NCBI GenBank assembly: GCA_000993685.1 | Contig: LBWP01000007.1 | Span: forward strand, 1 to 50,696 | From: Candidatus Woesebacteria bacterium GW2011_GWA1_39_21 | GTDB lineage: Bacteria; Patescibacteriota; Microgenomatia; UBA8517 | Direction of reading: 5' to 3' | Length of the DNA stretch: 50,696 nt | The notes under the pieces: generated by a model | Seen by the model: only the letters and a program-made list of their open reading frames with translations | Database searches by the model: none | Told to the model about the DNA's origin: nothing | Translations under genes and position numbers: made by a program | Shown here: in pieces, positions 1-50,696 of the stretch | Position numbering within the stretch: the first letter of the stretch is position 1 | Layout of the letters: each line of letters opens with the position of its first letter

Positions 1-54
1 CGCATGCAATTTAGCGTCTATGCATTACGAAGAATCAAAAGCAATTTTGGATAA
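1..54 (+). CDS. 3' end of an unidentified upstream gene (partial)
   Basis: Frame 1 is open from the window edge to a TAA at 52-54 and gives a short basic tail (RMQFSVYALRRIKSNFG). It overlaps the start of the DHH gene by 35 bases, like the other tight gene joints here. In many bacteria rbfA precedes this phosphoesterase, so the tail could be the end of rbfA, but 17 residues are too few to show it. Confidence 0.2.
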   Translation, partial: RMQFSVYALRRIKSNFG

Positions 55-640
55 AATAAATTCTTGCGGTAGAATTCTGGTTAGCTGCCATAAAGATCCA
101 GATCCCGATTCCATCGGTTCGGCATTAGCGTTTAGAAATGTGCTAATTGGTTTGGGAAAGTCTGTTGAAATTGTTTGTGTGAGTCAAGAACTTTTTGACA
201 ACGTTTCCTATCTTCCTGGTTATTCTGAAATTAAAACCGCAGTTGACTTTTCCACCTTCAATTATTCCGGCTACGATCTTTTTCTGATTTTGGACAGTTC
301 TTCAGTTGACAGGGTGACAGGCGATAAAAATCTCTATAAAATTCCTATACCAAAAATCGTTATTGACCACCATGAGACTAACACACTTTTCGGTGATATC
401 AATTTGATTGACAAAGAAAGAGCTTCGGTCGGCGAGATCTTAAATGATCTTTTAGAAGATTTTAATTTTGTCATAGATCAAAATACAGCTGATTGTCTGA
501 TGGCTGCGATAGTTGGGGATACCGGAGCTTTTAAGTTTCCCAGTACTTCGAAAAGAACTTTTGAAATAGTAATTGGGTTGATGGATAAAGGTGCTGATAA
601 AAATAAGGCGGTTAGTGAAATCTATATGAGTGAAATATGA
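20..640 (+). CDS. DHH phosphoesterase, N-terminal half (NrnA-like), split gene
   Basis: This is the DHH catalytic domain of an NrnA-type phosphoesterase; known members hydrolyse short oligonucleotides (nanoRNA) and 3'-phosphoadenosine 5'-phosphate in the cytoplasm. Visible metal-binding motifs are HKDPDPDSIGS (H24, D26, D28, D30), D92 in LILDSSS, DHH at 116-118 and D167 in GDTGAF. The frame stops at 638-640, just before the DHHA1 domain, which continues in the next frame (637-1026). The break lies in a perfect 11-bp tandem duplication; removing one copy restores a single frame of about 331 codons, the normal family size. The ATG at 20 is the only methionine near the domain start, though the frame stays open to the window edge. 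Confidence 0.85.
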   Translation: MHYEESKAILDKINSCGRILVSCHKDPDPDSIGSALAFRNVLIGLGKSVEIVCVSQELFDNVSYLPGYSEIKTAVDFSTFNYSGYDLFLILDSSSVDRVTGDKNLYKIPIPKIVIDHHETNTLFGDINLIDKERASVGEILNDLLEDFNFVIDQNTADCLMAAIVGDTGAFKFPSTSKRTFEIVIGLMDKGADKNKAVSEIYMSEI

Positions 641-645
641 GTGAA
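624..645 (+). repeat. 11-bp perfect tandem duplication that breaks the DHH gene
   Basis: The unit ATATGAGTGAA occurs at 624-634 and again at 635-645. Eleven bases is not a multiple of three, so the second copy shifts the frame and creates the TGA at 638-640. With one copy the protein would read ...SEIYMSEDYNVLRFW..., joining the two halves without loss. It is either a recent mutation, a phase-variable slippage site or an assembly error. Confidence 0.9.
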
Positions 646-1026
646 GATTATAACGTATTAAGATTTTGGGGTGAAGTTTTATCCAAAATGAAATTAGATT
701 TGGATCGAAAATTTGTTTGGTCAGCAATCGACTACGAAACATTTGAAGAATGTGGAAAGCCCAGAACTGGCAAAGAGACTGCAGCCAGTAGTTTTGTTGA
801 AATTGTTAAAGGTACAGATTTTGGTTTTGTCGCATGTGAGGAAGAGAAAGGTTATCTAAAAATAAGTTTTCGGTCCAGAACCGGATTCGATACTTCAAAA
901 ATTGCATCAGAACTCGGTGGAGGAGGGCATGTCTACGCATCTGGTGCCAGTATCAAAGGTTTGGATTTTGATCAGGCAGTCGAAAGATTGTTGGAAGTGG
1001 TAAATAAACACACAAATAAACCGTGA
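637..1026 (+). CDS. DHH phosphoesterase, C-terminal DHHA1 half, split gene
   Basis: This 129-residue frame holds the DHHA1 domain that follows the DHH domain in NrnA-type enzymes and helps bind substrate. The diagnostic glycine-rich motif GGGGH is present in the stretch SELGGGGHVYASGASI near residues 91-106. Its ATG at 637 overlaps the stop of the first half as ATGA, so it could be translated by coupling and might still associate with the N-terminal half. The more likely reading is the rear part of one gene broken by the 11-bp duplication at 624-645. Its stop overlaps the GTG start of the next gene. Confidence 0.8.
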   Translation: MSEDYNVLRFWGEVLSKMKLDLDRKFVWSAIDYETFEECGKPRTGKETAASSFVEIVKGTDFGFVACEEEKGYLKISFRSRTGFDTSKIASELGGGGHVYASGASIKGLDFDQAVERLLEVVNKHTNKP

Positions 1027-1868
1027 GTAAAATAAAAAGTTTTTTTTCAAACTGGTTATCTTATCTAGTTTTGGCATTTGTTGTGATTGCAGCATTTTAC
1101 CTTCGTGTCTATAAAATTGGAGATCTTATGGGCTTTTACTATGACCAGGGCCGCGACGCTTTGGTAATCTGGAATCTGTGGCATAGCGGAAAGTTTTTTT
1201 TGATCGGTCCGGTTACCGGACTGTCGGGAATATTCCTGGGTCCGTTTTATTACTTTCTGATTGCCCCACTATATTTGATCGGTGGAGGTAACCCACTACT
1301 CCCGATGGTATTTTTAGCAATTTTGTCGGCACTTTCGCTTTTACTAATTTTTGAACTGGGTCGGCAAATTCACTCGAGATCTGCCGGTTTAATCGCCGCG
1401 GTAGTCGCTGGGTTTTCTTATTACATTATTTACTACAGCCGGTGGCTTTCTAATCCCAACCCGATGCTTTTGTTAAGCATGATATTTTTTTATTCACTAT
1501 GGAAGATTATCTCCGGCGGAAGAAGACGTTGGTGGCCCGTTTCGGCATTTGTTGTGGGGGTGTCTCTACATTTTGAATCCGCAAGTGCGTTTTTTTATTT
1601 ATTCATTTATTTCCTTTTTATTTTATGGTTTCTTATACGATATTTAAAAGGCCTCAAGGGTGGACTGATTGGTTCAAAATTTTGGCGCTTTGTAAAGTTA
1701 AATTCCAGACTGATTATCGTATCATGCATTTGTCTTTTAGTAACTTTTATTCCACAGATTATCTTTAACTTTAGACACGATAACCTTCTGATGGATAATT
1801 TTCTAAAATTATTTACGGAGAAAAGCACCTGGCAAAGGGAACGCTACCACTATTTTCGATTTTCTTAA
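1023..1868 (+). pseudogene. GT-C family membrane glycosyltransferase, 5' part of a broken gene
   Basis: The 281-residue product is strongly hydrophobic, with many membrane segments and a loop after the first one containing YYDQGRDALVIW and TGLSGIFLGPFYY. The matching loop of the intact gene at 2471-3949 is HDNDLAGW and TQGIFIGGLFYY, so the two are paralogues of the GT-C superfamily (polyprenyl-phosphate-sugar-dependent, acting outside the membrane). After LKLFTEK the reading falls into a nonsense tail (STWQRERYHYFRFS) and stops; homologous sequence resumes in another frame. The GTG start at 1023 overlaps the preceding stop. Confidence 0.65.
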
Positions 1869-1876
1869 TCACCCCA

Positions 1877-2428
1877 ATGCTTGGGTATATCCTTTTTCAG
1901 GGGAATTTCGGAAATATTTATGATTATTACCTGATAGGTTATTTTCTTCCTTTCATTCTTTTATTTTCAATCGGACTTGCTGAGTTTTCCACTACATTAT
2001 TAGGAAAACTGCTGCTACTTTTATTTTTCGTTTACTTCTTTCGGGTAAACATGATTCCAATCAGAGCAATGATCAAAAACCCAATGGATGGACCGACAGA
2101 TATTAAACTGGGAAGCCAGATAAGGGCTGTTGACTGGGTTTTTGAAAACGCTGCCGGGAGGGGAGTATACAATGTGGATGTCTATGTTCCACCGGTAATT
2201 CCATACGCGTATGACTATTTGTTTTTGTGGCAGGGATGGAAAAAATGCGGTGAATCTTTATGTGGAAAAGTGGATTACACAACGTCGATGATATATACGC
2301 TTTATGAACAGGATCCACCCAATCCGCAGCGTTTAAAAGCGTGGCTTGACAATCAACAGGGCGCCAGTTTTTTAGAGGAAGAAGCGAGATTTGGTGGTAT
2401 AACGGTGCAGCGCAGAAGAAGACTTTAG
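1877..2428 (+). pseudogene. GT-C family membrane glycosyltransferase, 3' part of a broken gene
   Basis: This frame carries the last membrane segments and the C-terminal outer domain of the gene that starts at 1023. The frame is open back to 1799 and upstream of the ATG reads GTLPLFSIFLITP, a plausible membrane segment, so the join lies between 1799 and 1868. The C-terminal DYLFLWQGWKK region followed by a TMIYTLY-like strand matches RYIFWMYKM and YTIVFPL in the 2471-3949 paralogue. Aligned by eye to that paralogue, about 60 residues are missing at the junction. A frameshifting deletion is therefore more likely than a single-base error. A short translated product from the ATG at 1877 cannot be excluded. 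Confidence 0.6.
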
Positions 2429-2470
2429 AAAATATCAAGCTTGAGAAGCGCCGCCTTCTTGTGATGATCG

Positions 2471-3949
2471 ATGGGAAAATTTATCAAATCAAACTGGCAA
2501 ATAATTTTGATCGTGGTTGTAGGCTTGTTTCTTCGCGTATACAAGTATGATCAGCTTTTTGGTTACAATCATGACAACGATCTCGCAGGTTGGATTGTTA
2601 AGGATATAGTTGTTGATAAACACCTTCGCCTGATTGGTCAGGAGACTTCGACACAGGGAATATTCATTGGCGGGTTGTTTTACTACTTGCAAGTTCCCTT
2701 TTATCTGCTCTTTAAAATGGATCCTGTTGGCGTGACCTTATTAGGGGCGCTTTTGGGAGTTATCTACGTAACGGGGATTTATTTGATGGTAAGAAGGGTT
2801 TTTTCTAAAAGCGTGGCCATTATTTCCGCCCTAGTGTATTGTCTTTCTTATGTATTTATTTTCAACGATAGGGAAATTGTTCCAACGCAGCCGGTAATAT
2901 TTTGGAGTCTCGCGTTCTTTTTCGCACAAGCGGAAATTATCAACGGTAATGTTAAGCGTGGATTACTAATTTCAGCGGTTCTTTTTGCATTGATTTGGCA
3001 TTTAAATTTTGCTTTGTTAATTCCTGCTCCTACCCTTTTACTTTCTTTGTGGTTTGCAAGAAAAAAGTTCAAGGTATCTTATGCATTTGTTGCAATTGTT
3101 GTTTTTGTTATATTGTCAACCCCGCTTATTTATTTTGAATTTAAACACTCCTTCGTTCAGTCGAGGGCTTTTATCGCATCGTTGACAACAGATCAAAAAG
3201 ACATTGTAAAAGGTTATGACAAAGTAGTGCGGGTTTATCGTCTGGTTTCGAAAAACTACTATTCGATTTTTTTACCGTCTTTAGACTTCCCTAAACATGA
3301 ACAGATACTCCTTCTTGTTTTTGGTGTATTTATCTGTCTTTTCGTTAAATTAAAAAAATATCGAAAGTTGTTCGCCGTGATGCTGTTTTGGTTTTTCCTT
3401 TATTTTCTATTTTTCTCCTTATATTCAAAAATTGTCTCCGAATATTACTTAAGCGGGGCTCAATCTATTCCCGTACTTTTGTTTTCACTAACTATTGCTG
3501 GACTAATTGAAAGCAAAAGGTGGAAGCTATTTGCGTTGATTACACTCTTACTTCTTATAGTGGTAAATTCAAAACGTTTTTTTACTGTTTCAATTAATGG
3601 AAGTGGTTATTTGGAAAGAAAAGCAATCGTAGCCGAAATTAAACGCGACTCTGAAGAGCGTGGGTATAATTGCGTGGCGATCTCGTATATTACCGACCCG
3701 GGTTACGATTTAGGCTACCGATATATTTTTTGGATGTACAAAATGCACGTCAACAAACCGTCGTCGGGATCGCCTGTTTACACGATTGTCTTCCCTCTTA
3801 ACGACACGCTCTTTCCTGCGAATAGGACATTTGGGGCGCTAGGACTTATTTATCCGGATTATTCGCGATATACTAAAGAAGCGGTGCGGCACAGTTGTTC
3901 AGGAGAGAATTCGAACTTAACCGATCCGATGTTTGGGTTTACAAAATAA
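2471..3949 (+). CDS. GT-C family polytopic glycosyltransferase
   Basis: This 492-residue protein has a short basic N-terminus, a first membrane helix, then an outer loop with acidic residues (NHDNDLAGW, about residues 34-42) where GT-C enzymes hold the catalytic acid. Roughly ten further hydrophobic segments follow, then a soluble C-terminal domain of about 110 residues. GT-C enzymes take sugar from polyprenyl-phosphate donors on the outer face of the membrane; donor and acceptor cannot be read here. It is the intact paralogue of the broken gene just upstream. No Shine-Dalgarno site is visible before the ATG. Confidence 0.7.
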   Translation: MGKFIKSNWQIILIVVVGLFLRVYKYDQLFGYNHDNDLAGWIVKDIVVDKHLRLIGQETSTQGIFIGGLFYYLQVPFYLLFKMDPVGVTLLGALLGVIYVTGIYLMVRRVFSKSVAIISALVYCLSYVFIFNDREIVPTQPVIFWSLAFFFAQAEIINGNVKRGLLISAVLFALIWHLNFALLIPAPTLLLSLWFARKKFKVSYAFVAIVVFVILSTPLIYFEFKHSFVQSRAFIASLTTDQKDIVKGYDKVVRVYRLVSKNYYSIFLPSLDFPKHEQILLLVFGVFICLFVKLKKYRKLFAVMLFWFFLYFLFFSLYSKIVSEYYLSGAQSIPVLLFSLTIAGLIESKRWKLFALITLLLLIVVNSKRFFTVSINGSGYLERKAIVAEIKRDSEERGYNCVAISYITDPGYDLGYRYIFWMYKMHVNKPSSGSPVYTIVFPLNDTLFPANRTFGALGLIYPDYSRYTKEAVRHSCSGENSNLTDPMFGFTK

Positions 3950-3972
3950 CGCACCTGTTTTTTTATAATAAC

Positions 3973-4155
3973 GTTCAAGAAAACCCCACCCTTCAGGGTG
4001 GGGATGTCGCCGACTCAAAGAGTCTTCTGACTCGGAGAGAATTGAACTCTGAAAATGCGGATGCAGAGTCGAGCTTTGCTTTTGATAAAATCTTAAGCTT
4101 TGCTTATATGTCATTCTCCTTGGGGAAACCCTTAAGGCGGGGAGGATGTCATAAT
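3973..4155. mobile_element. Non-autonomous IS200/IS605-like hairpin element (copy A)
   Basis: The left part starts GTTCAAGAAAAC and runs into a perfect hairpin, CCCCACCC / GGGTGGGG with loop TTCA (3984-4003). A second small hairpin, GACTC-AAA-GAGTC, lies at 4012-4024. The right part around 4111-4155 reads TTGGGGAAACCC then TTAAGGCGGGG. A related left end (GTTCAAGAAAAC plus a TTCA-loop hairpin) and right end (TTGGGGAAC...GGGGG) occur at 6559-6655. Subterminal imperfect palindromes of this kind are typical of IS200/IS605 ends. No TnpA or TnpB coding sequence lies inside. It fills the gap between two glycosyltransferase genes. Confidence 0.5.
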
Positions 4156-4182
4156 AACTAGATTCAGTACAAAACAAACAGT

Positions 4183-4962
4183 ATGTTAAAAAACGATATT
4201 TATTTATCCGTTGTTGTTCCTTGTTATAACGAGGAAGAAAATATTAAAAGAGGAGTCTTGCAGGATATCTATGTCTATCTGTCAAAGTGCAAATTCAGTT
4301 GGGAAGTGATTATTTCTGATGACGGAAGCAGCGATAAAAGCCGTGCTTTGGTTGTCGAAAAAATTCAACACTACAAGAGTTTCCGACTTTTGGAAAACCA
4401 GCATGGAGGCAAACCGTCAGCGTTATGGTCAGGGGTTCAAAAAGCAAAAGGCAGATACATTTTGTTTACTGATATGGACCAGTCGACACCGATTGCAGAG
4501 TTGGCAAAGTTGATTCCATTTATCAAAAAAGATGTTGTAGCAGTCATCGGTTCGCGAGGGTTGTCCAGGAGAAACTTTCCTTTATATAGAAGAGTCGGAG
4601 CTATAGTTTTTATAACTTTTCGGAAGCTTTTGATACTGCCGGAAATTAACGATACCCAATGCGGATTTAAGCTTTTTAGAAACGATGCACTGGTTGAAGT
4701 GTTTCCAAAACTGGAATATTTTCGAAAAGAGCAGTCAGTAAAGGGATGGAAGGTTACTTCTTTTGATGTTGAGCTTTTGTATTTATTAAGCAAACTAGGT
4801 TATCCGATAGAAGAAGTTCCAGTTAGTTGGGAAGACGCGGATGTCAGTGTCAGTAAAGGTGGTGGTCTTGGTCGCTATCTTAAGGAATCCAAGGAGATGC
4901 TGCTTCAAATTTTACGAGTGAAGTTAAACGAGATGCGCGGAATTTACGGAAATTTGGAATAA
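4183..4962 (+). CDS. GT2 glycosyltransferase, polyprenyl-phosphate sugar synthase-like (DPM1/DPG-like)
   Basis: This 259-residue protein is a GT-A fold family 2 enzyme of the dolichyl-phosphate mannose/glucose synthase type. Visible are SVVVPCYNEEEN at the start, DDGSSD (46-51), the metal-binding DMDQ (97-100, a DxD variant), GSR at 123-125 and QCGFKLF (159-165), a signature of this subgroup. It would move one sugar from a nucleotide sugar to polyprenyl phosphate on the cytoplasmic face. Its stop overlaps by one base the start of a GT-C gene that could use this lipid-linked sugar. The sugar type cannot be read. Confidence 0.85.
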   Translation: MLKNDIYLSVVVPCYNEEENIKRGVLQDIYVYLSKCKFSWEVIISDDGSSDKSRALVVEKIQHYKSFRLLENQHGGKPSALWSGVQKAKGRYILFTDMDQSTPIAELAKLIPFIKKDVVAVIGSRGLSRRNFPLYRRVGAIVFITFRKLLILPEINDTQCGFKLFRNDALVEVFPKLEYFRKEQSVKGWKVTSFDVELLYLLSKLGYPIEEVPVSWEDADVSVSKGGGLGRYLKESKEMLLQILRVKLNEMRGIYGNLE

Positions 4963-6554
4963 TGAGTTCTGTTTTGTATAAAATAATATCATCAACGATG
5001 AAAAAATTTTGGAAAAAGTGGCGGGCTACTCTCATGATCCTTTTTGGAGTACTTTTATGCGGATTGTTTTTGCGCATTGTCCGGGTTGTTATCGAACAGC
5101 AGCCGATTTTCGCCGACGAGGCAATCTATGTTCGTTGGGCCCAGGTGATGAAGGCCGAGCCGACATTGAGATTTCTTCCGCTGTCTGACGGTAAACAGCC
5201 ACTGTTTATGTGGGTGTTGATGTTTCTTCTCGAACCGTTGTATGACCCCTTGATTGCCGGCAGATTGTTGTCAGTTGTCTTTGGCCTGGTTACGAATTTG
5301 GGAGTTTTCTTTTTAACCTATTTATTGTTTGGGAGAAAAAAGCCGGCTTTGGTTGCGGCGTTAATCTATGCATTGGCTCCAATCACGCTTTTTTTTGATA
5401 GTATGGCATTGGTTGATGCAACTCTCTCAATGTTCGGTGTTTGGTTTTTGTTGTTTTTACTTTTAACGATAAAACTTCAAAGATACGATCTTTCAATGTT
5501 GTCGGGGTTTCTCTTAGGTGGAGCCCTGCTGACAAAATCACCCGCTTTATATTTTTCAATTTTAGCCCCATCGGTTTTGATTATGCATCAATGGCCAAAG
5601 AAAAAAGTTCAAATTTTTCAATCGCTGGTGAAACAGTTGTCGTATCTTGTTCCGGTTTACCTGATTGCTTACGGAATGTTCAACGTCTTGCGGCTAGGGC
5701 CTAATTTTCAGATGATAGCTCTACGGAACACAGATTATATTTTTCCCTTGTCGCATCTTTGGCAGAATCCAAAAGATCCGTTTATCTTCCATATCCAGGA
5801 AATCGGTCAGTGGTTGTGGTTACTTGGACCCGGTGTTATTGTTTTCACTTTTGTTTTAGGGATAATTGTTGCGGCCAATAGGTTCAGACGGCAGACAATA
5901 CTTTTGACTCTTTGGATCGTAACACCATTATTTGCAAACGCGATGTTTGCCAAGGTCTTTACTGCACGTTATATTCTCTTTGTCGTGCCGTATATATTTA
6001 TTATTTCATCGCTTTTTATCGTTTTTCAGACAAAAGTTCAAAAACTGATATCTTTACTTTTACTGCTTCTTGTCGCGAATGCGCTTTTGGTAGATGCACT
6101 TTTTATCTTTAAAATTGATCAGGCTCCGCTTCCAAAAAGTGAGAGGACGGGATATTTGGAGGAGTGGACAGCTGGTTACGGTATTAAAGAGGTTGCAAAA
6201 TATCTGGTAGAGAAGCAACGGTCTTTATCCGAAGGAGAAAAAATTGTAGTTGGAACAGAAGGGTATTTCGGAACTTTGCCGGATGGACTTGAGATCTACT
6301 TGAATAATTATCGGACGATAACTGTGATCGGAGTTGGTTTGGATATTAAATCGCTTCCGTCGTCACTTTCTGAATCGAGACGGTTTGGAAATATTACGTA
6401 TTTGGTAATCAACTCCTCGCGACTTGTTGGAGATCCAAATAAAATGGGCCTGAAACTAATAGCATCTTATCCAAAGCCGCTTAGAACTATTGGCACGTCG
6501 GACTACATCAAGTATGGTCCGCAGGAAACACTCTATTTTTTTGAGGTTTTGTAA
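4962..6554 (+). CDS. GT-C glycosyltransferase, ArnT/PMT-like
   Basis: About 530 residues with a long hydrophobic body. The loop after the first membrane helix contains FADEAIYVRWA (D52, E53), the acidic pair typical of ArnT/PMT-type GT-C enzymes (Pfam PMT_2 group), followed by DGKQPLFMWV and the conserved AGRLLSVVFG segment. The C-terminal ~130 residues look soluble and outward facing. It likely uses the product of the GT2 just upstream, whose stop overlaps this start by one base. An internal ATG at 4998 (MKKFWKKWRATL) is an equally good start: a TAATAT hexamer lies 8 nt before it. Confidence 0.8.
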   Translation: MSSVLYKIISSTMKKFWKKWRATLMILFGVLLCGLFLRIVRVVIEQQPIFADEAIYVRWAQVMKAEPTLRFLPLSDGKQPLFMWVLMFLLEPLYDPLIAGRLLSVVFGLVTNLGVFFLTYLLFGRKKPALVAALIYALAPITLFFDSMALVDATLSMFGVWFLLFLLLTIKLQRYDLSMLSGFLLGGALLTKSPALYFSILAPSVLIMHQWPKKKVQIFQSLVKQLSYLVPVYLIAYGMFNVLRLGPNFQMIALRNTDYIFPLSHLWQNPKDPFIFHIQEIGQWLWLLGPGVIVFTFVLGIIVAANRFRRQTILLTLWIVTPLFANAMFAKVFTARYILFVVPYIFIISSLFIVFQTKVQKLISLLLLLLVANALLVDALFIFKIDQAPLPKSERTGYLEEWTAGYGIKEVAKYLVEKQRSLSEGEKIVVGTEGYFGTLPDGLEIYLNNYRTITVIGVGLDIKSLPSSLSESRRFGNITYLVINSSRLVGDPNKMGLKLIASYPKPLRTIGTSDYIKYGPQETLYFFEVL

Positions 6555-6558
6555 CAGA

Positions 6559-6655
6559 GTTCAAGAAAACCAAGGGCTTCAGCCTGTGGATGAATTGAAC
6601 TTTGTATATCGTCCTTTTTGGGGAACCACACCTTCAAAGCAGGGGGTATAAGGGT
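6559..6655. mobile_element. Non-autonomous IS200/IS605-like hairpin element (copy B1)
   Basis: The left end GTTCAAGAAAAC (6559-6570) is identical to that of copy A. It runs into an imperfect hairpin with the same TTCA loop (6570-6589). The right end reads TTGGGGAACCACACCTTC then AGGGGG (about 6618-6646), matching copy A's right end in layout. The interior is only about 30 bases, so this is a smaller deletion derivative. It occupies the whole gap between the converging GT-C gene and the Gre-like gene. Confidence 0.45.
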
Positions 6656-7146
6656 TATTCACAAACTTTTATAACAAATTTCTTATTATTGAATTCAACT
6701 GCGAAAACCACGGACTTTAGTCCGTGGTAGTTTATTATAGACAAATTTTTTTCCGTTACTTTCGCTAAGATGATTTTTCCCAGTGGTGTTTTTTCAGACA
6801 GCAGCTTTATATCATTACATTGGCGCCCGCCGTATCCGTCTGGAACCAGAATTATTTTTAGTAGTGTTTTGTGGGCAACTAGTTCAAGATAGCTCCAAAG
6901 TCCGATATGATTTTGGGCACTTTTGATTTTGCCGGGGAGATTGGATATTAAAATTTCTAAGAGTTTAAGTTTTTCATCCAACTCCGACAGCATTCTGTCC
7001 GCTTGAATTCTCGAGGTGTCAGAACGCGTTTCGGTCGGGAGCGGAGATTCATTTCGTGCAACGGTTATTTTTTCGATTGCGTCTAATAAACCCTTTCTCT
7101 CTATCTTTAAACAGCTTGTTACAATTTCTAATTTGTCGATTTTCAT
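6655..7146 (-). CDS. GreA/GreB-like transcript cleavage factor with a hairpin-encoded insertion
   Basis: The only minus-strand gene. Its 163-residue product has a charged helical N-terminal half and a C-terminal half with the Gre pattern LVPDGYGG...LLSEKTPLGKIILAKV (compare SP.SPLG.aLlGkk in GreA). Known Gre factors stimulate cleavage of backtracked transcripts in RNA polymerase. Residues 140-147 (YHGLKSVV) are encoded by a repeat hairpin at 6707-6728, and the 42-nt unit (6686-6727) also occurs near 48768. The end (VEFNNKKFVIKV) still resembles a Gre C-terminal strand, so the element may have entered in frame. The N-terminal helical hairpin is not clearly canonical. The ATG at 7146 lies 8 nt after a TACAAT hexamer. 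Confidence 0.6.
   Translation of the reverse strand: MKIDKLEIVTSCLKIERKGLLDAIEKITVARNESPLPTETRSDTSRIQADRMLSELDEKLKLLEILISNLPGKIKSAQNHIGLWSYLELVAHKTLLKIILVPDGYGGRQCNDIKLLSEKTPLGKIILAKVTEKNLSIINYHGLKSVVFAVEFNNKKFVIKVCE
6686..6750. repeat. Dispersed hairpin repeat (copy B2) inside the Gre-like gene
   Basis: Bases 6686-6727 match 48768-48809 at 40 of 42 positions by eye. The core is a hairpin, ACCACGGACT / AGTCCGTGGT (6707-6716 and 6719-6728). The sequence after it (GGTAGTTTATT..TATAG.CAAATTT) resembles the right end of copy C at 48861-48883. Hairpins of this form are common at IS200/IS605-family ends and in derived palindromic repeats. No transposase is nearby. Confidence 0.65.
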
Positions 7147-7154
7147 AAACCACT

Positions 7155-7160
7155 ATTGTA
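7155..7160 (-). promoter_or_regulatory. Candidate -10 element of the Gre-like gene
   Basis: On the minus strand a TACAAT hexamer lies 8 nt before the ATG at 7146, which would put transcription start at or beside the start codon. No convincing -35 was found. It sits in the 72-bp divergent gap between the Gre-like gene and the GT2 at 7219. Confidence 0.3.
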
Positions 7161-7218
7161 TCAGGTATGATGTAATTCTTGTACCACTGTCCAAGTGAAA
7201 TATGTTAATATCGAGAGT

Positions 7219-7929
7219 ATGCATTTGTCAGTAATTGTCCCCGCTTACAACGAAAGTAAGGTCTTAAAAGCCAATCTCATGAAAACGGTTTCTTATCTGG
7301 CGAAGAGAAAATACAGTTGGGAGATGGTGGTTGTTGATGATGGAAGTTCTGATGAGACTTTTAAAATTGCCAAGTCACTTTCCAATAAACATGTCAGGGC
7401 CTTTGGGCTTTTGGAAAATCAAGGTAAAGGTGGTGCCTTGAAAGAAGGTTTTGCCATGGCGACGGGAGATTATCTGATTTTTATGGATGCCGACCTTTCT
7501 GTTCCCTTGGAAAATATTGACAAATTTCTTTCACAACTAAAGAAATTTGACGTTGTTATCGGCTCGCGTCGAGTAAGCGGATCCAGTATTGTGGTCCACC
7601 AACCGTTGCTGCGTGAGACGTTGGGAAGAGTTTTTACTTTACTTACGAAAATTTTTACCTCGACAAATTTAGCAGATTATACCTGTGGTTTTAAAGGTTT
7701 TACAAAAAGCGCCGGAAAAAAAATATTTTCCGCGTCGATTGTAAAACGTTGGTCGTATGATGCTGAAATCATGTTTTTAGCGCAGCGGTTCGGATTTAGT
7801 ATCAAACAAGTTCCTGTCAAATGGTTTAATCGGATCGATAGCCGGGTTCATTTAGGCGATGCGGTATTCACATCGCTACTCGACTTGATTAAAATAAGAA
7901 TATATGCGCTTATGGGGAGATACGCTTAA
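7219..7929 (+). CDS. GT2 glycosyltransferase, polyprenyl-phosphate sugar synthase-like
   Basis: The 236-residue enzyme starts with MHLSVIVPAYNES and shows DDGSSD (40-45), a clean DAD metal motif (90-92), GSR (115-117) and CGFKGF (156-161), all typical of dolichyl-phosphate sugar synthases. It would load a sugar on polyprenyl phosphate in the cytoplasm. The ATG at 7219 was preferred because it places the first strand at the N-terminus as in the family; a GTG at 7195 would add eight residues. It overlaps the following GT-C gene by 26 bases and heads a run of four GT-C genes likely to use its product. Confidence 0.85.
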   Translation: MHLSVIVPAYNESKVLKANLMKTVSYLAKRKYSWEMVVVDDGSSDETFKIAKSLSNKHVRAFGLLENQGKGGALKEGFAMATGDYLIFMDADLSVPLENIDKFLSQLKKFDVVIGSRRVSGSSIVVHQPLLRETLGRVFTLLTKIFTSTNLADYTCGFKGFTKSAGKKIFSASIVKRWSYDAEIMFLAQRFGFSIKQVPVKWFNRIDSRVHLGDAVFTSLLDLIKIRIYALMGRYA

Positions 7930-9589
7930 ACCGAAAGTCTTCAAAGTTTTTTTGACGGCGGTTCTGGTTTATATTACTTTTATTACAATTAGGCCTCTTC
8001 TTCGTACGGGATATTATCCGATGCATGATGATATCCAGCCAATCAGGCTTGAGCAGTTGGATAAATGCGTCAGGGACTTTCAGATTCCGTGCCGGTGGGT
8101 TCCCGATATGGGTTTTGGTTACGGATACCCATTGTTTAACTACTACGCACCGCTTCCGTATTATCTTATGGAGATTTTTCATTTTTCCGGTTTTGGTATT
8201 TTGGCGAGCATCAAAATCTATTTTGTCTTGATCACTTTTCTTTCGGTATGGGGTTTATACAAACTGGGGGCAAAATTTTGGAAGAATTCTTTCGCGGGAT
8301 ATGTTGCTGCACTTTTTTATGCGCTTCTTCCTTATCGTGCAGTGAATTTATATGTCAGGGGGGCGGTGGGAGAATATACGGCTCAGGCACTTCTTCCTTT
8401 GGTGCTATTATTTTCGTATTCAATAATTCGCGAAAAAGGAAAGACAAGTATTATATATTTTTCTGTGACTTTAGCTTTTTTATTAATCACACATAGTATT
8501 AGCGGTCTAATCTTTATGCCCTTTTTACTGGTGTGGATGGTTTATTTGTATTTAACTGAAAAAGACCCAAAGCCGAAAGTAGTTCTTAAGAAAGGCGCGT
8601 TATCTTTGTTTGGAGTTTTTTGTCTCTGTGCGTTTTTTGTTCTTCCTGCGTTTATTGAAAAAGATTTGGTCCATAGTGAGACATTAACAACGAATTATTT
8701 TGATTTTAGAAACCATTTTTCCTCAATTGCACAAATATTATTCACAAACACTTGGGGGTATGGTTCTTCACTTCCGGGCTCTAACGATCAAGTTATGCTT
8801 GGAATAGGGATACTTTATTGGGTGGTTCCACTGTTTGCGTTTGCTGTCGGCTTTATTGTCAGGAAAAATAGGGTAACGATTCTTTTTCTTAATTTAATTG
8901 CATGGGCTGCGCTATTTTTGACGCATCCGAAATCGCTTATTATATGGGACAATATTTCGATGATGCGTTATGTTCAGTTTCCATGGAGGTTCAACGCCTA
9001 TGCCGGTGTATTTTTTAGCCTTGCAGCCGGATTTTTTGCAACCGTTGTTGCCGGGAAGTATTTGAAGGTAATGCTTTACGGATTTTTTGTGATCGTCTTA
9101 ACGCTTTTTTACGGTAGCTTTTTCCGTCCGGCAAGATGGCTTCAGATAAGTGATCAACAAAAGCTGACTGGGGAAAATTGGACGCAGCAAATAACAATTA
9201 GTGTTAATGATTATTTGACAAAATCGACAAGTTTATCGCCAGAAAATAAGGCCCCAGAGTTGCCAAAAGTTTTGCTGGGAGATGTTGAATTTATAAGTGT
9301 AGCAAGGGGAAGTGATTGGCAAAACTGGACAGTTGACGTGTCAAAAAACGCAGTTGTACAAGCACAAATTTTTTATTTCCCGAAGTGGAAAGTGTACATT
9401 GACCGAAAAGACACTTCGTTTAATTATCAAAACTATAACGGCTTGATTACTTTTGACCTGCCTGTAGGAAAACACACTGTGATTTTAAAACTTACGGACA
9501 CGCCAGTTAGGGTTATTGCAAACGTGATAACATTACTCGGATTTCCTTTGTTTTTGCTGTTGTATAAAAAATACAAATATGAAGAGTAA
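7904..9589 (+). CDS. GT-C membrane protein, 6-pyruvoyl-tetrahydropterin synthase-related (PF10131-like), copy 1
   Basis: Despite its family name this is a membrane protein of the GT-C superfamily, not a pterin enzyme. The outer loop after the first helix holds HDD (41-43) and the long signature RWVPDMGFGYGYPLFNYY (from residue 64). About ten more hydrophobic segments follow. The C-terminal ~110 residues form an outer domain with FPKWKVYID near residue 493 and LPVGKHTV, then a last membrane segment. The same tail module closes the next two genes and both YfhO-like proteins here. It overlaps the next gene by 11 bases. The acceptor is unknown. Confidence 0.75.
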   Translation: MRLWGDTLKPKVFKVFLTAVLVYITFITIRPLLRTGYYPMHDDIQPIRLEQLDKCVRDFQIPCRWVPDMGFGYGYPLFNYYAPLPYYLMEIFHFSGFGILASIKIYFVLITFLSVWGLYKLGAKFWKNSFAGYVAALFYALLPYRAVNLYVRGAVGEYTAQALLPLVLLFSYSIIREKGKTSIIYFSVTLAFLLITHSISGLIFMPFLLVWMVYLYLTEKDPKPKVVLKKGALSLFGVFCLCAFFVLPAFIEKDLVHSETLTTNYFDFRNHFSSIAQILFTNTWGYGSSLPGSNDQVMLGIGILYWVVPLFAFAVGFIVRKNRVTILFLNLIAWAALFLTHPKSLIIWDNISMMRYVQFPWRFNAYAGVFFSLAAGFFATVVAGKYLKVMLYGFFVIVLTLFYGSFFRPARWLQISDQQKLTGENWTQQITISVNDYLTKSTSLSPENKAPELPKVLLGDVEFISVARGSDWQNWTVDVSKNAVVQAQIFYFPKWKVYIDRKDTSFNYQNYNGLITFDLPVGKHTVILKLTDTPVRVIANVITLLGFPLFLLLYKKYKYEE

Positions 9590-11261
9590 ACTGAAATTGT
9601 TTTTGTTTTTACTGTTTTTACTTCCTTCGTTTTGGTGGCTTATCGGAAGTGGTTATTTTAACATGCACGATGATCTTCAGGTAATGCGAGTTTTTGAGAT
9701 GGATAAATGTCTGGCCGATGGTCAAATTCCTTGCCGTTGGACTCCGGATATGGAGTGGGGTTATGGACAGCCGATGTTTAATTATTACAGTGCGTTCCCC
9801 TACTATCTCGGGTCTTTTCTTCGGATGGTTGTTCCACTGACGTATCTTGGAACTGTGAAAACTCTGTTTTTGCTTTCATTTGTTATAGCCGCATTTGGAA
9901 TGTATAAACTTGCGAGTCAGTTTTGGGGAAAAACCGGTGGAGTTTTGTCAGCAATTTTATTTACCTATGCTCCATACCATGCAGTTGATGTTTATGTTAG
10001 AGGTGCGCTTTCTGAAGTTTTTGCCCTTTCACTACTGCCGTGGATGCTATGTTTTTCCTATAAATTAATTAAAAATTATTCGCTTAATAATTTTATCGGA
10101 ACCACAATTTCAATTGCGCTGATACTCACAACACATAACATTTCGACGATGATTTATGCGCCGGTTACTTTGATCTGGTGTCTGTTTTGGGTAATCGTTG
10201 AAAGGAAAGTGAAGGCCTTATTTCCGCTGAGCTTTGCCGGGCTTTTGGGAGTTGGGTTAGCTTCGTTTTTCGTTATTCCGGCACTTATCGAGCAGAATAT
10301 TATCCAGACAAACCTTTTAACAACAGATTATTATGATTTTCGCGGACACTTTGTGACATTAAAACAGCTATTTATATCGAGAGTTTGGGGAGATGGCCCC
10401 TCGATTTACGGTGATGCCGATAACCTTTCTTTCCAGGTGGGCTGGCCGAATTGGTGGCTTGGGGTTGTAGCAGTATCCAACGCAGCGTATCTTGCGGTGA
10501 AAAAGAAGATTGAGCCCCATAAAATATTTCTTATTGGAACTCTATGTCTTTTTACAATCTTTTTCACTTTTATGACACATCAGCGTTCATTGTTTATCTG
10601 GAATCTGATTCCGAATCTTGATTTTGTTCAGTTTCCATGGAGGTTTTTGGGTCCGTCGATGTTTTTCCTTGCGTTTTTCGCGGGTAGTATTTCTTTGTCA
10701 AAAAATCTGATTACCAAATCATTTATCATTTTTATGATTCCGCTTTCCATCGTTTTGAACTTCAAATATTTTATTCCGATCAATTACTCTAGAAAAGTAA
10801 CCGACGAAGCAAAGCTTTCGGGGAAAGCATTTGAACTCCAGCAGAAATCTGCGCTTTATGATTATTTGCCTTTTACCGTGAAATATCCGCCACAATCTAA
10901 AGCTTTTTCTGACCCAAAAATAATATCAGGTGACTTGAGTGTCGGTCAGTTTAGCAAAAGTTCGGACAGTTTCACCTTTAGCGCTGACGTCTACCTTCCG
11001 TCCGAAGTTGAGATTCCAATAATGTATTTCCCCGGTTGGGAGGTGTTTGTGGATGGTAAAAAACAGCAAGTGCAGGTGCACGGAGATAACGGGTTGATTA
11101 GTATAAGTTTCGATACCGGCCAGCATCAAGTATATGGACATTTTGGTAATACAAAAATAAGAAACGTTGCGAATGCAATCACAATTCTTTTTTTTGGCGC
11201 GTTCTTGTTAACCATGGTTGTTGGTTCTCTTTATGAAACAAATAAAGGAAAAAATATTTGA
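9579..11261 (+). CDS. GT-C membrane protein, 6-pyruvoyl-tetrahydropterin synthase-related, copy 2
   Basis: A 560-residue tandem paralogue of the preceding gene. HDD lies at 30-32 and is followed by RWTPDMEWGYGQPMFNYY, then YVRGALSEVFALSLLPW and the multi-helix body. The tail has YFPGWEVFVDGKK near residue 485 and a glycine-histidine strand (TGQHQVYG) before the last membrane helix. The conserved THNISTMIY and WGDGPSIYG loops match copies 1 and 3. ATG at 9579 overlaps the previous gene's end by 11 bases, so the three are probably co-translated. Confidence 0.75.
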   Translation: MKSKLKLFLFLLFLLPSFWWLIGSGYFNMHDDLQVMRVFEMDKCLADGQIPCRWTPDMEWGYGQPMFNYYSAFPYYLGSFLRMVVPLTYLGTVKTLFLLSFVIAAFGMYKLASQFWGKTGGVLSAILFTYAPYHAVDVYVRGALSEVFALSLLPWMLCFSYKLIKNYSLNNFIGTTISIALILTTHNISTMIYAPVTLIWCLFWVIVERKVKALFPLSFAGLLGVGLASFFVIPALIEQNIIQTNLLTTDYYDFRGHFVTLKQLFISRVWGDGPSIYGDADNLSFQVGWPNWWLGVVAVSNAAYLAVKKKIEPHKIFLIGTLCLFTIFFTFMTHQRSLFIWNLIPNLDFVQFPWRFLGPSMFFLAFFAGSISLSKNLITKSFIIFMIPLSIVLNFKYFIPINYSRKVTDEAKLSGKAFELQQKSALYDYLPFTVKYPPQSKAFSDPKIISGDLSVGQFSKSSDSFTFSADVYLPSEVEIPIMYFPGWEVFVDGKKQQVQVHGDNGLISISFDTGQHQVYGHFGNTKIRNVANAITILFFGAFLLTMVVGSLYETNKGKNI

Positions 11262-12951
11262 AAGGGAAGGTTTTGTAATTTTTCTTGTTGTCGCACTATC
11301 TCTGTTAAGTGTCTATCAACTGTTGTTGCCTGGATTTTATGAACCTCAAGATTTGCACCATCTCGCAGATATTTACGAGATGGCGCGGGCATTGGTGTCA
11401 GGACAGCTTCCACCCAGGTGGGGACCAGATTTTTTGTATGGCTTTGGGTATCCGCTTTTTAATTTTTATTACCCGGGACCGTTTTACCTCGGTGCCTTCG
11501 TCTATTTTCTAAGTGGAAATTTACGTTTATCTTATGAAGCAGTTTTTGAGATATCAGCTGTGGTTGGGTCTGTGGGCTTTTACTTCTTTTTAAGAAATCA
11601 TTTTTCTAAAATGGCTGCGCTTCCCGCGAGCGTTCTTTTTATCTTTACTCCGTACAAAGCCGTAGAAATATTTGTCAGAGGTGCAATGGGGGAATTTTTA
11701 TCATTAGCACTTTTTCCCTGGATTTTATTTTTTACTGAAAAGTATATTGACTCGCGAAAGCGAAAATGGTTCGTTCTGTTGGGAGCAGCAGCATTTTTGA
11801 CCATCATTTCTCACAATTATTTTTGGGTTTTGATTTTTATATTTTGTGGACTGTACTTTTTGTTGCGGGGCTGTTTTGACAAAAATTACCACTACCTAAA
11901 AAGTTTTGTTGTTGCCGCTGTCTTTTCACTTCTGGCCTCCGCTTATTGGTGGTCGCCGGCGTTAATAGAGCAAAAGCTTTTAATAACACAAACGCCATTT
12001 CCATTAATTGATCATTTCCCTTTTGTTAAACAACTTTTTCTGCCTTTTTGGGGATATGGGGCTTCGGTTTGGGGACCAAATGACGGAATGTCTTTCCAGC
12101 TTGGTGTTGTGAATGTTGTGTCTGTTTTGCTTGCAATTCTGGTAATTCTTCTTTTAAAGAATAAGAATAGGCAGGCGATTTATATCTGGTCGTTGTTATC
12201 ATTTGTCTTGTGTCTATTTTTTATGAACAGTCGAAGTTACTTTATTTGGAATTTAGTTCCTTTTTATAATCTTTTTCAATTTCCTTGGAGACTACTTGCT
12301 TTCGCTGGTTTTTTTTCTTCGCTTTGTGCGGCACTAACGATTGAGGTTTTGCGCGACAACAAAAAGAGGCTATTAAGTAGCCTTGTATTTTGTCTGATTA
12401 TAGTTTCCTCAACTGCCCTGACGATAAATTACTTTAAACCCAGTCGGATTTTTTACAAAAGCGACACCGACTACTTGCAAAGGATGTTTACAAGTCAGCC
12501 GTTTACCAAAAACGCAAGTGTGTCCGAGGATTACATAAATTACAGTGAAGATTATTTACTTCTTCCAAAATGGGTAGCGCAGAAGCCAAATGTTACCTAT
12601 AAAGGGAAATTTGCGAGCAAAGACGAATCTGTAAAAGTGTTGGATATTAAAAAAATTTCCGAAGTCTCTTGGCAGGCGGAGGTTGAGGCGGCGGATGCCG
12701 GAAAAATATATTTTTATTCGTTGTATTTTCCCGGTTGGGAGGCGAGTGTTGATGGACATAAGGCACAGATCGGCTACGGAGACTTGGGTCAGATTGAGTT
12801 AAATCTACCAAAAGGAACAAAATCGGTTCATGTTTATTGGCAGGAAACAGACCTCAGAAAGGTGGCAGATGTCATTTCGCTTCTGTCGCTAATTGCCATG
12901 TCGCTTTATGCATCAGGGATAAAATTTTTTCACAGATCTAACAACCGATGA
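11233..12951 (+). CDS. GT-C membrane protein, 6-pyruvoyl-tetrahydropterin synthase-related, copy 3
   Basis: A 572-residue third tandem paralogue, with RWGPDFLYGFGYPLFNFYY, FVRGAMGEFLSLALFPW and the closing YFPGWEASVDGHK module near residue 500. Unlike copies 1 and 2, the first outer loop lacks HDD and has QDLHHLADIYEM, keeping one Asp (D40). The likely catalytic acid therefore sits in a changed setting. The ATG at 11233 was chosen over a TTG at 11218 because it gives MKQIKEKIFE before the first helix; it overlaps copy 2 by 29 bases. Confidence 0.75.
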   Translation: MKQIKEKIFEREGFVIFLVVALSLLSVYQLLLPGFYEPQDLHHLADIYEMARALVSGQLPPRWGPDFLYGFGYPLFNFYYPGPFYLGAFVYFLSGNLRLSYEAVFEISAVVGSVGFYFFLRNHFSKMAALPASVLFIFTPYKAVEIFVRGAMGEFLSLALFPWILFFTEKYIDSRKRKWFVLLGAAAFLTIISHNYFWVLIFIFCGLYFLLRGCFDKNYHYLKSFVVAAVFSLLASAYWWSPALIEQKLLITQTPFPLIDHFPFVKQLFLPFWGYGASVWGPNDGMSFQLGVVNVVSVLLAILVILLLKNKNRQAIYIWSLLSFVLCLFFMNSRSYFIWNLVPFYNLFQFPWRLLAFAGFFSSLCAALTIEVLRDNKKRLLSSLVFCLIIVSSTALTINYFKPSRIFYKSDTDYLQRMFTSQPFTKNASVSEDYINYSEDYLLLPKWVAQKPNVTYKGKFASKDESVKVLDIKKISEVSWQAEVEAADAGKIYFYSLYFPGWEASVDGHKAQIGYGDLGQIELNLPKGTKSVHVYWQETDLRKVADVISLLSLIAMSLYASGIKFFHRSNNR

Positions 12952-14312
12952 AAAAGATCGTTCAAAAACTACAGCAACATCGGGTGATAATTGTACTTCT
13001 TTTTGCGGCTCTGATTGTTAGATTTTATTTTTTAGACAAGTTTACAAATGTTAGTGGTGACCTTCTTTTGTACGCCGATTGGGGAAAAATGTATTGGGAA
13101 TACACCAGCCGGAATTTTTATTTTGTCAAAGACTGGTATTACGCACCACCAAATTATCCGCCGCTCGTAAATTTATACTACGCATATGCGTATAAGGCTT
13201 TTGACTACAAATACTTGTTTGCACAACTCCATAACATTATAAGATTTCCCCCGGCAGACTTTATCATTTACTACTACAAGTGGGGATATTTTATCAACCT
13301 GAAAATTTTAGCAATTGTATGTGATCTATTAACCGGCGTATTGCTTTATAACTTTGTTTATTCGACCTTGAAAAAGAAAAAAACGGCAGTCTTTACGGCT
13401 ATGTTGTATCTTTTCAATCCGGTAGTAATAACTTTAAGTTCGGTTTGGGGACAAACAGATAACGTTATCGCATATTTTTCCGTTGTCTCATTCATTCTAT
13501 TGTTCCGGAAAAAATTTGCACTGTCCTCACTTCTTTTTATGGCAGGACTTCTTTTTAAGCCGAACTGGGTTGTTTTCATTCCGCTGTACCTTTTGGCGTT
13601 TTTTCTGAATCGTCCAAGATTGAAGTCAATTCTTATCAGTTCTGTTTTTGTTTTACTACTACTTGCGGCAACAGCGTACCCCTTTTCGGAGAATCCGTTT
13701 ACTTTTTATCATTGGATAATTTCCGAAAGAATTATTCCAACAATCGGCGCTTCAAAGGTGGCGTCTGTATCGGCTTTTAATTTTTATACTATATTTTTGC
13801 GGATCGATTATCATCTGTCATCATTTAAGATATTGGTGGTTCCAGTCGGACTTTTTGGACAATTGATTTTTGCTGGAATCTATCTTGCAATCTTTTTAGG
13901 GGTTATCAATAAATTTCTTATACACAAGAAAGTTAGTGCTGTTGACTTCTTTAAAGCAATTCTGATCTTGGGATTGGGAAGCTTTTTATTTTTGCCAGGT
14001 ATTTTGGAACGCTATTTTTTCCCAGCGATTATTCCTTTTGCAGCTATAGCGGTTGTACGAAGAAAAACATTTATTATATATTTGCTTCTTTCACTTTCGT
14101 TCAGCCTCAACATTGTTTGGGCACTGTTTAGAAGACAGTACGGTGAATTGGATCATCTGTTCACCGATAGTAATTTCTTACTAATCAGAATTTTTTCACT
14201 TTTTAACGTTTTGGCATTCATCTTCCTTTTCGGATTATTATTTAAAGATAATCTGCTAAAATTAGATTTGTGGAAGAAACGGGCGAACACCTTGATCCAA
14301 CGGTTGAGGTAA
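12948..14312 (+). CDS. GT-C mannosyltransferase-like protein, Gpi18-related (COG5542 type)
   Basis: This 454-residue membrane protein has a first-loop acidic motif (SGDLLLYADWG, D38), then PPNYPPLVNLYYAY, a long loop, VCDLLTGVLLY, and YLFNPVVITLSSVWGQTDN, with LERYFFP late in the protein. Paralogues at 25481 and 29297 share the pattern YPPL, LFNPAVIY, WGQxDS and ERYLxP. This set of motifs resembles the bacterial group related to the eukaryotic Gpi18 mannosyltransferase. It probably uses a polyprenyl-phosphate sugar outside the membrane. A 4-base ATGA overlap joins it to the preceding gene. Confidence 0.7.
   Translation: MKKIVQKLQQHRVIIVLLFAALIVRFYFLDKFTNVSGDLLLYADWGKMYWEYTSRNFYFVKDWYYAPPNYPPLVNLYYAYAYKAFDYKYLFAQLHNIIRFPPADFIIYYYKWGYFINLKILAIVCDLLTGVLLYNFVYSTLKKKKTAVFTAMLYLFNPVVITLSSVWGQTDNVIAYFSVVSFILLFRKKFALSSLLFMAGLLFKPNWVVFIPLYLLAFFLNRPRLKSILISSVFVLLLLAATAYPFSENPFTFYHWIISERIIPTIGASKVASVSAFNFYTIFLRIDYHLSSFKILVVPVGLFGQLIFAGIYLAIFLGVINKFLIHKKVSAVDFFKAILILGLGSFLFLPGILERYFFPAIIPFAAIAVVRRKTFIIYLLLSLSFSLNIVWALFRRQYGELDHLFTDSNFLLIRIFSLFNVLAFIFLFGLLFKDNLLKLDLWKKRANTLIQRLR
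14254..14262 (+). promoter_or_regulatory. Extended -10 promoter for the flippase gene
   Basis: TGC-TAAAAT (hexamer 14257-14262) lies inside the 3' end of the preceding GT-C gene. Seven bases separate it from the GTG at 14270, so the transcript could begin at the start codon and be leaderless. There is no good -35, as expected for an extended -10. Confidence 0.4.
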
Positions 14313-15757
14313 ATCTGGATGTTATCAAAAAACGAGCGATTAAAGGAATCGCTGTACTTACCGGAAGAACTTTCTTATTAAACATTATCACCCTAGTTGC
14401 ACAGGGGCTCCTTTGGGCTTTTATCAGTCCAGCGGACTTCGGTGTTTTTATTCTTGTTTCGGCAACGATTAATTTTCTGTCTTATTTCGCTGACATTGGG
14501 CTGGGTGCCGCATTAATTCAGAAGAAAGAAAAACCACAAGAGCGTGATTTCAAGACAGTTTTTGCAGTTCAGGAAATACTTGTCGTAACAATTGTTTTGA
14601 TAGTTTTTTTGATAAGTCCTTTTTTAACGCGTGTAAACCATTTATCGAAAGAGGCCGTCTATTTGTTGTATGCCCTTAACATTTCTTTTTTTCTGGCATC
14701 TCTTAAAAACATTCCATCAATTATATTGGAGAGGAGGCTCAATTTCGCAAAATTCGTCATCCCCCAAGTTGTTGAGAACGTGACATATAACGCAATTTTG
14801 GTTTACCTTGCCTGGAGAGGTTTCGGTATTTCAAGTTTCACATATGCAGTCTTGGCTAGAGGGATTATTGGTGTAATTGCGATATACCTGATTCAACCTT
14901 GGAAGCCTGGTTTCCAAATTTCAAAAGAATCGTTGAAGGATTTGTTGAAATTTGGGATTCCGTACCAACTGAATAATTTTTTGGCGACAGTTAAGGACGA
15001 TGGCCTAACAATTGTTGTTGGCGGAATTTTAGGAACATATGGTTTGGGAATACTTGGTACGGCGCAGAAATTGGCGCAATATCCTCTACGTTTTTTTATG
15101 GATAATGTAACAAAAGTGACCTTCCCTGCATTTTCCAGAATGCAAGATGAAAGGGAGGCATTGACACGGTCTTTGAACCGCTCAATTTTGTTTATTGCGC
15201 TTTTGGTTTTTCCTAGTCTCGTTGGGTTGATTTCTCTTTTTCCAATGATTATCACAGTGGTTCCGAAGTATCAAAAATGGGCGCCTGCATTTATCCCCTT
15301 GATTTTTCTTGCAATTAATTCCTCCTTAGCTTCGGTAACTACTCAACTGACAAATTTATTAACTTCAGTTGGCAGAATAAAAACCACACTAAAACTTATG
15401 GTGATGTGGACCGCGCTTAGCTGGCTACTTTTGCCGCTACTTTCAAAAAGATGGGGTGTGGATGGAGCTGCCTTGGGTTATGCGATTGTTGGGTCGAGCT
15501 CGTTTATTGTTTTTTATTTGGTGAAACGGTTTTTAAACTGGTCTGTCTTTGACGCCGCTGGTAAGCCGCTAATTGCCTCCGTTGTAATGGGGATTTATTT
15601 ATATTTTTTGGGTAAACAAATTAGCGCAAATGTCTTTAATCTCGTTTTTCTTGTGGTGACGGGTGGTCTGCTTTACGCGTTAACGGCATATTTGCTTATT
15701 GGAAAATCTTTACTCGACGATGTTAAAAAAAGTATTCGGGCATTTATCGGAAAATAA
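14270..15757 (+). CDS. Wzx-type oligosaccharide flippase (polysaccharide transport family)
   Basis: A 495-residue protein with about twelve hydrophobic segments and the MOP/PST pattern: a cytoplasmic lead of 25-30 residues, then GRTFLLNIITLVAQGLLW, ISPADFGVFILVSATINF, and LGAALIQKK. It would flip lipid-linked oligosaccharides from the cytoplasmic to the outer face. The GTG start overlaps the previous gene by 43 bases and is supported by the extended -10 seven bases upstream. The neighbouring membrane gene at 15720 overlaps its end by 38 bases. Confidence 0.85.
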   Translation: MEETGEHLDPTVEVNLDVIKKRAIKGIAVLTGRTFLLNIITLVAQGLLWAFISPADFGVFILVSATINFLSYFADIGLGAALIQKKEKPQERDFKTVFAVQEILVVTIVLIVFLISPFLTRVNHLSKEAVYLLYALNISFFLASLKNIPSIILERRLNFAKFVIPQVVENVTYNAILVYLAWRGFGISSFTYAVLARGIIGVIAIYLIQPWKPGFQISKESLKDLLKFGIPYQLNNFLATVKDDGLTIVVGGILGTYGLGILGTAQKLAQYPLRFFMDNVTKVTFPAFSRMQDEREALTRSLNRSILFIALLVFPSLVGLISLFPMIITVVPKYQKWAPAFIPLIFLAINSSLASVTTQLTNLLTSVGRIKTTLKLMVMWTALSWLLLPLLSKRWGVDGAALGYAIVGSSSFIVFYLVKRFLNWSVFDAAGKPLIASVVMGIYLYFLGKQISANVFNLVFLVVTGGLLYALTAYLLIGKSLLDDVKKSIRAFIGK

Positions 15758-17450
15758 GTTTTTGACTGCACAACTAACCTTAGGGACACTGGCCTGGTCG
15801 TTAGTTATGCTTAAAAGTGGGCATGTCTACAGCTTCGGAATGGGTTTTTGGGGAGCTAACGGTCATGATGGAATCTGGCACGTTGCACTAATCAACAGTC
15901 TCTCAAGAGCAACTTTACAGATGCCGGTTTTCGCAGGTAGTTACATAAAAAACTATCACATTGGGTTTGATCTAATAGTTGCTGCGGTTCACAAAATAAC
16001 ATCTATTCCAGTAATTAGTCTTTATTTCCAGATTGTTCCGCCCATAATAGCATTTCTCATTGGTTTGTTGGCTTATAAATTTGTATACATTTGGAAGAAA
16101 TCAAAAATTCAAGCATTGGTAGCAGTTTTTTTTATTTATTTTTCAGGGAGTTTTGGTTGGGTTGTAACGTATTTAAGAACAGGAAGTTTTGACGGTGAAT
16201 CCTTGTTTTGGTCACAACAGGCGCTTTCAACTTTGATAAATCCTCCATATGCGCTTTCTTTGGTAATAATATTTTTTGGACTTTATTATTTGGCTAAAGA
16301 GAACGGCAGTTTGCCTAAAAATAGAACGATTATTATTTTATCTTTGCTTTTTGGGATTTTAGCGCAAATTAAAATTTACGCTGCCGTGCTAATTCTGTCG
16401 GCTTTGTTTTTTGCCGGTGTCTGGGGCTTTTTTAAAAGAGGCTCTAACAGCTTCCTCATAATTTTTTTAATTGCATCAGCGGTTTCTCTTTTCGTAATTT
16501 TGCCAACATATAACTTTACAGGTGCGGGACTAATCTTTCAACCCTTTTGGTTTTTAGAAAGTATGGTTTCGGATCCCGACCGTCTCTTTTGGCCAAGGAT
16601 GGCATCGGCGCTTTATAATTACAAAATTACAGGCAACATCGTTAAAGAGACGTTAGCGTATGGGTTAAGCTTTGCGATTTTCTTGGTCGGTAATTTGGGA
16701 ATTCGCATTATTTCATTCCCATACCTTGGTAGGAAAATTTTAGCTTTTAAAAAGCTGGAAACCTTGGAAATTATGATTTTTTCAGTGATTTTATTGGGAC
16801 TTTTCATTCCGATGTTTTTTATCCAGAAGGGGAATTCCTGGAATTCAATTCAGTTTTTTTACTACAGTTTAGTCTTTCTTTCACTGGTAACAGGTCTAAG
16901 TGTCGGAGAGTATTTAGAAAATATGCTTAAGCGAAGGCTAAGAAAAGATCAGTACGTTGGAAAATCTAAAGTAGTACTCATCGTCGTAGTGATTGTTTTG
17001 TTTTGTGTTCCAACAACAATCGCTACGCTCAGGCATTATTTGCCATCACGACCACCATCGATGATTTCCAATGAGGAGCTAACAGCTTTATATTTCCTAA
17101 GAAGCTTACCAGATGGGGTTACCTTGACATTTCCTTTTGATCGTGATTACGCTAATTATATCAACCCACCACCCCCTAAACCTTTGTACTTATACGAATC
17201 TACGGCTTATGTTTCTGCATTAAGCAATAAAATTTCATACCTAGAAGACGAGGTAAACTTGGAAATTACTGGATACCCTTGGAAAGAGAGGGTAGAGGAG
17301 ATTTACAACAATTTCGGTAATGTTTCGTACTTGAGAAGTATTGGAATTAACTATCTTTATATTCCCGATTTCAAGAATTTTAGTCATAAAGATGAAATGC
17401 AGCCTCTAACAATTTACAATAAAGATAATATCGCAATTTATAAGCTATGA
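15720..17450 (+). CDS. Polytopic membrane protein, probable GT-C glycosyltransferase, family not recognised
   Basis: I do not recognise a named family. The 576-residue product has a first helix, an outer loop with GANGHDGIWHVALINSL (acidic and histidine residues where GT-C enzymes keep the catalytic acid), about eleven more hydrophobic segments, KGNSWNSIQFFYYS in a late loop, and a soluble tail with FPFDRDYANY and LRSIGINYLYIPD. The length, layout and neighbours fit a GT-C enzyme. It differs from the ArnT-like and YfhO-like sets nearby. The ATG at 15720 was chosen over an upstream TTG at 15699. It joins the next GT2 by a 4-base ATGA overlap. Confidence 0.55.
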   Translation: MLKKVFGHLSENKFLTAQLTLGTLAWSLVMLKSGHVYSFGMGFWGANGHDGIWHVALINSLSRATLQMPVFAGSYIKNYHIGFDLIVAAVHKITSIPVISLYFQIVPPIIAFLIGLLAYKFVYIWKKSKIQALVAVFFIYFSGSFGWVVTYLRTGSFDGESLFWSQQALSTLINPPYALSLVIIFFGLYYLAKENGSLPKNRTIIILSLLFGILAQIKIYAAVLILSALFFAGVWGFFKRGSNSFLIIFLIASAVSLFVILPTYNFTGAGLIFQPFWFLESMVSDPDRLFWPRMASALYNYKITGNIVKETLAYGLSFAIFLVGNLGIRIISFPYLGRKILAFKKLETLEIMIFSVILLGLFIPMFFIQKGNSWNSIQFFYYSLVFLSLVTGLSVGEYLENMLKRRLRKDQYVGKSKVVLIVVVIVLFCVPTTIATLRHYLPSRPPSMISNEELTALYFLRSLPDGVTLTFPFDRDYANYINPPPPKPLYLYESTAYVSALSNKISYLEDEVNLEITGYPWKERVEEIYNNFGNVSYLRSIGINYLYIPDFKNFSHKDEMQPLTIYNKDNIAIYKL

Positions 17451-18343
17451 TCTCTGTTGTTATCAATACGTTGAATGAGGAAAAAAATCTGCCAAGGGTT
17501 TTGGATTCTGTGAAAAATTTTGCTGACGAGATTGTCGTTGTCGACATGTACTCTGATGACGACACTGTTGTTCTTGCGAAAAAGGCTGGTGCAAAAGTCT
17601 ATCAACACAAAAGAATGGGGTACGTCGAGCCGGCGCGAAATTATGCAATTGAAAAAGCCACGGGAGATTGGATTTTAATTCTCGATGCAGATGAAGAAAT
17701 ACCAAAATCGCTTACCGAGAAGTTGAAAAAATTAGTCGAGACTCCAAAATCATATGATTACTTCCGTGTGCCCCGTAAAAATATTATTTTCGGGAAATGG
17801 ATAAAACATTCCAACTGGTGGCCAGATTATAATATTCGTTTTTTTAAAAAAGGTTTCGTTTCTTGGAACGAAATTATTCATTCCGTTCCTGTGACGTGTG
17901 GAAACGGAGCAGATCTTGAGGTAGATGAGAAAAATGCAATTGTTCATCATAATTATTCCACGATTGAACAATACATTGATCGTCTTAATCGTTACTCGTC
18001 ACACCAAAAAACCGCACTTCTAAAAGGTGGCTACAAATTTACTTGGAAGGATTTAATTCGCGAGCCGATGCATGAATTTTTAAGGCGTTACTTTCAGGGG
18101 GAGGGATACAAAGATGGATTGCACGGTCTTTCATTGTCGCTTCTTCAGGCATTTTCAGAGCTGACGGTCTATCTAAAAGTTTGGCAAGAGGAAAAGTTCA
18201 AGGATGAAAAAGCTACTGTTGAGAATGTAACGGTTGTTGTAAAGGAATCGCAAAGAGAGATGAATTATTGGGTGGCTGATACACTTTATAAAATAGATAA
18301 TAGTTTAGTACAAAAAATTAAACGCAGATTCAGATTGTCCTGA
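17447..18343 (+). CDS. GT2 glycosyltransferase, WaaE/beta-1,4-glucosyltransferase-like
   Basis: A 298-residue cytoplasmic enzyme beginning MISVVINTLNEEKNL, with DEIVVVDMYSDDDT, the metal motif DAD (80-82, DADEE), RVPRKNIIFGKWIKHSNWWPD and IHSVP. This pattern marks the WaaE/KdtX-like branch of family 2, whose members add sugars to lipid-linked cores. Two further members lie at 19302 and 42756. The C-terminal part has an amphipathic stretch around SLSLLQAFSELTVYLKVW that may touch the membrane. Confidence 0.8.
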   Translation: MISVVINTLNEEKNLPRVLDSVKNFADEIVVVDMYSDDDTVVLAKKAGAKVYQHKRMGYVEPARNYAIEKATGDWILILDADEEIPKSLTEKLKKLVETPKSYDYFRVPRKNIIFGKWIKHSNWWPDYNIRFFKKGFVSWNEIIHSVPVTCGNGADLEVDEKNAIVHHNYSTIEQYIDRLNRYSSHQKTALLKGGYKFTWKDLIREPMHEFLRRYFQGEGYKDGLHGLSLSLLQAFSELTVYLKVWQEEKFKDEKATVENVTVVVKESQREMNYWVADTLYKIDNSLVQKIKRRFRLS

Positions 18344-18367
18344 TAGCCCCTCGAATCAATAAATTAA

Positions 18368-19318
18368 ATGAAAATTTATAAAATTTTTATTGTCATCTTG
18401 AACTGGAATCGTCCGGGCGATACTTTGGAGTGTTTGCAGTCGCTTAAACAGTTGTTTATGAAAAATTTTATGGTGACTGTTGTTCTTGTTGATAATGGTT
18501 CGGGCGATGATAGTGTCACTCGATTTAAAAAATTTCAGCCAGGTGACTTGGCAATGAAAATTATCGAGAACAAGAAGAATGCTGGTTTTGCTGCAGGAAA
18601 CAATCTAGGTATCAATTATTCTCTTTCACAGGAAGCTGACTTTGTGCTGTTTCTTAACAATGACACGATTGTGGATAAAAATTTCATCTCAGAAATAATT
18701 TTGACGTCAGAAGAAAAGGAAGAAGTCGGAATATTTACTCCGAAGATATATTTTGCAAAAGGTTTTGAATTTCATAAAACTTACAAAAAATCGGAATTAG
18801 GCAGGGTTATCTGGTCTTTTGGGGGAAATATAGACTGGCAAAATATGTATGCTCAAAATAAGCATGTCGACGATGTTGATAGCGGTCAGTTGAATAAAAA
18901 TTTCGAAACAGATTTTGCAACCGGCGCGGCGATGTTTGTTAAAGCTGACGTTTTGAAAATGCATGGCGGATTCGATGAGAACTACTATCTATATATGGAA
19001 GATGTAGATTTTTGTGAAAGATATACACGAAGTGGTGGTAAAATACTTGCTGTTTCTGATGCGATTGTTTGGCACAAGGTATCGCAAAGTTCAGGCATCG
19101 GGAGCGATTTGAATGATTATTTTATTACACGAAACCGGTTGTATTTTGCTCAGAAGTTTGCTCCTCTTCGGACTAAAGTAGCCTTGTTGCGGGAAAGTAT
19201 AAAGTTTATTTTTTGTGGACGACCGTGGCAAAGAAGGGGAGTTGTAGATTACCTAACGGGAAATTTGAAAATTGGGTCGTGGAAAGCAAGTGTTCGGGAA
19301 AATGAAAATGGTAAATAA
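18368..19318 (+). CDS. GT2 glycosyltransferase, rhamnosyltransferase-like
   Basis: A 316-residue enzyme of the branch that includes dTDP-rhamnosyltransferases: IVILNWNRPGDTLECLQSL, VLVDNGSGDDS, NAGFAAGNNLG, the NNDT motif (97-100) in place of DxD, GAAMFVKADVL and YMEDVDFCERY. The last two are the usual acceptor-side signature. It would work on a lipid-linked chain in the cytoplasm; the sugar is not certain. It follows the WaaE-like gene after 24 bases, and its end overlaps the next GT2 by 17 bases. Confidence 0.8.
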   Translation: MKIYKIFIVILNWNRPGDTLECLQSLKQLFMKNFMVTVVLVDNGSGDDSVTRFKKFQPGDLAMKIIENKKNAGFAAGNNLGINYSLSQEADFVLFLNNDTIVDKNFISEIILTSEEKEEVGIFTPKIYFAKGFEFHKTYKKSELGRVIWSFGGNIDWQNMYAQNKHVDDVDSGQLNKNFETDFATGAAMFVKADVLKMHGGFDENYYLYMEDVDFCERYTRSGGKILAVSDAIVWHKVSQSSGIGSDLNDYFITRNRLYFAQKFAPLRTKVALLRESIKFIFCGRPWQRRGVVDYLTGNLKIGSWKASVRENENGK

Positions 19319-20084
19319 CAAGCAAATCAGCGCAATTGTCATTGCTAAAAATGTCGAGAAGAAAATTGGTAAATTTCTTGAATCTTTGAGGTGGGCAGAT
19401 GAGTTGGTGGTTATCGACACCGGTTCTACGGATAAAACAAAGGAAACCGCAAGTAAACACAACGCAAAAGTATATACTTTTGCAAAAGGCAGTTTTCCTG
19501 ACTGGAGAAATTATGGAAGAGAGAAGGCCAACTGCGACTTTCTTTTTTATTTGGATACAGACGAAGTTGTAAATGACGAGTTGAAATCGGAGATTTTAGA
19601 AACAGTCAAAAACTGGCCAGCAGGAGTCGCCTGTTTTGCGATTCCGAGGAAAAATGTTATTTTCGGAAAAGTTATGATGCATGGAGGCTGGTATCCAGAT
19701 TATGTCATCAGATTATTTGAAAAGGGTAGATTGATTCGTTGGGTGGGAGATTTACACGAGCAACCTCAATACAGGGGAGGTTTAAAGTATACGAAAAATA
19801 CGATTATTCATTACAAGGAAAATTCGCTGGCTGAAATGCTTGAAAAAACAAATAAGCGGTCGGAAATTGAAGCCAGGTTGATGTTTGATGCAAACCATCC
19901 GCCGATGACGGTGTTGAGATTTATGACTGCGATGTGTAGGGAATTTTTCTTCCGCTTTGTTAAAAACGCGGCATTTCTTGACGGTCGTAAAGGGATCATT
20001 ATGGGAATTTATCAGGTTTACAGTCGCTTTATCTCCTATGCGAAATTATGGGAAATGCAGATGAAAAATGAAAAAAAAGATTAA
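19302..20084 (+). CDS. GT2 glycosyltransferase, WaaE-like
   Basis: A 260-residue family 2 enzyme with ISAIVIAKNVEKKI, DELVVIDTGSTDKT, DTDE (85-88) as metal motif, IPRKNVIFGKVMMHGGWYPD and HEQPQY. It is a close relative of the gene at 17447. The ATG at 19302 inside the end of the preceding gene was preferred to a TTG at 19272, because it begins just before the first strand. It overlaps the pyrophosphohydrolase gene that follows by 17 bases. Confidence 0.8.
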   Translation: MKMVNNKQISAIVIAKNVEKKIGKFLESLRWADELVVIDTGSTDKTKETASKHNAKVYTFAKGSFPDWRNYGREKANCDFLFYLDTDEVVNDELKSEILETVKNWPAGVACFAIPRKNVIFGKVMMHGGWYPDYVIRLFEKGRLIRWVGDLHEQPQYRGGLKYTKNTIIHYKENSLAEMLEKTNKRSEIEARLMFDANHPPMTVLRFMTAMCREFFFRFVKNAAFLDGRKGIIMGIYQVYSRFISYAKLWEMQMKNEKKD

Positions 20085-20448
20085 AAAAATATATTACAAG
20101 AAACTAGTTAGAGACAAGATTCCTCAAAGGATAAAAGAAGCTGGTGGTAGGTATGCCGTAAAACTACTTAAGGATGGAGATTTTCAAAAAGAACTACTTA
20201 GGAAAGTTGAGGAAGAAGCCGGAGGCTTGGCTAATGCCAAAACCAGAGGCGAGGTCGTTTCTGAACTCGGTGACACTCTAGATGTTGTTTATGAAATAAA
20301 AAGAACCTTTCAAATATCCGATAAAGAACTTATTGAATCACGAGCGAAGGAGGAAGGAAGAAAAGGCGGTTTTAAAAAGAAAATTTTTCTTGTTTGGGCC
20401 GAAGATACAGGTTACAAAACAAACGAAAGAAAAGGAAAACAAAAATGA
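20068..20448 (+). CDS. MazG-like all-alpha NTP pyrophosphohydrolase (house-cleaning type)
   Basis: A 126-residue protein with the family opening YYKKLVRDKIPQRIKEAGG, then LLRKVEEEAGGLANAK and VVSELGDTLDVVYEI. These match the helices of all-alpha NTP pyrophosphatases that remove non-canonical or excess nucleotides; some relatives act on phosphoribosyl-ATP. The first acidic cluster normally reads EExxE; here the third position is glycine (EEAGG), while the second motif ExxD is intact. Metal binding may be weakened or shifted by one residue. It is an odd member of a glycan cluster, joined to its neighbours by overlaps at both ends. Confidence 0.7.
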   Translation: MKKKIKKIYYKKLVRDKIPQRIKEAGGRYAVKLLKDGDFQKELLRKVEEEAGGLANAKTRGEVVSELGDTLDVVYEIKRTFQISDKELIESRAKEEGRKGGFKKKIFLVWAEDTGYKTNERKGKQK

Positions 20449-21473
20449 AGGCCGCAATATACAACCCCTATTGGGACACGCTCGGCGGAGGAGAGCGGTA
20501 CTCGATCTCTTTTGCAAAAGTATTGGTAGATTTAGGTTACGAGGTTGATATTGAGTGGAAGGATCCGGAAATTTTGAAAAAAATTGAGAAACGTTTTGGT
20601 TTAGTGACGGATAACGTCAGAATTGTAGAGTCAGTCAAAAGAGGTGATGGGTATGATTTGTGTTTTTGGGTTTCGGACGGAAGCGTTCCTCTGTTGCGTT
20701 CGAGAAACAACATTCTCCATTTTCAGGTTCCGTTTAAAAATGTTAATGGAAATACGTTGATAAATCGAATGAAATTCTTTCGGATTAAAAGTATTATTTG
20801 TAATTCGCGTTTTACAAAAATGATAATTGATGAAGAATACGCAGTGAAAAGCGTCGTTGTTTATCCTCCATGTGATATTTCGAAAATAAAACCGAAAAGG
20901 AAGCAGAATTTGATTTTATTTGTTGGACGTTTTTCCCAGCTTTTGCAGTCAAAAAGACAGGATGTCTTAATCGATGCATTTAAAAAATCTGTAAAAAGAG
21001 GTTTACGAGACTGGCGGCTGGTTTTGCTCGGAGGGATTGAGGTGGGTGCTGATGAATATTTGAAGTTTCTGAAGAAGAAGGCTAAAAGTTACCGTGTTGA
21101 TTTCATCGAAGGGGCTGATTATAAAACCTTGGTTGACTACTATGGAAAAGCGAAGATCTTCTGGTCGGCATCTGGGTATGGAGAAAATGAATTAAAAAAT
21201 CCAGAAAAGGTTGAGCATTTCGGGATGTCGGGTGTTGAAGCGATGGCGGGTGGTTGTGTTCCTTTGCTTTATGAGAGTGGTGGGCACCGGGAAATAGTTG
21301 ATAATGCAAAGAACGGATATACCTGGAATAAACTGTCAGAGTTCGTTAGGCTGACAATAAATTTAGTTTCGGACAGCAAAAGTCTTCATCAATTGTCAAA
21401 AGAAGCGGTTAAAAAATCTGGAAACTTTAGCTATGAAGTTTTTTCCGAAAAAATCAAAGAAGTCTTACGTTAA
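20445..21473 (+). CDS. GT4 family glycosyltransferase (ALG11-like)
   Basis: A 342-residue GT-B fold enzyme. The N-terminal domain has NPYWDTLGGGERYS (GGGER at 14-18, the donor-proximal glycine loop). The C-terminal domain has LILFVGRFSQLLQSKRQDVLIDAF, then VEHFGMSGVEAMAGGCVPLLYESGGHREIV, the acidic-acidic region that binds the nucleotide sugar. The pattern of the second motif resembles ALG11-type mannosyltransferases. It acts in the cytoplasm. The ATG at 20445 gives a 4-base overlap with the previous gene. Its end overlaps the YfhO-like gene by 41 bases. Confidence 0.8.
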   Translation: MKAAIYNPYWDTLGGGERYSISFAKVLVDLGYEVDIEWKDPEILKKIEKRFGLVTDNVRIVESVKRGDGYDLCFWVSDGSVPLLRSRNNILHFQVPFKNVNGNTLINRMKFFRIKSIICNSRFTKMIIDEEYAVKSVVVYPPCDISKIKPKRKQNLILFVGRFSQLLQSKRQDVLIDAFKKSVKRGLRDWRLVLLGGIEVGADEYLKFLKKKAKSYRVDFIEGADYKTLVDYYGKAKIFWSASGYGENELKNPEKVEHFGMSGVEAMAGGCVPLLYESGGHREIVDNAKNGYTWNKLSEFVRLTINLVSDSKSLHQLSKEAVKKSGNFSYEVFSEKIKEVLR

Positions 21474-23937
21474 ATTAACTAATAATACCGATCACATTTT
21501 CGGGGCTGCCCGTTTTCTGCCTTTTCTGGCAGTTGTTGTCTTTTTCTTTCCGCTTTTGTCTGCTAATCTGCCACTTCCAATGGACGCTTTAGTTGGTGCC
21601 TATTACCCCTGGCTTGATTACAAATGGGGCTGGACCGTTGCGGTTGCGTTTAAAAATATTGCGCTTTCTGATGTTTTTTCGCAACTTTATCCATGGAGAG
21701 TTTTGGCGATTGACGTTATCAAAAGCGGCCAATGGCCACTTTGGAATCCTTATTCCTTTTCAGGTACTCCACTTCTTGCCAATTGGCAGTCGGCACCATT
21801 TTATCCCCTGAACCTATTTTTACTACTCTTTGGAAATATCTGGGGATGGACACTAATGATTGTTAGTCAACCGGTCCTTTCGATGGTATTTATGGGACTC
21901 TACCTTAAGAAGATAGGTGTAAACGGAATAAGTCGAGCAATTGGGATGGTAACCTTTGCCTTTTCTGGATTTATGATGACATATCTGGAGTATGGAACAA
22001 TCGGCCAAATTATGCTTTGGCTGCCACTCCAATTGTTTTTGCTAGAGAACTATATTGAGAAGAAAAGGATAAAATATCTTGCGCAATATGCGTGCACCTT
22101 TTTTCCAGTCCTTACTGGTGGGTTTTTTCACCCAGCGTTTTATGTCCTTTTACTTTCATCCTCGTACGCACTTGTGCGCATGAGGAAGTTTTTTTTGAAG
22201 AGGATAAAAGTTGCAATCGCCTTTATTACATTTTTTGTTCTTGGAATTTTAACCGCTTCTTTGCAGCTCTTTCCCACAGGTGAGTTGTATGCCAATTCAA
22301 TCAGGCTTTATGATCAGAATATTGTTGAATATAGGTATGGGCTTTTGCCGTTAAAGAACCTCATAACTTTTTTTAGCCCTGATTTTTTTGGTAATCCCTC
22401 GACGAATAACTTTTGGGGATTTTTGCAATATCAGGAGACCTCCGGATATTTTAGTGTGGTTTCTGTGCTGCTGGTCATATTGGCGTTGTCAAAATTTAAA
22501 AAAGACTTTTACTTAAAATATTTTGGTGCAATATTTTTTTTGTCGCTTCTTTTCGCTTTTGATAACCGGATTTCAAGACTTATTTATCAACTAGATGTCC
22601 CGGGACTGTCAGGGGGATACGCCTCGCGTTTTTTAGTTATAACCAGCTTTGCCGCCTCAATTCTTGCTGCGATTGCCAGTCAGAAAATCGATACTCGTAG
22701 ATTTTTAAAAATTTGCGCGATTATTTTATCGATGGTAGTTATTTTGACAATGGTAATCTATTTTGGCCAGTCTACTTTAGATGGTGGAGTTTTTCAACCA
22801 CTTTTTTCATTTTTCGCTTTAAACAAAAGTAGCTACTTTACAATAGCATTTCGTAATCTACTTTTACCGATAGCAATTTTAACGCTGTTATTTATTACAT
22901 CACTTTTAACGACAAATTTTGCAATAGTTAACAAACTTTTAAAACTGAAACTGACCGAGTATTTTGCGAAACAATTTTTTCTACTTGTAATTTTGATGTT
23001 AATCAGCGCCGATTTGTTGCGCTATGCAATAAAATTCACACCTTTTTCCGATGTTTCCATGACAAACATAACAACGCCGGTAATTGAGTTTCTTCAAAAG
23101 AATGTTGGTAACTCGCGGATTGAAAGGGAGTGGGGACCAGTGTTACCCGCAAATACATGGATTTATTTTGGGCTAAGCTCTCCTTCCGGTTACGACCCTT
23201 TAATTCCACTTTCATACGCTCGCTGGTATGGAATCTGTCAAAACGACAAACTTGCAGGAAATCCATCCAAGATGGACAATTACACCAGGTATCTGGAAGT
23301 TAACAAATACGATTCACCCTGCCTTGACATATTTGGAGTTAAGTATCTACTGGCAATTAAGAGAAATTCTGAGGGAAAGTATGATACCAACGGAAGCTTT
23401 TTAAACCACCTGATTCCGCAAAACAGATTTGTCGAAGTATATTCTGATGGAAAAACCGCTGTATTGGAAAACAAGCAAGTCCTTCCAAGGGTTTTACTTT
23501 ATGACAATTATCTTGTTGAAGGTAACGAGATAAAAGCTCAAGAAAAGGCGTTTTTTGATACTGATTTCAAAAATACGGTTGTACTTGATTCAGCCCCCCT
23601 ACTGAAAAACCACGAACTCAAAGTCGGCAATATGGCAACAATTTCTAAATACGCACCCAATGAGGTGGCGATTGAAAGTAAAACGCAAAGCTCGGTGATT
23701 TTACTTCTGACTGACACTTATTATCCAGGTTGGAAAGTCTATTTGGATGGTGTACAAACAAAACTCCTGAAAGCAGATGGTGTATACAAAGCTGTTGATG
23801 TTCCGCAGGGTCGCCACGAGATTGTTTTTAAGTACGACCCTCTAAGTTTTAAGATTGGGTTGGTAACTAGCGTTATGAGCGTAATTGTTTTATTATTGGT
23901 GTTGTTGTATGAAAAAGGTCGAGAAATCCGCAGTTGA
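21433..23937 (+). CDS. YfhO-like GT-C membrane glycosyltransferase, copy 1
   Basis: An 834-residue protein with a large membrane body. The first loop contains PMDALVGAYYPWLDYKWGW; then come LYPWRVLAIDVIKSGQWPLWNPYSFSGTPLLANWQ and, late, a soluble domain with YYPGWKVYLDGVQ (near residue 766), VPQGRHEIVFKYDP and a final helix. In Bacillus, YfhO takes a sugar from a C55-phosphate carrier and puts it on lipoteichoic acid on the outer face, so an outer-face transfer is the likely role. The acceptor here is unknown. It shares the closing PGW module with the three genes at 7904-12951. Confidence 0.8.
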   Translation: MKFFPKKSKKSYVKLTNNTDHIFGAARFLPFLAVVVFFFPLLSANLPLPMDALVGAYYPWLDYKWGWTVAVAFKNIALSDVFSQLYPWRVLAIDVIKSGQWPLWNPYSFSGTPLLANWQSAPFYPLNLFLLLFGNIWGWTLMIVSQPVLSMVFMGLYLKKIGVNGISRAIGMVTFAFSGFMMTYLEYGTIGQIMLWLPLQLFLLENYIEKKRIKYLAQYACTFFPVLTGGFFHPAFYVLLLSSSYALVRMRKFFLKRIKVAIAFITFFVLGILTASLQLFPTGELYANSIRLYDQNIVEYRYGLLPLKNLITFFSPDFFGNPSTNNFWGFLQYQETSGYFSVVSVLLVILALSKFKKDFYLKYFGAIFFLSLLFAFDNRISRLIYQLDVPGLSGGYASRFLVITSFAASILAAIASQKIDTRRFLKICAIILSMVVILTMVIYFGQSTLDGGVFQPLFSFFALNKSSYFTIAFRNLLLPIAILTLLFITSLLTTNFAIVNKLLKLKLTEYFAKQFFLLVILMLISADLLRYAIKFTPFSDVSMTNITTPVIEFLQKNVGNSRIEREWGPVLPANTWIYFGLSSPSGYDPLIPLSYARWYGICQNDKLAGNPSKMDNYTRYLEVNKYDSPCLDIFGVKYLLAIKRNSEGKYDTNGSFLNHLIPQNRFVEVYSDGKTAVLENKQVLPRVLLYDNYLVEGNEIKAQEKAFFDTDFKNTVVLDSAPLLKNHELKVGNMATISKYAPNEVAIESKTQSSVILLLTDTYYPGWKVYLDGVQTKLLKADGVYKAVDVPQGRHEIVFKYDPLSFKIGLVTSVMSVIVLLLVLLYEKGREIRS

Positions 23938-24565
23938 ACTTCACGAAAAAGTACCCCCGAATTGGTACTATCAGTCTCTAAGAATTGACCCGCTGCAAAA
24001 ATATTGGCATAAAAGACGATTTGAGGAAGTTTCTGCTGTTTTGGAAAAAGTCAATGGGAAAGTGCTTGATGTTGGTTGCGCTGATGGAATGTTCACAAAA
24101 GTTATACTTGATAAAACCCGGGCGGATAAAGTTATCGCAATTGATGTTTTAAAAAAGTCAATTGATTGGGCGAGAAAACATTGGAAGAATTACAAAAAAA
24201 TGAATTTTATGGTTGGGGACGCACACGGTCTAAATTTTAAAAATAGTAACTTTTCCGCGGTATGTATTTTGGAAGTATTGGAGCATGTTCACAACCCGTT
24301 GAAGGCAATGCACGAAGTTAAACGCATTTTAAAAAAAGGTGGTTACGCTGTTTTTCTGGTTCCGTCTGACAGCTACCTGTTTAGGTTTGTTTGGTTTTTG
24401 TGGCTGAACTTTTACCCCCGAGGATGGGTGTGGCGTGAAACCCATATTCAAACATATCGAAATAATGGTTTGACAAAGATTTGTAAACAAGCAGGTTTTA
24501 AGATCGAGGTCGATAAAAAGTTTAATCTTGGTATGCTCCACTTAATTAAAGTCAGAAAAAGGTAA
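23909..24565 (+). CDS. Class I SAM-dependent methyltransferase
   Basis: A 218-residue soluble protein. Motif I is KVLDVGCADGMF (DVGCADG at 54-60), acidic motif II is VIAIDVL, and motif IV with LEVLEHV and the post-motif VKRILKKGG follow. Such enzymes in glycan clusters often methylate a sugar or cap a chain, but the substrate cannot be read here. The ATG at 23909 lies inside the end of the YfhO-like gene and gives MKKVEKSAVELHEKV; an upstream TTG would only add eight hydrophobic residues read from that gene. Confidence 0.8.
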   Translation: MKKVEKSAVELHEKVPPNWYYQSLRIDPLQKYWHKRRFEEVSAVLEKVNGKVLDVGCADGMFTKVILDKTRADKVIAIDVLKKSIDWARKHWKNYKKMNFMVGDAHGLNFKNSNFSAVCILEVLEHVHNPLKAMHEVKRILKKGGYAVFLVPSDSYLFRFVWFLWLNFYPRGWVWRETHIQTYRNNGLTKICKQAGFKIEVDKKFNLGMLHLIKVRKR

Positions 24566-24576
24566 ATGTTTTGCAG

Positions 24577-24582
24577 TACAAT
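24577..24582 (+). promoter_or_regulatory. Candidate -10 element before the GT2 at 24590
   Basis: TACAAT lies in the 24-bp gap after the methyltransferase gene, 7 nt before the GTG at 24590. This is the same spacing as at several other genes here. No clear -35. Confidence 0.35.
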
Positions 24583-24589
24583 GTAAACA

Positions 24590-25477
24590 GTGAAGTATAA
24601 AATATCGGTTGTCATCCCCAATTTTAACGGTTTAGATTTACTAGCGAAGAACCTTGTATCTGTTGTTACTAACACTTTATCTTATGACCCTGACGCTGAG
24701 GTTATTGTTGTTGACGATGCCTCTAAAGATGACAGTGTCAAGTATTTAAAAGAAAATTTCCCAAAAGTCATTGTATTAAAACATTTGAGAAACAGAGGAT
24801 TTTCAGCGACAGTCAATTCTGGGATAAAGATCGCGCGGGGAGATCTAATTGTACTTCTCAATAATGACGTTCTTCCTATAAATAATTATTTGCACTCTGT
24901 TGTTGATCACTTTAATGACGGTGAAGTGTTTGCAGTTTCGTTTCATGAAAAGGGATATGGTTGGGCAAAGGGATATTTTAAGGATGGATTTGTGCAACAC
25001 AGCGGCGGTGTTGAAAGCACAACTTCTCACAGAACTTTTTGGGTAAATGGCGGGTCTGGGATTTTCCGTGCATCGATGTTAAAAAAAATTCGGTATTTCG
25101 ACGAAGAGCTTTTTTCACCTTTTTATTGGGAGGATATTGATTTGTCATATCGCGGCGCAAAGCGTGGTTGGAAATTGATTTGGGAGCCGAAAAGTTGCGT
25201 TATTCATGAACATGAATCAACGATTAAAAAAATAAATCAAGGTAAAAAAGACTTGATAGTTCAGCGTAATCAACTTTTATTTATCTGGAAAAATATAACA
25301 TCACGTACAATGATAGTAAGACATCTAAAAGGATTAATGTTAAGATTGTCGCGACATCCGGGGTACATTAGAATAATTTTTGCCGCTTTGTTAAAATTAG
25401 AAATTTGTTTAAGAAAAAGGGAGATTGAAATTAAGGAATCAAAAATTTGCGATGAGATTTTATTATCTGAATATTAA
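24590..25477 (+). CDS. GT2 glycosyltransferase, rhamnosyltransferase-like
   Basis: A 295-residue family 2 enzyme: ISVVIPNFNGLDLL, VIVVDDASKDDS, NRGFSATVNSGI, NND (91-93), GGSGIFRASML and YWEDIDLSYR. The NND and EDxD motifs place it near the gene at 18368. It begins with GTG, supported by a TACAAT hexamer seven bases upstream. The C-terminal region has basic amphipathic helices. It would add a sugar to a cytoplasmic lipid-linked chain. A 3-base gap separates it from the next gene. Confidence 0.8.
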   Translation: MKYKISVVIPNFNGLDLLAKNLVSVVTNTLSYDPDAEVIVVDDASKDDSVKYLKENFPKVIVLKHLRNRGFSATVNSGIKIARGDLIVLLNNDVLPINNYLHSVVDHFNDGEVFAVSFHEKGYGWAKGYFKDGFVQHSGGVESTTSHRTFWVNGGSGIFRASMLKKIRYFDEELFSPFYWEDIDLSYRGAKRGWKLIWEPKSCVIHEHESTIKKINQGKKDLIVQRNQLLFIWKNITSRTMIVRHLKGLMLRLSRHPGYIRIIFAALLKLEICLRKREIEIKESKICDEILLSEY

Positions 25478-25480
25478 TTT

Positions 25481-26752
25481 ATGTCTGGCTGGATTCGGAG
25501 ATTTATTTCCGAACAAAAATTTCCATCAATTATATTTTTTGCGTTAATAATACGTCTTCTTTTATTGCCTTTTTCTTTCCATAGCGATTTAAACAACCAT
25601 GCTTTTTGGGGAATTTTCGGATACGAGTTTGGTTTTAGGGGTTTTTACGATTGGCTTAATTTCGGTGTCTATGCCAGGCCTGACTACCCGCCACTGGCGA
25701 TGATTCTTTTTAGTGGTATAAGAATGGTTTGGTTCTGGCTAAATAAAGCTGTTTGGTTTTTGAATGTCAGCTTTCCCATTTTCCCGTCAAATTTTGTTCC
25801 CTGGTTTGAGACAAAAGGATATCTGAGCATGTTGAAACTGCCAGGAATTTTTGGGGATTTGGGTATCGGTTATCTTATTTTTAACTTTTTGAAGACGAAA
25901 GGTCGCAAAAAAGCCCTTTTATATTCATCACTTTATCTTTTCAATCCTGCTGTGATTTATTTGTCTGCTTGTTGGGGACAGATAGATTCATTTGTTGCAT
26001 TTTTTTCTGTTTTGGCAATTGTTTTAGTTTTACAAAACAATTACTTTAGGGTACTTAGTCTGTACTTTATTTCGGTAATGACGAAAGCAACTTGGGTTCC
26101 GGCAACTTTGGTGCTTTTAATCCACTACGTCAAAGACAGACCAGGTATGAAGAAAACTATTTTATTAACAATTCTTTTAGCATTTTATCTTTCTATCTTA
26201 GGGTTTATCTTTTTTAACTCAAATTTTATTTTTTGGACAACTAATCTGTATTTTTCAAAAATCATCAAAGGAGCCGTCACTCTTCCATATATTACAATTA
26301 ACGCGTTCAACTATTGGAGTGCGATTTTGGGAATGGATAAGATTCTCGATAACAAAGTTTTTTTCAACTTGACCTTAAATCTCTGGGCATGGCTGTTAGC
26401 GGGAGCTTTTATTTTATTGATAGCATATTACCATTTGAAGGCGAAAGACATCTTCTTTACCCTGGGAATGATATTTTTTGCATTTTTTATGTTTGCGCCC
26501 AGGATTCACGAGCGATATTTATTTCCACTTTTAGTGCTCCTGCCATTTGTTGTTTCAAAGTATAAAAACATGACAAAATATTATCTCATCCTTTCTGTGG
26601 TATTTATGTTGAATCTGTATCATTGGTGGTGGTACCCTCACATTACCTTTGCCGAAAAACTGGTTGATCTTGAAATAGTTGAAAGAAGTTTATCCTTGGT
26701 CAATTTGAGTGTATTTTTCCTAATGTTGAGAAATTATATATTATTAAAGTGA
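25481..26752 (+). CDS. GT-C mannosyltransferase-like protein, Gpi18-related
   Basis: A 423-residue membrane protein and paralogue of 12948 and 29297. The first loop reads HSDLNNHAFWG (D36), followed by ARPDYPPLAMILF, FPIFPSNFVPWFETKGYLSMLKLPGIFGDLGIGYLIF, LFNPAVIYLSACWGQIDS and HERYLFP. The acidic first loop and WGQxDS are the most constant sites and probably form the active centre. It would work on the outer face with a polyprenyl-phosphate sugar. It overlaps the next gene by four bases (GTGA). Confidence 0.75.
   Translation: MSGWIRRFISEQKFPSIIFFALIIRLLLLPFSFHSDLNNHAFWGIFGYEFGFRGFYDWLNFGVYARPDYPPLAMILFSGIRMVWFWLNKAVWFLNVSFPIFPSNFVPWFETKGYLSMLKLPGIFGDLGIGYLIFNFLKTKGRKKALLYSSLYLFNPAVIYLSACWGQIDSFVAFFSVLAIVLVLQNNYFRVLSLYFISVMTKATWVPATLVLLIHYVKDRPGMKKTILLTILLAFYLSILGFIFFNSNFIFWTTNLYFSKIIKGAVTLPYITINAFNYWSAILGMDKILDNKVFFNLTLNLWAWLLAGAFILLIAYYHLKAKDIFFTLGMIFFAFFMFAPRIHERYLFPLLVLLPFVVSKYKNMTKYYLILSVVFMLNLYHWWWYPHITFAEKLVDLEIVERSLSLVNLSVFFLMLRNYILLK
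26737..26742 (+). promoter_or_regulatory. Weak candidate -10 before the GT2 at 26749
   Basis: TATATT lies 6 nt before the GTG at 26749, inside the end of the upstream gene. The region is AT-rich, so this could be chance. It would favour the GTG over the ATG at 26755. Confidence 0.2.
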
Positions 26753-27570
26753 TCATGGATATTTCAGTAATTATCGTTAACTACAAAACAAAAAAGGAAA
26801 CTCTCGACGCGGTCAATTCATGTCTTACCAACACCTCAAGACTTAAGAAAGAAATTATTGTTGTCGACAATGGATCTGCTGACGGATCCTATGCTTATTT
26901 ATCAAAGAAATTAAAAAATAAGCCATCTGTGGTTTTGATAAAGGGCAAGATGAATTTGGGTTTTGCTAAGGCGGTCAATCTGGCCCTCAAGCGTTCAAAA
27001 GGCGAATATAGGCTGCTACTAAATTCCGATACCCGAGTAACAAATAACTGTTTTAAAAGATTGATTGATTTTGCAGAAACGGATAAAACAATCGGCGTTA
27101 TTGGAACAAAGCTGATTTTACCCAACGGTTCTATTCAAGATTCATGTTTTAATTTTCCAGGAATTGTCAATGCTTTGAAAGAATACTGGTTTGGTCTGAA
27201 AGGCAGTTATTCGCCATTTTATAAAAATCGAACATCGCAAGTAGATGCAGTTGTTGGTGCATCGTTTTTGATTACACCAAAAGCATTTCAGAAAGTCGGT
27301 TTGTTTGATGAGCGCTATTTTATGTACTTTGAAGATATCGATTATTGCAGGCGAGTCAAAAAGGCAGGATTAAAAGTCATCTATTACCCTGAGGTTGAGA
27401 TATTCCATTATCATGGATTAAGTGGAAAGGGCTTGACCGAAGCGTCTACACAATGGAGGAGACTTATTCCATCAAGCGTTATCTATCACGGAAGAATTCG
27501 ATATGAGATTATTAATTTTATATTATGGTCGGGACAACTCTGGAAACGTATAATAAAAAGTAAGATATGA
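26749..27570 (+). CDS. GT2 glycosyltransferase, rhamnosyltransferase-like
   Basis: A 273-residue enzyme with DISVIIVNYKTKKETLDAV, IIVVDNGSADGS, NLGFAKAVNLAL, NSDT (92-95), GASFLITPKAF and YFEDIDYCRRV, the full signature of the rhamnosyltransferase-like branch. It lies between a Gpi18-like and an ArnT-like GT-C gene with 4-base overlaps on both sides, so it is part of one transcription unit. Either the GTG at 26749 or the ATG at 26755 could be the start; they differ by two residues. The sugar is not known. Confidence 0.8.
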   Translation: MIMDISVIIVNYKTKKETLDAVNSCLTNTSRLKKEIIVVDNGSADGSYAYLSKKLKNKPSVVLIKGKMNLGFAKAVNLALKRSKGEYRLLLNSDTRVTNNCFKRLIDFAETDKTIGVIGTKLILPNGSIQDSCFNFPGIVNALKEYWFGLKGSYSPFYKNRTSQVDAVVGASFLITPKAFQKVGLFDERYFMYFEDIDYCRRVKKAGLKVIYYPEVEIFHYHGLSGKGLTEASTQWRRLIPSSVIYHGRIRYEIINFILWSGQLWKRIIKSKI

Positions 27571-29300
27571 AGATTAATAAAAAATTTATTTTATGGTCAA
27601 CCATCCTTTTAGCGACTTTTCTTCGCATTTGGCAGATTGAAAAGGTACCGGTTTCACTTTTTGGGGACGAGTTGGACGTTGGTTATCAGGCGTATTCAAT
27701 TATACAGACAGGTAGAGATTATAACGGCAATTTTATGCCGCTTCACTTTCAATCTTTGGCTGAATGGCGGACACCATTGTATCTTTACAGCTCTGTACCT
27801 ACGGTATTGGTTTTTGGTATTAGTCCGTTGGGAGTTCGTCTACCGGCAATTATCTTTGGGGTTTTAGGTGTTTGGATGATTTATCTTTTAGTGTCAGAGC
27901 TTTTTAAAAACGGATTTGTCAAGCTGAAAAAGAATGTTGACTACGAAAAAATAGGTTTGGTTTCAGCGTTTGTCATGGCAATTTCTCCGTGGCATATACA
28001 ATACAGTCGTGCGGCTTTTGAAGTAACGCAGATGATATTTTTCTATATGGCCGGACTTTATTTCTTTTTTAAAGCTTTGAAGACTTCTAAATACTTGTGG
28101 CTTTCGGTTTTATTCTTAATCCTGACTCCTTGGGTTTACAGCACTGCGAAATTATTTACGCCGATGCTTCTAGCGTTTTTAATTATCGTTTGGTTTAAAG
28201 ATTTGTTTAAATTTCCAAAAAAGGAAATCGCAAAGGCGGTAGTAATTCTTCTTGTTTTTGGCCTACCGATGGTTTACGAAGTTTTCTTTGGTGGAGCAAG
28301 TCAGCGCTTCAATTACATCAGCACATTTTCCGATCCTGCAATGGAAGGAGATGTTGGTTTCTCGCGCCTAAATGACGCAGCGTATGAAGGGCAAGATAGA
28401 AATATTTTGGAAAAAGCTTCCTCGAGAATCATTCACAATAAATATACGTATTGGGGCAACAGGATACTTAACAATATGTATTCCGCAGTGTCCACCAACT
28501 TTCTTTTTAATACAGGAGATCCCAACCGCCGCCAAAATATTGAAGGGATGGGAGAGTTATATAAAATTGATCTAGTACCGTTAATTTTAGGACTAACATT
28601 GTTTTTAGCTTTTTTTAGGAATAATAAAGTTAAGGCGTTGGTTGTCTTTTGGCTTGTAGCTGGAACTGTCCCTTCATCATTAACCAGGGATGGGGCTACC
28701 CACGCGACGCGTTTGATTTTAATTCTTCCACCGTTATTGATGCTTGTTGCCTACGGTTTGGTTGATACTTTTCAAAGACTACCCAAATTTAGTTCCAAGA
28801 TCTATCTATTTGGCTACGCATTTTTGCTTCTAATTTGTTTTTATTTTTACCAGCACAACTACTGGCTACATAATCCCTGGTACAGCGAAAGGTGGTGGCA
28901 CGCTGGATTTAAGGAAACAGTGCGTTATTTGAAGGAAAACGAGAGTGATTATGACAAAATAATTTTCTCAACTGCCGGTGAACCCCCGTACATCTTTTTT
29001 GCAGGGTGGTATGAGTATTCCCCGAGCAAATGGCAGAAAGGGTTCAGAGATGTTAACATAGCCGGGTTTTCAACGCTTGGAAACAATGGTAAGTATTATT
29101 TTGGCCAGATGGAAAAAATCGGTATTTACGATCTTTGGCATTATATGCCAGACAGCGGTTTATATGTTGCTGTTGCAAAGGAAGTTAATATCAATTTAAT
29201 TATGGAGCCGGATCGTGTACCTCCCGGGTTGAAACTTCTTAAAGCTATCCCGTACCCTTCGGGGGAGCCGGCATTTTATATCTTTGAGAAGGCGCAATGA
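27567..29300 (+). CDS. ArnT/PMT-like GT-C glycosyltransferase, tandem copy 1
   Basis: A 577-residue protein, first of six paralogues. The loop after helix 1 has LFGDELDVGYQAYSI (D34, E35, the acidic pair of ArnT/PMT enzymes), then LAEWRTPLYLY and the conserved AISPWHIQYSRAAFEVT. The C-terminal outer domain has WWHAGFKETVRYLKEN, then YDKIIFSTAGEPPYIFF, the module common to all six. It would take a sugar from polyprenyl phosphate and transfer it outside the membrane. The family is known for lipid A and protein targets; the target here is open. Confidence 0.8.
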   Translation: MKINKKFILWSTILLATFLRIWQIEKVPVSLFGDELDVGYQAYSIIQTGRDYNGNFMPLHFQSLAEWRTPLYLYSSVPTVLVFGISPLGVRLPAIIFGVLGVWMIYLLVSELFKNGFVKLKKNVDYEKIGLVSAFVMAISPWHIQYSRAAFEVTQMIFFYMAGLYFFFKALKTSKYLWLSVLFLILTPWVYSTAKLFTPMLLAFLIIVWFKDLFKFPKKEIAKAVVILLVFGLPMVYEVFFGGASQRFNYISTFSDPAMEGDVGFSRLNDAAYEGQDRNILEKASSRIIHNKYTYWGNRILNNMYSAVSTNFLFNTGDPNRRQNIEGMGELYKIDLVPLILGLTLFLAFFRNNKVKALVVFWLVAGTVPSSLTRDGATHATRLILILPPLLMLVAYGLVDTFQRLPKFSSKIYLFGYAFLLLICFYFYQHNYWLHNPWYSERWWHAGFKETVRYLKENESDYDKIIFSTAGEPPYIFFAGWYEYSPSKWQKGFRDVNIAGFSTLGNNGKYYFGQMEKIGIYDLWHYMPDSGLYVAVAKEVNINLIMEPDRVPPGLKLLKAIPYPSGEPAFYIFEKAQ

Positions 29301-30553
29301 TAAAACGGTTCAGATTGATAATTTTAGCAGCGCTCATACTTCGCATATTTTTGTCATTTTTGACGTGGCATCCGGATGTGAACAACCATGTCGATTGGGG
29401 AATTAGATTTTGGCAATATGGAGCGAAAGATTATTATTCCGCAAACGTCTGGAGCTACACTTGGCCAAATCAACCCCCAGGGACGATTTACATTTATGCA
29501 GGGATAACAAAGTTGTATGATTTTGTTTTCTCAATTTTTTGGTGGATAAATTTGAAGATTCCCCTGTTTCCTTCGGATGTAATCTTTTATTTGGAAAGCA
29601 ATTTATATCCTGCGCTTTTGAAATTGCCTTCTATGCTTGCCGATTTAGGAATTGCGTATTTGATATACAAAAGTGTCGCCGACAAAAAGATTGCGAGGTT
29701 TGGGGTAGTGCTTTGGCTTGTAAACCCAATCGTTTGGTATAACTCATCTTTGTGGGGGCAAACAGACTCGCTAATAGCGTTTTTTGTTTTCTTGGCGTTT
29801 TATCTTTTAAAGAAAAACAAACCCGAGCTTTCTCTTTTATCCTACGCACTTTCGGTTTATATCAAAGTCTCACTGTTAATTTTTATACCAATCTATGTAT
29901 ATTTATTCATTAAAGAGAAATATAAACCGACAATTTATGTAAAGTCGGTAATTTTAGTGCTTTTGGTAGTTGTAGGTTTAACGGTCCCGTTTGCAAAGGG
30001 TAATCCTTTGGTGTGGCTGTATGACTTGTACCAAAACAAAATTTTTGCACAACAACTTCAAGTAATTACGGCAAACGCCTTTAACATTTGGACTACGATT
30101 GCCTCGATTCATGAAAAACCACAAACGTTGTATCTTGGACCGTTAACTTACCGAATGTGGGGAACTCTTTCGTTTATCCTCTCGTATCTTGTACTCATTT
30201 TCTTTTTCATCAAATCAAAGGCCAAAGACGTTTATTTCACCCTTTCATTAATTGCGTTTTCTTCATTCATGCTGATGACGAACATGCATGAGCGCTATCT
30301 TTATCCGTTTTTCCCCTTTTTTACAGCGGTGACGGTTTCAAACAAGAAATTGTTAAAAGTCTATATTATTGTTTCGATAATTTCGCTTTTGAACCTTTAT
30401 AATTTTTGGTGGTATCCGAAAATTTCTTTTATTGTTGGCTTTTTGTCATTCTCCGATCGGCTTATGCCGCGAATATTGGGTTTCGTGATGTTTTTAATTT
30501 ACCTTTATTTATTCAAACTTTTTCTTCGACAAACACGAACCTCCAAGATATAA
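29297..30553 (+). CDS. GT-C mannosyltransferase-like protein, Gpi18-related
   Basis: A 418-residue paralogue of 12948 and 25481, with HPDVNNHVDWG (D27), WPNQPPGTIYIYAG (where the others have YPPL), LPSMLADLGIAYLIY, LVNPIVWYNSSLWGQTDS and HERYLYP. It sits between the first and second ArnT-like copies, which breaks the tandem run and suggests that gene blocks rather than single genes were copied. ATGA overlap with the previous gene; nine bases to the next, which has its own promoter. Confidence 0.75.
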   Translation: MIKRFRLIILAALILRIFLSFLTWHPDVNNHVDWGIRFWQYGAKDYYSANVWSYTWPNQPPGTIYIYAGITKLYDFVFSIFWWINLKIPLFPSDVIFYLESNLYPALLKLPSMLADLGIAYLIYKSVADKKIARFGVVLWLVNPIVWYNSSLWGQTDSLIAFFVFLAFYLLKKNKPELSLLSYALSVYIKVSLLIFIPIYVYLFIKEKYKPTIYVKSVILVLLVVVGLTVPFAKGNPLVWLYDLYQNKIFAQQLQVITANAFNIWTTIASIHEKPQTLYLGPLTYRMWGTLSFILSYLVLIFFFIKSKAKDVYFTLSLIAFSSFMLMTNMHERYLYPFFPFFTAVTVSNKKLLKVYIIVSIISLLNLYNFWWYPKISFIVGFLSFSDRLMPRILGFVMFLIYLYLFKLFLRQTRTSKI

Positions 30554-30554
30554 T
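30526..30554 (+). promoter_or_regulatory. Sigma70-type promoter before the ArnT-like run
   Basis: TCGACA (30526-30531, five of six to TTGACA), a 17-bp spacer and a perfect TATAAT (30549-30554). The ATG follows after seven bases, so the transcript would start at or within a base or two of the start codon. This is the best promoter seen in the window and would drive the five ArnT-like genes that follow. Confidence 0.6.
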
Positions 30555-30561
30555 TAATTAA

Positions 30562-32241
30562 ATGAAAAAGCTGTTGTTGCTTATTCTAACTGTTGCATTC
30601 TTGTTGAGGGCAGTCGGATTGAACTCTTACCCACCTGGTTTTACACCTGATGAGGCGTCGTTTGGCTATGATGCCTATTCAATTTTGGAAACAGGTAGAG
30701 ATCAATGGGGAAAATCGTTTCCATTAACCCTGCAATCTTTTGGTGACTACAAATCACCACTTTACAGCTATGTTGCCATTCCTTTTGTTGCTGTATTTGG
30801 ACTTGAGAAGTATTCCGTGCGTTTGGCAAACGCCGTTGTTGGGACTCTTGCAGTTTATCTGACGTATCTTCTTGCATACGAGCTTTTTAACAATCGTCTT
30901 ATCTTTAAAACAAAAGTTGATCCAGAAATTGGTGCAATAATCGCATCGTTTCTACTTGCGATCTCCCCCTGGCACGTGATGATGAGTCGTGGAGCCTTTG
31001 AGGCAAATTTAACGACTTTGCTTATGCCGGCAGCATTATATTTTTTTGTCAAAGGTGTAGAACGTCCTAAATATTTTATTTATTGTGCTTTTGCAATTGG
31101 TTTAAATGTGTTCTCCTACCATTCCGCCAAATTTGTAACACCGATACTTTTTCTTACACTTTTCGTACTCTTTCGTAAAGAACTTACAAAAAAATTTGGA
31201 ATTCATCATAAGATAAGTCTTTTTATCTTGCTTGTTTTTGCAGGACTTTTTTTGTTAAGTATGCGAAGTGGCTCCGCAACGAGAGTTTTTGATGTCAGCA
31301 TTTTTAAAACCGCCCTTGTAGAAGCATCGTCGCAAAGATCGGCTGCGATAAACCAAGGAGCAAATTCATATTTATCAAGGGTAATTTACAACAAGTACAT
31401 TGTTGGTGTAAGGCATTTTTTTGCAAATTACACCACCTATTTCTCACCACAGTTTTATTTTTCGCAGGGACCGGCCGAGACAACATACGGCATGATTCCA
31501 GGAAGGGGAGTTTTGTATTGGTTCGAACTACCGCTTTTGCTTGCTGGATTTGTATATTTTTTGAAAAATTATGCAAATAAGTTTAGCTGGCTGGTCGTTA
31601 TCTGGTATCTTGTTGGACCTATCCCAGCGGCACTTTCGCTTGGGCCGGGATACGCAGCGAACAGAGCGGAGGTCGTCCTCCCGTCAATACAGATAATCTG
31701 TGCGGTCGGTGTTGTTTTCCTGTCACATTTAAACTTCAGATTTAGAAAACAGTTTGTTTATGCAAGTGGCAGCGCAGTAGTTGCCATTTTTTTCTTCTAT
31801 TTCCTTTTTGATTACTTTGTTTCCTCGCCGCAAAAGATGTCTGAAGGAATGCTGTACGGAAATTATGAAGCTGCAAAATATTTGTCGTTTGGTTATTCGC
31901 AGGATCAGATAGTTATGAGTAGAAAGTTGTCGGAGCCGCATATTTATGTTGCTTTCGTAAATAGATGGGATCCTGCAAATTATCAGAAAGTTACTAAAGC
32001 TTGGAATTACAAACAAATCGGCTTGGGATGGGTTGATCAAATGCCTGAGTATAGTTTGGGAAATTATACTTTTAAAAATATCAATTATCAGGAGTATGCA
32101 GATAAACGTGTTATCTTGGTAGGGAAACCTGACGAGTTTCCACAGAGTCTGTCTTTGAGTAAGGTGTTTTCGTATCCCGGTGGTAAGCAGTCGGTTGTAG
32201 TAGTTGATACGTCTAGTCAAATATATGCTTGGAAAAATTAA
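30562..32241 (+). CDS. ArnT/PMT-like GT-C glycosyltransferase, tandem copy 2
   Basis: A 559-residue paralogue. FTPDEASFGYDAYSI (D30, E31), SFGDYKSPLYSY, then AISPWHVMMSRGAFEAN; the C-terminal domain has YGNYEAAKYLSFG and QIVMSRKLSEPHIYVAFVNRWDP. Segment order and spacing match copies 3-6. A clear promoter lies just upstream, so it may begin a new transcript. It overlaps the next copy by 17 bases. Confidence 0.8.
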   Translation: MKKLLLLILTVAFLLRAVGLNSYPPGFTPDEASFGYDAYSILETGRDQWGKSFPLTLQSFGDYKSPLYSYVAIPFVAVFGLEKYSVRLANAVVGTLAVYLTYLLAYELFNNRLIFKTKVDPEIGAIIASFLLAISPWHVMMSRGAFEANLTTLLMPAALYFFVKGVERPKYFIYCAFAIGLNVFSYHSAKFVTPILFLTLFVLFRKELTKKFGIHHKISLFILLVFAGLFLLSMRSGSATRVFDVSIFKTALVEASSQRSAAINQGANSYLSRVIYNKYIVGVRHFFANYTTYFSPQFYFSQGPAETTYGMIPGRGVLYWFELPLLLAGFVYFLKNYANKFSWLVVIWYLVGPIPAALSLGPGYAANRAEVVLPSIQIICAVGVVFLSHLNFRFRKQFVYASGSAVVAIFFFYFLFDYFVSSPQKMSEGMLYGNYEAAKYLSFGYSQDQIVMSRKLSEPHIYVAFVNRWDPANYQKVTKAWNYKQIGLGWVDQMPEYSLGNYTFKNINYQEYADKRVILVGKPDEFPQSLSLSKVFSYPGGKQSVVVVDTSSQIYAWKN

Positions 32242-33931
32242 AAAACATCAGCTCTTTGTATTTTTAATATTTGTTTTGGCTATAGTTTTACGTTTTTGGC
32301 AGCTTGGGTTATATCCTGATGCTATTGATGAAGACGAGATGGCTTTTGGCTACTACGGCTGGTCGCTTTCGAATTTTGGCACCGACGAATATGGACACCG
32401 TTTCCCGATCTATTTTGAGTCTGTTGGGGACAATAAGTATGGTCTCTACTCATATTTCGCTGCAGTCCCGATTAGGATTTTCGGATTAAATAATGTTTCT
32501 ACCAGAAGTGTTTCTGCAATTGCCGGAGCACTGTCGGTGATCCTTTTGTATTTGACTGTCAAAAAACTTACCAATAATTTGAATCTCTCTTTAATTTCCG
32601 CTTTCGTTTTGGCGGTAAACCCGATTCATATTCATTTTTCGCGCGTTGCTTACAACAACAATCTCGGAGCGCTTTTGGCAATGACTGCAATATATTTTTT
32701 TATAAGCTATCTAAAAGACGGAAAAAACACATCGCTTTTGTTTTCTTTTATTTTTTCGTTTCTTTCTTTTTTTACCTACCAGACTTACAGAATATTTCTC
32801 CCACTTTCCCTTTTCCTTCTTTTTGTTGTCTATTCTAAAAAGTTAAAGATAAAAAAAACTGCAACGCTGTTTCTGTTGTTGGTCTTTCTTGGTGTTTTTG
32901 CTTCGTTTATTTCTCCCAAAAGCAGAACCAGGTCGCAGGATGTGGATATTTTAATTAATAGACCGAAGCTGATTGAGCAGTATACTGAAGACGGCTTGTC
33001 GGGCGTAAATTTAGTCGCGACAAGATTGTTACACAACAAATATGTTTCGATCGGGTATGGATTTTATAACAGGTATCTATCCTATTTTGACCCTGTTTTT
33101 TTGTTTTCATCGGTATCTGCAACTACAGAAAGACACAGTATTCCAGATACCGGTGTTTTTTATTTCTTCGAATTTATCTTTCTGATTGCCGGGTTTATTG
33201 CCTTGAAAAATGTTTACGGTAAATACTACTTGTTGCCGATTGTGCTGCTGGTCGCCTCGCCTGTGGCTGCGTCGATGGTTGTTGAACCAAGAAGTATCAC
33301 AAGAACTCTGGTGTTGGTTTGGGGAGTGACGATGGTTGTTTCCTGTGGGGTTTACATTTTGTTAAAAGGAAGAAGAATTCTCTATTCGTTGTTTTTGCTT
33401 ATTTACTCTGTCGGTCTGTTTTATTTTTTACATCAGTACTTCATACATAAACCTCTTCACCAACCGTGGCAAAGCGATGGGGGTCATCATGAAATGGTGA
33501 ACAGCGTTGATGTTTTGAAATCTGATTACAAATACGTGGTTGTGTCGCGTGGACACTACATGCCATTTATTTATTATGACCACATTTCTCCGCCGCAGCT
33601 TCAGAAACGTGCCACGTTTCTGACGTCTAAGCCTGAAGTGGGAACAAGAATTGCGAGTATCGACAATATTATTTTCAACATGCCCTATGAATGTCCGACT
33701 GCGGGAAAGCAGAATGTTTTGTATGTCTGCTTTGGTTACAAAGTCCCAAAAAATTCGCGCGTTATAAAAGTGATCAGTTTTCGTGATAGCCAGCCTGCGA
33801 TAACACTCGTGGAATTCGGAAAGGGCGAAGCACAACTTCCCGAGCGTTTGCAGTATATGGATTCTGATGCGCGATTCGAAAAGGGAATTCTGCCAGATGG
33901 ATATCCTAATTTTTGGCCAGTGAATGAATAG
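32225..33931 (+). CDS. ArnT/PMT-like GT-C glycosyltransferase, tandem copy 3 (divergent)
   Basis: A 568-residue paralogue with IDEDEMAFGYYGWSL (D37, E38) and SVGDNKYGLYSY. It differs from the others at the second motif, AVNPIHIHFSRVAYNNN in place of SPWH...GAFEAN, and in the outer domain (KYVVVSRGHYMPFIYYDHISPPQLQ). These changes may mean another sugar or acceptor. The ATG at 32225 was preferred to a TTG at 32204 since it precedes KIKKHQL and the first helix and keeps the overlap short. Confidence 0.75.
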   Translation: MLGKIKKHQLFVFLIFVLAIVLRFWQLGLYPDAIDEDEMAFGYYGWSLSNFGTDEYGHRFPIYFESVGDNKYGLYSYFAAVPIRIFGLNNVSTRSVSAIAGALSVILLYLTVKKLTNNLNLSLISAFVLAVNPIHIHFSRVAYNNNLGALLAMTAIYFFISYLKDGKNTSLLFSFIFSFLSFFTYQTYRIFLPLSLFLLFVVYSKKLKIKKTATLFLLLVFLGVFASFISPKSRTRSQDVDILINRPKLIEQYTEDGLSGVNLVATRLLHNKYVSIGYGFYNRYLSYFDPVFLFSSVSATTERHSIPDTGVFYFFEFIFLIAGFIALKNVYGKYYLLPIVLLVASPVAASMVVEPRSITRTLVLVWGVTMVVSCGVYILLKGRRILYSLFLLIYSVGLFYFLHQYFIHKPLHQPWQSDGGHHEMVNSVDVLKSDYKYVVVSRGHYMPFIYYDHISPPQLQKRATFLTSKPEVGTRIASIDNIIFNMPYECPTAGKQNVLYVCFGYKVPKNSRVIKVISFRDSQPAITLVEFGKGEAQLPERLQYMDSDARFEKGILPDGYPNFWPVNE

Positions 33932-35603
33932 ATTTATAAATAATAAGAAATACATTTTAATCGGGCTAATTTTAGTTATTGCCTTTTTTCTAAGAATCTT
34001 TAATGTTGTTTATGATCCGCCGTCTCTCAATTGGGACGAGGTGAGCATTGGCTACAATGCCTTCTCAGTTCTCAAAACTAGTAAAGATGAATGGGGAAAA
34101 GTTTTTCCAACTATCTTTCGCGCATACGGTGATTATAAATTGCCCCTCTATGTTTATCTTACGGTTCCGTCTATTTCACTGTTCGGTCTAAATACATTTT
34201 CCGTTAGGCTTGTTTCGGTTGTCGCCGGTACGATAAGCGTACTTTTTACGTACCTTCTCGTAAAAGAACTTTTAAGCTTGGAAAAAGCAAGAGGTATGCG
34301 TAAGAGCGACGACAAAACGGAAGCAGTTGCAACCCTCAGCGCGCTTCTGGTGACACTTGAACCCTGGAGTTTGTTTTTGTCACGTCCGGCATTTGAAGCA
34401 AATTTGGCATTGTGTTTTTTTAACGTTGGTTTTTATTTTTTTCTGAAGTCAATTCGACGTTTACAGAATATCGTTCCAAGTATAATTTTTTTTGGTCTGA
34501 CTTTATGGACTTATAACTCTTACCGTATTTTTACTCCGTTGTTTGTCGTTTTTCTATTTCTTATTTTTAGAAATGAATTGAAAGCGTTTGTAAACAACAG
34601 AAAGTATCTAATGCAAGGTAGCATTTTGACTCTGCTGTTTTTGCTCCCACTAATTTATCAATTCGCAGCTGGAGTTGGTGTTATGCGTTATTCAAAAGTA
34701 GCAATCATCGATGAGGGTGCAATCGGACAGATTATAAATTTAAGAGATAAGTACAATTTTAGCCCGCTTGTTGAACGGGCGGTATTTAACCGTCCTACGT
34801 ATTTTACTTATAATTTTCTAAAAAATATTTTCTCACAATATAAAATCGATCTGATTTTTCTTATTAGCGGAGTAATATTTCTCATAAAATCGAAAGATAA
34901 AAAAACTGCACTTCTTTTGGGTTGGCTGATTTTGGGTACGGTGCCTTCGTCGTTAACGCGTGAAGCCCCGCATGTTTTAAGAAGTATTACCATGTTACCA
35001 GCACCGATGATTATTTCAGCATTTGGATTTGTTGGTGTTTTTAGTTTAATCGTGTCTCTGAGTTCGAAGGTGAAGTCTTTTAACACCGGTATAATTTGTA
35101 CTTTTTTTGTGGTCTTATATCTTCTTATTTTGGCAAAGCAATTGTTAAATTATCAGGTTAATTATTTTAATAGCTATAAAAGTACGTACTCTTGGTCTTG
35201 GCAATATGGTTACCAGGAGGTGATTCAGTATGTAGCGGAAAATTACAATAAATACGATAAAATTATCGTAACAAAGAAATATGGCGAGCCGCACGAGTTT
35301 TTTCTTTTCTATCTGAAATGGAATCCACTCTTATATCAAGCTGACAAAAACTTAATTCGTTTTGAGCAAAGTAATTGGTTTTGGGTTGATCGTTTTGACA
35401 AATTCTTTTTTGTAAACGATTGGGAAGTACCAAGTGAAGAATGGCAACCCTTCGTTTTGGAAAGCAAAAAGGAAGAGATTGATTGCAGGGAGATTAAGTG
35501 TTTGTTGATTACGAGTCCGGGAAATGTACCAAAAACTTGGAATAAATTGGAAAGCGTTCAGTTTTTGGATGGAAGTGGGGCGTTTGAAATATATGACAAC
35601 TGA
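33924..35603 (+). CDS. ArnT/PMT-like GT-C glycosyltransferase, tandem copy 4
   Basis: A 559-residue paralogue. LNWDEVSIGYNAFSV (D38, E39), RAYGDYKLPLYVY, TLEPWSLFLSRPAFEAN (EPWS where most have SPWH), and the outer domain WQYGYQEVIQYVAENYNKYD then KIIVTKKYGEPHEFFLFYLKWNP. It overlaps copy 3 by eight bases and copy 5 by eleven, consistent with one polycistronic unit. Confidence 0.8.
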   Translation: MNRFINNKKYILIGLILVIAFFLRIFNVVYDPPSLNWDEVSIGYNAFSVLKTSKDEWGKVFPTIFRAYGDYKLPLYVYLTVPSISLFGLNTFSVRLVSVVAGTISVLFTYLLVKELLSLEKARGMRKSDDKTEAVATLSALLVTLEPWSLFLSRPAFEANLALCFFNVGFYFFLKSIRRLQNIVPSIIFFGLTLWTYNSYRIFTPLFVVFLFLIFRNELKAFVNNRKYLMQGSILTLLFLLPLIYQFAAGVGVMRYSKVAIIDEGAIGQIINLRDKYNFSPLVERAVFNRPTYFTYNFLKNIFSQYKIDLIFLISGVIFLIKSKDKKTALLLGWLILGTVPSSLTREAPHVLRSITMLPAPMIISAFGFVGVFSLIVSLSSKVKSFNTGIICTFFVVLYLLILAKQLLNYQVNYFNSYKSTYSWSWQYGYQEVIQYVAENYNKYDKIIVTKKYGEPHEFFLFYLKWNPLLYQADKNLIRFEQSNWFWVDRFDKFFFVNDWEVPSEEWQPFVLESKKEEIDCREIKCLLITSPGNVPKTWNKLESVQFLDGSGAFEIYDN

Positions 35604-37308
35604 AAAATTGAAAAAGGTAAACTGGAAGTTAGTTACAATTCTTTTAGTAGCGTTTATTTTGCGAGTTTGGAATTTAAATGTCAACCCGCCTTCGTTATCG
35701 TCAGACGAAGCAGCGTTGGGTTATAATGCTTATTCGATTTTGAAAACTGGAAAAGATGAATATGGAAAACTGTTGCCGATTATCTTTAAATCGTTCGGTG
35801 ATTATAAACCCGGCTTATGTGTCTATCTGACAGTACCGTTTGTTTTTCTTTTTGGACTTAATGAATGGTCAGTTCGTCTACCGTCCGCATTAGCTGGTGT
35901 TGTTGGGGTCTACCTTCTATATTCAATTGTCAAAAAGTTTATTGATTATGACTTTTTGCAAGTAGAAACGAAGGTAAGTTCAAGGTCACTGGCGTTGATA
36001 TCCTCACTTATATTTGCTCTTGCGCCTTGGCATGTTTATTTTTCGCGCGGTGGTTGGGAAGCAAATATTTCTCTAACATTAACTTTAGCAGGAATATATT
36101 TTTTTATCAAAGCGTTGAAAAATAATAAATTTTTGATTTTTTCTTCTGTCTTTTTTGCATTAACTTTTATTGCGTATCAAGGAGCGAAACTAGCCACCAC
36201 AATTGTCCTTTTTACACTCGCGGTGCTTTTTTGGAAAAACTGTATTGGTTTCTTTAAAGATTGTCGAAAAACTTTATTTTTTGCTTTTGTTTTAGCCAGC
36301 CTCATCGCTTCACCTAGTATTCTCAGTTTTAGTCAAGGTCAGACCGGCAGGTTAACCGTTTTTAGTGTTTTTTCGTACCCCAGGCCAGTAGATTATATAG
36401 AGAAGATGCTGTTTCAGAATAATGAGAAAATTGGAGATCTAAACTATCTTCTTTTTCATAACGAACCGCTTAATTACACAAGGGCTATTTTGGGTCGGTA
36501 TTTCAACCATTTTTCAGCGAGATTTTTGTTTTTTGACGGCGATTATCAAAATCCGAAACACTCATCCCCCAACCAGGGAATGTTGATGTTTTATGATTTG
36601 TTATTATTACCTTTTGGTTTTTATTATCTTGGTCGCAGTAAAGGTGCGTTTAAAAAATTTATTTTATTGCTGCTTTTACTTACTCCTTTGCCAGCAGTTT
36701 TAACACGCGATCAAGTTCAGGCTGTTCGGGCGCTGAACATGGTTGTTCCTTTGACTCTGGTATCCTCGCTTGGAGGACTTTCTTTAATCATTTTTTTTAG
36801 ACGGTTGTTTAAAAACTCCAAAGCTATGGCATCAATTGCCATAGTGGCATTTCTATTCATCCTAACCACCTCCCTGGTTTATTTTCTTGATTCGTATTTT
36901 ATTCATCAGCCGATTCATAACGCGAAATACTGGAATTGGGGATACAAACAAATCATCAAAACTCTTTTACCTATCCAGGATAACTATAAAATTGTTTATT
37001 TTCAGCAAGGCTATGACCAGCCTTATATTTATTATCTTTTTTACTCGCGTTATGATCCCAAAGCTTACCAAAAGCAAGCAAAACTTTCATATTATTTGGG
37101 ACCTGACGTGGGACTTGTGGAGACCCTTGATAATATAGATTTTGCCGGTTGGAGTTGGCCGTTCGCTACCGGTGAGAAATCGACACTGACTATCGGAAAC
37201 GGTGTGGCAATTCCGTCGGATTTTAGTAGGAAAGATTACAACCTGATTTCTGAAATTAAGTACCCTGATAATTTTATGACGGCCTTTCGAATTGTTGAAA
37301 CAAAATAG
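35593..37308 (+). CDS. ArnT/PMT-like GT-C glycosyltransferase, tandem copy 5
   Basis: A 571-residue paralogue: LSSDEAALGYNAYSI (D38, E39), SFGDYKPGLCVY, ALAPWHVYFSRGGWEAN, and the outer domain WNWGYKQIIKTL then KIVYFQQGYDQPYIYYLFYSRYDP. It shares a 27-nt identical stretch (36040-36066) with copy 6, the most similar pair. The ATG at 35593, inside the end of copy 4, gives MTTEKLKKVNWKLV; an earlier in-frame ATG at 35524 would only add residues read through copy 4. Confidence 0.8.
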   Translation: MTTEKLKKVNWKLVTILLVAFILRVWNLNVNPPSLSSDEAALGYNAYSILKTGKDEYGKLLPIIFKSFGDYKPGLCVYLTVPFVFLFGLNEWSVRLPSALAGVVGVYLLYSIVKKFIDYDFLQVETKVSSRSLALISSLIFALAPWHVYFSRGGWEANISLTLTLAGIYFFIKALKNNKFLIFSSVFFALTFIAYQGAKLATTIVLFTLAVLFWKNCIGFFKDCRKTLFFAFVLASLIASPSILSFSQGQTGRLTVFSVFSYPRPVDYIEKMLFQNNEKIGDLNYLLFHNEPLNYTRAILGRYFNHFSARFLFFDGDYQNPKHSSPNQGMLMFYDLLLLPFGFYYLGRSKGAFKKFILLLLLLTPLPAVLTRDQVQAVRALNMVVPLTLVSSLGGLSLIIFFRRLFKNSKAMASIAIVAFLFILTTSLVYFLDSYFIHQPIHNAKYWNWGYKQIIKTLLPIQDNYKIVYFQQGYDQPYIYYLFYSRYDPKAYQKQAKLSYYLGPDVGLVETLDNIDFAGWSWPFATGEKSTLTIGNGVAIPSDFSRKDYNLISEIKYPDNFMTAFRIVETK

Positions 37309-37309
37309 T

Positions 37310-38965
37310 ATGAAGAAAACGCTTTTAGTTATAGTTATTTTATTGGCAGCTTTTTTAAGGTTGTACAAATTGGGTAGCTATCCAGCGCTTAATGCGGACG
37401 AAGCGGCAATTGGGTACAACGCCTATTCTCTTTTGCAAACCGGTAAGGACGAGCATGGAAATGCTTGGCCGATACATTTTCAGTCTTTTAATGACTACAA
37501 ACCCGGCCTCTATTTTTATTTGGTGATGCCTTTTGTAAAAATACTCGGCCTTAACGAATGGTCGGTGCGCTTGCCGAATGCGATTGTCGGAATCGCCACC
37601 GTATATCTAATCTATATTTTTGTAGTTGAATTATTTAAGAAAGAATCAACAGGGAATGGGGAGCAATTTAACGAACCGCTGCTGGCTTTAATTTCTGCCT
37701 TTATGCTAGCAGTTTCTCCTTGGCATCTTCACTTTTCGCGCGGTGGTTGGGAAGCAAATGTTGCGACATTTTTGATGCTGTTGGGGACCTATTTATTGGT
37801 ACGAGCTTTGAAAGATAGCGGATATCGATTCTTTTTCTTGTCTGTGACCAGTTTTGTTTTGGCATTATATACTTATCATTCTGCGCGGATTGTTTCACCG
37901 CTACTACTAACTGGAATTCTATTAACATTTTATAAACAAACAAAATTGCATCTCAAACCTGTTTTCGTGTCGTTTGTATTGGGCATTGTCCTAATAGTTC
38001 CCCTTGTGCGTGATTTTGCAAAAGGTGAGGTAATATCAAGAGCTTCCGGTGTTGGATTATTTGCGGATGTTGGACCAATTGAGAAAACAAATGAACAGCG
38101 AATGGAACATCTTGGTACTTTTTCAGTAATTTTACATAACAAAGTAACTAACTATGGACTAGCGTTTTTGAAAAACTGGGGTTCGCATTATCACGGACTT
38201 TTTCTATTTATATCGGGAGACGTTATTCAAAGAAATGCCGTTCCCGAAACGGGGCAAATGTATTTGTACGAGATAATAACTGTTTTGGCCGGTTTATATT
38301 TTGTAATTAAAACCTACAAACAAAGACCGAAAGTCTACAATCTAATTCTTGGTTGGCTTTTTGTCGCCCCGATTCCGGCTGCTTTAACTTTTCAATCACC
38401 CCATGCGTTACGTGCTGAAAATATGGCTGTCCCGCTTACGATTGTCAGTGCGCTTGGGGTGTATTTTTTGATTGGCCGGATAATGTACAGCAGAAGAGTT
38501 TTAAAGCGCGCCTTTATCATTATTGCTATCCTTTTCGTTTCGTGGAATATTGCGCGCTATCTTCATATGTATTATGCGCACATGTCGAAAGAATATCCTT
38601 TTTCCTCGCAATACGGCGTTAAAGAATTGGTTGAATATCTCTCAAAGCAGAAAAGGGACTTCAAAAATATTGTTGTGACGAATAAATATGATCAGCCTTA
38701 TATACTATTTTTATTTTACACAAAATATTTACCGTCAGAGTTTCAGAAACAGCACGTTTTGACATTAAGAGATAAGTATGGATTTTCGACGGTTTCGGAT
38801 TACTCTAACTACATTTTCAAGACAATTGATTGGGACAAAGACAAGCTTTTGTATCCGGACAGTTTAATTATCGGAGCTGATGAGGAAATTCCAGATGGAA
38901 CAAATGTTGTTGAAAAAATTTATGGCAGTAATGGCTACTTGTATTTTAAGGTCGTTGCCAATTAG
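37310..38965 (+). CDS. ArnT/PMT-like GT-C glycosyltransferase, tandem copy 6
   Basis: A 551-residue paralogue: LNADEAAIGYNAYSL (D30, E31), SFNDYKPGLYFY, AVSPWHLHFSRGGWEAN, and the outer domain YGVKELVEYLSKQ then KNIVVTNKYDQPYILFLFYTKYLP. The ATG at 37310 is one base after the stop of copy 5. It is the last of the run and is followed by a YfhO-like gene after 16 bases. Confidence 0.8.
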   Translation: MKKTLLVIVILLAAFLRLYKLGSYPALNADEAAIGYNAYSLLQTGKDEHGNAWPIHFQSFNDYKPGLYFYLVMPFVKILGLNEWSVRLPNAIVGIATVYLIYIFVVELFKKESTGNGEQFNEPLLALISAFMLAVSPWHLHFSRGGWEANVATFLMLLGTYLLVRALKDSGYRFFFLSVTSFVLALYTYHSARIVSPLLLTGILLTFYKQTKLHLKPVFVSFVLGIVLIVPLVRDFAKGEVISRASGVGLFADVGPIEKTNEQRMEHLGTFSVILHNKVTNYGLAFLKNWGSHYHGLFLFISGDVIQRNAVPETGQMYLYEIITVLAGLYFVIKTYKQRPKVYNLILGWLFVAPIPAALTFQSPHALRAENMAVPLTIVSALGVYFLIGRIMYSRRVLKRAFIIIAILFVSWNIARYLHMYYAHMSKEYPFSSQYGVKELVEYLSKQKRDFKNIVVTNKYDQPYILFLFYTKYLPSEFQKQHVLTLRDKYGFSTVSDYSNYIFKTIDWDKDKLLYPDSLIIGADEEIPDGTNVVEKIYGSNGYLYFKVVAN

Positions 38966-38981
38966 CCTGCGTCAAAACCTC

Positions 38982-41438
38982 ATGTTAAGTAAAATTTGGC
39001 GGGATTTAATAAAAAAACTGTCCACCGAAAATGTTTTACTATTGTTGTTGCCGTTTCTTTTGACGGTATTTGTTTTTCGCAAGTATATCTTTGAAGGGTT
39101 GCTGCCAATTCCAGCGGATATTACGCCGGGTTTATATTTTCCCTGGTTTGATTACAAATGGGGTTACGCAACTCCGGTACCTGTTCAAAATCCTGCAATT
39201 ACCGATGTGATTTCGATTTTATACCCATGGAGAGTTATGGCTTTTCGATATTTAAATCAGGGAATTTTGCCGTTTTGGGACCCGACAATTCTTTTAGGAA
39301 CACCACTGCTCGCTAACTTTCAGACTGCTTTTTTTAATCCTGTTAACATTCTCTTTTTGTTTGTCAAAGAATTTCATGCTTGGAGTTTGGGAATTATTAT
39401 CCAACCGCTTTTATTAACATTCACGAGCTATTTGTTTTTAAGAAATCTTAACTTGATGAAGATGCCGTCGCTTTTTGGTGCAATACTTTTTGCCTATTCG
39501 AGTTACGCCATCGTTTGGATGGAATATAATTCAATTGATTACACACTGGTGTATTTTCCGCTGATTCTTCTTTGCGTTTCGAAGTTGGCAGAAGAAAGTG
39601 GCCGGAAGTGGTTTTTTGTTTTGTCTGGCGCGTTAGCGCTGCAAATCATTTCCGGTTACCCACAAAACGTAATCTACACAATTTTAATTTCGGTATTCTA
39701 TTTTGTGGTTAACCTGAAAGGTAAAAGAAACAAATTTCAGAAAATACTTTTTGTATTAGGATCATTGTTGATGGGGTTGTTGTTGTCAGGAGTGCAGCTT
39801 TTCCCATCATTAGAGTTATATAGTCTTTCGCTTCGTAACTTGGACAAAGTTGCGCTTGCTGGAAATGTTAAATATCTACCCTTAAAACATTTAATGACGT
39901 TTCCCTATCCCGACTATTTCGGAAACCCCGGTCGCTGGAACTATTTCGGCGTCGGCAGTTACGACAACTTTGCTTTTACGATTTCGTCTGTCGGGATATT
40001 TTTTGCGATACTTTCGTTTTTTGTAAAAAATAAAGTTCTAAAGAATAAAAGTTTTTTCATCTTTTTAATACTTGGGGCTTTAATTTTTTCTACTAAAAAT
40101 CCAATAAGTCAGATGATTTCAAACACAAGTTTTTTGGGGATAGTTTCAGGGTCGAACGCTAGGGTACTATTTGTTGTCTCGTTCGTGTTGTCACTTTTTG
40201 CTGCGTCAGGTCTCCAAGTTGTCTTGAAGTGGAAGCCAAAAGTAACAACTTTGTTAATCCCGGCTTTGCTTTCCTCAACAATATTTTTACTGCATTTGAT
40301 TTATTTGAACTATAACCTTGATGGCGGAGTAGATCAGCTCTTTAATTTAATTGCAAATCGGATGACAGCCCAGGAGCAAAATATTGCAAATTTAGTAGTG
40401 AGCATTAGAAACATGATACTACCGACTTTGGTAGTTTTTGTTTTGACACTCTTTGTGCTTATCGATCGCTCGAAAAAGAAGTTATTGACGATAGTTTGTG
40501 TGATAGCATGTTTGTTTGTTACGGTAATTAGCGCTAGTGACAAGTATTTGCCTTTCGTAAAAAAAGAACTACTTTACCCGCAAACTGAAGTGACAGATTT
40601 TTTGCTGAAAAATTTGGGTGATTCAAGATTTGAAAAAGAAAATAATAATCTGATATTTCCCTCGAACAGTTGGAGTTTATACGGTCTGTCAGCTTCGACG
40701 GGACAGAATGCGTCAACTCTGCTTTCGATTTCAAGGTATTTTTCATTAATAAATTATGGACAAGTCAATGATGCGATTGCAACGCGTTACAATAGCATCA
40801 TCAATTTTAAATCACCGCTTGTGAATACTCTAAACATTTCCTATTACACCGGTTTAAACTGGCTGAACGATTCTCCTGATGCTAACGGAACCACCAAGAC
40901 GCTGTATTTGCCAGTTTCTTTTTCTGAGATGTCGAACATTGGAACCGTTAGAATTTTTAAGAATGCGGGCAATATTGGCCCAGCCTGGTTTCCGGAAATA
41001 ATAAAATGCGAGAAGAATGAAGAAATTGTCTTTCGTGAAATAGCAAGTGAGTTTTACAATCCAAAAGAAATAGTTTATGTTGATTGTTCAGAAGATGTTT
41101 ATCAAAACGAAGGCGGTTCAGTCAACCGTGTTCCGTCGCAATCAAACAAGTTAGTTTTCAATACAGAGTCGGAATCTGACGGTTATTTGGTTGTTTCGGC
41201 CGCGTTTTATCCGGGGTGGACTTCGTATGTTGACGGGCAAAAAATTCAAAATGTTAATAAAGCAAATACAGCCTTAATTGCACTGCCTGTCGCAAAAGGG
41301 TCACATCTCGTTGAGCTAAAATATGAACCTTTCTCTTTCAAATTCGGTGTATATGTGTCACTGACTACGTTGATAATTTGGGTGGGTATTTTGTTGAAGC
41401 AAACTAAGCCGGGTCCCACGAGAAGTACCCGGCTCTGA
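38982..41438 (+). CDS. YfhO-like GT-C membrane glycosyltransferase, copy 2
   Basis: An 818-residue protein similar along its length to the one at 21433: PADITPGLYFPWFDYKWGY, LYPWRVMAFRYLNQGILPFWDP, GTPLLANFQTAFFNPVNILF, and a late outer domain with FYPGWTSYVDGQK (near residue 744), VAKGSHLVELKYEPFSFKFG and a final helix. The ATG at 38982 gives MLSKIWRDLIKKL; the frame is open upstream to 38880 but that part only reads through the preceding gene. The last codons lie in a hairpin (41407-41434). Confidence 0.8.
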   Translation: MLSKIWRDLIKKLSTENVLLLLLPFLLTVFVFRKYIFEGLLPIPADITPGLYFPWFDYKWGYATPVPVQNPAITDVISILYPWRVMAFRYLNQGILPFWDPTILLGTPLLANFQTAFFNPVNILFLFVKEFHAWSLGIIIQPLLLTFTSYLFLRNLNLMKMPSLFGAILFAYSSYAIVWMEYNSIDYTLVYFPLILLCVSKLAEESGRKWFFVLSGALALQIISGYPQNVIYTILISVFYFVVNLKGKRNKFQKILFVLGSLLMGLLLSGVQLFPSLELYSLSLRNLDKVALAGNVKYLPLKHLMTFPYPDYFGNPGRWNYFGVGSYDNFAFTISSVGIFFAILSFFVKNKVLKNKSFFIFLILGALIFSTKNPISQMISNTSFLGIVSGSNARVLFVVSFVLSLFAASGLQVVLKWKPKVTTLLIPALLSSTIFLLHLIYLNYNLDGGVDQLFNLIANRMTAQEQNIANLVVSIRNMILPTLVVFVLTLFVLIDRSKKKLLTIVCVIACLFVTVISASDKYLPFVKKELLYPQTEVTDFLLKNLGDSRFEKENNNLIFPSNSWSLYGLSASTGQNASTLLSISRYFSLINYGQVNDAIATRYNSIINFKSPLVNTLNISYYTGLNWLNDSPDANGTTKTLYLPVSFSEMSNIGTVRIFKNAGNIGPAWFPEIIKCEKNEEIVFREIASEFYNPKEIVYVDCSEDVYQNEGGSVNRVPSQSNKLVFNTESESDGYLVVSAAFYPGWTSYVDGQKIQNVNKANTALIALPVAKGSHLVELKYEPFSFKFGVYVSLTTLIIWVGILLKQTKPGPTRSTRL
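41407..41434 (+). terminator. Hairpin overlapping the end of the YfhO-like gene, possible terminator
   Basis: AGCCGGGT (41407-41414) and ACCCGGCT (41427-41434) form a perfect 8-bp stem with a 12-base loop, ending one base before the TGA. The T-tract after it is poor (CTGATGTTTGTAG). The next gene has its own -10, so a transcript boundary here is plausible. Confidence 0.45.
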
Positions 41439-41453
41439 TGTTTGTAGCTTTAG

Positions 41454-41462
41454 TGGTAAGAT
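41454..41462 (+). promoter_or_regulatory. Extended -10 promoter for the FAD oxidoreductase
   Basis: TGG-TAAGAT (hexamer 41457-41462) lies seven bases before the ATG at 41470. It follows the hairpin at 41407-41434, so termination and restart may be paired here. Confidence 0.4.
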
Positions 41463-41469
41463 TATGAGT

Positions 41470-42750
41470 ATGAAAGTTGCGATTATCGGTGCAGGATTTG
41501 GTGGTTTGGCAACTGCATATTTTTTGTCAAAACAAGGGGTGAATGTAGTTGTTTTTGAATCCGGAAATAAACCAGGTGGTTTGGCAGTTGGTTTTAAGAA
41601 AAGTGCGTGGAAGTGGAGTTTGGAAGAACATTATCATCACATTTTTACAACTGACTCATATATTCTAAACTTGGCAAGAGAGGTTGATCAGAAGATGATT
41701 TTTAGTTCTCCCAAAGCCTCAACTTTTTTTGAAGATGGAACTTACCAAGTTGATTCGCCTTTAACGCTTCTTAAATTTTCGAAATTGTCACTTTTTGATA
41801 GGTTGAGAACTGGGGCGGTGATTGCTTTTCTTAAACTAAACCCTTTCTGGAGACCACTGGAAAGATTGACTGCCGAAAAATTTATCAAATATACGATGGG
41901 GAATGTTTCGTGGAATATTTTATGGCGACCTCTGTTTTTGAAAAAATTTGGGGTATTTGAAAAAGAGGTTAACGCCGCGTGGTTTTGGGCAAGGATAAAA
42001 AAAAGAACGATGAAACTAGGTTACCCCGCCGGGGGGTTTTTAGAATTTGCAAAAAAGATAGAGAAGAAAATTGTCTCGAGAGGTGGAAAAATAATTTACA
42101 AAACAGAAGTAACTTTAATTGAACAAGAAGGTGGTAAATTTATTATTCATGCAAAAGACAAAAAAGACACTTTTGACAAAGTGGTTTGTACTCTTTCGGC
42201 CAAGCAGTTTGCCAGTATTGTCAAGGGTTTACCCAAAGAATATCTGAACAAAATTTCAGGATTCAAAGGTTTGGGTACAATAAATTTGGTACTTCTACTT
42301 AAAAATAATTTTTTGGATGATGGTAGTTATTGGTTAAATGTAAATGAAGTTAGCTATCCATTTTTAGCTGTGATTGAACACACCAACTTTATTGATAAGT
42401 CAGAATATAACAATAGCCATTTGCTTTACGTTGCAAATTATTTGTTGCCGAGCCATAAATATTTTGAACTGACAAAAAAGCAGCTTTTTGACCTTTATTT
42501 CCCGTATCTTAAGAAAATTTCCAGCCGGTTCTCGAAAAATGACGTAAAAGAAATTTTTGTTTTTAAGTCAAGGTTTACCCAGCCGGTAGTTTTTCAAAAT
42601 CATTCGCAAAGGGTTCCGTCGTTTACAACTGCCTTGGAAGATTTATATCTTTGTAATATGCAACAGGTTTATCCATGGGACAGAGGCACAAACTATGCAG
42701 TCGAAAATGCACAAAAGGTTTCGGATTTGGTGTTAAAATCAAAACAATAA
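41470..42750 (+). CDS. FAD-dependent oxidoreductase (amine oxidase / UDP-galactopyranose mutase-like superfamily)
   Basis: A 426-residue soluble flavoprotein. The N-terminal FAD site is KVAIIGAGFGGLATAYFL (GAGFGG at 7-12), followed by VVVFESGNKPGGLAVGF, the second FAD motif. The middle has WRPLFLKKFG and YPAGGFLEFAKKIEKKIVSRGGKI, known from phytoene desaturase and protoporphyrinogen oxidase-like proteins. Enzymes of this type in glycan clusters may act on sugars or on isoprenoid lipids; I cannot tell which. The ATG at 41470 matches the family start (MKVAIIGAG) and fits the -10 spacing better than the ATG at 41464. Confidence 0.75.
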   Translation: MKVAIIGAGFGGLATAYFLSKQGVNVVVFESGNKPGGLAVGFKKSAWKWSLEEHYHHIFTTDSYILNLAREVDQKMIFSSPKASTFFEDGTYQVDSPLTLLKFSKLSLFDRLRTGAVIAFLKLNPFWRPLERLTAEKFIKYTMGNVSWNILWRPLFLKKFGVFEKEVNAAWFWARIKKRTMKLGYPAGGFLEFAKKIEKKIVSRGGKIIYKTEVTLIEQEGGKFIIHAKDKKDTFDKVVCTLSAKQFASIVKGLPKEYLNKISGFKGLGTINLVLLLKNNFLDDGSYWLNVNEVSYPFLAVIEHTNFIDKSEYNNSHLLYVANYLLPSHKYFELTKKQLFDLYFPYLKKISSRFSKNDVKEIFVFKSRFTQPVVFQNHSQRVPSFTTALEDLYLCNMQQVYPWDRGTNYAVENAQKVSDLVLKSKQ

Positions 42751-42755
42751 TTACC

Positions 42756-43685
42756 ATGTCAACTCTATCTGTTGTTCTTGCTACAAAAAACGAAGAGGAA
42801 AATATCGGACCCTGTTTGGAGTCTGTTAAAAATCTTGCAGATGAAACCGTAGTCTTTGACGAATTTTCAACAGATAAGACAAGGGAAGTTGCAAAAAAAT
42901 ATGGGGCGAAAGTATTCGAATATCAAAACAAAAGTAACTTTCATGAAACAAAACAAAAAGCAATTGATAAGTCAAGTTGTGATTGGATACTTCAACTCGA
43001 TGCTGATGAACGAGTAACCACTGAACTTGCAACGGAGATAAAGATAGTAATCAACTCTTCAAACGTTGAGTTGGCGCCGAGGTTGATTTGTTACCCTGAA
43101 GTAGCGGCTAAAATTAAAGAAAAGGGAGTATCCGATGAACAGTTGCAGTTGCCGAAAAACGTGGAGCTTTTTATTCGCCATCAAAAACTTATCGAGAGGC
43201 GAGAGGGAAAATTGGGTAATCACAGTAGTGAGACCGTTGCATTTTTTGTCCCCCGAATTAATTTCTTTTTGGGAGCACCTCTTCGTCATGCAGGGGTTTA
43301 TCCTGACGGAGTGATCCGACTTTTTAAAAAAGGGAAGGCATGGCTTCCAGGAAAATCTGTACACGAACTTATGGATGTTGATGGGGGAGTTGGCTGGCTT
43401 TTTAATGATTTAGAACATCACGAATCACCAACTTTTTCTCGTTATTTAGAGCGAGCCAATCGTTATACCGATTTGACCGCGGAGCAATTTAAGACAAATC
43501 ATGTAAGTACAGATATTTTTACTCTTTTTTATTATTCATTTGTTAAACCCGCAAACGTCTTTTTTTCACTCTATATTAGACATTTAGGGATCCTTGATGG
43601 GATGCGCGGATTTGTCTGGTCCTGCTTTTCAGCGCTTCATTTCACAATAGCGTATTTTAAATATTGGCAGACTGTAAAAAAGTAA
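42756..43685 (+). CDS. GT2 glycosyltransferase, WaaE-like
   Basis: A 309-residue family 2 enzyme: LSVVLATKNEEENIGPCLESV, VVFDEFSTDKT, DADE (82-85), FFLGAPLRHAGVYPDGVIRLF and SVHELMDV. It is the third WaaE-like member in the window and has an insertion of about 50 residues after the DADE region (AAKIKEKGVSDEQLQLPKNVE) absent from 17447 and 19302. The ATG at 42756 was chosen because it starts directly before the first strand; the longer frame from 42675 reads through the preceding gene. Confidence 0.8.
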   Translation: MSTLSVVLATKNEEENIGPCLESVKNLADETVVFDEFSTDKTREVAKKYGAKVFEYQNKSNFHETKQKAIDKSSCDWILQLDADERVTTELATEIKIVINSSNVELAPRLICYPEVAAKIKEKGVSDEQLQLPKNVELFIRHQKLIERREGKLGNHSSETVAFFVPRINFFLGAPLRHAGVYPDGVIRLFKKGKAWLPGKSVHELMDVDGGVGWLFNDLEHHESPTFSRYLERANRYTDLTAEQFKTNHVSTDIFTLFYYSFVKPANVFFSLYIRHLGILDGMRGFVWSCFSALHFTIAYFKYWQTVKK

Positions 43686-43691
43686 GACAAT
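43664..43691 (+). promoter_or_regulatory. Candidate promoter for the aminotransferase gene
   Basis: TTGGCA (43664-43669, five of six to TTGACA), a 16-bp spacer and GACAAT (43686-43691, four of six), then six bases to the ATG at 43698. The -10 is weak, but the spacing matches the other promoter candidates here. Confidence 0.35.
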
Positions 43692-43697
43692 ACCTAT

Positions 43698-44675
43698 ATG
43701 GCTGATAAAATAATTAATCTTCAATATACAACGATAAAGGATCCTTTGCCAGATTTTATATACAAAAATTTAGAAAAATATTCACAGGAGGCAAACAGCT
43801 ATCATCCACAACCTTTGGAATTGATTGAAAGACTTGCCGAGAGACATCAAGTACCAAAGGAGATGGTTTATGTAACAGCAGGCTGTGACGAGGCTATACA
43901 AATGTTTATTCATGCATTTGGAGAAAGAACCTATACATTTACTCCGACATATATTGTTTATTCCGACGCCAAGGAGTTTGGCAACAAATTTACGGAACTA
44001 TATAGTTTGAATAATAATAAATTTGATATCTCGACAGAAAAAATTAAAAATGCGACACTCATATTTTTAGCAAATCCAAATAATCCTTCGGGTTTTACTG
44101 AGAAGTGTAAAGTTATGGAATTAATCGAAAACAATACCCACGCAAAAGTAATAATTGATGAAGCCTATGGGGATTTTGCAGAACTTTCAGTAATTGATCA
44201 AGTTATCAAGTATTCCAATATGGCAGTTTTGAGGAGTTTCTCAAAGGGTTTCGGGATGGCAGGCAACAGGATAGGTTATATTATTGCAAACCCGGAAGTT
44301 TTAAGTGTAGTAAAAAATAAAGCTCAATGGTCAAATGTCTCATATTTGTCTATCGGCGCAGCAATTATTGCTTTAGAGAATGAAAAATATTTTGAGAATA
44401 TGAGATCCGGGATTGCAGAAGTCCGAGATGATATTATGGATTTTTTAAGAAGTAATGGTTATGACTTCTTGCCGTCAAAAATAAATGCAGTAGTAATTAA
44501 ATTTGCTAATGAAATGAAGGGTACGATATTTTTTAACTATCTGAAAGATAACGGTATTGTTGCCAGTCATGGAAATGGGTTTAGCAATATTGGTCTTGAT
44601 AAATCATTTGTGAGAATAGCCGTTGGAAATAAAAACCAGATGAAAAAGTTTAAGGAATCATTGCAAAAATTATGA
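43698..44675 (+). CDS. PLP-dependent class I/II aminotransferase, HisC-like
   Basis: A 325-residue fold type I enzyme near histidinol-phosphate aminotransferase. Visible are SYHPQPLELIERLAE, VTAGCDEAI, NPNNPSG (126-132), D154 and Y157 in IIDEAYGDF, the PLP lysine K183 in RSFSKGFGMAGNRIGY and R191. It is a little shorter than usual HisC. No histidine operon genes are present; beside a 2-hydroxyacid dehydrogenase and inside a glycan cluster it more likely makes an amino acid-like or amino-sugar decoration. The pair is visibly more AT-rich than its neighbours. Confidence 0.8.
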   Translation: MADKIINLQYTTIKDPLPDFIYKNLEKYSQEANSYHPQPLELIERLAERHQVPKEMVYVTAGCDEAIQMFIHAFGERTYTFTPTYIVYSDAKEFGNKFTELYSLNNNKFDISTEKIKNATLIFLANPNNPSGFTEKCKVMELIENNTHAKVIIDEAYGDFAELSVIDQVIKYSNMAVLRSFSKGFGMAGNRIGYIIANPEVLSVVKNKAQWSNVSYLSIGAAIIALENEKYFENMRSGIAEVRDDIMDFLRSNGYDFLPSKINAVVIKFANEMKGTIFFNYLKDNGIVASHGNGFSNIGLDKSFVRIAVGNKNQMKKFKESLQKL

Positions 44676-44676
44676 T

Positions 44677-45639
44677 ATGTTGAATGCTCTATTTACAGAA
44701 TGTTTCCTCTCCAAGTCAGACGTTAGAAAATTAGGTAGACATGGTGTGAAAATTATAGAAGCTTCAGGGAATTTAGATGAATCTGAAATAATAAAAAAAT
44801 TAAAAGATATTGATATATATATTATTGGAGGTACAGATAAGGCTACAGAGAATGTTATTAAAAATACAAATCTGAAATTAATTATATTTTATGGGACCGG
44901 GTATGAAAACCATATTGACATAAACGCAGCTTCTCATAAAGGTATTCAAGCGGCTAACACCCCAAAGGCAAATGCATATACTGTTGCTGAGCATTGTGTG
45001 GCACTAATTTTGGATGCGGTGAAGCAAATTACATATTTAAATAATTCTTCCAAGTTAGGAATTTGGCGCCAACGAGAAGCGTGGAATTTAGAAAATAAGA
45101 CTTTAGGTATTGTAGGAATGGGAACTATTGGCGGATGTGTCGCGCGAATTATGAAAAATGGTTTTGGGATGAAAGTGATTTATAACAATCGTGGTAAGAG
45201 GGAAGATTTAGAAAAACAACTAGACGCTCACAAAGTTGATCTTCAAACTTTGTTAAAAACTTCAGATGTTGTAAGCGTTAATGCTTCTTACAGCGATGAA
45301 AGTGTGGAAATATTGAATGCTAATAATTTGGGTCTTGTTAAAAAGGGTGCAGTGTTGGTTTGTACCTCAAGAGCGGAGCTGATTGACCCCAGGGCTTTGA
45401 AAAAGGCATTAACACGGGGCAATTTATCCTGTGCGGCTTTTGATTCTTATTACAAAGAACCCCTTCCTTCGAAAAATGATGATAAATGGGGGTTACTTTC
45501 ATTCCCCGATAATAAGTTTATTATCACACCTCACACTGCTTACGGATCTAGAGAGGCGATTGAAAATATGAATCGGATGGTAATTGATAATTTAATTAGT
45601 TTCATTAAGACAGGTCAGCCGAAATATAAAGTTACTTAA
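44677..45639 (+). CDS. D-2-hydroxyacid dehydrogenase (NAD-dependent, SerA/LdhA superfamily)
   Basis: A 320-residue enzyme. The NAD-binding motif is GIVGMGTIGG (GMGTIG at 147-152), and the catalytic triad is visible as R232 (CTSRAELID), E261 (KEP) and H286 (TPHTAY). It interconverts 2-oxo acids and D-2-hydroxy acids. Its ATG follows the aminotransferase stop after one base, so the two are surely co-expressed and could act in sequence: oxidation of a hydroxy acid to an oxo acid, then transamination (as SerA and SerC do), or the reverse. The actual substrate is unknown. Confidence 0.85.
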   Translation: MLNALFTECFLSKSDVRKLGRHGVKIIEASGNLDESEIIKKLKDIDIYIIGGTDKATENVIKNTNLKLIIFYGTGYENHIDINAASHKGIQAANTPKANAYTVAEHCVALILDAVKQITYLNNSSKLGIWRQREAWNLENKTLGIVGMGTIGGCVARIMKNGFGMKVIYNNRGKREDLEKQLDAHKVDLQTLLKTSDVVSVNASYSDESVEILNANNLGLVKKGAVLVCTSRAELIDPRALKKALTRGNLSCAAFDSYYKEPLPSKNDDKWGLLSFPDNKFIITPHTAYGSREAIENMNRMVIDNLISFIKTGQPKYKVT

Positions 45640-45665
45640 TGTTTTAGGGTAATAATAATTGTTAC

Positions 45666-45674
45666 TGTTATAAT
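45666..45674 (+). promoter_or_regulatory. Extended -10 promoter for the SDR gene
   Basis: TGT-TATAAT (hexamer 45669-45674), a full consensus extended -10, lies six bases before the ATG at 45681. No Shine-Dalgarno site lies between, so the mRNA would start at the start codon. Confidence 0.5.
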
Positions 45675-45680
45675 TGAATT

Positions 45681-46427
45681 ATGGATCTTTCAGGGAAAAC
45701 AGTTTGCATAATTGGAGCGACGGGTGGAATCGGCAGGGAAGTTGCGCGTGTCATGGCGAAGCGCAAGGCAAATCTAATTTTTGTTTCTAGAAAGATGAAC
45801 TCAATGGATGTTTTGGAAAATGAATTGAAGGAAGAAAACATCAAGATTGGTAAGTACACGTGCGATTTAACTGATCCGAAGTCTATAGAAAAATTGGCGA
45901 AAGAAATTTCAAGAGATTACAAATCTGTCGATGTACTTTTCCACCTAGCTGGTGTGGGAATATATAAAAAATTATCTGAAATAAGTTTTGAAGAATGGGA
46001 GATGTCGATGGATATAAATGTTGCTTCAGCTTTTTATTCCATCCAGAAACTTTTACCGCTTCTGGAAAAATCTGAGAAAGTTTATGTTATTGCAAGTGGA
46101 TCTGGAATGGGTAAGGTTGCCCTTTCGGGGCGTCTGGCATATTGTGCGAGTAAATTTGCGCTTCGAGGTTTAATGCTCTCGCTGGCTAAAGAATACAGAA
46201 AAACACATATTCACTTTGTCCATCTGACATTAGGTTCTGTGCTAACATCATTCGGACCGCTCTCCCTCGCCCGCAAAATAAGAAAACACAGAGAGGGTAA
46301 GGGATATCTGGATCCGGGATGGCTGGCAAACCATATCGCTACAAGACTTGAAAACGAATCACTGGAAGAAGAAACTCCAATTTATCCACGACACTATTTT
46401 TCTGAAAGTAAAAAGGACATCAGGTGA
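45681..46427 (+). CDS. Short-chain dehydrogenase/reductase (SDR)
   Basis: A 248-residue classical SDR: cofactor loop GATGGIG (12-18), CDLTDP, N113, serine in VIASGSG (139-141), and the catalytic pair Y154 and K158 in YCASK. The usual NNAG is replaced by HLAG. The basic residue in VSRK after strand 2 suggests NADP(H). It could reduce a keto-sugar or a lipid; the substrate is unknown. It has its own extended -10 and is followed 23 bases later by a GT4 gene, also with a -10. Confidence 0.8.
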   Translation: MDLSGKTVCIIGATGGIGREVARVMAKRKANLIFVSRKMNSMDVLENELKEENIKIGKYTCDLTDPKSIEKLAKEISRDYKSVDVLFHLAGVGIYKKLSEISFEEWEMSMDINVASAFYSIQKLLPLLEKSEKVYVIASGSGMGKVALSGRLAYCASKFALRGLMLSLAKEYRKTHIHFVHLTLGSVLTSFGPLSLARKIRKHREGKGYLDPGWLANHIATRLENESLEEETPIYPRHYFSESKKDIR

Positions 46428-46438
46428 TGTTTTTGGTG

Positions 46439-46444
46439 TAAAAT
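46439..46444 (+). promoter_or_regulatory. Candidate -10 element before the GT4 at 46451
   Basis: TAAAAT lies six bases before the ATG at 46451, in the short gap after the SDR gene. No clear -35. Confidence 0.35.
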
Positions 46445-46450
46445 ATCTTC

Positions 46451-47569
46451 ATGAGGGTGGCAATTGATAGTGGTCCTCTGACAGGTGGGCATTCTGTGCG
46501 TGGTGTGGGTGTTTCGGTTAGGGGGTTGATCGACGCGCTTCATAAATTTAACACCGACAAGAATGTGGTTGTCGAAGCGGTGGATTTTTTCCAAGCTGAT
46601 TTAAATGACTTTGATATCCTTCACTATACCAGCTTCAATCCTTACTTTTTAAATATACCGCGTATTGGGTTTGCTGGTAAAAAAGTGATCCTCACAATTC
46701 ACGATCTGATTCCTCTACTTTATAGAAACCATTATCGCCAAGGAATTAGAGGTGCAGTTAAATTTCTTATAAATAAATTGCTTGTTGGCCAGGTAGACAA
46801 AGTAATTAGTGTATCTGAAACATCAAAAAAGGACATTGTTAGATTTTTGGGTATTAATGAAAAAAAGGTTGAAGTTATCTACTGGGGGGTGGACTTGCGC
46901 TTTCGAAAAATTAACGATAAGGAAAAACTGGCAAAAGTAGCAAAGGTCTATAGATTACCAAATAAGTTTATTCTCTATGTGGGTGATGTTAACTACAACA
47001 AAAATCTTTCAACACTGGTGGAGGCAAGCAGAATTGTAAAGTTGCCATTGGTAATTGTAGGAAAACAAGCGGCAGCAATTGATGAGCTGATAAAAAACAA
47101 TCTCTCACGCCAGAGCGGATTTAGAGACAAAGCTAGAGAAATTTTAGGGATAACACATCCTGAAATCGCGCATTTGACTGAACTTTTGTACCGCATAAAC
47201 TCCAATCGGGTATTAACAACGGGTTTTGTTCCTGCGAACGACTTGGTTGCGATTATGAATTTGGCTAGTGTCTATTGCCAGCCTTCATACTACGAGGGCT
47301 TTGGTTTGCCTGTTTTAGAAGCATTCGCTTGCGAAACCCCGGTTGTAATTTCAAAAACTCAGGCCCTTGTCGAGATTGCGGGTGGATCCGCGGCTGTTGC
47401 AAAACCAAACTCAGCTGGCGATTTTGCTAATAAAATTTCCTTTTCACTGAAGGATTCTTCTGACAGGCTACGAATGATTAGGGCTGGGAGTAAAAGGGTG
47501 AAACAGTTTACGTGGCGAGAAACGGCTGAAAAAACGGTCAAGTTGTACAAAAGCTTATCAGAGATTTAA
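46451..47569 (+). CDS. GT4 family glycosyltransferase (mannosyltransferase-like)
   Basis: A 372-residue GT-B enzyme. The N-terminal domain has GVGVSVRGLIDAL and LTIHDLIPLLY (H84, D85). The C-terminal domain has FILYVGDVNYNKNLSTLVEA (K184 region) and YYEGFGLPVLEAFACETPVV with the ExxxxxxxE pair E282 and E290. The SVSETSKKDI and VIYWGVD motifs are usual for mannosyltransferases in O-antigen clusters. It acts on the cytoplasmic side. The ATG follows a TAAAAT hexamer by six bases. Confidence 0.85.
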   Translation: MRVAIDSGPLTGGHSVRGVGVSVRGLIDALHKFNTDKNVVVEAVDFFQADLNDFDILHYTSFNPYFLNIPRIGFAGKKVILTIHDLIPLLYRNHYRQGIRGAVKFLINKLLVGQVDKVISVSETSKKDIVRFLGINEKKVEVIYWGVDLRFRKINDKEKLAKVAKVYRLPNKFILYVGDVNYNKNLSTLVEASRIVKLPLVIVGKQAAAIDELIKNNLSRQSGFRDKAREILGITHPEIAHLTELLYRINSNRVLTTGFVPANDLVAIMNLASVYCQPSYYEGFGLPVLEAFACETPVVISKTQALVEIAGGSAAVAKPNSAGDFANKISFSLKDSSDRLRMIRAGSKRVKQFTWRETAEKTVKLYKSLSEI

Positions 47570-47589
47570 GCTGTAGTGATGAATGTATA

Positions 47590-48738
47590 ATGAACAAAAA
47601 GGAAATAACTACGATCATAACCCTGTTTATTGTCTGGAAACTTGTTGAACTATCCTTTGCAAGTTTAGGCAAATTGTTGTTCCCCCTACAAACTGATTTT
47701 TTAGGAGGAGGACTTCTGAATTATCTGCGCCAGCCATTTTTTTGGAGTGCGATTAATTTTGACGGCGAACACTACCTTGCAATTGCAAGGGAAGGGTACC
47801 TACCACTGACTTATTTTTATTTTCCTCTATACCCACTGATAATCAGATCTTTTTCTCTGGCAATTGGAGGGAGTTATATTTCTTACGCCGTCTCAGGACT
47901 TTTTATATCAAATATTTTACTTCTTGTTGGTCTTTTCGGGCTGTATAAATTGGGACAAATGTTTTTTGACACTAGACAAGTGATGTTATCGATTGTGTTA
48001 ATACTCGTTTTTCCGACAGCGTTTTTTTTAGGAGCTTATTATAATGAAACACTATTTTTTGCATTGGCTGTTTGGAGTTTCTATTTCTCTTTAAAAAGAC
48101 GTTGGTTATTTTCATTTGCATTGTGTGGGATGGCAACGGCCACCAGGCTTGTTGGCGTTGCTCTGGCAATATCTCTGATATATGAATATCTGATCGAAAA
48201 CAAAAAGAAAATTATAACTTTGACGTCGTTTTTATATTCCGCTCTGCCGGTATTGGGAATAGTTTGTTATTCTACGTATCTGCAAATTTCAACCGGGGAT
48301 TTTCTTGCCTTTATTCACAACATTGAAATTTTTGGAGGTCAACGGACATCAAAAATTGTTTTACTGCCACAGGTTTTTTATCGTTATTTTTTTAAGATCA
48401 TCCCCGCGGTTAATTATTCTTATTTTCCACAGGTTTATGTAACATTTTTAGAATTGGCGGTGGCGTTATTGTTTTTGCTTGCAGGTTACTTTGTTTACAA
48501 AAAAATGAAGATGAGTTTTTTTATTTTCTACATACTTGCGTATTTAATCCCAACATTCTCGGGCAGTTTTTCGTCGCTGCCGCGTTATGTCTTAGTCATT
48601 TTTCCAGTTTTTCTTGTTGCTGGATATTACATCTCGATGGTTAGAAATAATTCTATTCGCTATCTAATTTTTTCGTTATTATTATTAAGTAATTTCCTAG
48701 CGCAAGCGTTATTTGTTAGGGGGTATTTTGTGTCATAG
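47590..48738 (+). CDS. GT-C mannosyltransferase-like protein, PIG-V/Gpi18 type
   Basis: A 382-residue membrane protein. The first outer loop has NFDGEHYLAIAREGY (D58), where PIG-V-type enzymes keep the catalytic Asp, then YFPLYPLIIR, ATATRLVGVAL and SSLPRYVLVIFPVF. These are the PIG-V/Gpi18 signatures, in bacteria linked to transfer of mannose-like sugars from polyprenyl phosphate outside the membrane. It differs from the other three Gpi18-related proteins here (no WGQxDS). It starts 20 bases after the GT4 gene. Confidence 0.8.
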   Translation: MNKKEITTIITLFIVWKLVELSFASLGKLLFPLQTDFLGGGLLNYLRQPFFWSAINFDGEHYLAIAREGYLPLTYFYFPLYPLIIRSFSLAIGGSYISYAVSGLFISNILLLVGLFGLYKLGQMFFDTRQVMLSIVLILVFPTAFFLGAYYNETLFFALAVWSFYFSLKRRWLFSFALCGMATATRLVGVALAISLIYEYLIENKKKIITLTSFLYSALPVLGIVCYSTYLQISTGDFLAFIHNIEIFGGQRTSKIVLLPQVFYRYFFKIIPAVNYSYFPQVYVTFLELAVALLFLLAGYFVYKKMKMSFFIFYILAYLIPTFSGSFSSLPRYVLVIFPVFLVAGYYISMVRNNSIRYLIFSLLLLSNFLAQALFVRGYFVS

Positions 48739-48904
48739 CGATTTTTAAAAAAAACGATATATAAATTTTATTGAATTCATCTGCGAAAACCACGGACTTA
48801 AGTCCGTGGATGAAGCAAGAATCCAATCTTGTCGACAAAATACCATGAGCTTTAGCCCGTGGTAGTTTATTTCTATAGCAATTTCTAAAAAAATAGATAT
48901 ATCA
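48735..48904. mobile_element. IS200/IS605-like hairpin element (copy C) flanked by imperfect direct repeats
   Basis: The left hairpin is a perfect 20-nt palindrome, CCACGGACTTAAGTCCGTGG (48790-48809), inside a 42-nt unit shared with 6686-6727. A second, imperfect hairpin with loop TTTA lies at 48843-48862, followed by GGTAGTTTATT as in copy B2. The outer edges carry a direct repeat: 48735-48762 and 48875-48902 agree at about 24 of 28 positions. No open frame of note lies inside. This is the whole gap before the second flippase. Confidence 0.5.
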
Positions 48905-48949
48905 TTATCCTTTCGGGGAAGCTACTGGCTAATGTTTGTAAAGAATGTT

Positions 48950-50122
48950 ATGAAAGAGAAAATAATAAATGCCAACGTCAAGATCTTAAATCATTCGTTT
49001 TCGCCTAAAAAAATTTTTCTCCATCCGCTTTTTTCTGGAAGTTTTTTTATGGTAGTTGGTAGTAACCTGGCCAATTTTTTGGCTTATATCTATCACTTGA
49101 TTTTAGGACGTTTGTTGGGCCCCGACTCCTACGGAGAGCTGGTCGCGACAATTTCGCTTATTGGTCTTATCATGTCGCTGGTATCTTTTTTTGGACTTGT
49201 GATTGTTAAATTTGTTTCTTCTTCTGACAAAAAAGATACTCCGGCGATACTGGAATGGTTTAATAATAAAGTTATAAAAGTTTCCCTTGGCGTGTCTGTA
49301 GTAATTTTATTAATTTCATCTTTTTTGGGAGATTACATACACATTGGGAAAAATATTAGCCTTCTTTTTGCCCCAATTTTATTTTTTTCAATGATTATCT
49401 TTGTTTATAAATCTCTTCTTCAGGGTGTAGTTAAATTTAAAGAAACGGTGATTATTGGCAACATTGAACTGCTTGGTAGGTTGGCGTTTGGTTTAGCTCT
49501 CTACTACTTAGGTTTCGGAGTTTTTGGGGCTATTTTGGGTATGCTTCTTGCTGAAGTAGTTGCACTTGTTCTTTCAAGATTTTTTTTACGCGATATTGGT
49601 TTTGTTAAGAGTGAGGTCAAAAATTTCAATTTTCAGAAAGTATTTTCCTATGCGTTACCCGTTTTTGTGGTTTCTGTTTCATTCACTTCCCTTTTGACTT
49701 CGGATTTAGTTTTGGTCAAACATTTTTTCTCTTCACACGATGCAGGGATCTATGGATCAATTTCGAATTTGGGAAAAGTAATATTTTACGGAACGGCACC
49801 AATCGGGGCAGTGATGTTTCCACTGATTGCAAAGAAAAAATCGACAAATAGCTCCTATCTCGAAGGAGGTAGGTATCTGCTTTTAATGGGACTTTACTTT
49901 GTTATTTACTCACTTGCCAATCTTTTTTCCTCTTTTATGTTATCGATCGACCTAACACGGCCTCTGTTATTGGTTCCTGTGTTTGCCATTATGCAAGTGT
50001 TGATGATCTATCTTTTTCATTCATCTTTTTGGTATGTCATCGGTTCATCGCTTCTGTGTATTTCTTTATTAGTGATTTACTTGGGGCTATACTTTGCATA
50101 TGTTAAGAAAAAAACGTTCTGA
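48950..50122 (+). CDS. Wzx-type oligosaccharide flippase, second copy
   Basis: A 390-residue protein with about 10-12 hydrophobic segments and the PST/MOP opening GSNLANFLAYIYHLILGRLLGPDSYGELVATISLIGL. It is shorter than the flippase at 14270 and not closely similar, so the two probably carry different lipid-linked glycans. The ATG at 48950 was preferred, but 48932 (six residues more) is possible. Its end overlaps the next GT2 by 23 bases. Confidence 0.8.
   Translation: MKEKIINANVKILNHSFSPKKIFLHPLFSGSFFMVVGSNLANFLAYIYHLILGRLLGPDSYGELVATISLIGLIMSLVSFFGLVIVKFVSSSDKKDTPAILEWFNNKVIKVSLGVSVVILLISSFLGDYIHIGKNISLLFAPILFFSMIIFVYKSLLQGVVKFKETVIIGNIELLGRLAFGLALYYLGFGVFGAILGMLLAEVVALVLSRFFLRDIGFVKSEVKNFNFQKVFSYALPVFVVSVSFTSLLTSDLVLVKHFFSSHDAGIYGSISNLGKVIFYGTAPIGAVMFPLIAKKKSTNSSYLEGGRYLLLMGLYFVIYSLANLFSSFMLSIDLTRPLLLVPVFAIMQVLMIYLFHSSFWYVIGSSLLCISLLVIYLGLYFAYVKKKTF
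50088..50093 (+). promoter_or_regulatory. Candidate -10 element before the terminal GT2
   Basis: TATACT lies inside the end of the flippase gene, six bases before the ATG at 50100. No clear -35. Confidence 0.3.
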
Positions 50123-50696
50123 ATCAACTCTTGTATCAATTGTCATCCCTGCCTATAAAGCTGAAAAATTTATTAGGAAGAACCTCTTGCATATTAAGAG
50201 CGTTTTGGATCAGACACGCTACAGCTATGAGTTAATTTGTGTCATTGACGGTATGGTTGATAAAAGTTACGATGTTGCATCGAAAGTTGCGGCAAAATTT
50301 CCTGACAAAATTCGCGTCGTTGGCTATTTGACGAACTTGGGTAAAGGACACGCTGTACGCTACGGAATGGCAAGGGCAAAAGGAGATATTGTTGGCTTTA
50401 TCGACGCGGGTGGGGATTTGGAACCCAACGGAATATCAATACTTCTAGAGCATTTTCAATGGTATGATGCCGATATTATTATTGGTTCAAAAAGACATCC
50501 GGCATCAAAAGTTATTTATCCCTGGCAGAGGAAAGTGGTTTCATTTGTATACCAGATAATCGTAAAGATACTCTTCGGATTGAACGTTAAGGACACTCAG
50601 GTGGGTATTAAATTCTTTAAAAGAGAAGTGTTGGAAAAAGTTATGCCGAGGTTGGTTGTTAAGGCGTTTGCGTTCGATATCGAATTTTTAGCTGTT
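50100..50696 (+). CDS. GT2 glycosyltransferase, polyprenyl-phosphate sugar synthase-like (3' end outside window)
   Basis: The frame runs off the window after 199 codons without a stop. It reads STLVSIVIPAYKAEKFI, ELICVIDGMVDKS, NLGKGHAVRYGMARAKGD, IDAGGD (101-106), GSKRH, and KDTQVGIKFFKREVL, the layout of DPM1-like family 2 enzymes. The metal motif is DAG where relatives have DAD, with a further Asp at D106. The ATG at 50100 lies within the flippase gene and six bases after TATACT. It would be the third lipid-sugar synthase of the window. Confidence 0.75.
   Translation, partial: MLRKKRSESTLVSIVIPAYKAEKFIRKNLLHIKSVLDQTRYSYELICVIDGMVDKSYDVASKVAAKFPDKIRVVGYLTNLGKGHAVRYGMARAKGDIVGFIDAGGDLEPNGISILLEHFQWYDADIIIGSKRHPASKVIYPWQRKVVSFVYQIIVKILFGLNVKDTQVGIKFFKREVLEKVMPRLVVKAFAFDIEFLAV

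Follow-up and report, generated by a model that had tools for sequence, protein, structure and literature searches.

TATAAT-like hexamers placed a few nucleotides before start codons in the genome of Candidatus Woesebacteria bacterium GW2011_GWA1_39_21 are very probably housekeeping sigma-70-type promoters that start transcription at the start codon itself or no more than about 3 nt away, giving leaderless mRNAs; a leader of 1–3 nt is indistinguishable from none by this analysis. An earlier note on the window, the 50,696-nucleotide contig C7 analysed here, had described ten such hexamers and read them as leaderless promoters inside a gene cluster. All ten hexamers are present and the pattern is real, but it extends over the whole genome and lineage and is not peculiar to the cluster. 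The leaderless reading itself is supported by the locked position of the box, its −35 element and extended −10 TG, its scarcity within operons, its bias towards ATG, the near exclusivity of box and Shine-Dalgarno (SD) sequence, and conservation between species. The genome comprises 1.04 Mb in 30 contigs with a GC content of 39%, and its rpoC matches that of Ca. Woesebacteria GW2011_GWA1_38_8 at 84% and those of other Microgenomates mostly at 55–73%. The window carries a long surface-glycan cluster, mainly on the plus strand, with PMT_2, GT2, GT4, YfhO, Wzx-like, SDR and aminotransferase genes.

Genome-wide counts were made on 819 of the 1044 kb, sampled as stretches in which 744 genes were called; gene starts are the longest-ORF starts of our own gene caller, and some are therefore wrong. 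In this sample TATAAT ended 6–8 nt before ATG 32 times, where 3.6 occurrences were expected (p = 6e-20), and this combination ranked first among about 213,000 hexamer-by-position tests covering exhaustively all hexamers at all positions. The counts of TATAAT before ATG at spacings from 0 to 14 nt were 2, 0, 1, 0, 0, 3, 15, 9, 13, 9, 3, 3, 2, 2 and 7, a peak at 6–9 nt with a sharp onset, and the hexamer is rare at the same distance before internal in-frame ATGs. The comparison by distance with shuffled background that the earlier note had proposed as a check shows this peak to exceed by far what dinucleotide shuffles of that upstream sequence produce: 12 occurrences were seen against 1.1 for divergent genes, 18 against 1.5 for genes with a gap above 60 nt and 11 against 0.8 for gaps of 16–60 nt. 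For divergent genes and genes at least 16 nt from their upstream neighbour the excess is thus about 11- to 14-fold, and the box also stands above a control set of coding decoys. The other top hexamer signals were TTTTGT at 12–14 nt, which fits a part of an extended −10, and the SD hexamers GAGGTG/GGAGGT, found in 5–6 genes only. An unconstrained EM motif search returned a T-rich low-complexity motif and was dropped for the exhaustive hexamer-position test and a box-scoring model, started from TATAAT and trained on genes outside the window, with scores in bits. A control at distant spacings was added, and a control read backwards was judged insufficient alone.

The position of the box also bears on the length of the leader. 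Boxes at spacings of 10–15 nt somewhat exceed background (e.g. 13 at spacing 14), as expected if the promoters are real but mostly drive mRNAs with short leaders of 4–20 nt and truly leaderless ones are a minority; the modelled mode at 6–9 nt, the 77% of modelled weight held by these spacings and the few counts at 1–5 nt speak against this explanation, which we consider improbable. Leaderless transcription is the preferred reading, and it concerns a substantial part of the genes with room for a promoter, defined as divergent genes and genes with a gap above 60 or of 16–60 nt, as opposed to those with a gap of at most 15 nt or overlapping the upstream gene. The EM fraction assigned a box to 44% of ATG genes with such room, using the model trained outside the window, and simple counting found 98 of 368 (27%), where distant positions predict 17.5. 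Between about a quarter and two fifths of the genes with promoter room are boxed; in about half of them, or more, no box can be recognised at these spacings. The box preceded 120 of 367 ATG starts (33%), 5 of 47 GTG starts (11%) and 6 of 84 TTG starts (7%).

The surroundings of the box have the anatomy of a sigma-70 promoter. A −35 match of at least 4/6 lies 16–18 bp from 37 of 95 boxes, compared with 7–15 at other spacings, and 28 of the 95 carry the TG of an extended −10, compared with 8%. This anatomy is hard to reconcile with the view that TATAAT is an AT-rich, unstructured translation-initiation signal of the non-SD kind known from Bacteroidetes, the transcripts being leadered. Such a signal would agree with the near absence of SD usage and with A-rich sequence before starts in every gene class, but what is enriched here is a specific hexamer and not AT-richness. 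Moreover, tightly coupled genes with a gap of at most 15 nt require translation but no promoter of their own. A translation signal is thus expected in operon-internal genes too, as in the Bacteroidetes type, whereas the TATAAT box occurs in only 3 of 175 genes with a gap of at most 15 nt, compared with 41 of 367 genes with room. A translation signal is therefore very unlikely to explain the box.

As promoters, the boxes show a small excess over shuffles even among genes that overlap or lie at most 15 nt from the upstream gene (3 against 0.7 for TATAAT and 15 against 7.2 at 2 bits). At 5 bits, four of 227 such genes carry a box against 0.6 expected from shuffles, and the window genes starting at 14270 and 30562 are at that level; the gene at 50100, truncated by the contig end and outside the 227-gene count, also reaches it. 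Internal promoters within overlapping genes, as the earlier note had suggested, thus hold for a few sites and fail as a general rule.

SD sequences precede 2 of 131 boxed genes and 21 of 367 others (p = 0.05). They are barely above control in every gene class of the genome, and the whole-genome AGGAG ratio is 1.12. The 16S rRNA of family relatives, used because the 3′ end of the genome's own 16S is missing at a contig end, retains the anti-SD GGATCACCTCC, and the genome encodes bS21 and an S1-like protein. SD use persists in a small number of genes, as seen for fusA (L014:8728) with a strong GGAGG. Operon-internal genes with gaps of at most 15 nt have neither −10 nor SD; their sequence between about −11 and −2 is rich in A, and translational coupling or an A-rich site is possible. 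Across 108 genomes the −10 excess and the SD excess were uncorrelated (rho −0.03), which argues against a phylum-wide trade-off in which leaderless expression replaces SD. In a genome of another class of the phylum (G126, L247–L256) SD use is strong and the box peaks sharply at exactly 6 nt, which shows that the two modes can coexist.

Conservation was assessed with a same-genus genome of a sister species (G001), whose proteins show a median identity of 66% to those of the window's genome. A box at 6–9 nt was kept in 18 of 29 boxed genes compared with 9 of 137 unboxed ones (odds ratio 23, p = 1.5e-10). In these orthologue pairs the flanks have diverged around the retained hexamer and the spacing shifts between 6 and 9 nt. 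The association was also found with the genome G009 (p = 4.5e-4) and was not significant with G008, where numbers are small.

Eight of the ten window sites described in the earlier note hold, with scores of 3.0–7.1 bits in the model trained outside the window, and six of them (7155 on the minus strand, 14257, 24577, 41457, 45669 and 46439) have a box at the same place in orthologues. On the minus strand, TACAAT (7155–7160; 6.7 bits) lies 8 nt before the ATG at 7146 of the gene 6655–7146, and the sister-species orthologue has TATAAT at 8 nt. In the same divergent pair (7146–7219), a weaker plus-strand TAATAT lies 7 nt before an ATG at 7219, in a gene listed from the GTG at 7195; the two are possibly overlapping leaderless promoters. 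The remaining sites are on the plus strand. TAAAAT (14257–14262; 5.1 bits), extended by TGC, lies 7 nt before the GTG at 14270 of the Wzx-like flippase and inside the 3′ end of the gene 12948–14312. The sister species has the same box, spacing and GTG (74% identity), but this conservation is confounded because the box overlaps the coding sequence for LLKLxLWKK of the upstream gene, which is conserved in both species. TACAAT (24577–24582; 3.6 bits) lies 7 nt before the GTG at 24590 of a GT2 gene, whose sister-species orthologue (59% identity) has TACAAT 7 nt before an ATG. TATAAT (30549–30554; 5.5 bits), 7 nt before the ATG at 30562 of a PMT_2 glycosyltransferase gene, overlaps the end of the upstream gene (30553) and is preceded at 17 bp by the putative −35 element TCGACA (30526–30531).

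TAAGAT (41457–41462; 3.0 bits), extended by TGG, is a supported box in front of an FAD amine-oxidase-like gene, but its 7-nt spacing is to the second in-frame ATG at 41470 and not to the longest-ORF ATG at 41464. TATAAT (45669–45674), extended by TGT and 6 nt before the ATG at 45681 of an SDR gene, has at 7.1 bits one of the best scores of the genome and is kept in several family orthologues. TAAAAT (46439–46444; 3.3 bits) lies 6 nt before the ATG at 46451 of a GT4 gene. For this gene 7 of 11 orthologues (39–59% identity) have TAAAAT or TATAAT at 6–8 nt, and for the amine-oxidase-like gene a minority of 5 of about 20 have TACAAT or TAGAAT at 5–9 nt; these orthologue counts rest on whichever of a few neighbouring candidate starts fitted best and are non-independent, and are thus supportive rather than exact. 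TATACT (50088–50093; 5.3 bits) lies 6 nt before the ATG at 50100 of the GT2 gene that runs off the contig and inside the gene 48932–50122.

Two proposed sites score at background. GACAAT (43686–43691; 1.0 bits) before the ATG at 43698 lacks a box in the closer orthologue, and TATATT (26737–26742; 0.9 bits) before the GTG at 26749, which had been listed as possible, is not supported; the true start there is likely the ATG at 26755. These two may be chance matches, and weak hexamers allowed among 40 genes produce several of them, but chance in an AT-rich genome with selective picking of fitting hexamers is scarcely credible as a general explanation, as shuffles, distant-spacing controls, coding decoys and interspecies conservation refute it genome-wide and at most of the listed sites.

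The start-adjacent box is found well beyond this genome. An annotation-free test comparing TATAAT at 6–9 and at 26–29 nt before any ATG was significant in 30 of 116 Patescibacteria genomes, from 21 families. The eight genomes of its class, including the one studied here, gave ratios of 1.6–3.8, and several other families were near 1. Among named genomes the ratios were 1.7–3.1 for Woesebacteria, 2.7 for Collierbacteria, 2.7 for Levyibacteriota, 2.3 for Shapirobacteria, 3.4 for Kazan and 3.9 for a Parcubacterium; a SAR202 genome showed no peak in this test (0.92). The same gene-level pipeline as used here found 55 boxes near starts against 15 in the distant control for G001, 25 against 6.5 for G008 and 39 against 5.5 for G009 outside 72 kb that read as N, and a Microgenomates pool gave 37 against 5. 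Applied to 150 kb of an annotated E. coli record, it found no box either near starts or at distant positions and a clear SD peak.

We propose that RNA polymerase recognises TATAAT, often aided by the extended −10 TG and a weak −35 element 16–18 bp upstream. The sigma-70 holoenzyme would open the DNA at the box and start on the A of the ATG, producing an mRNA that has no leader and whose 5′-terminal AUG the ribosome would bind without SD pairing. The predicted transcription starts and 5′ ends are well supported, though indirectly, by sequence and conservation, and translation from a 5′-AUG is presumed from established knowledge of leaderless mRNAs elsewhere. Leaderless promoters would then be a main expression mode of the genome and of its lineage, the Microgenomates, and several genes of the glycan cluster would have their own promoters, a few of them inside or overlapping the upstream gene. 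A broader proposal, for which we see the balance as even, is that in Microgenomates, and in parts of other lineages of the Candidate Phyla Radiation (CPR), genes that have a promoter of their own are by default transcribed into leaderless mRNA, and that SD use is almost gone in this genus despite the anti-SD of its relatives, bS21 and the S1-like protein.

Start-adjacent −10 boxes with leaderless expression are of a known kind. In Deinococcus-Thermus, a −10 element lying a few bp ahead of ORFs serves as the promoter of leaderless mRNAs, expression is higher with a −35 at about 17 bp, and about 30% of ORFs have an adjacent −10 (PMC12340547). The start-adjacent −10, the −35 and a share of ORFs of similar order recur here; in contrast to that system, the box is TATAAT-like, the genome has 39% GC, the lineage is unrelated, the remaining genes hardly use SD, and the arrangement is predicted from sequence. 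The same kind of signal appears in a survey of TA-like signals in Actinobacteria, Deinococcus-Thermus, Aquificae and others, where a hexamer about 10 bp before the start was read as leaderless and medium-GC genomes show TATAAT; the parts of that survey consulted name no CPR phylum (PMC3160421). Mycobacterium tuberculosis likewise has extensive leaderless transcripts beside leadered genes, with 5′ ends that were mapped there and are predicted here (PMC3898074). About one in five bacterial species is predicted to have leaderless transcription (PMC9581028), and a paper of 2025 reported that CPR keep YchF, a promoter of leaderless translation (PMC12641178). The genome studied here has a YchF/Ola1-like gene (C1:5721–6830, L009), recognised by eye from its N-terminus only, with a strong TATAAT box (6.7 bits) 9 nt upstream of its start. 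A search of the open PMC literature found no description of leaderless genes in CPR; the lineage would be new to this kind of expression.

CPR bacteria, most of which are uncultured, account for a very large part of bacterial diversity. Should many of their genes prove leaderless, the −10 box could be used as a landmark for annotating start codons. The tuf gene (L014:11012) is a case in which the box could correct the annotation: its longest-ORF TTG start looks wrong, and an ATG downstream at about 11042 has TATACT 9 nt before it. Expression work in these bacteria would then need promoters that start on the AUG and not ribosome-binding sites, and the CPR would make it possible to test how ribosomes whose anti-SD is intact cope with hardly any SD sites.
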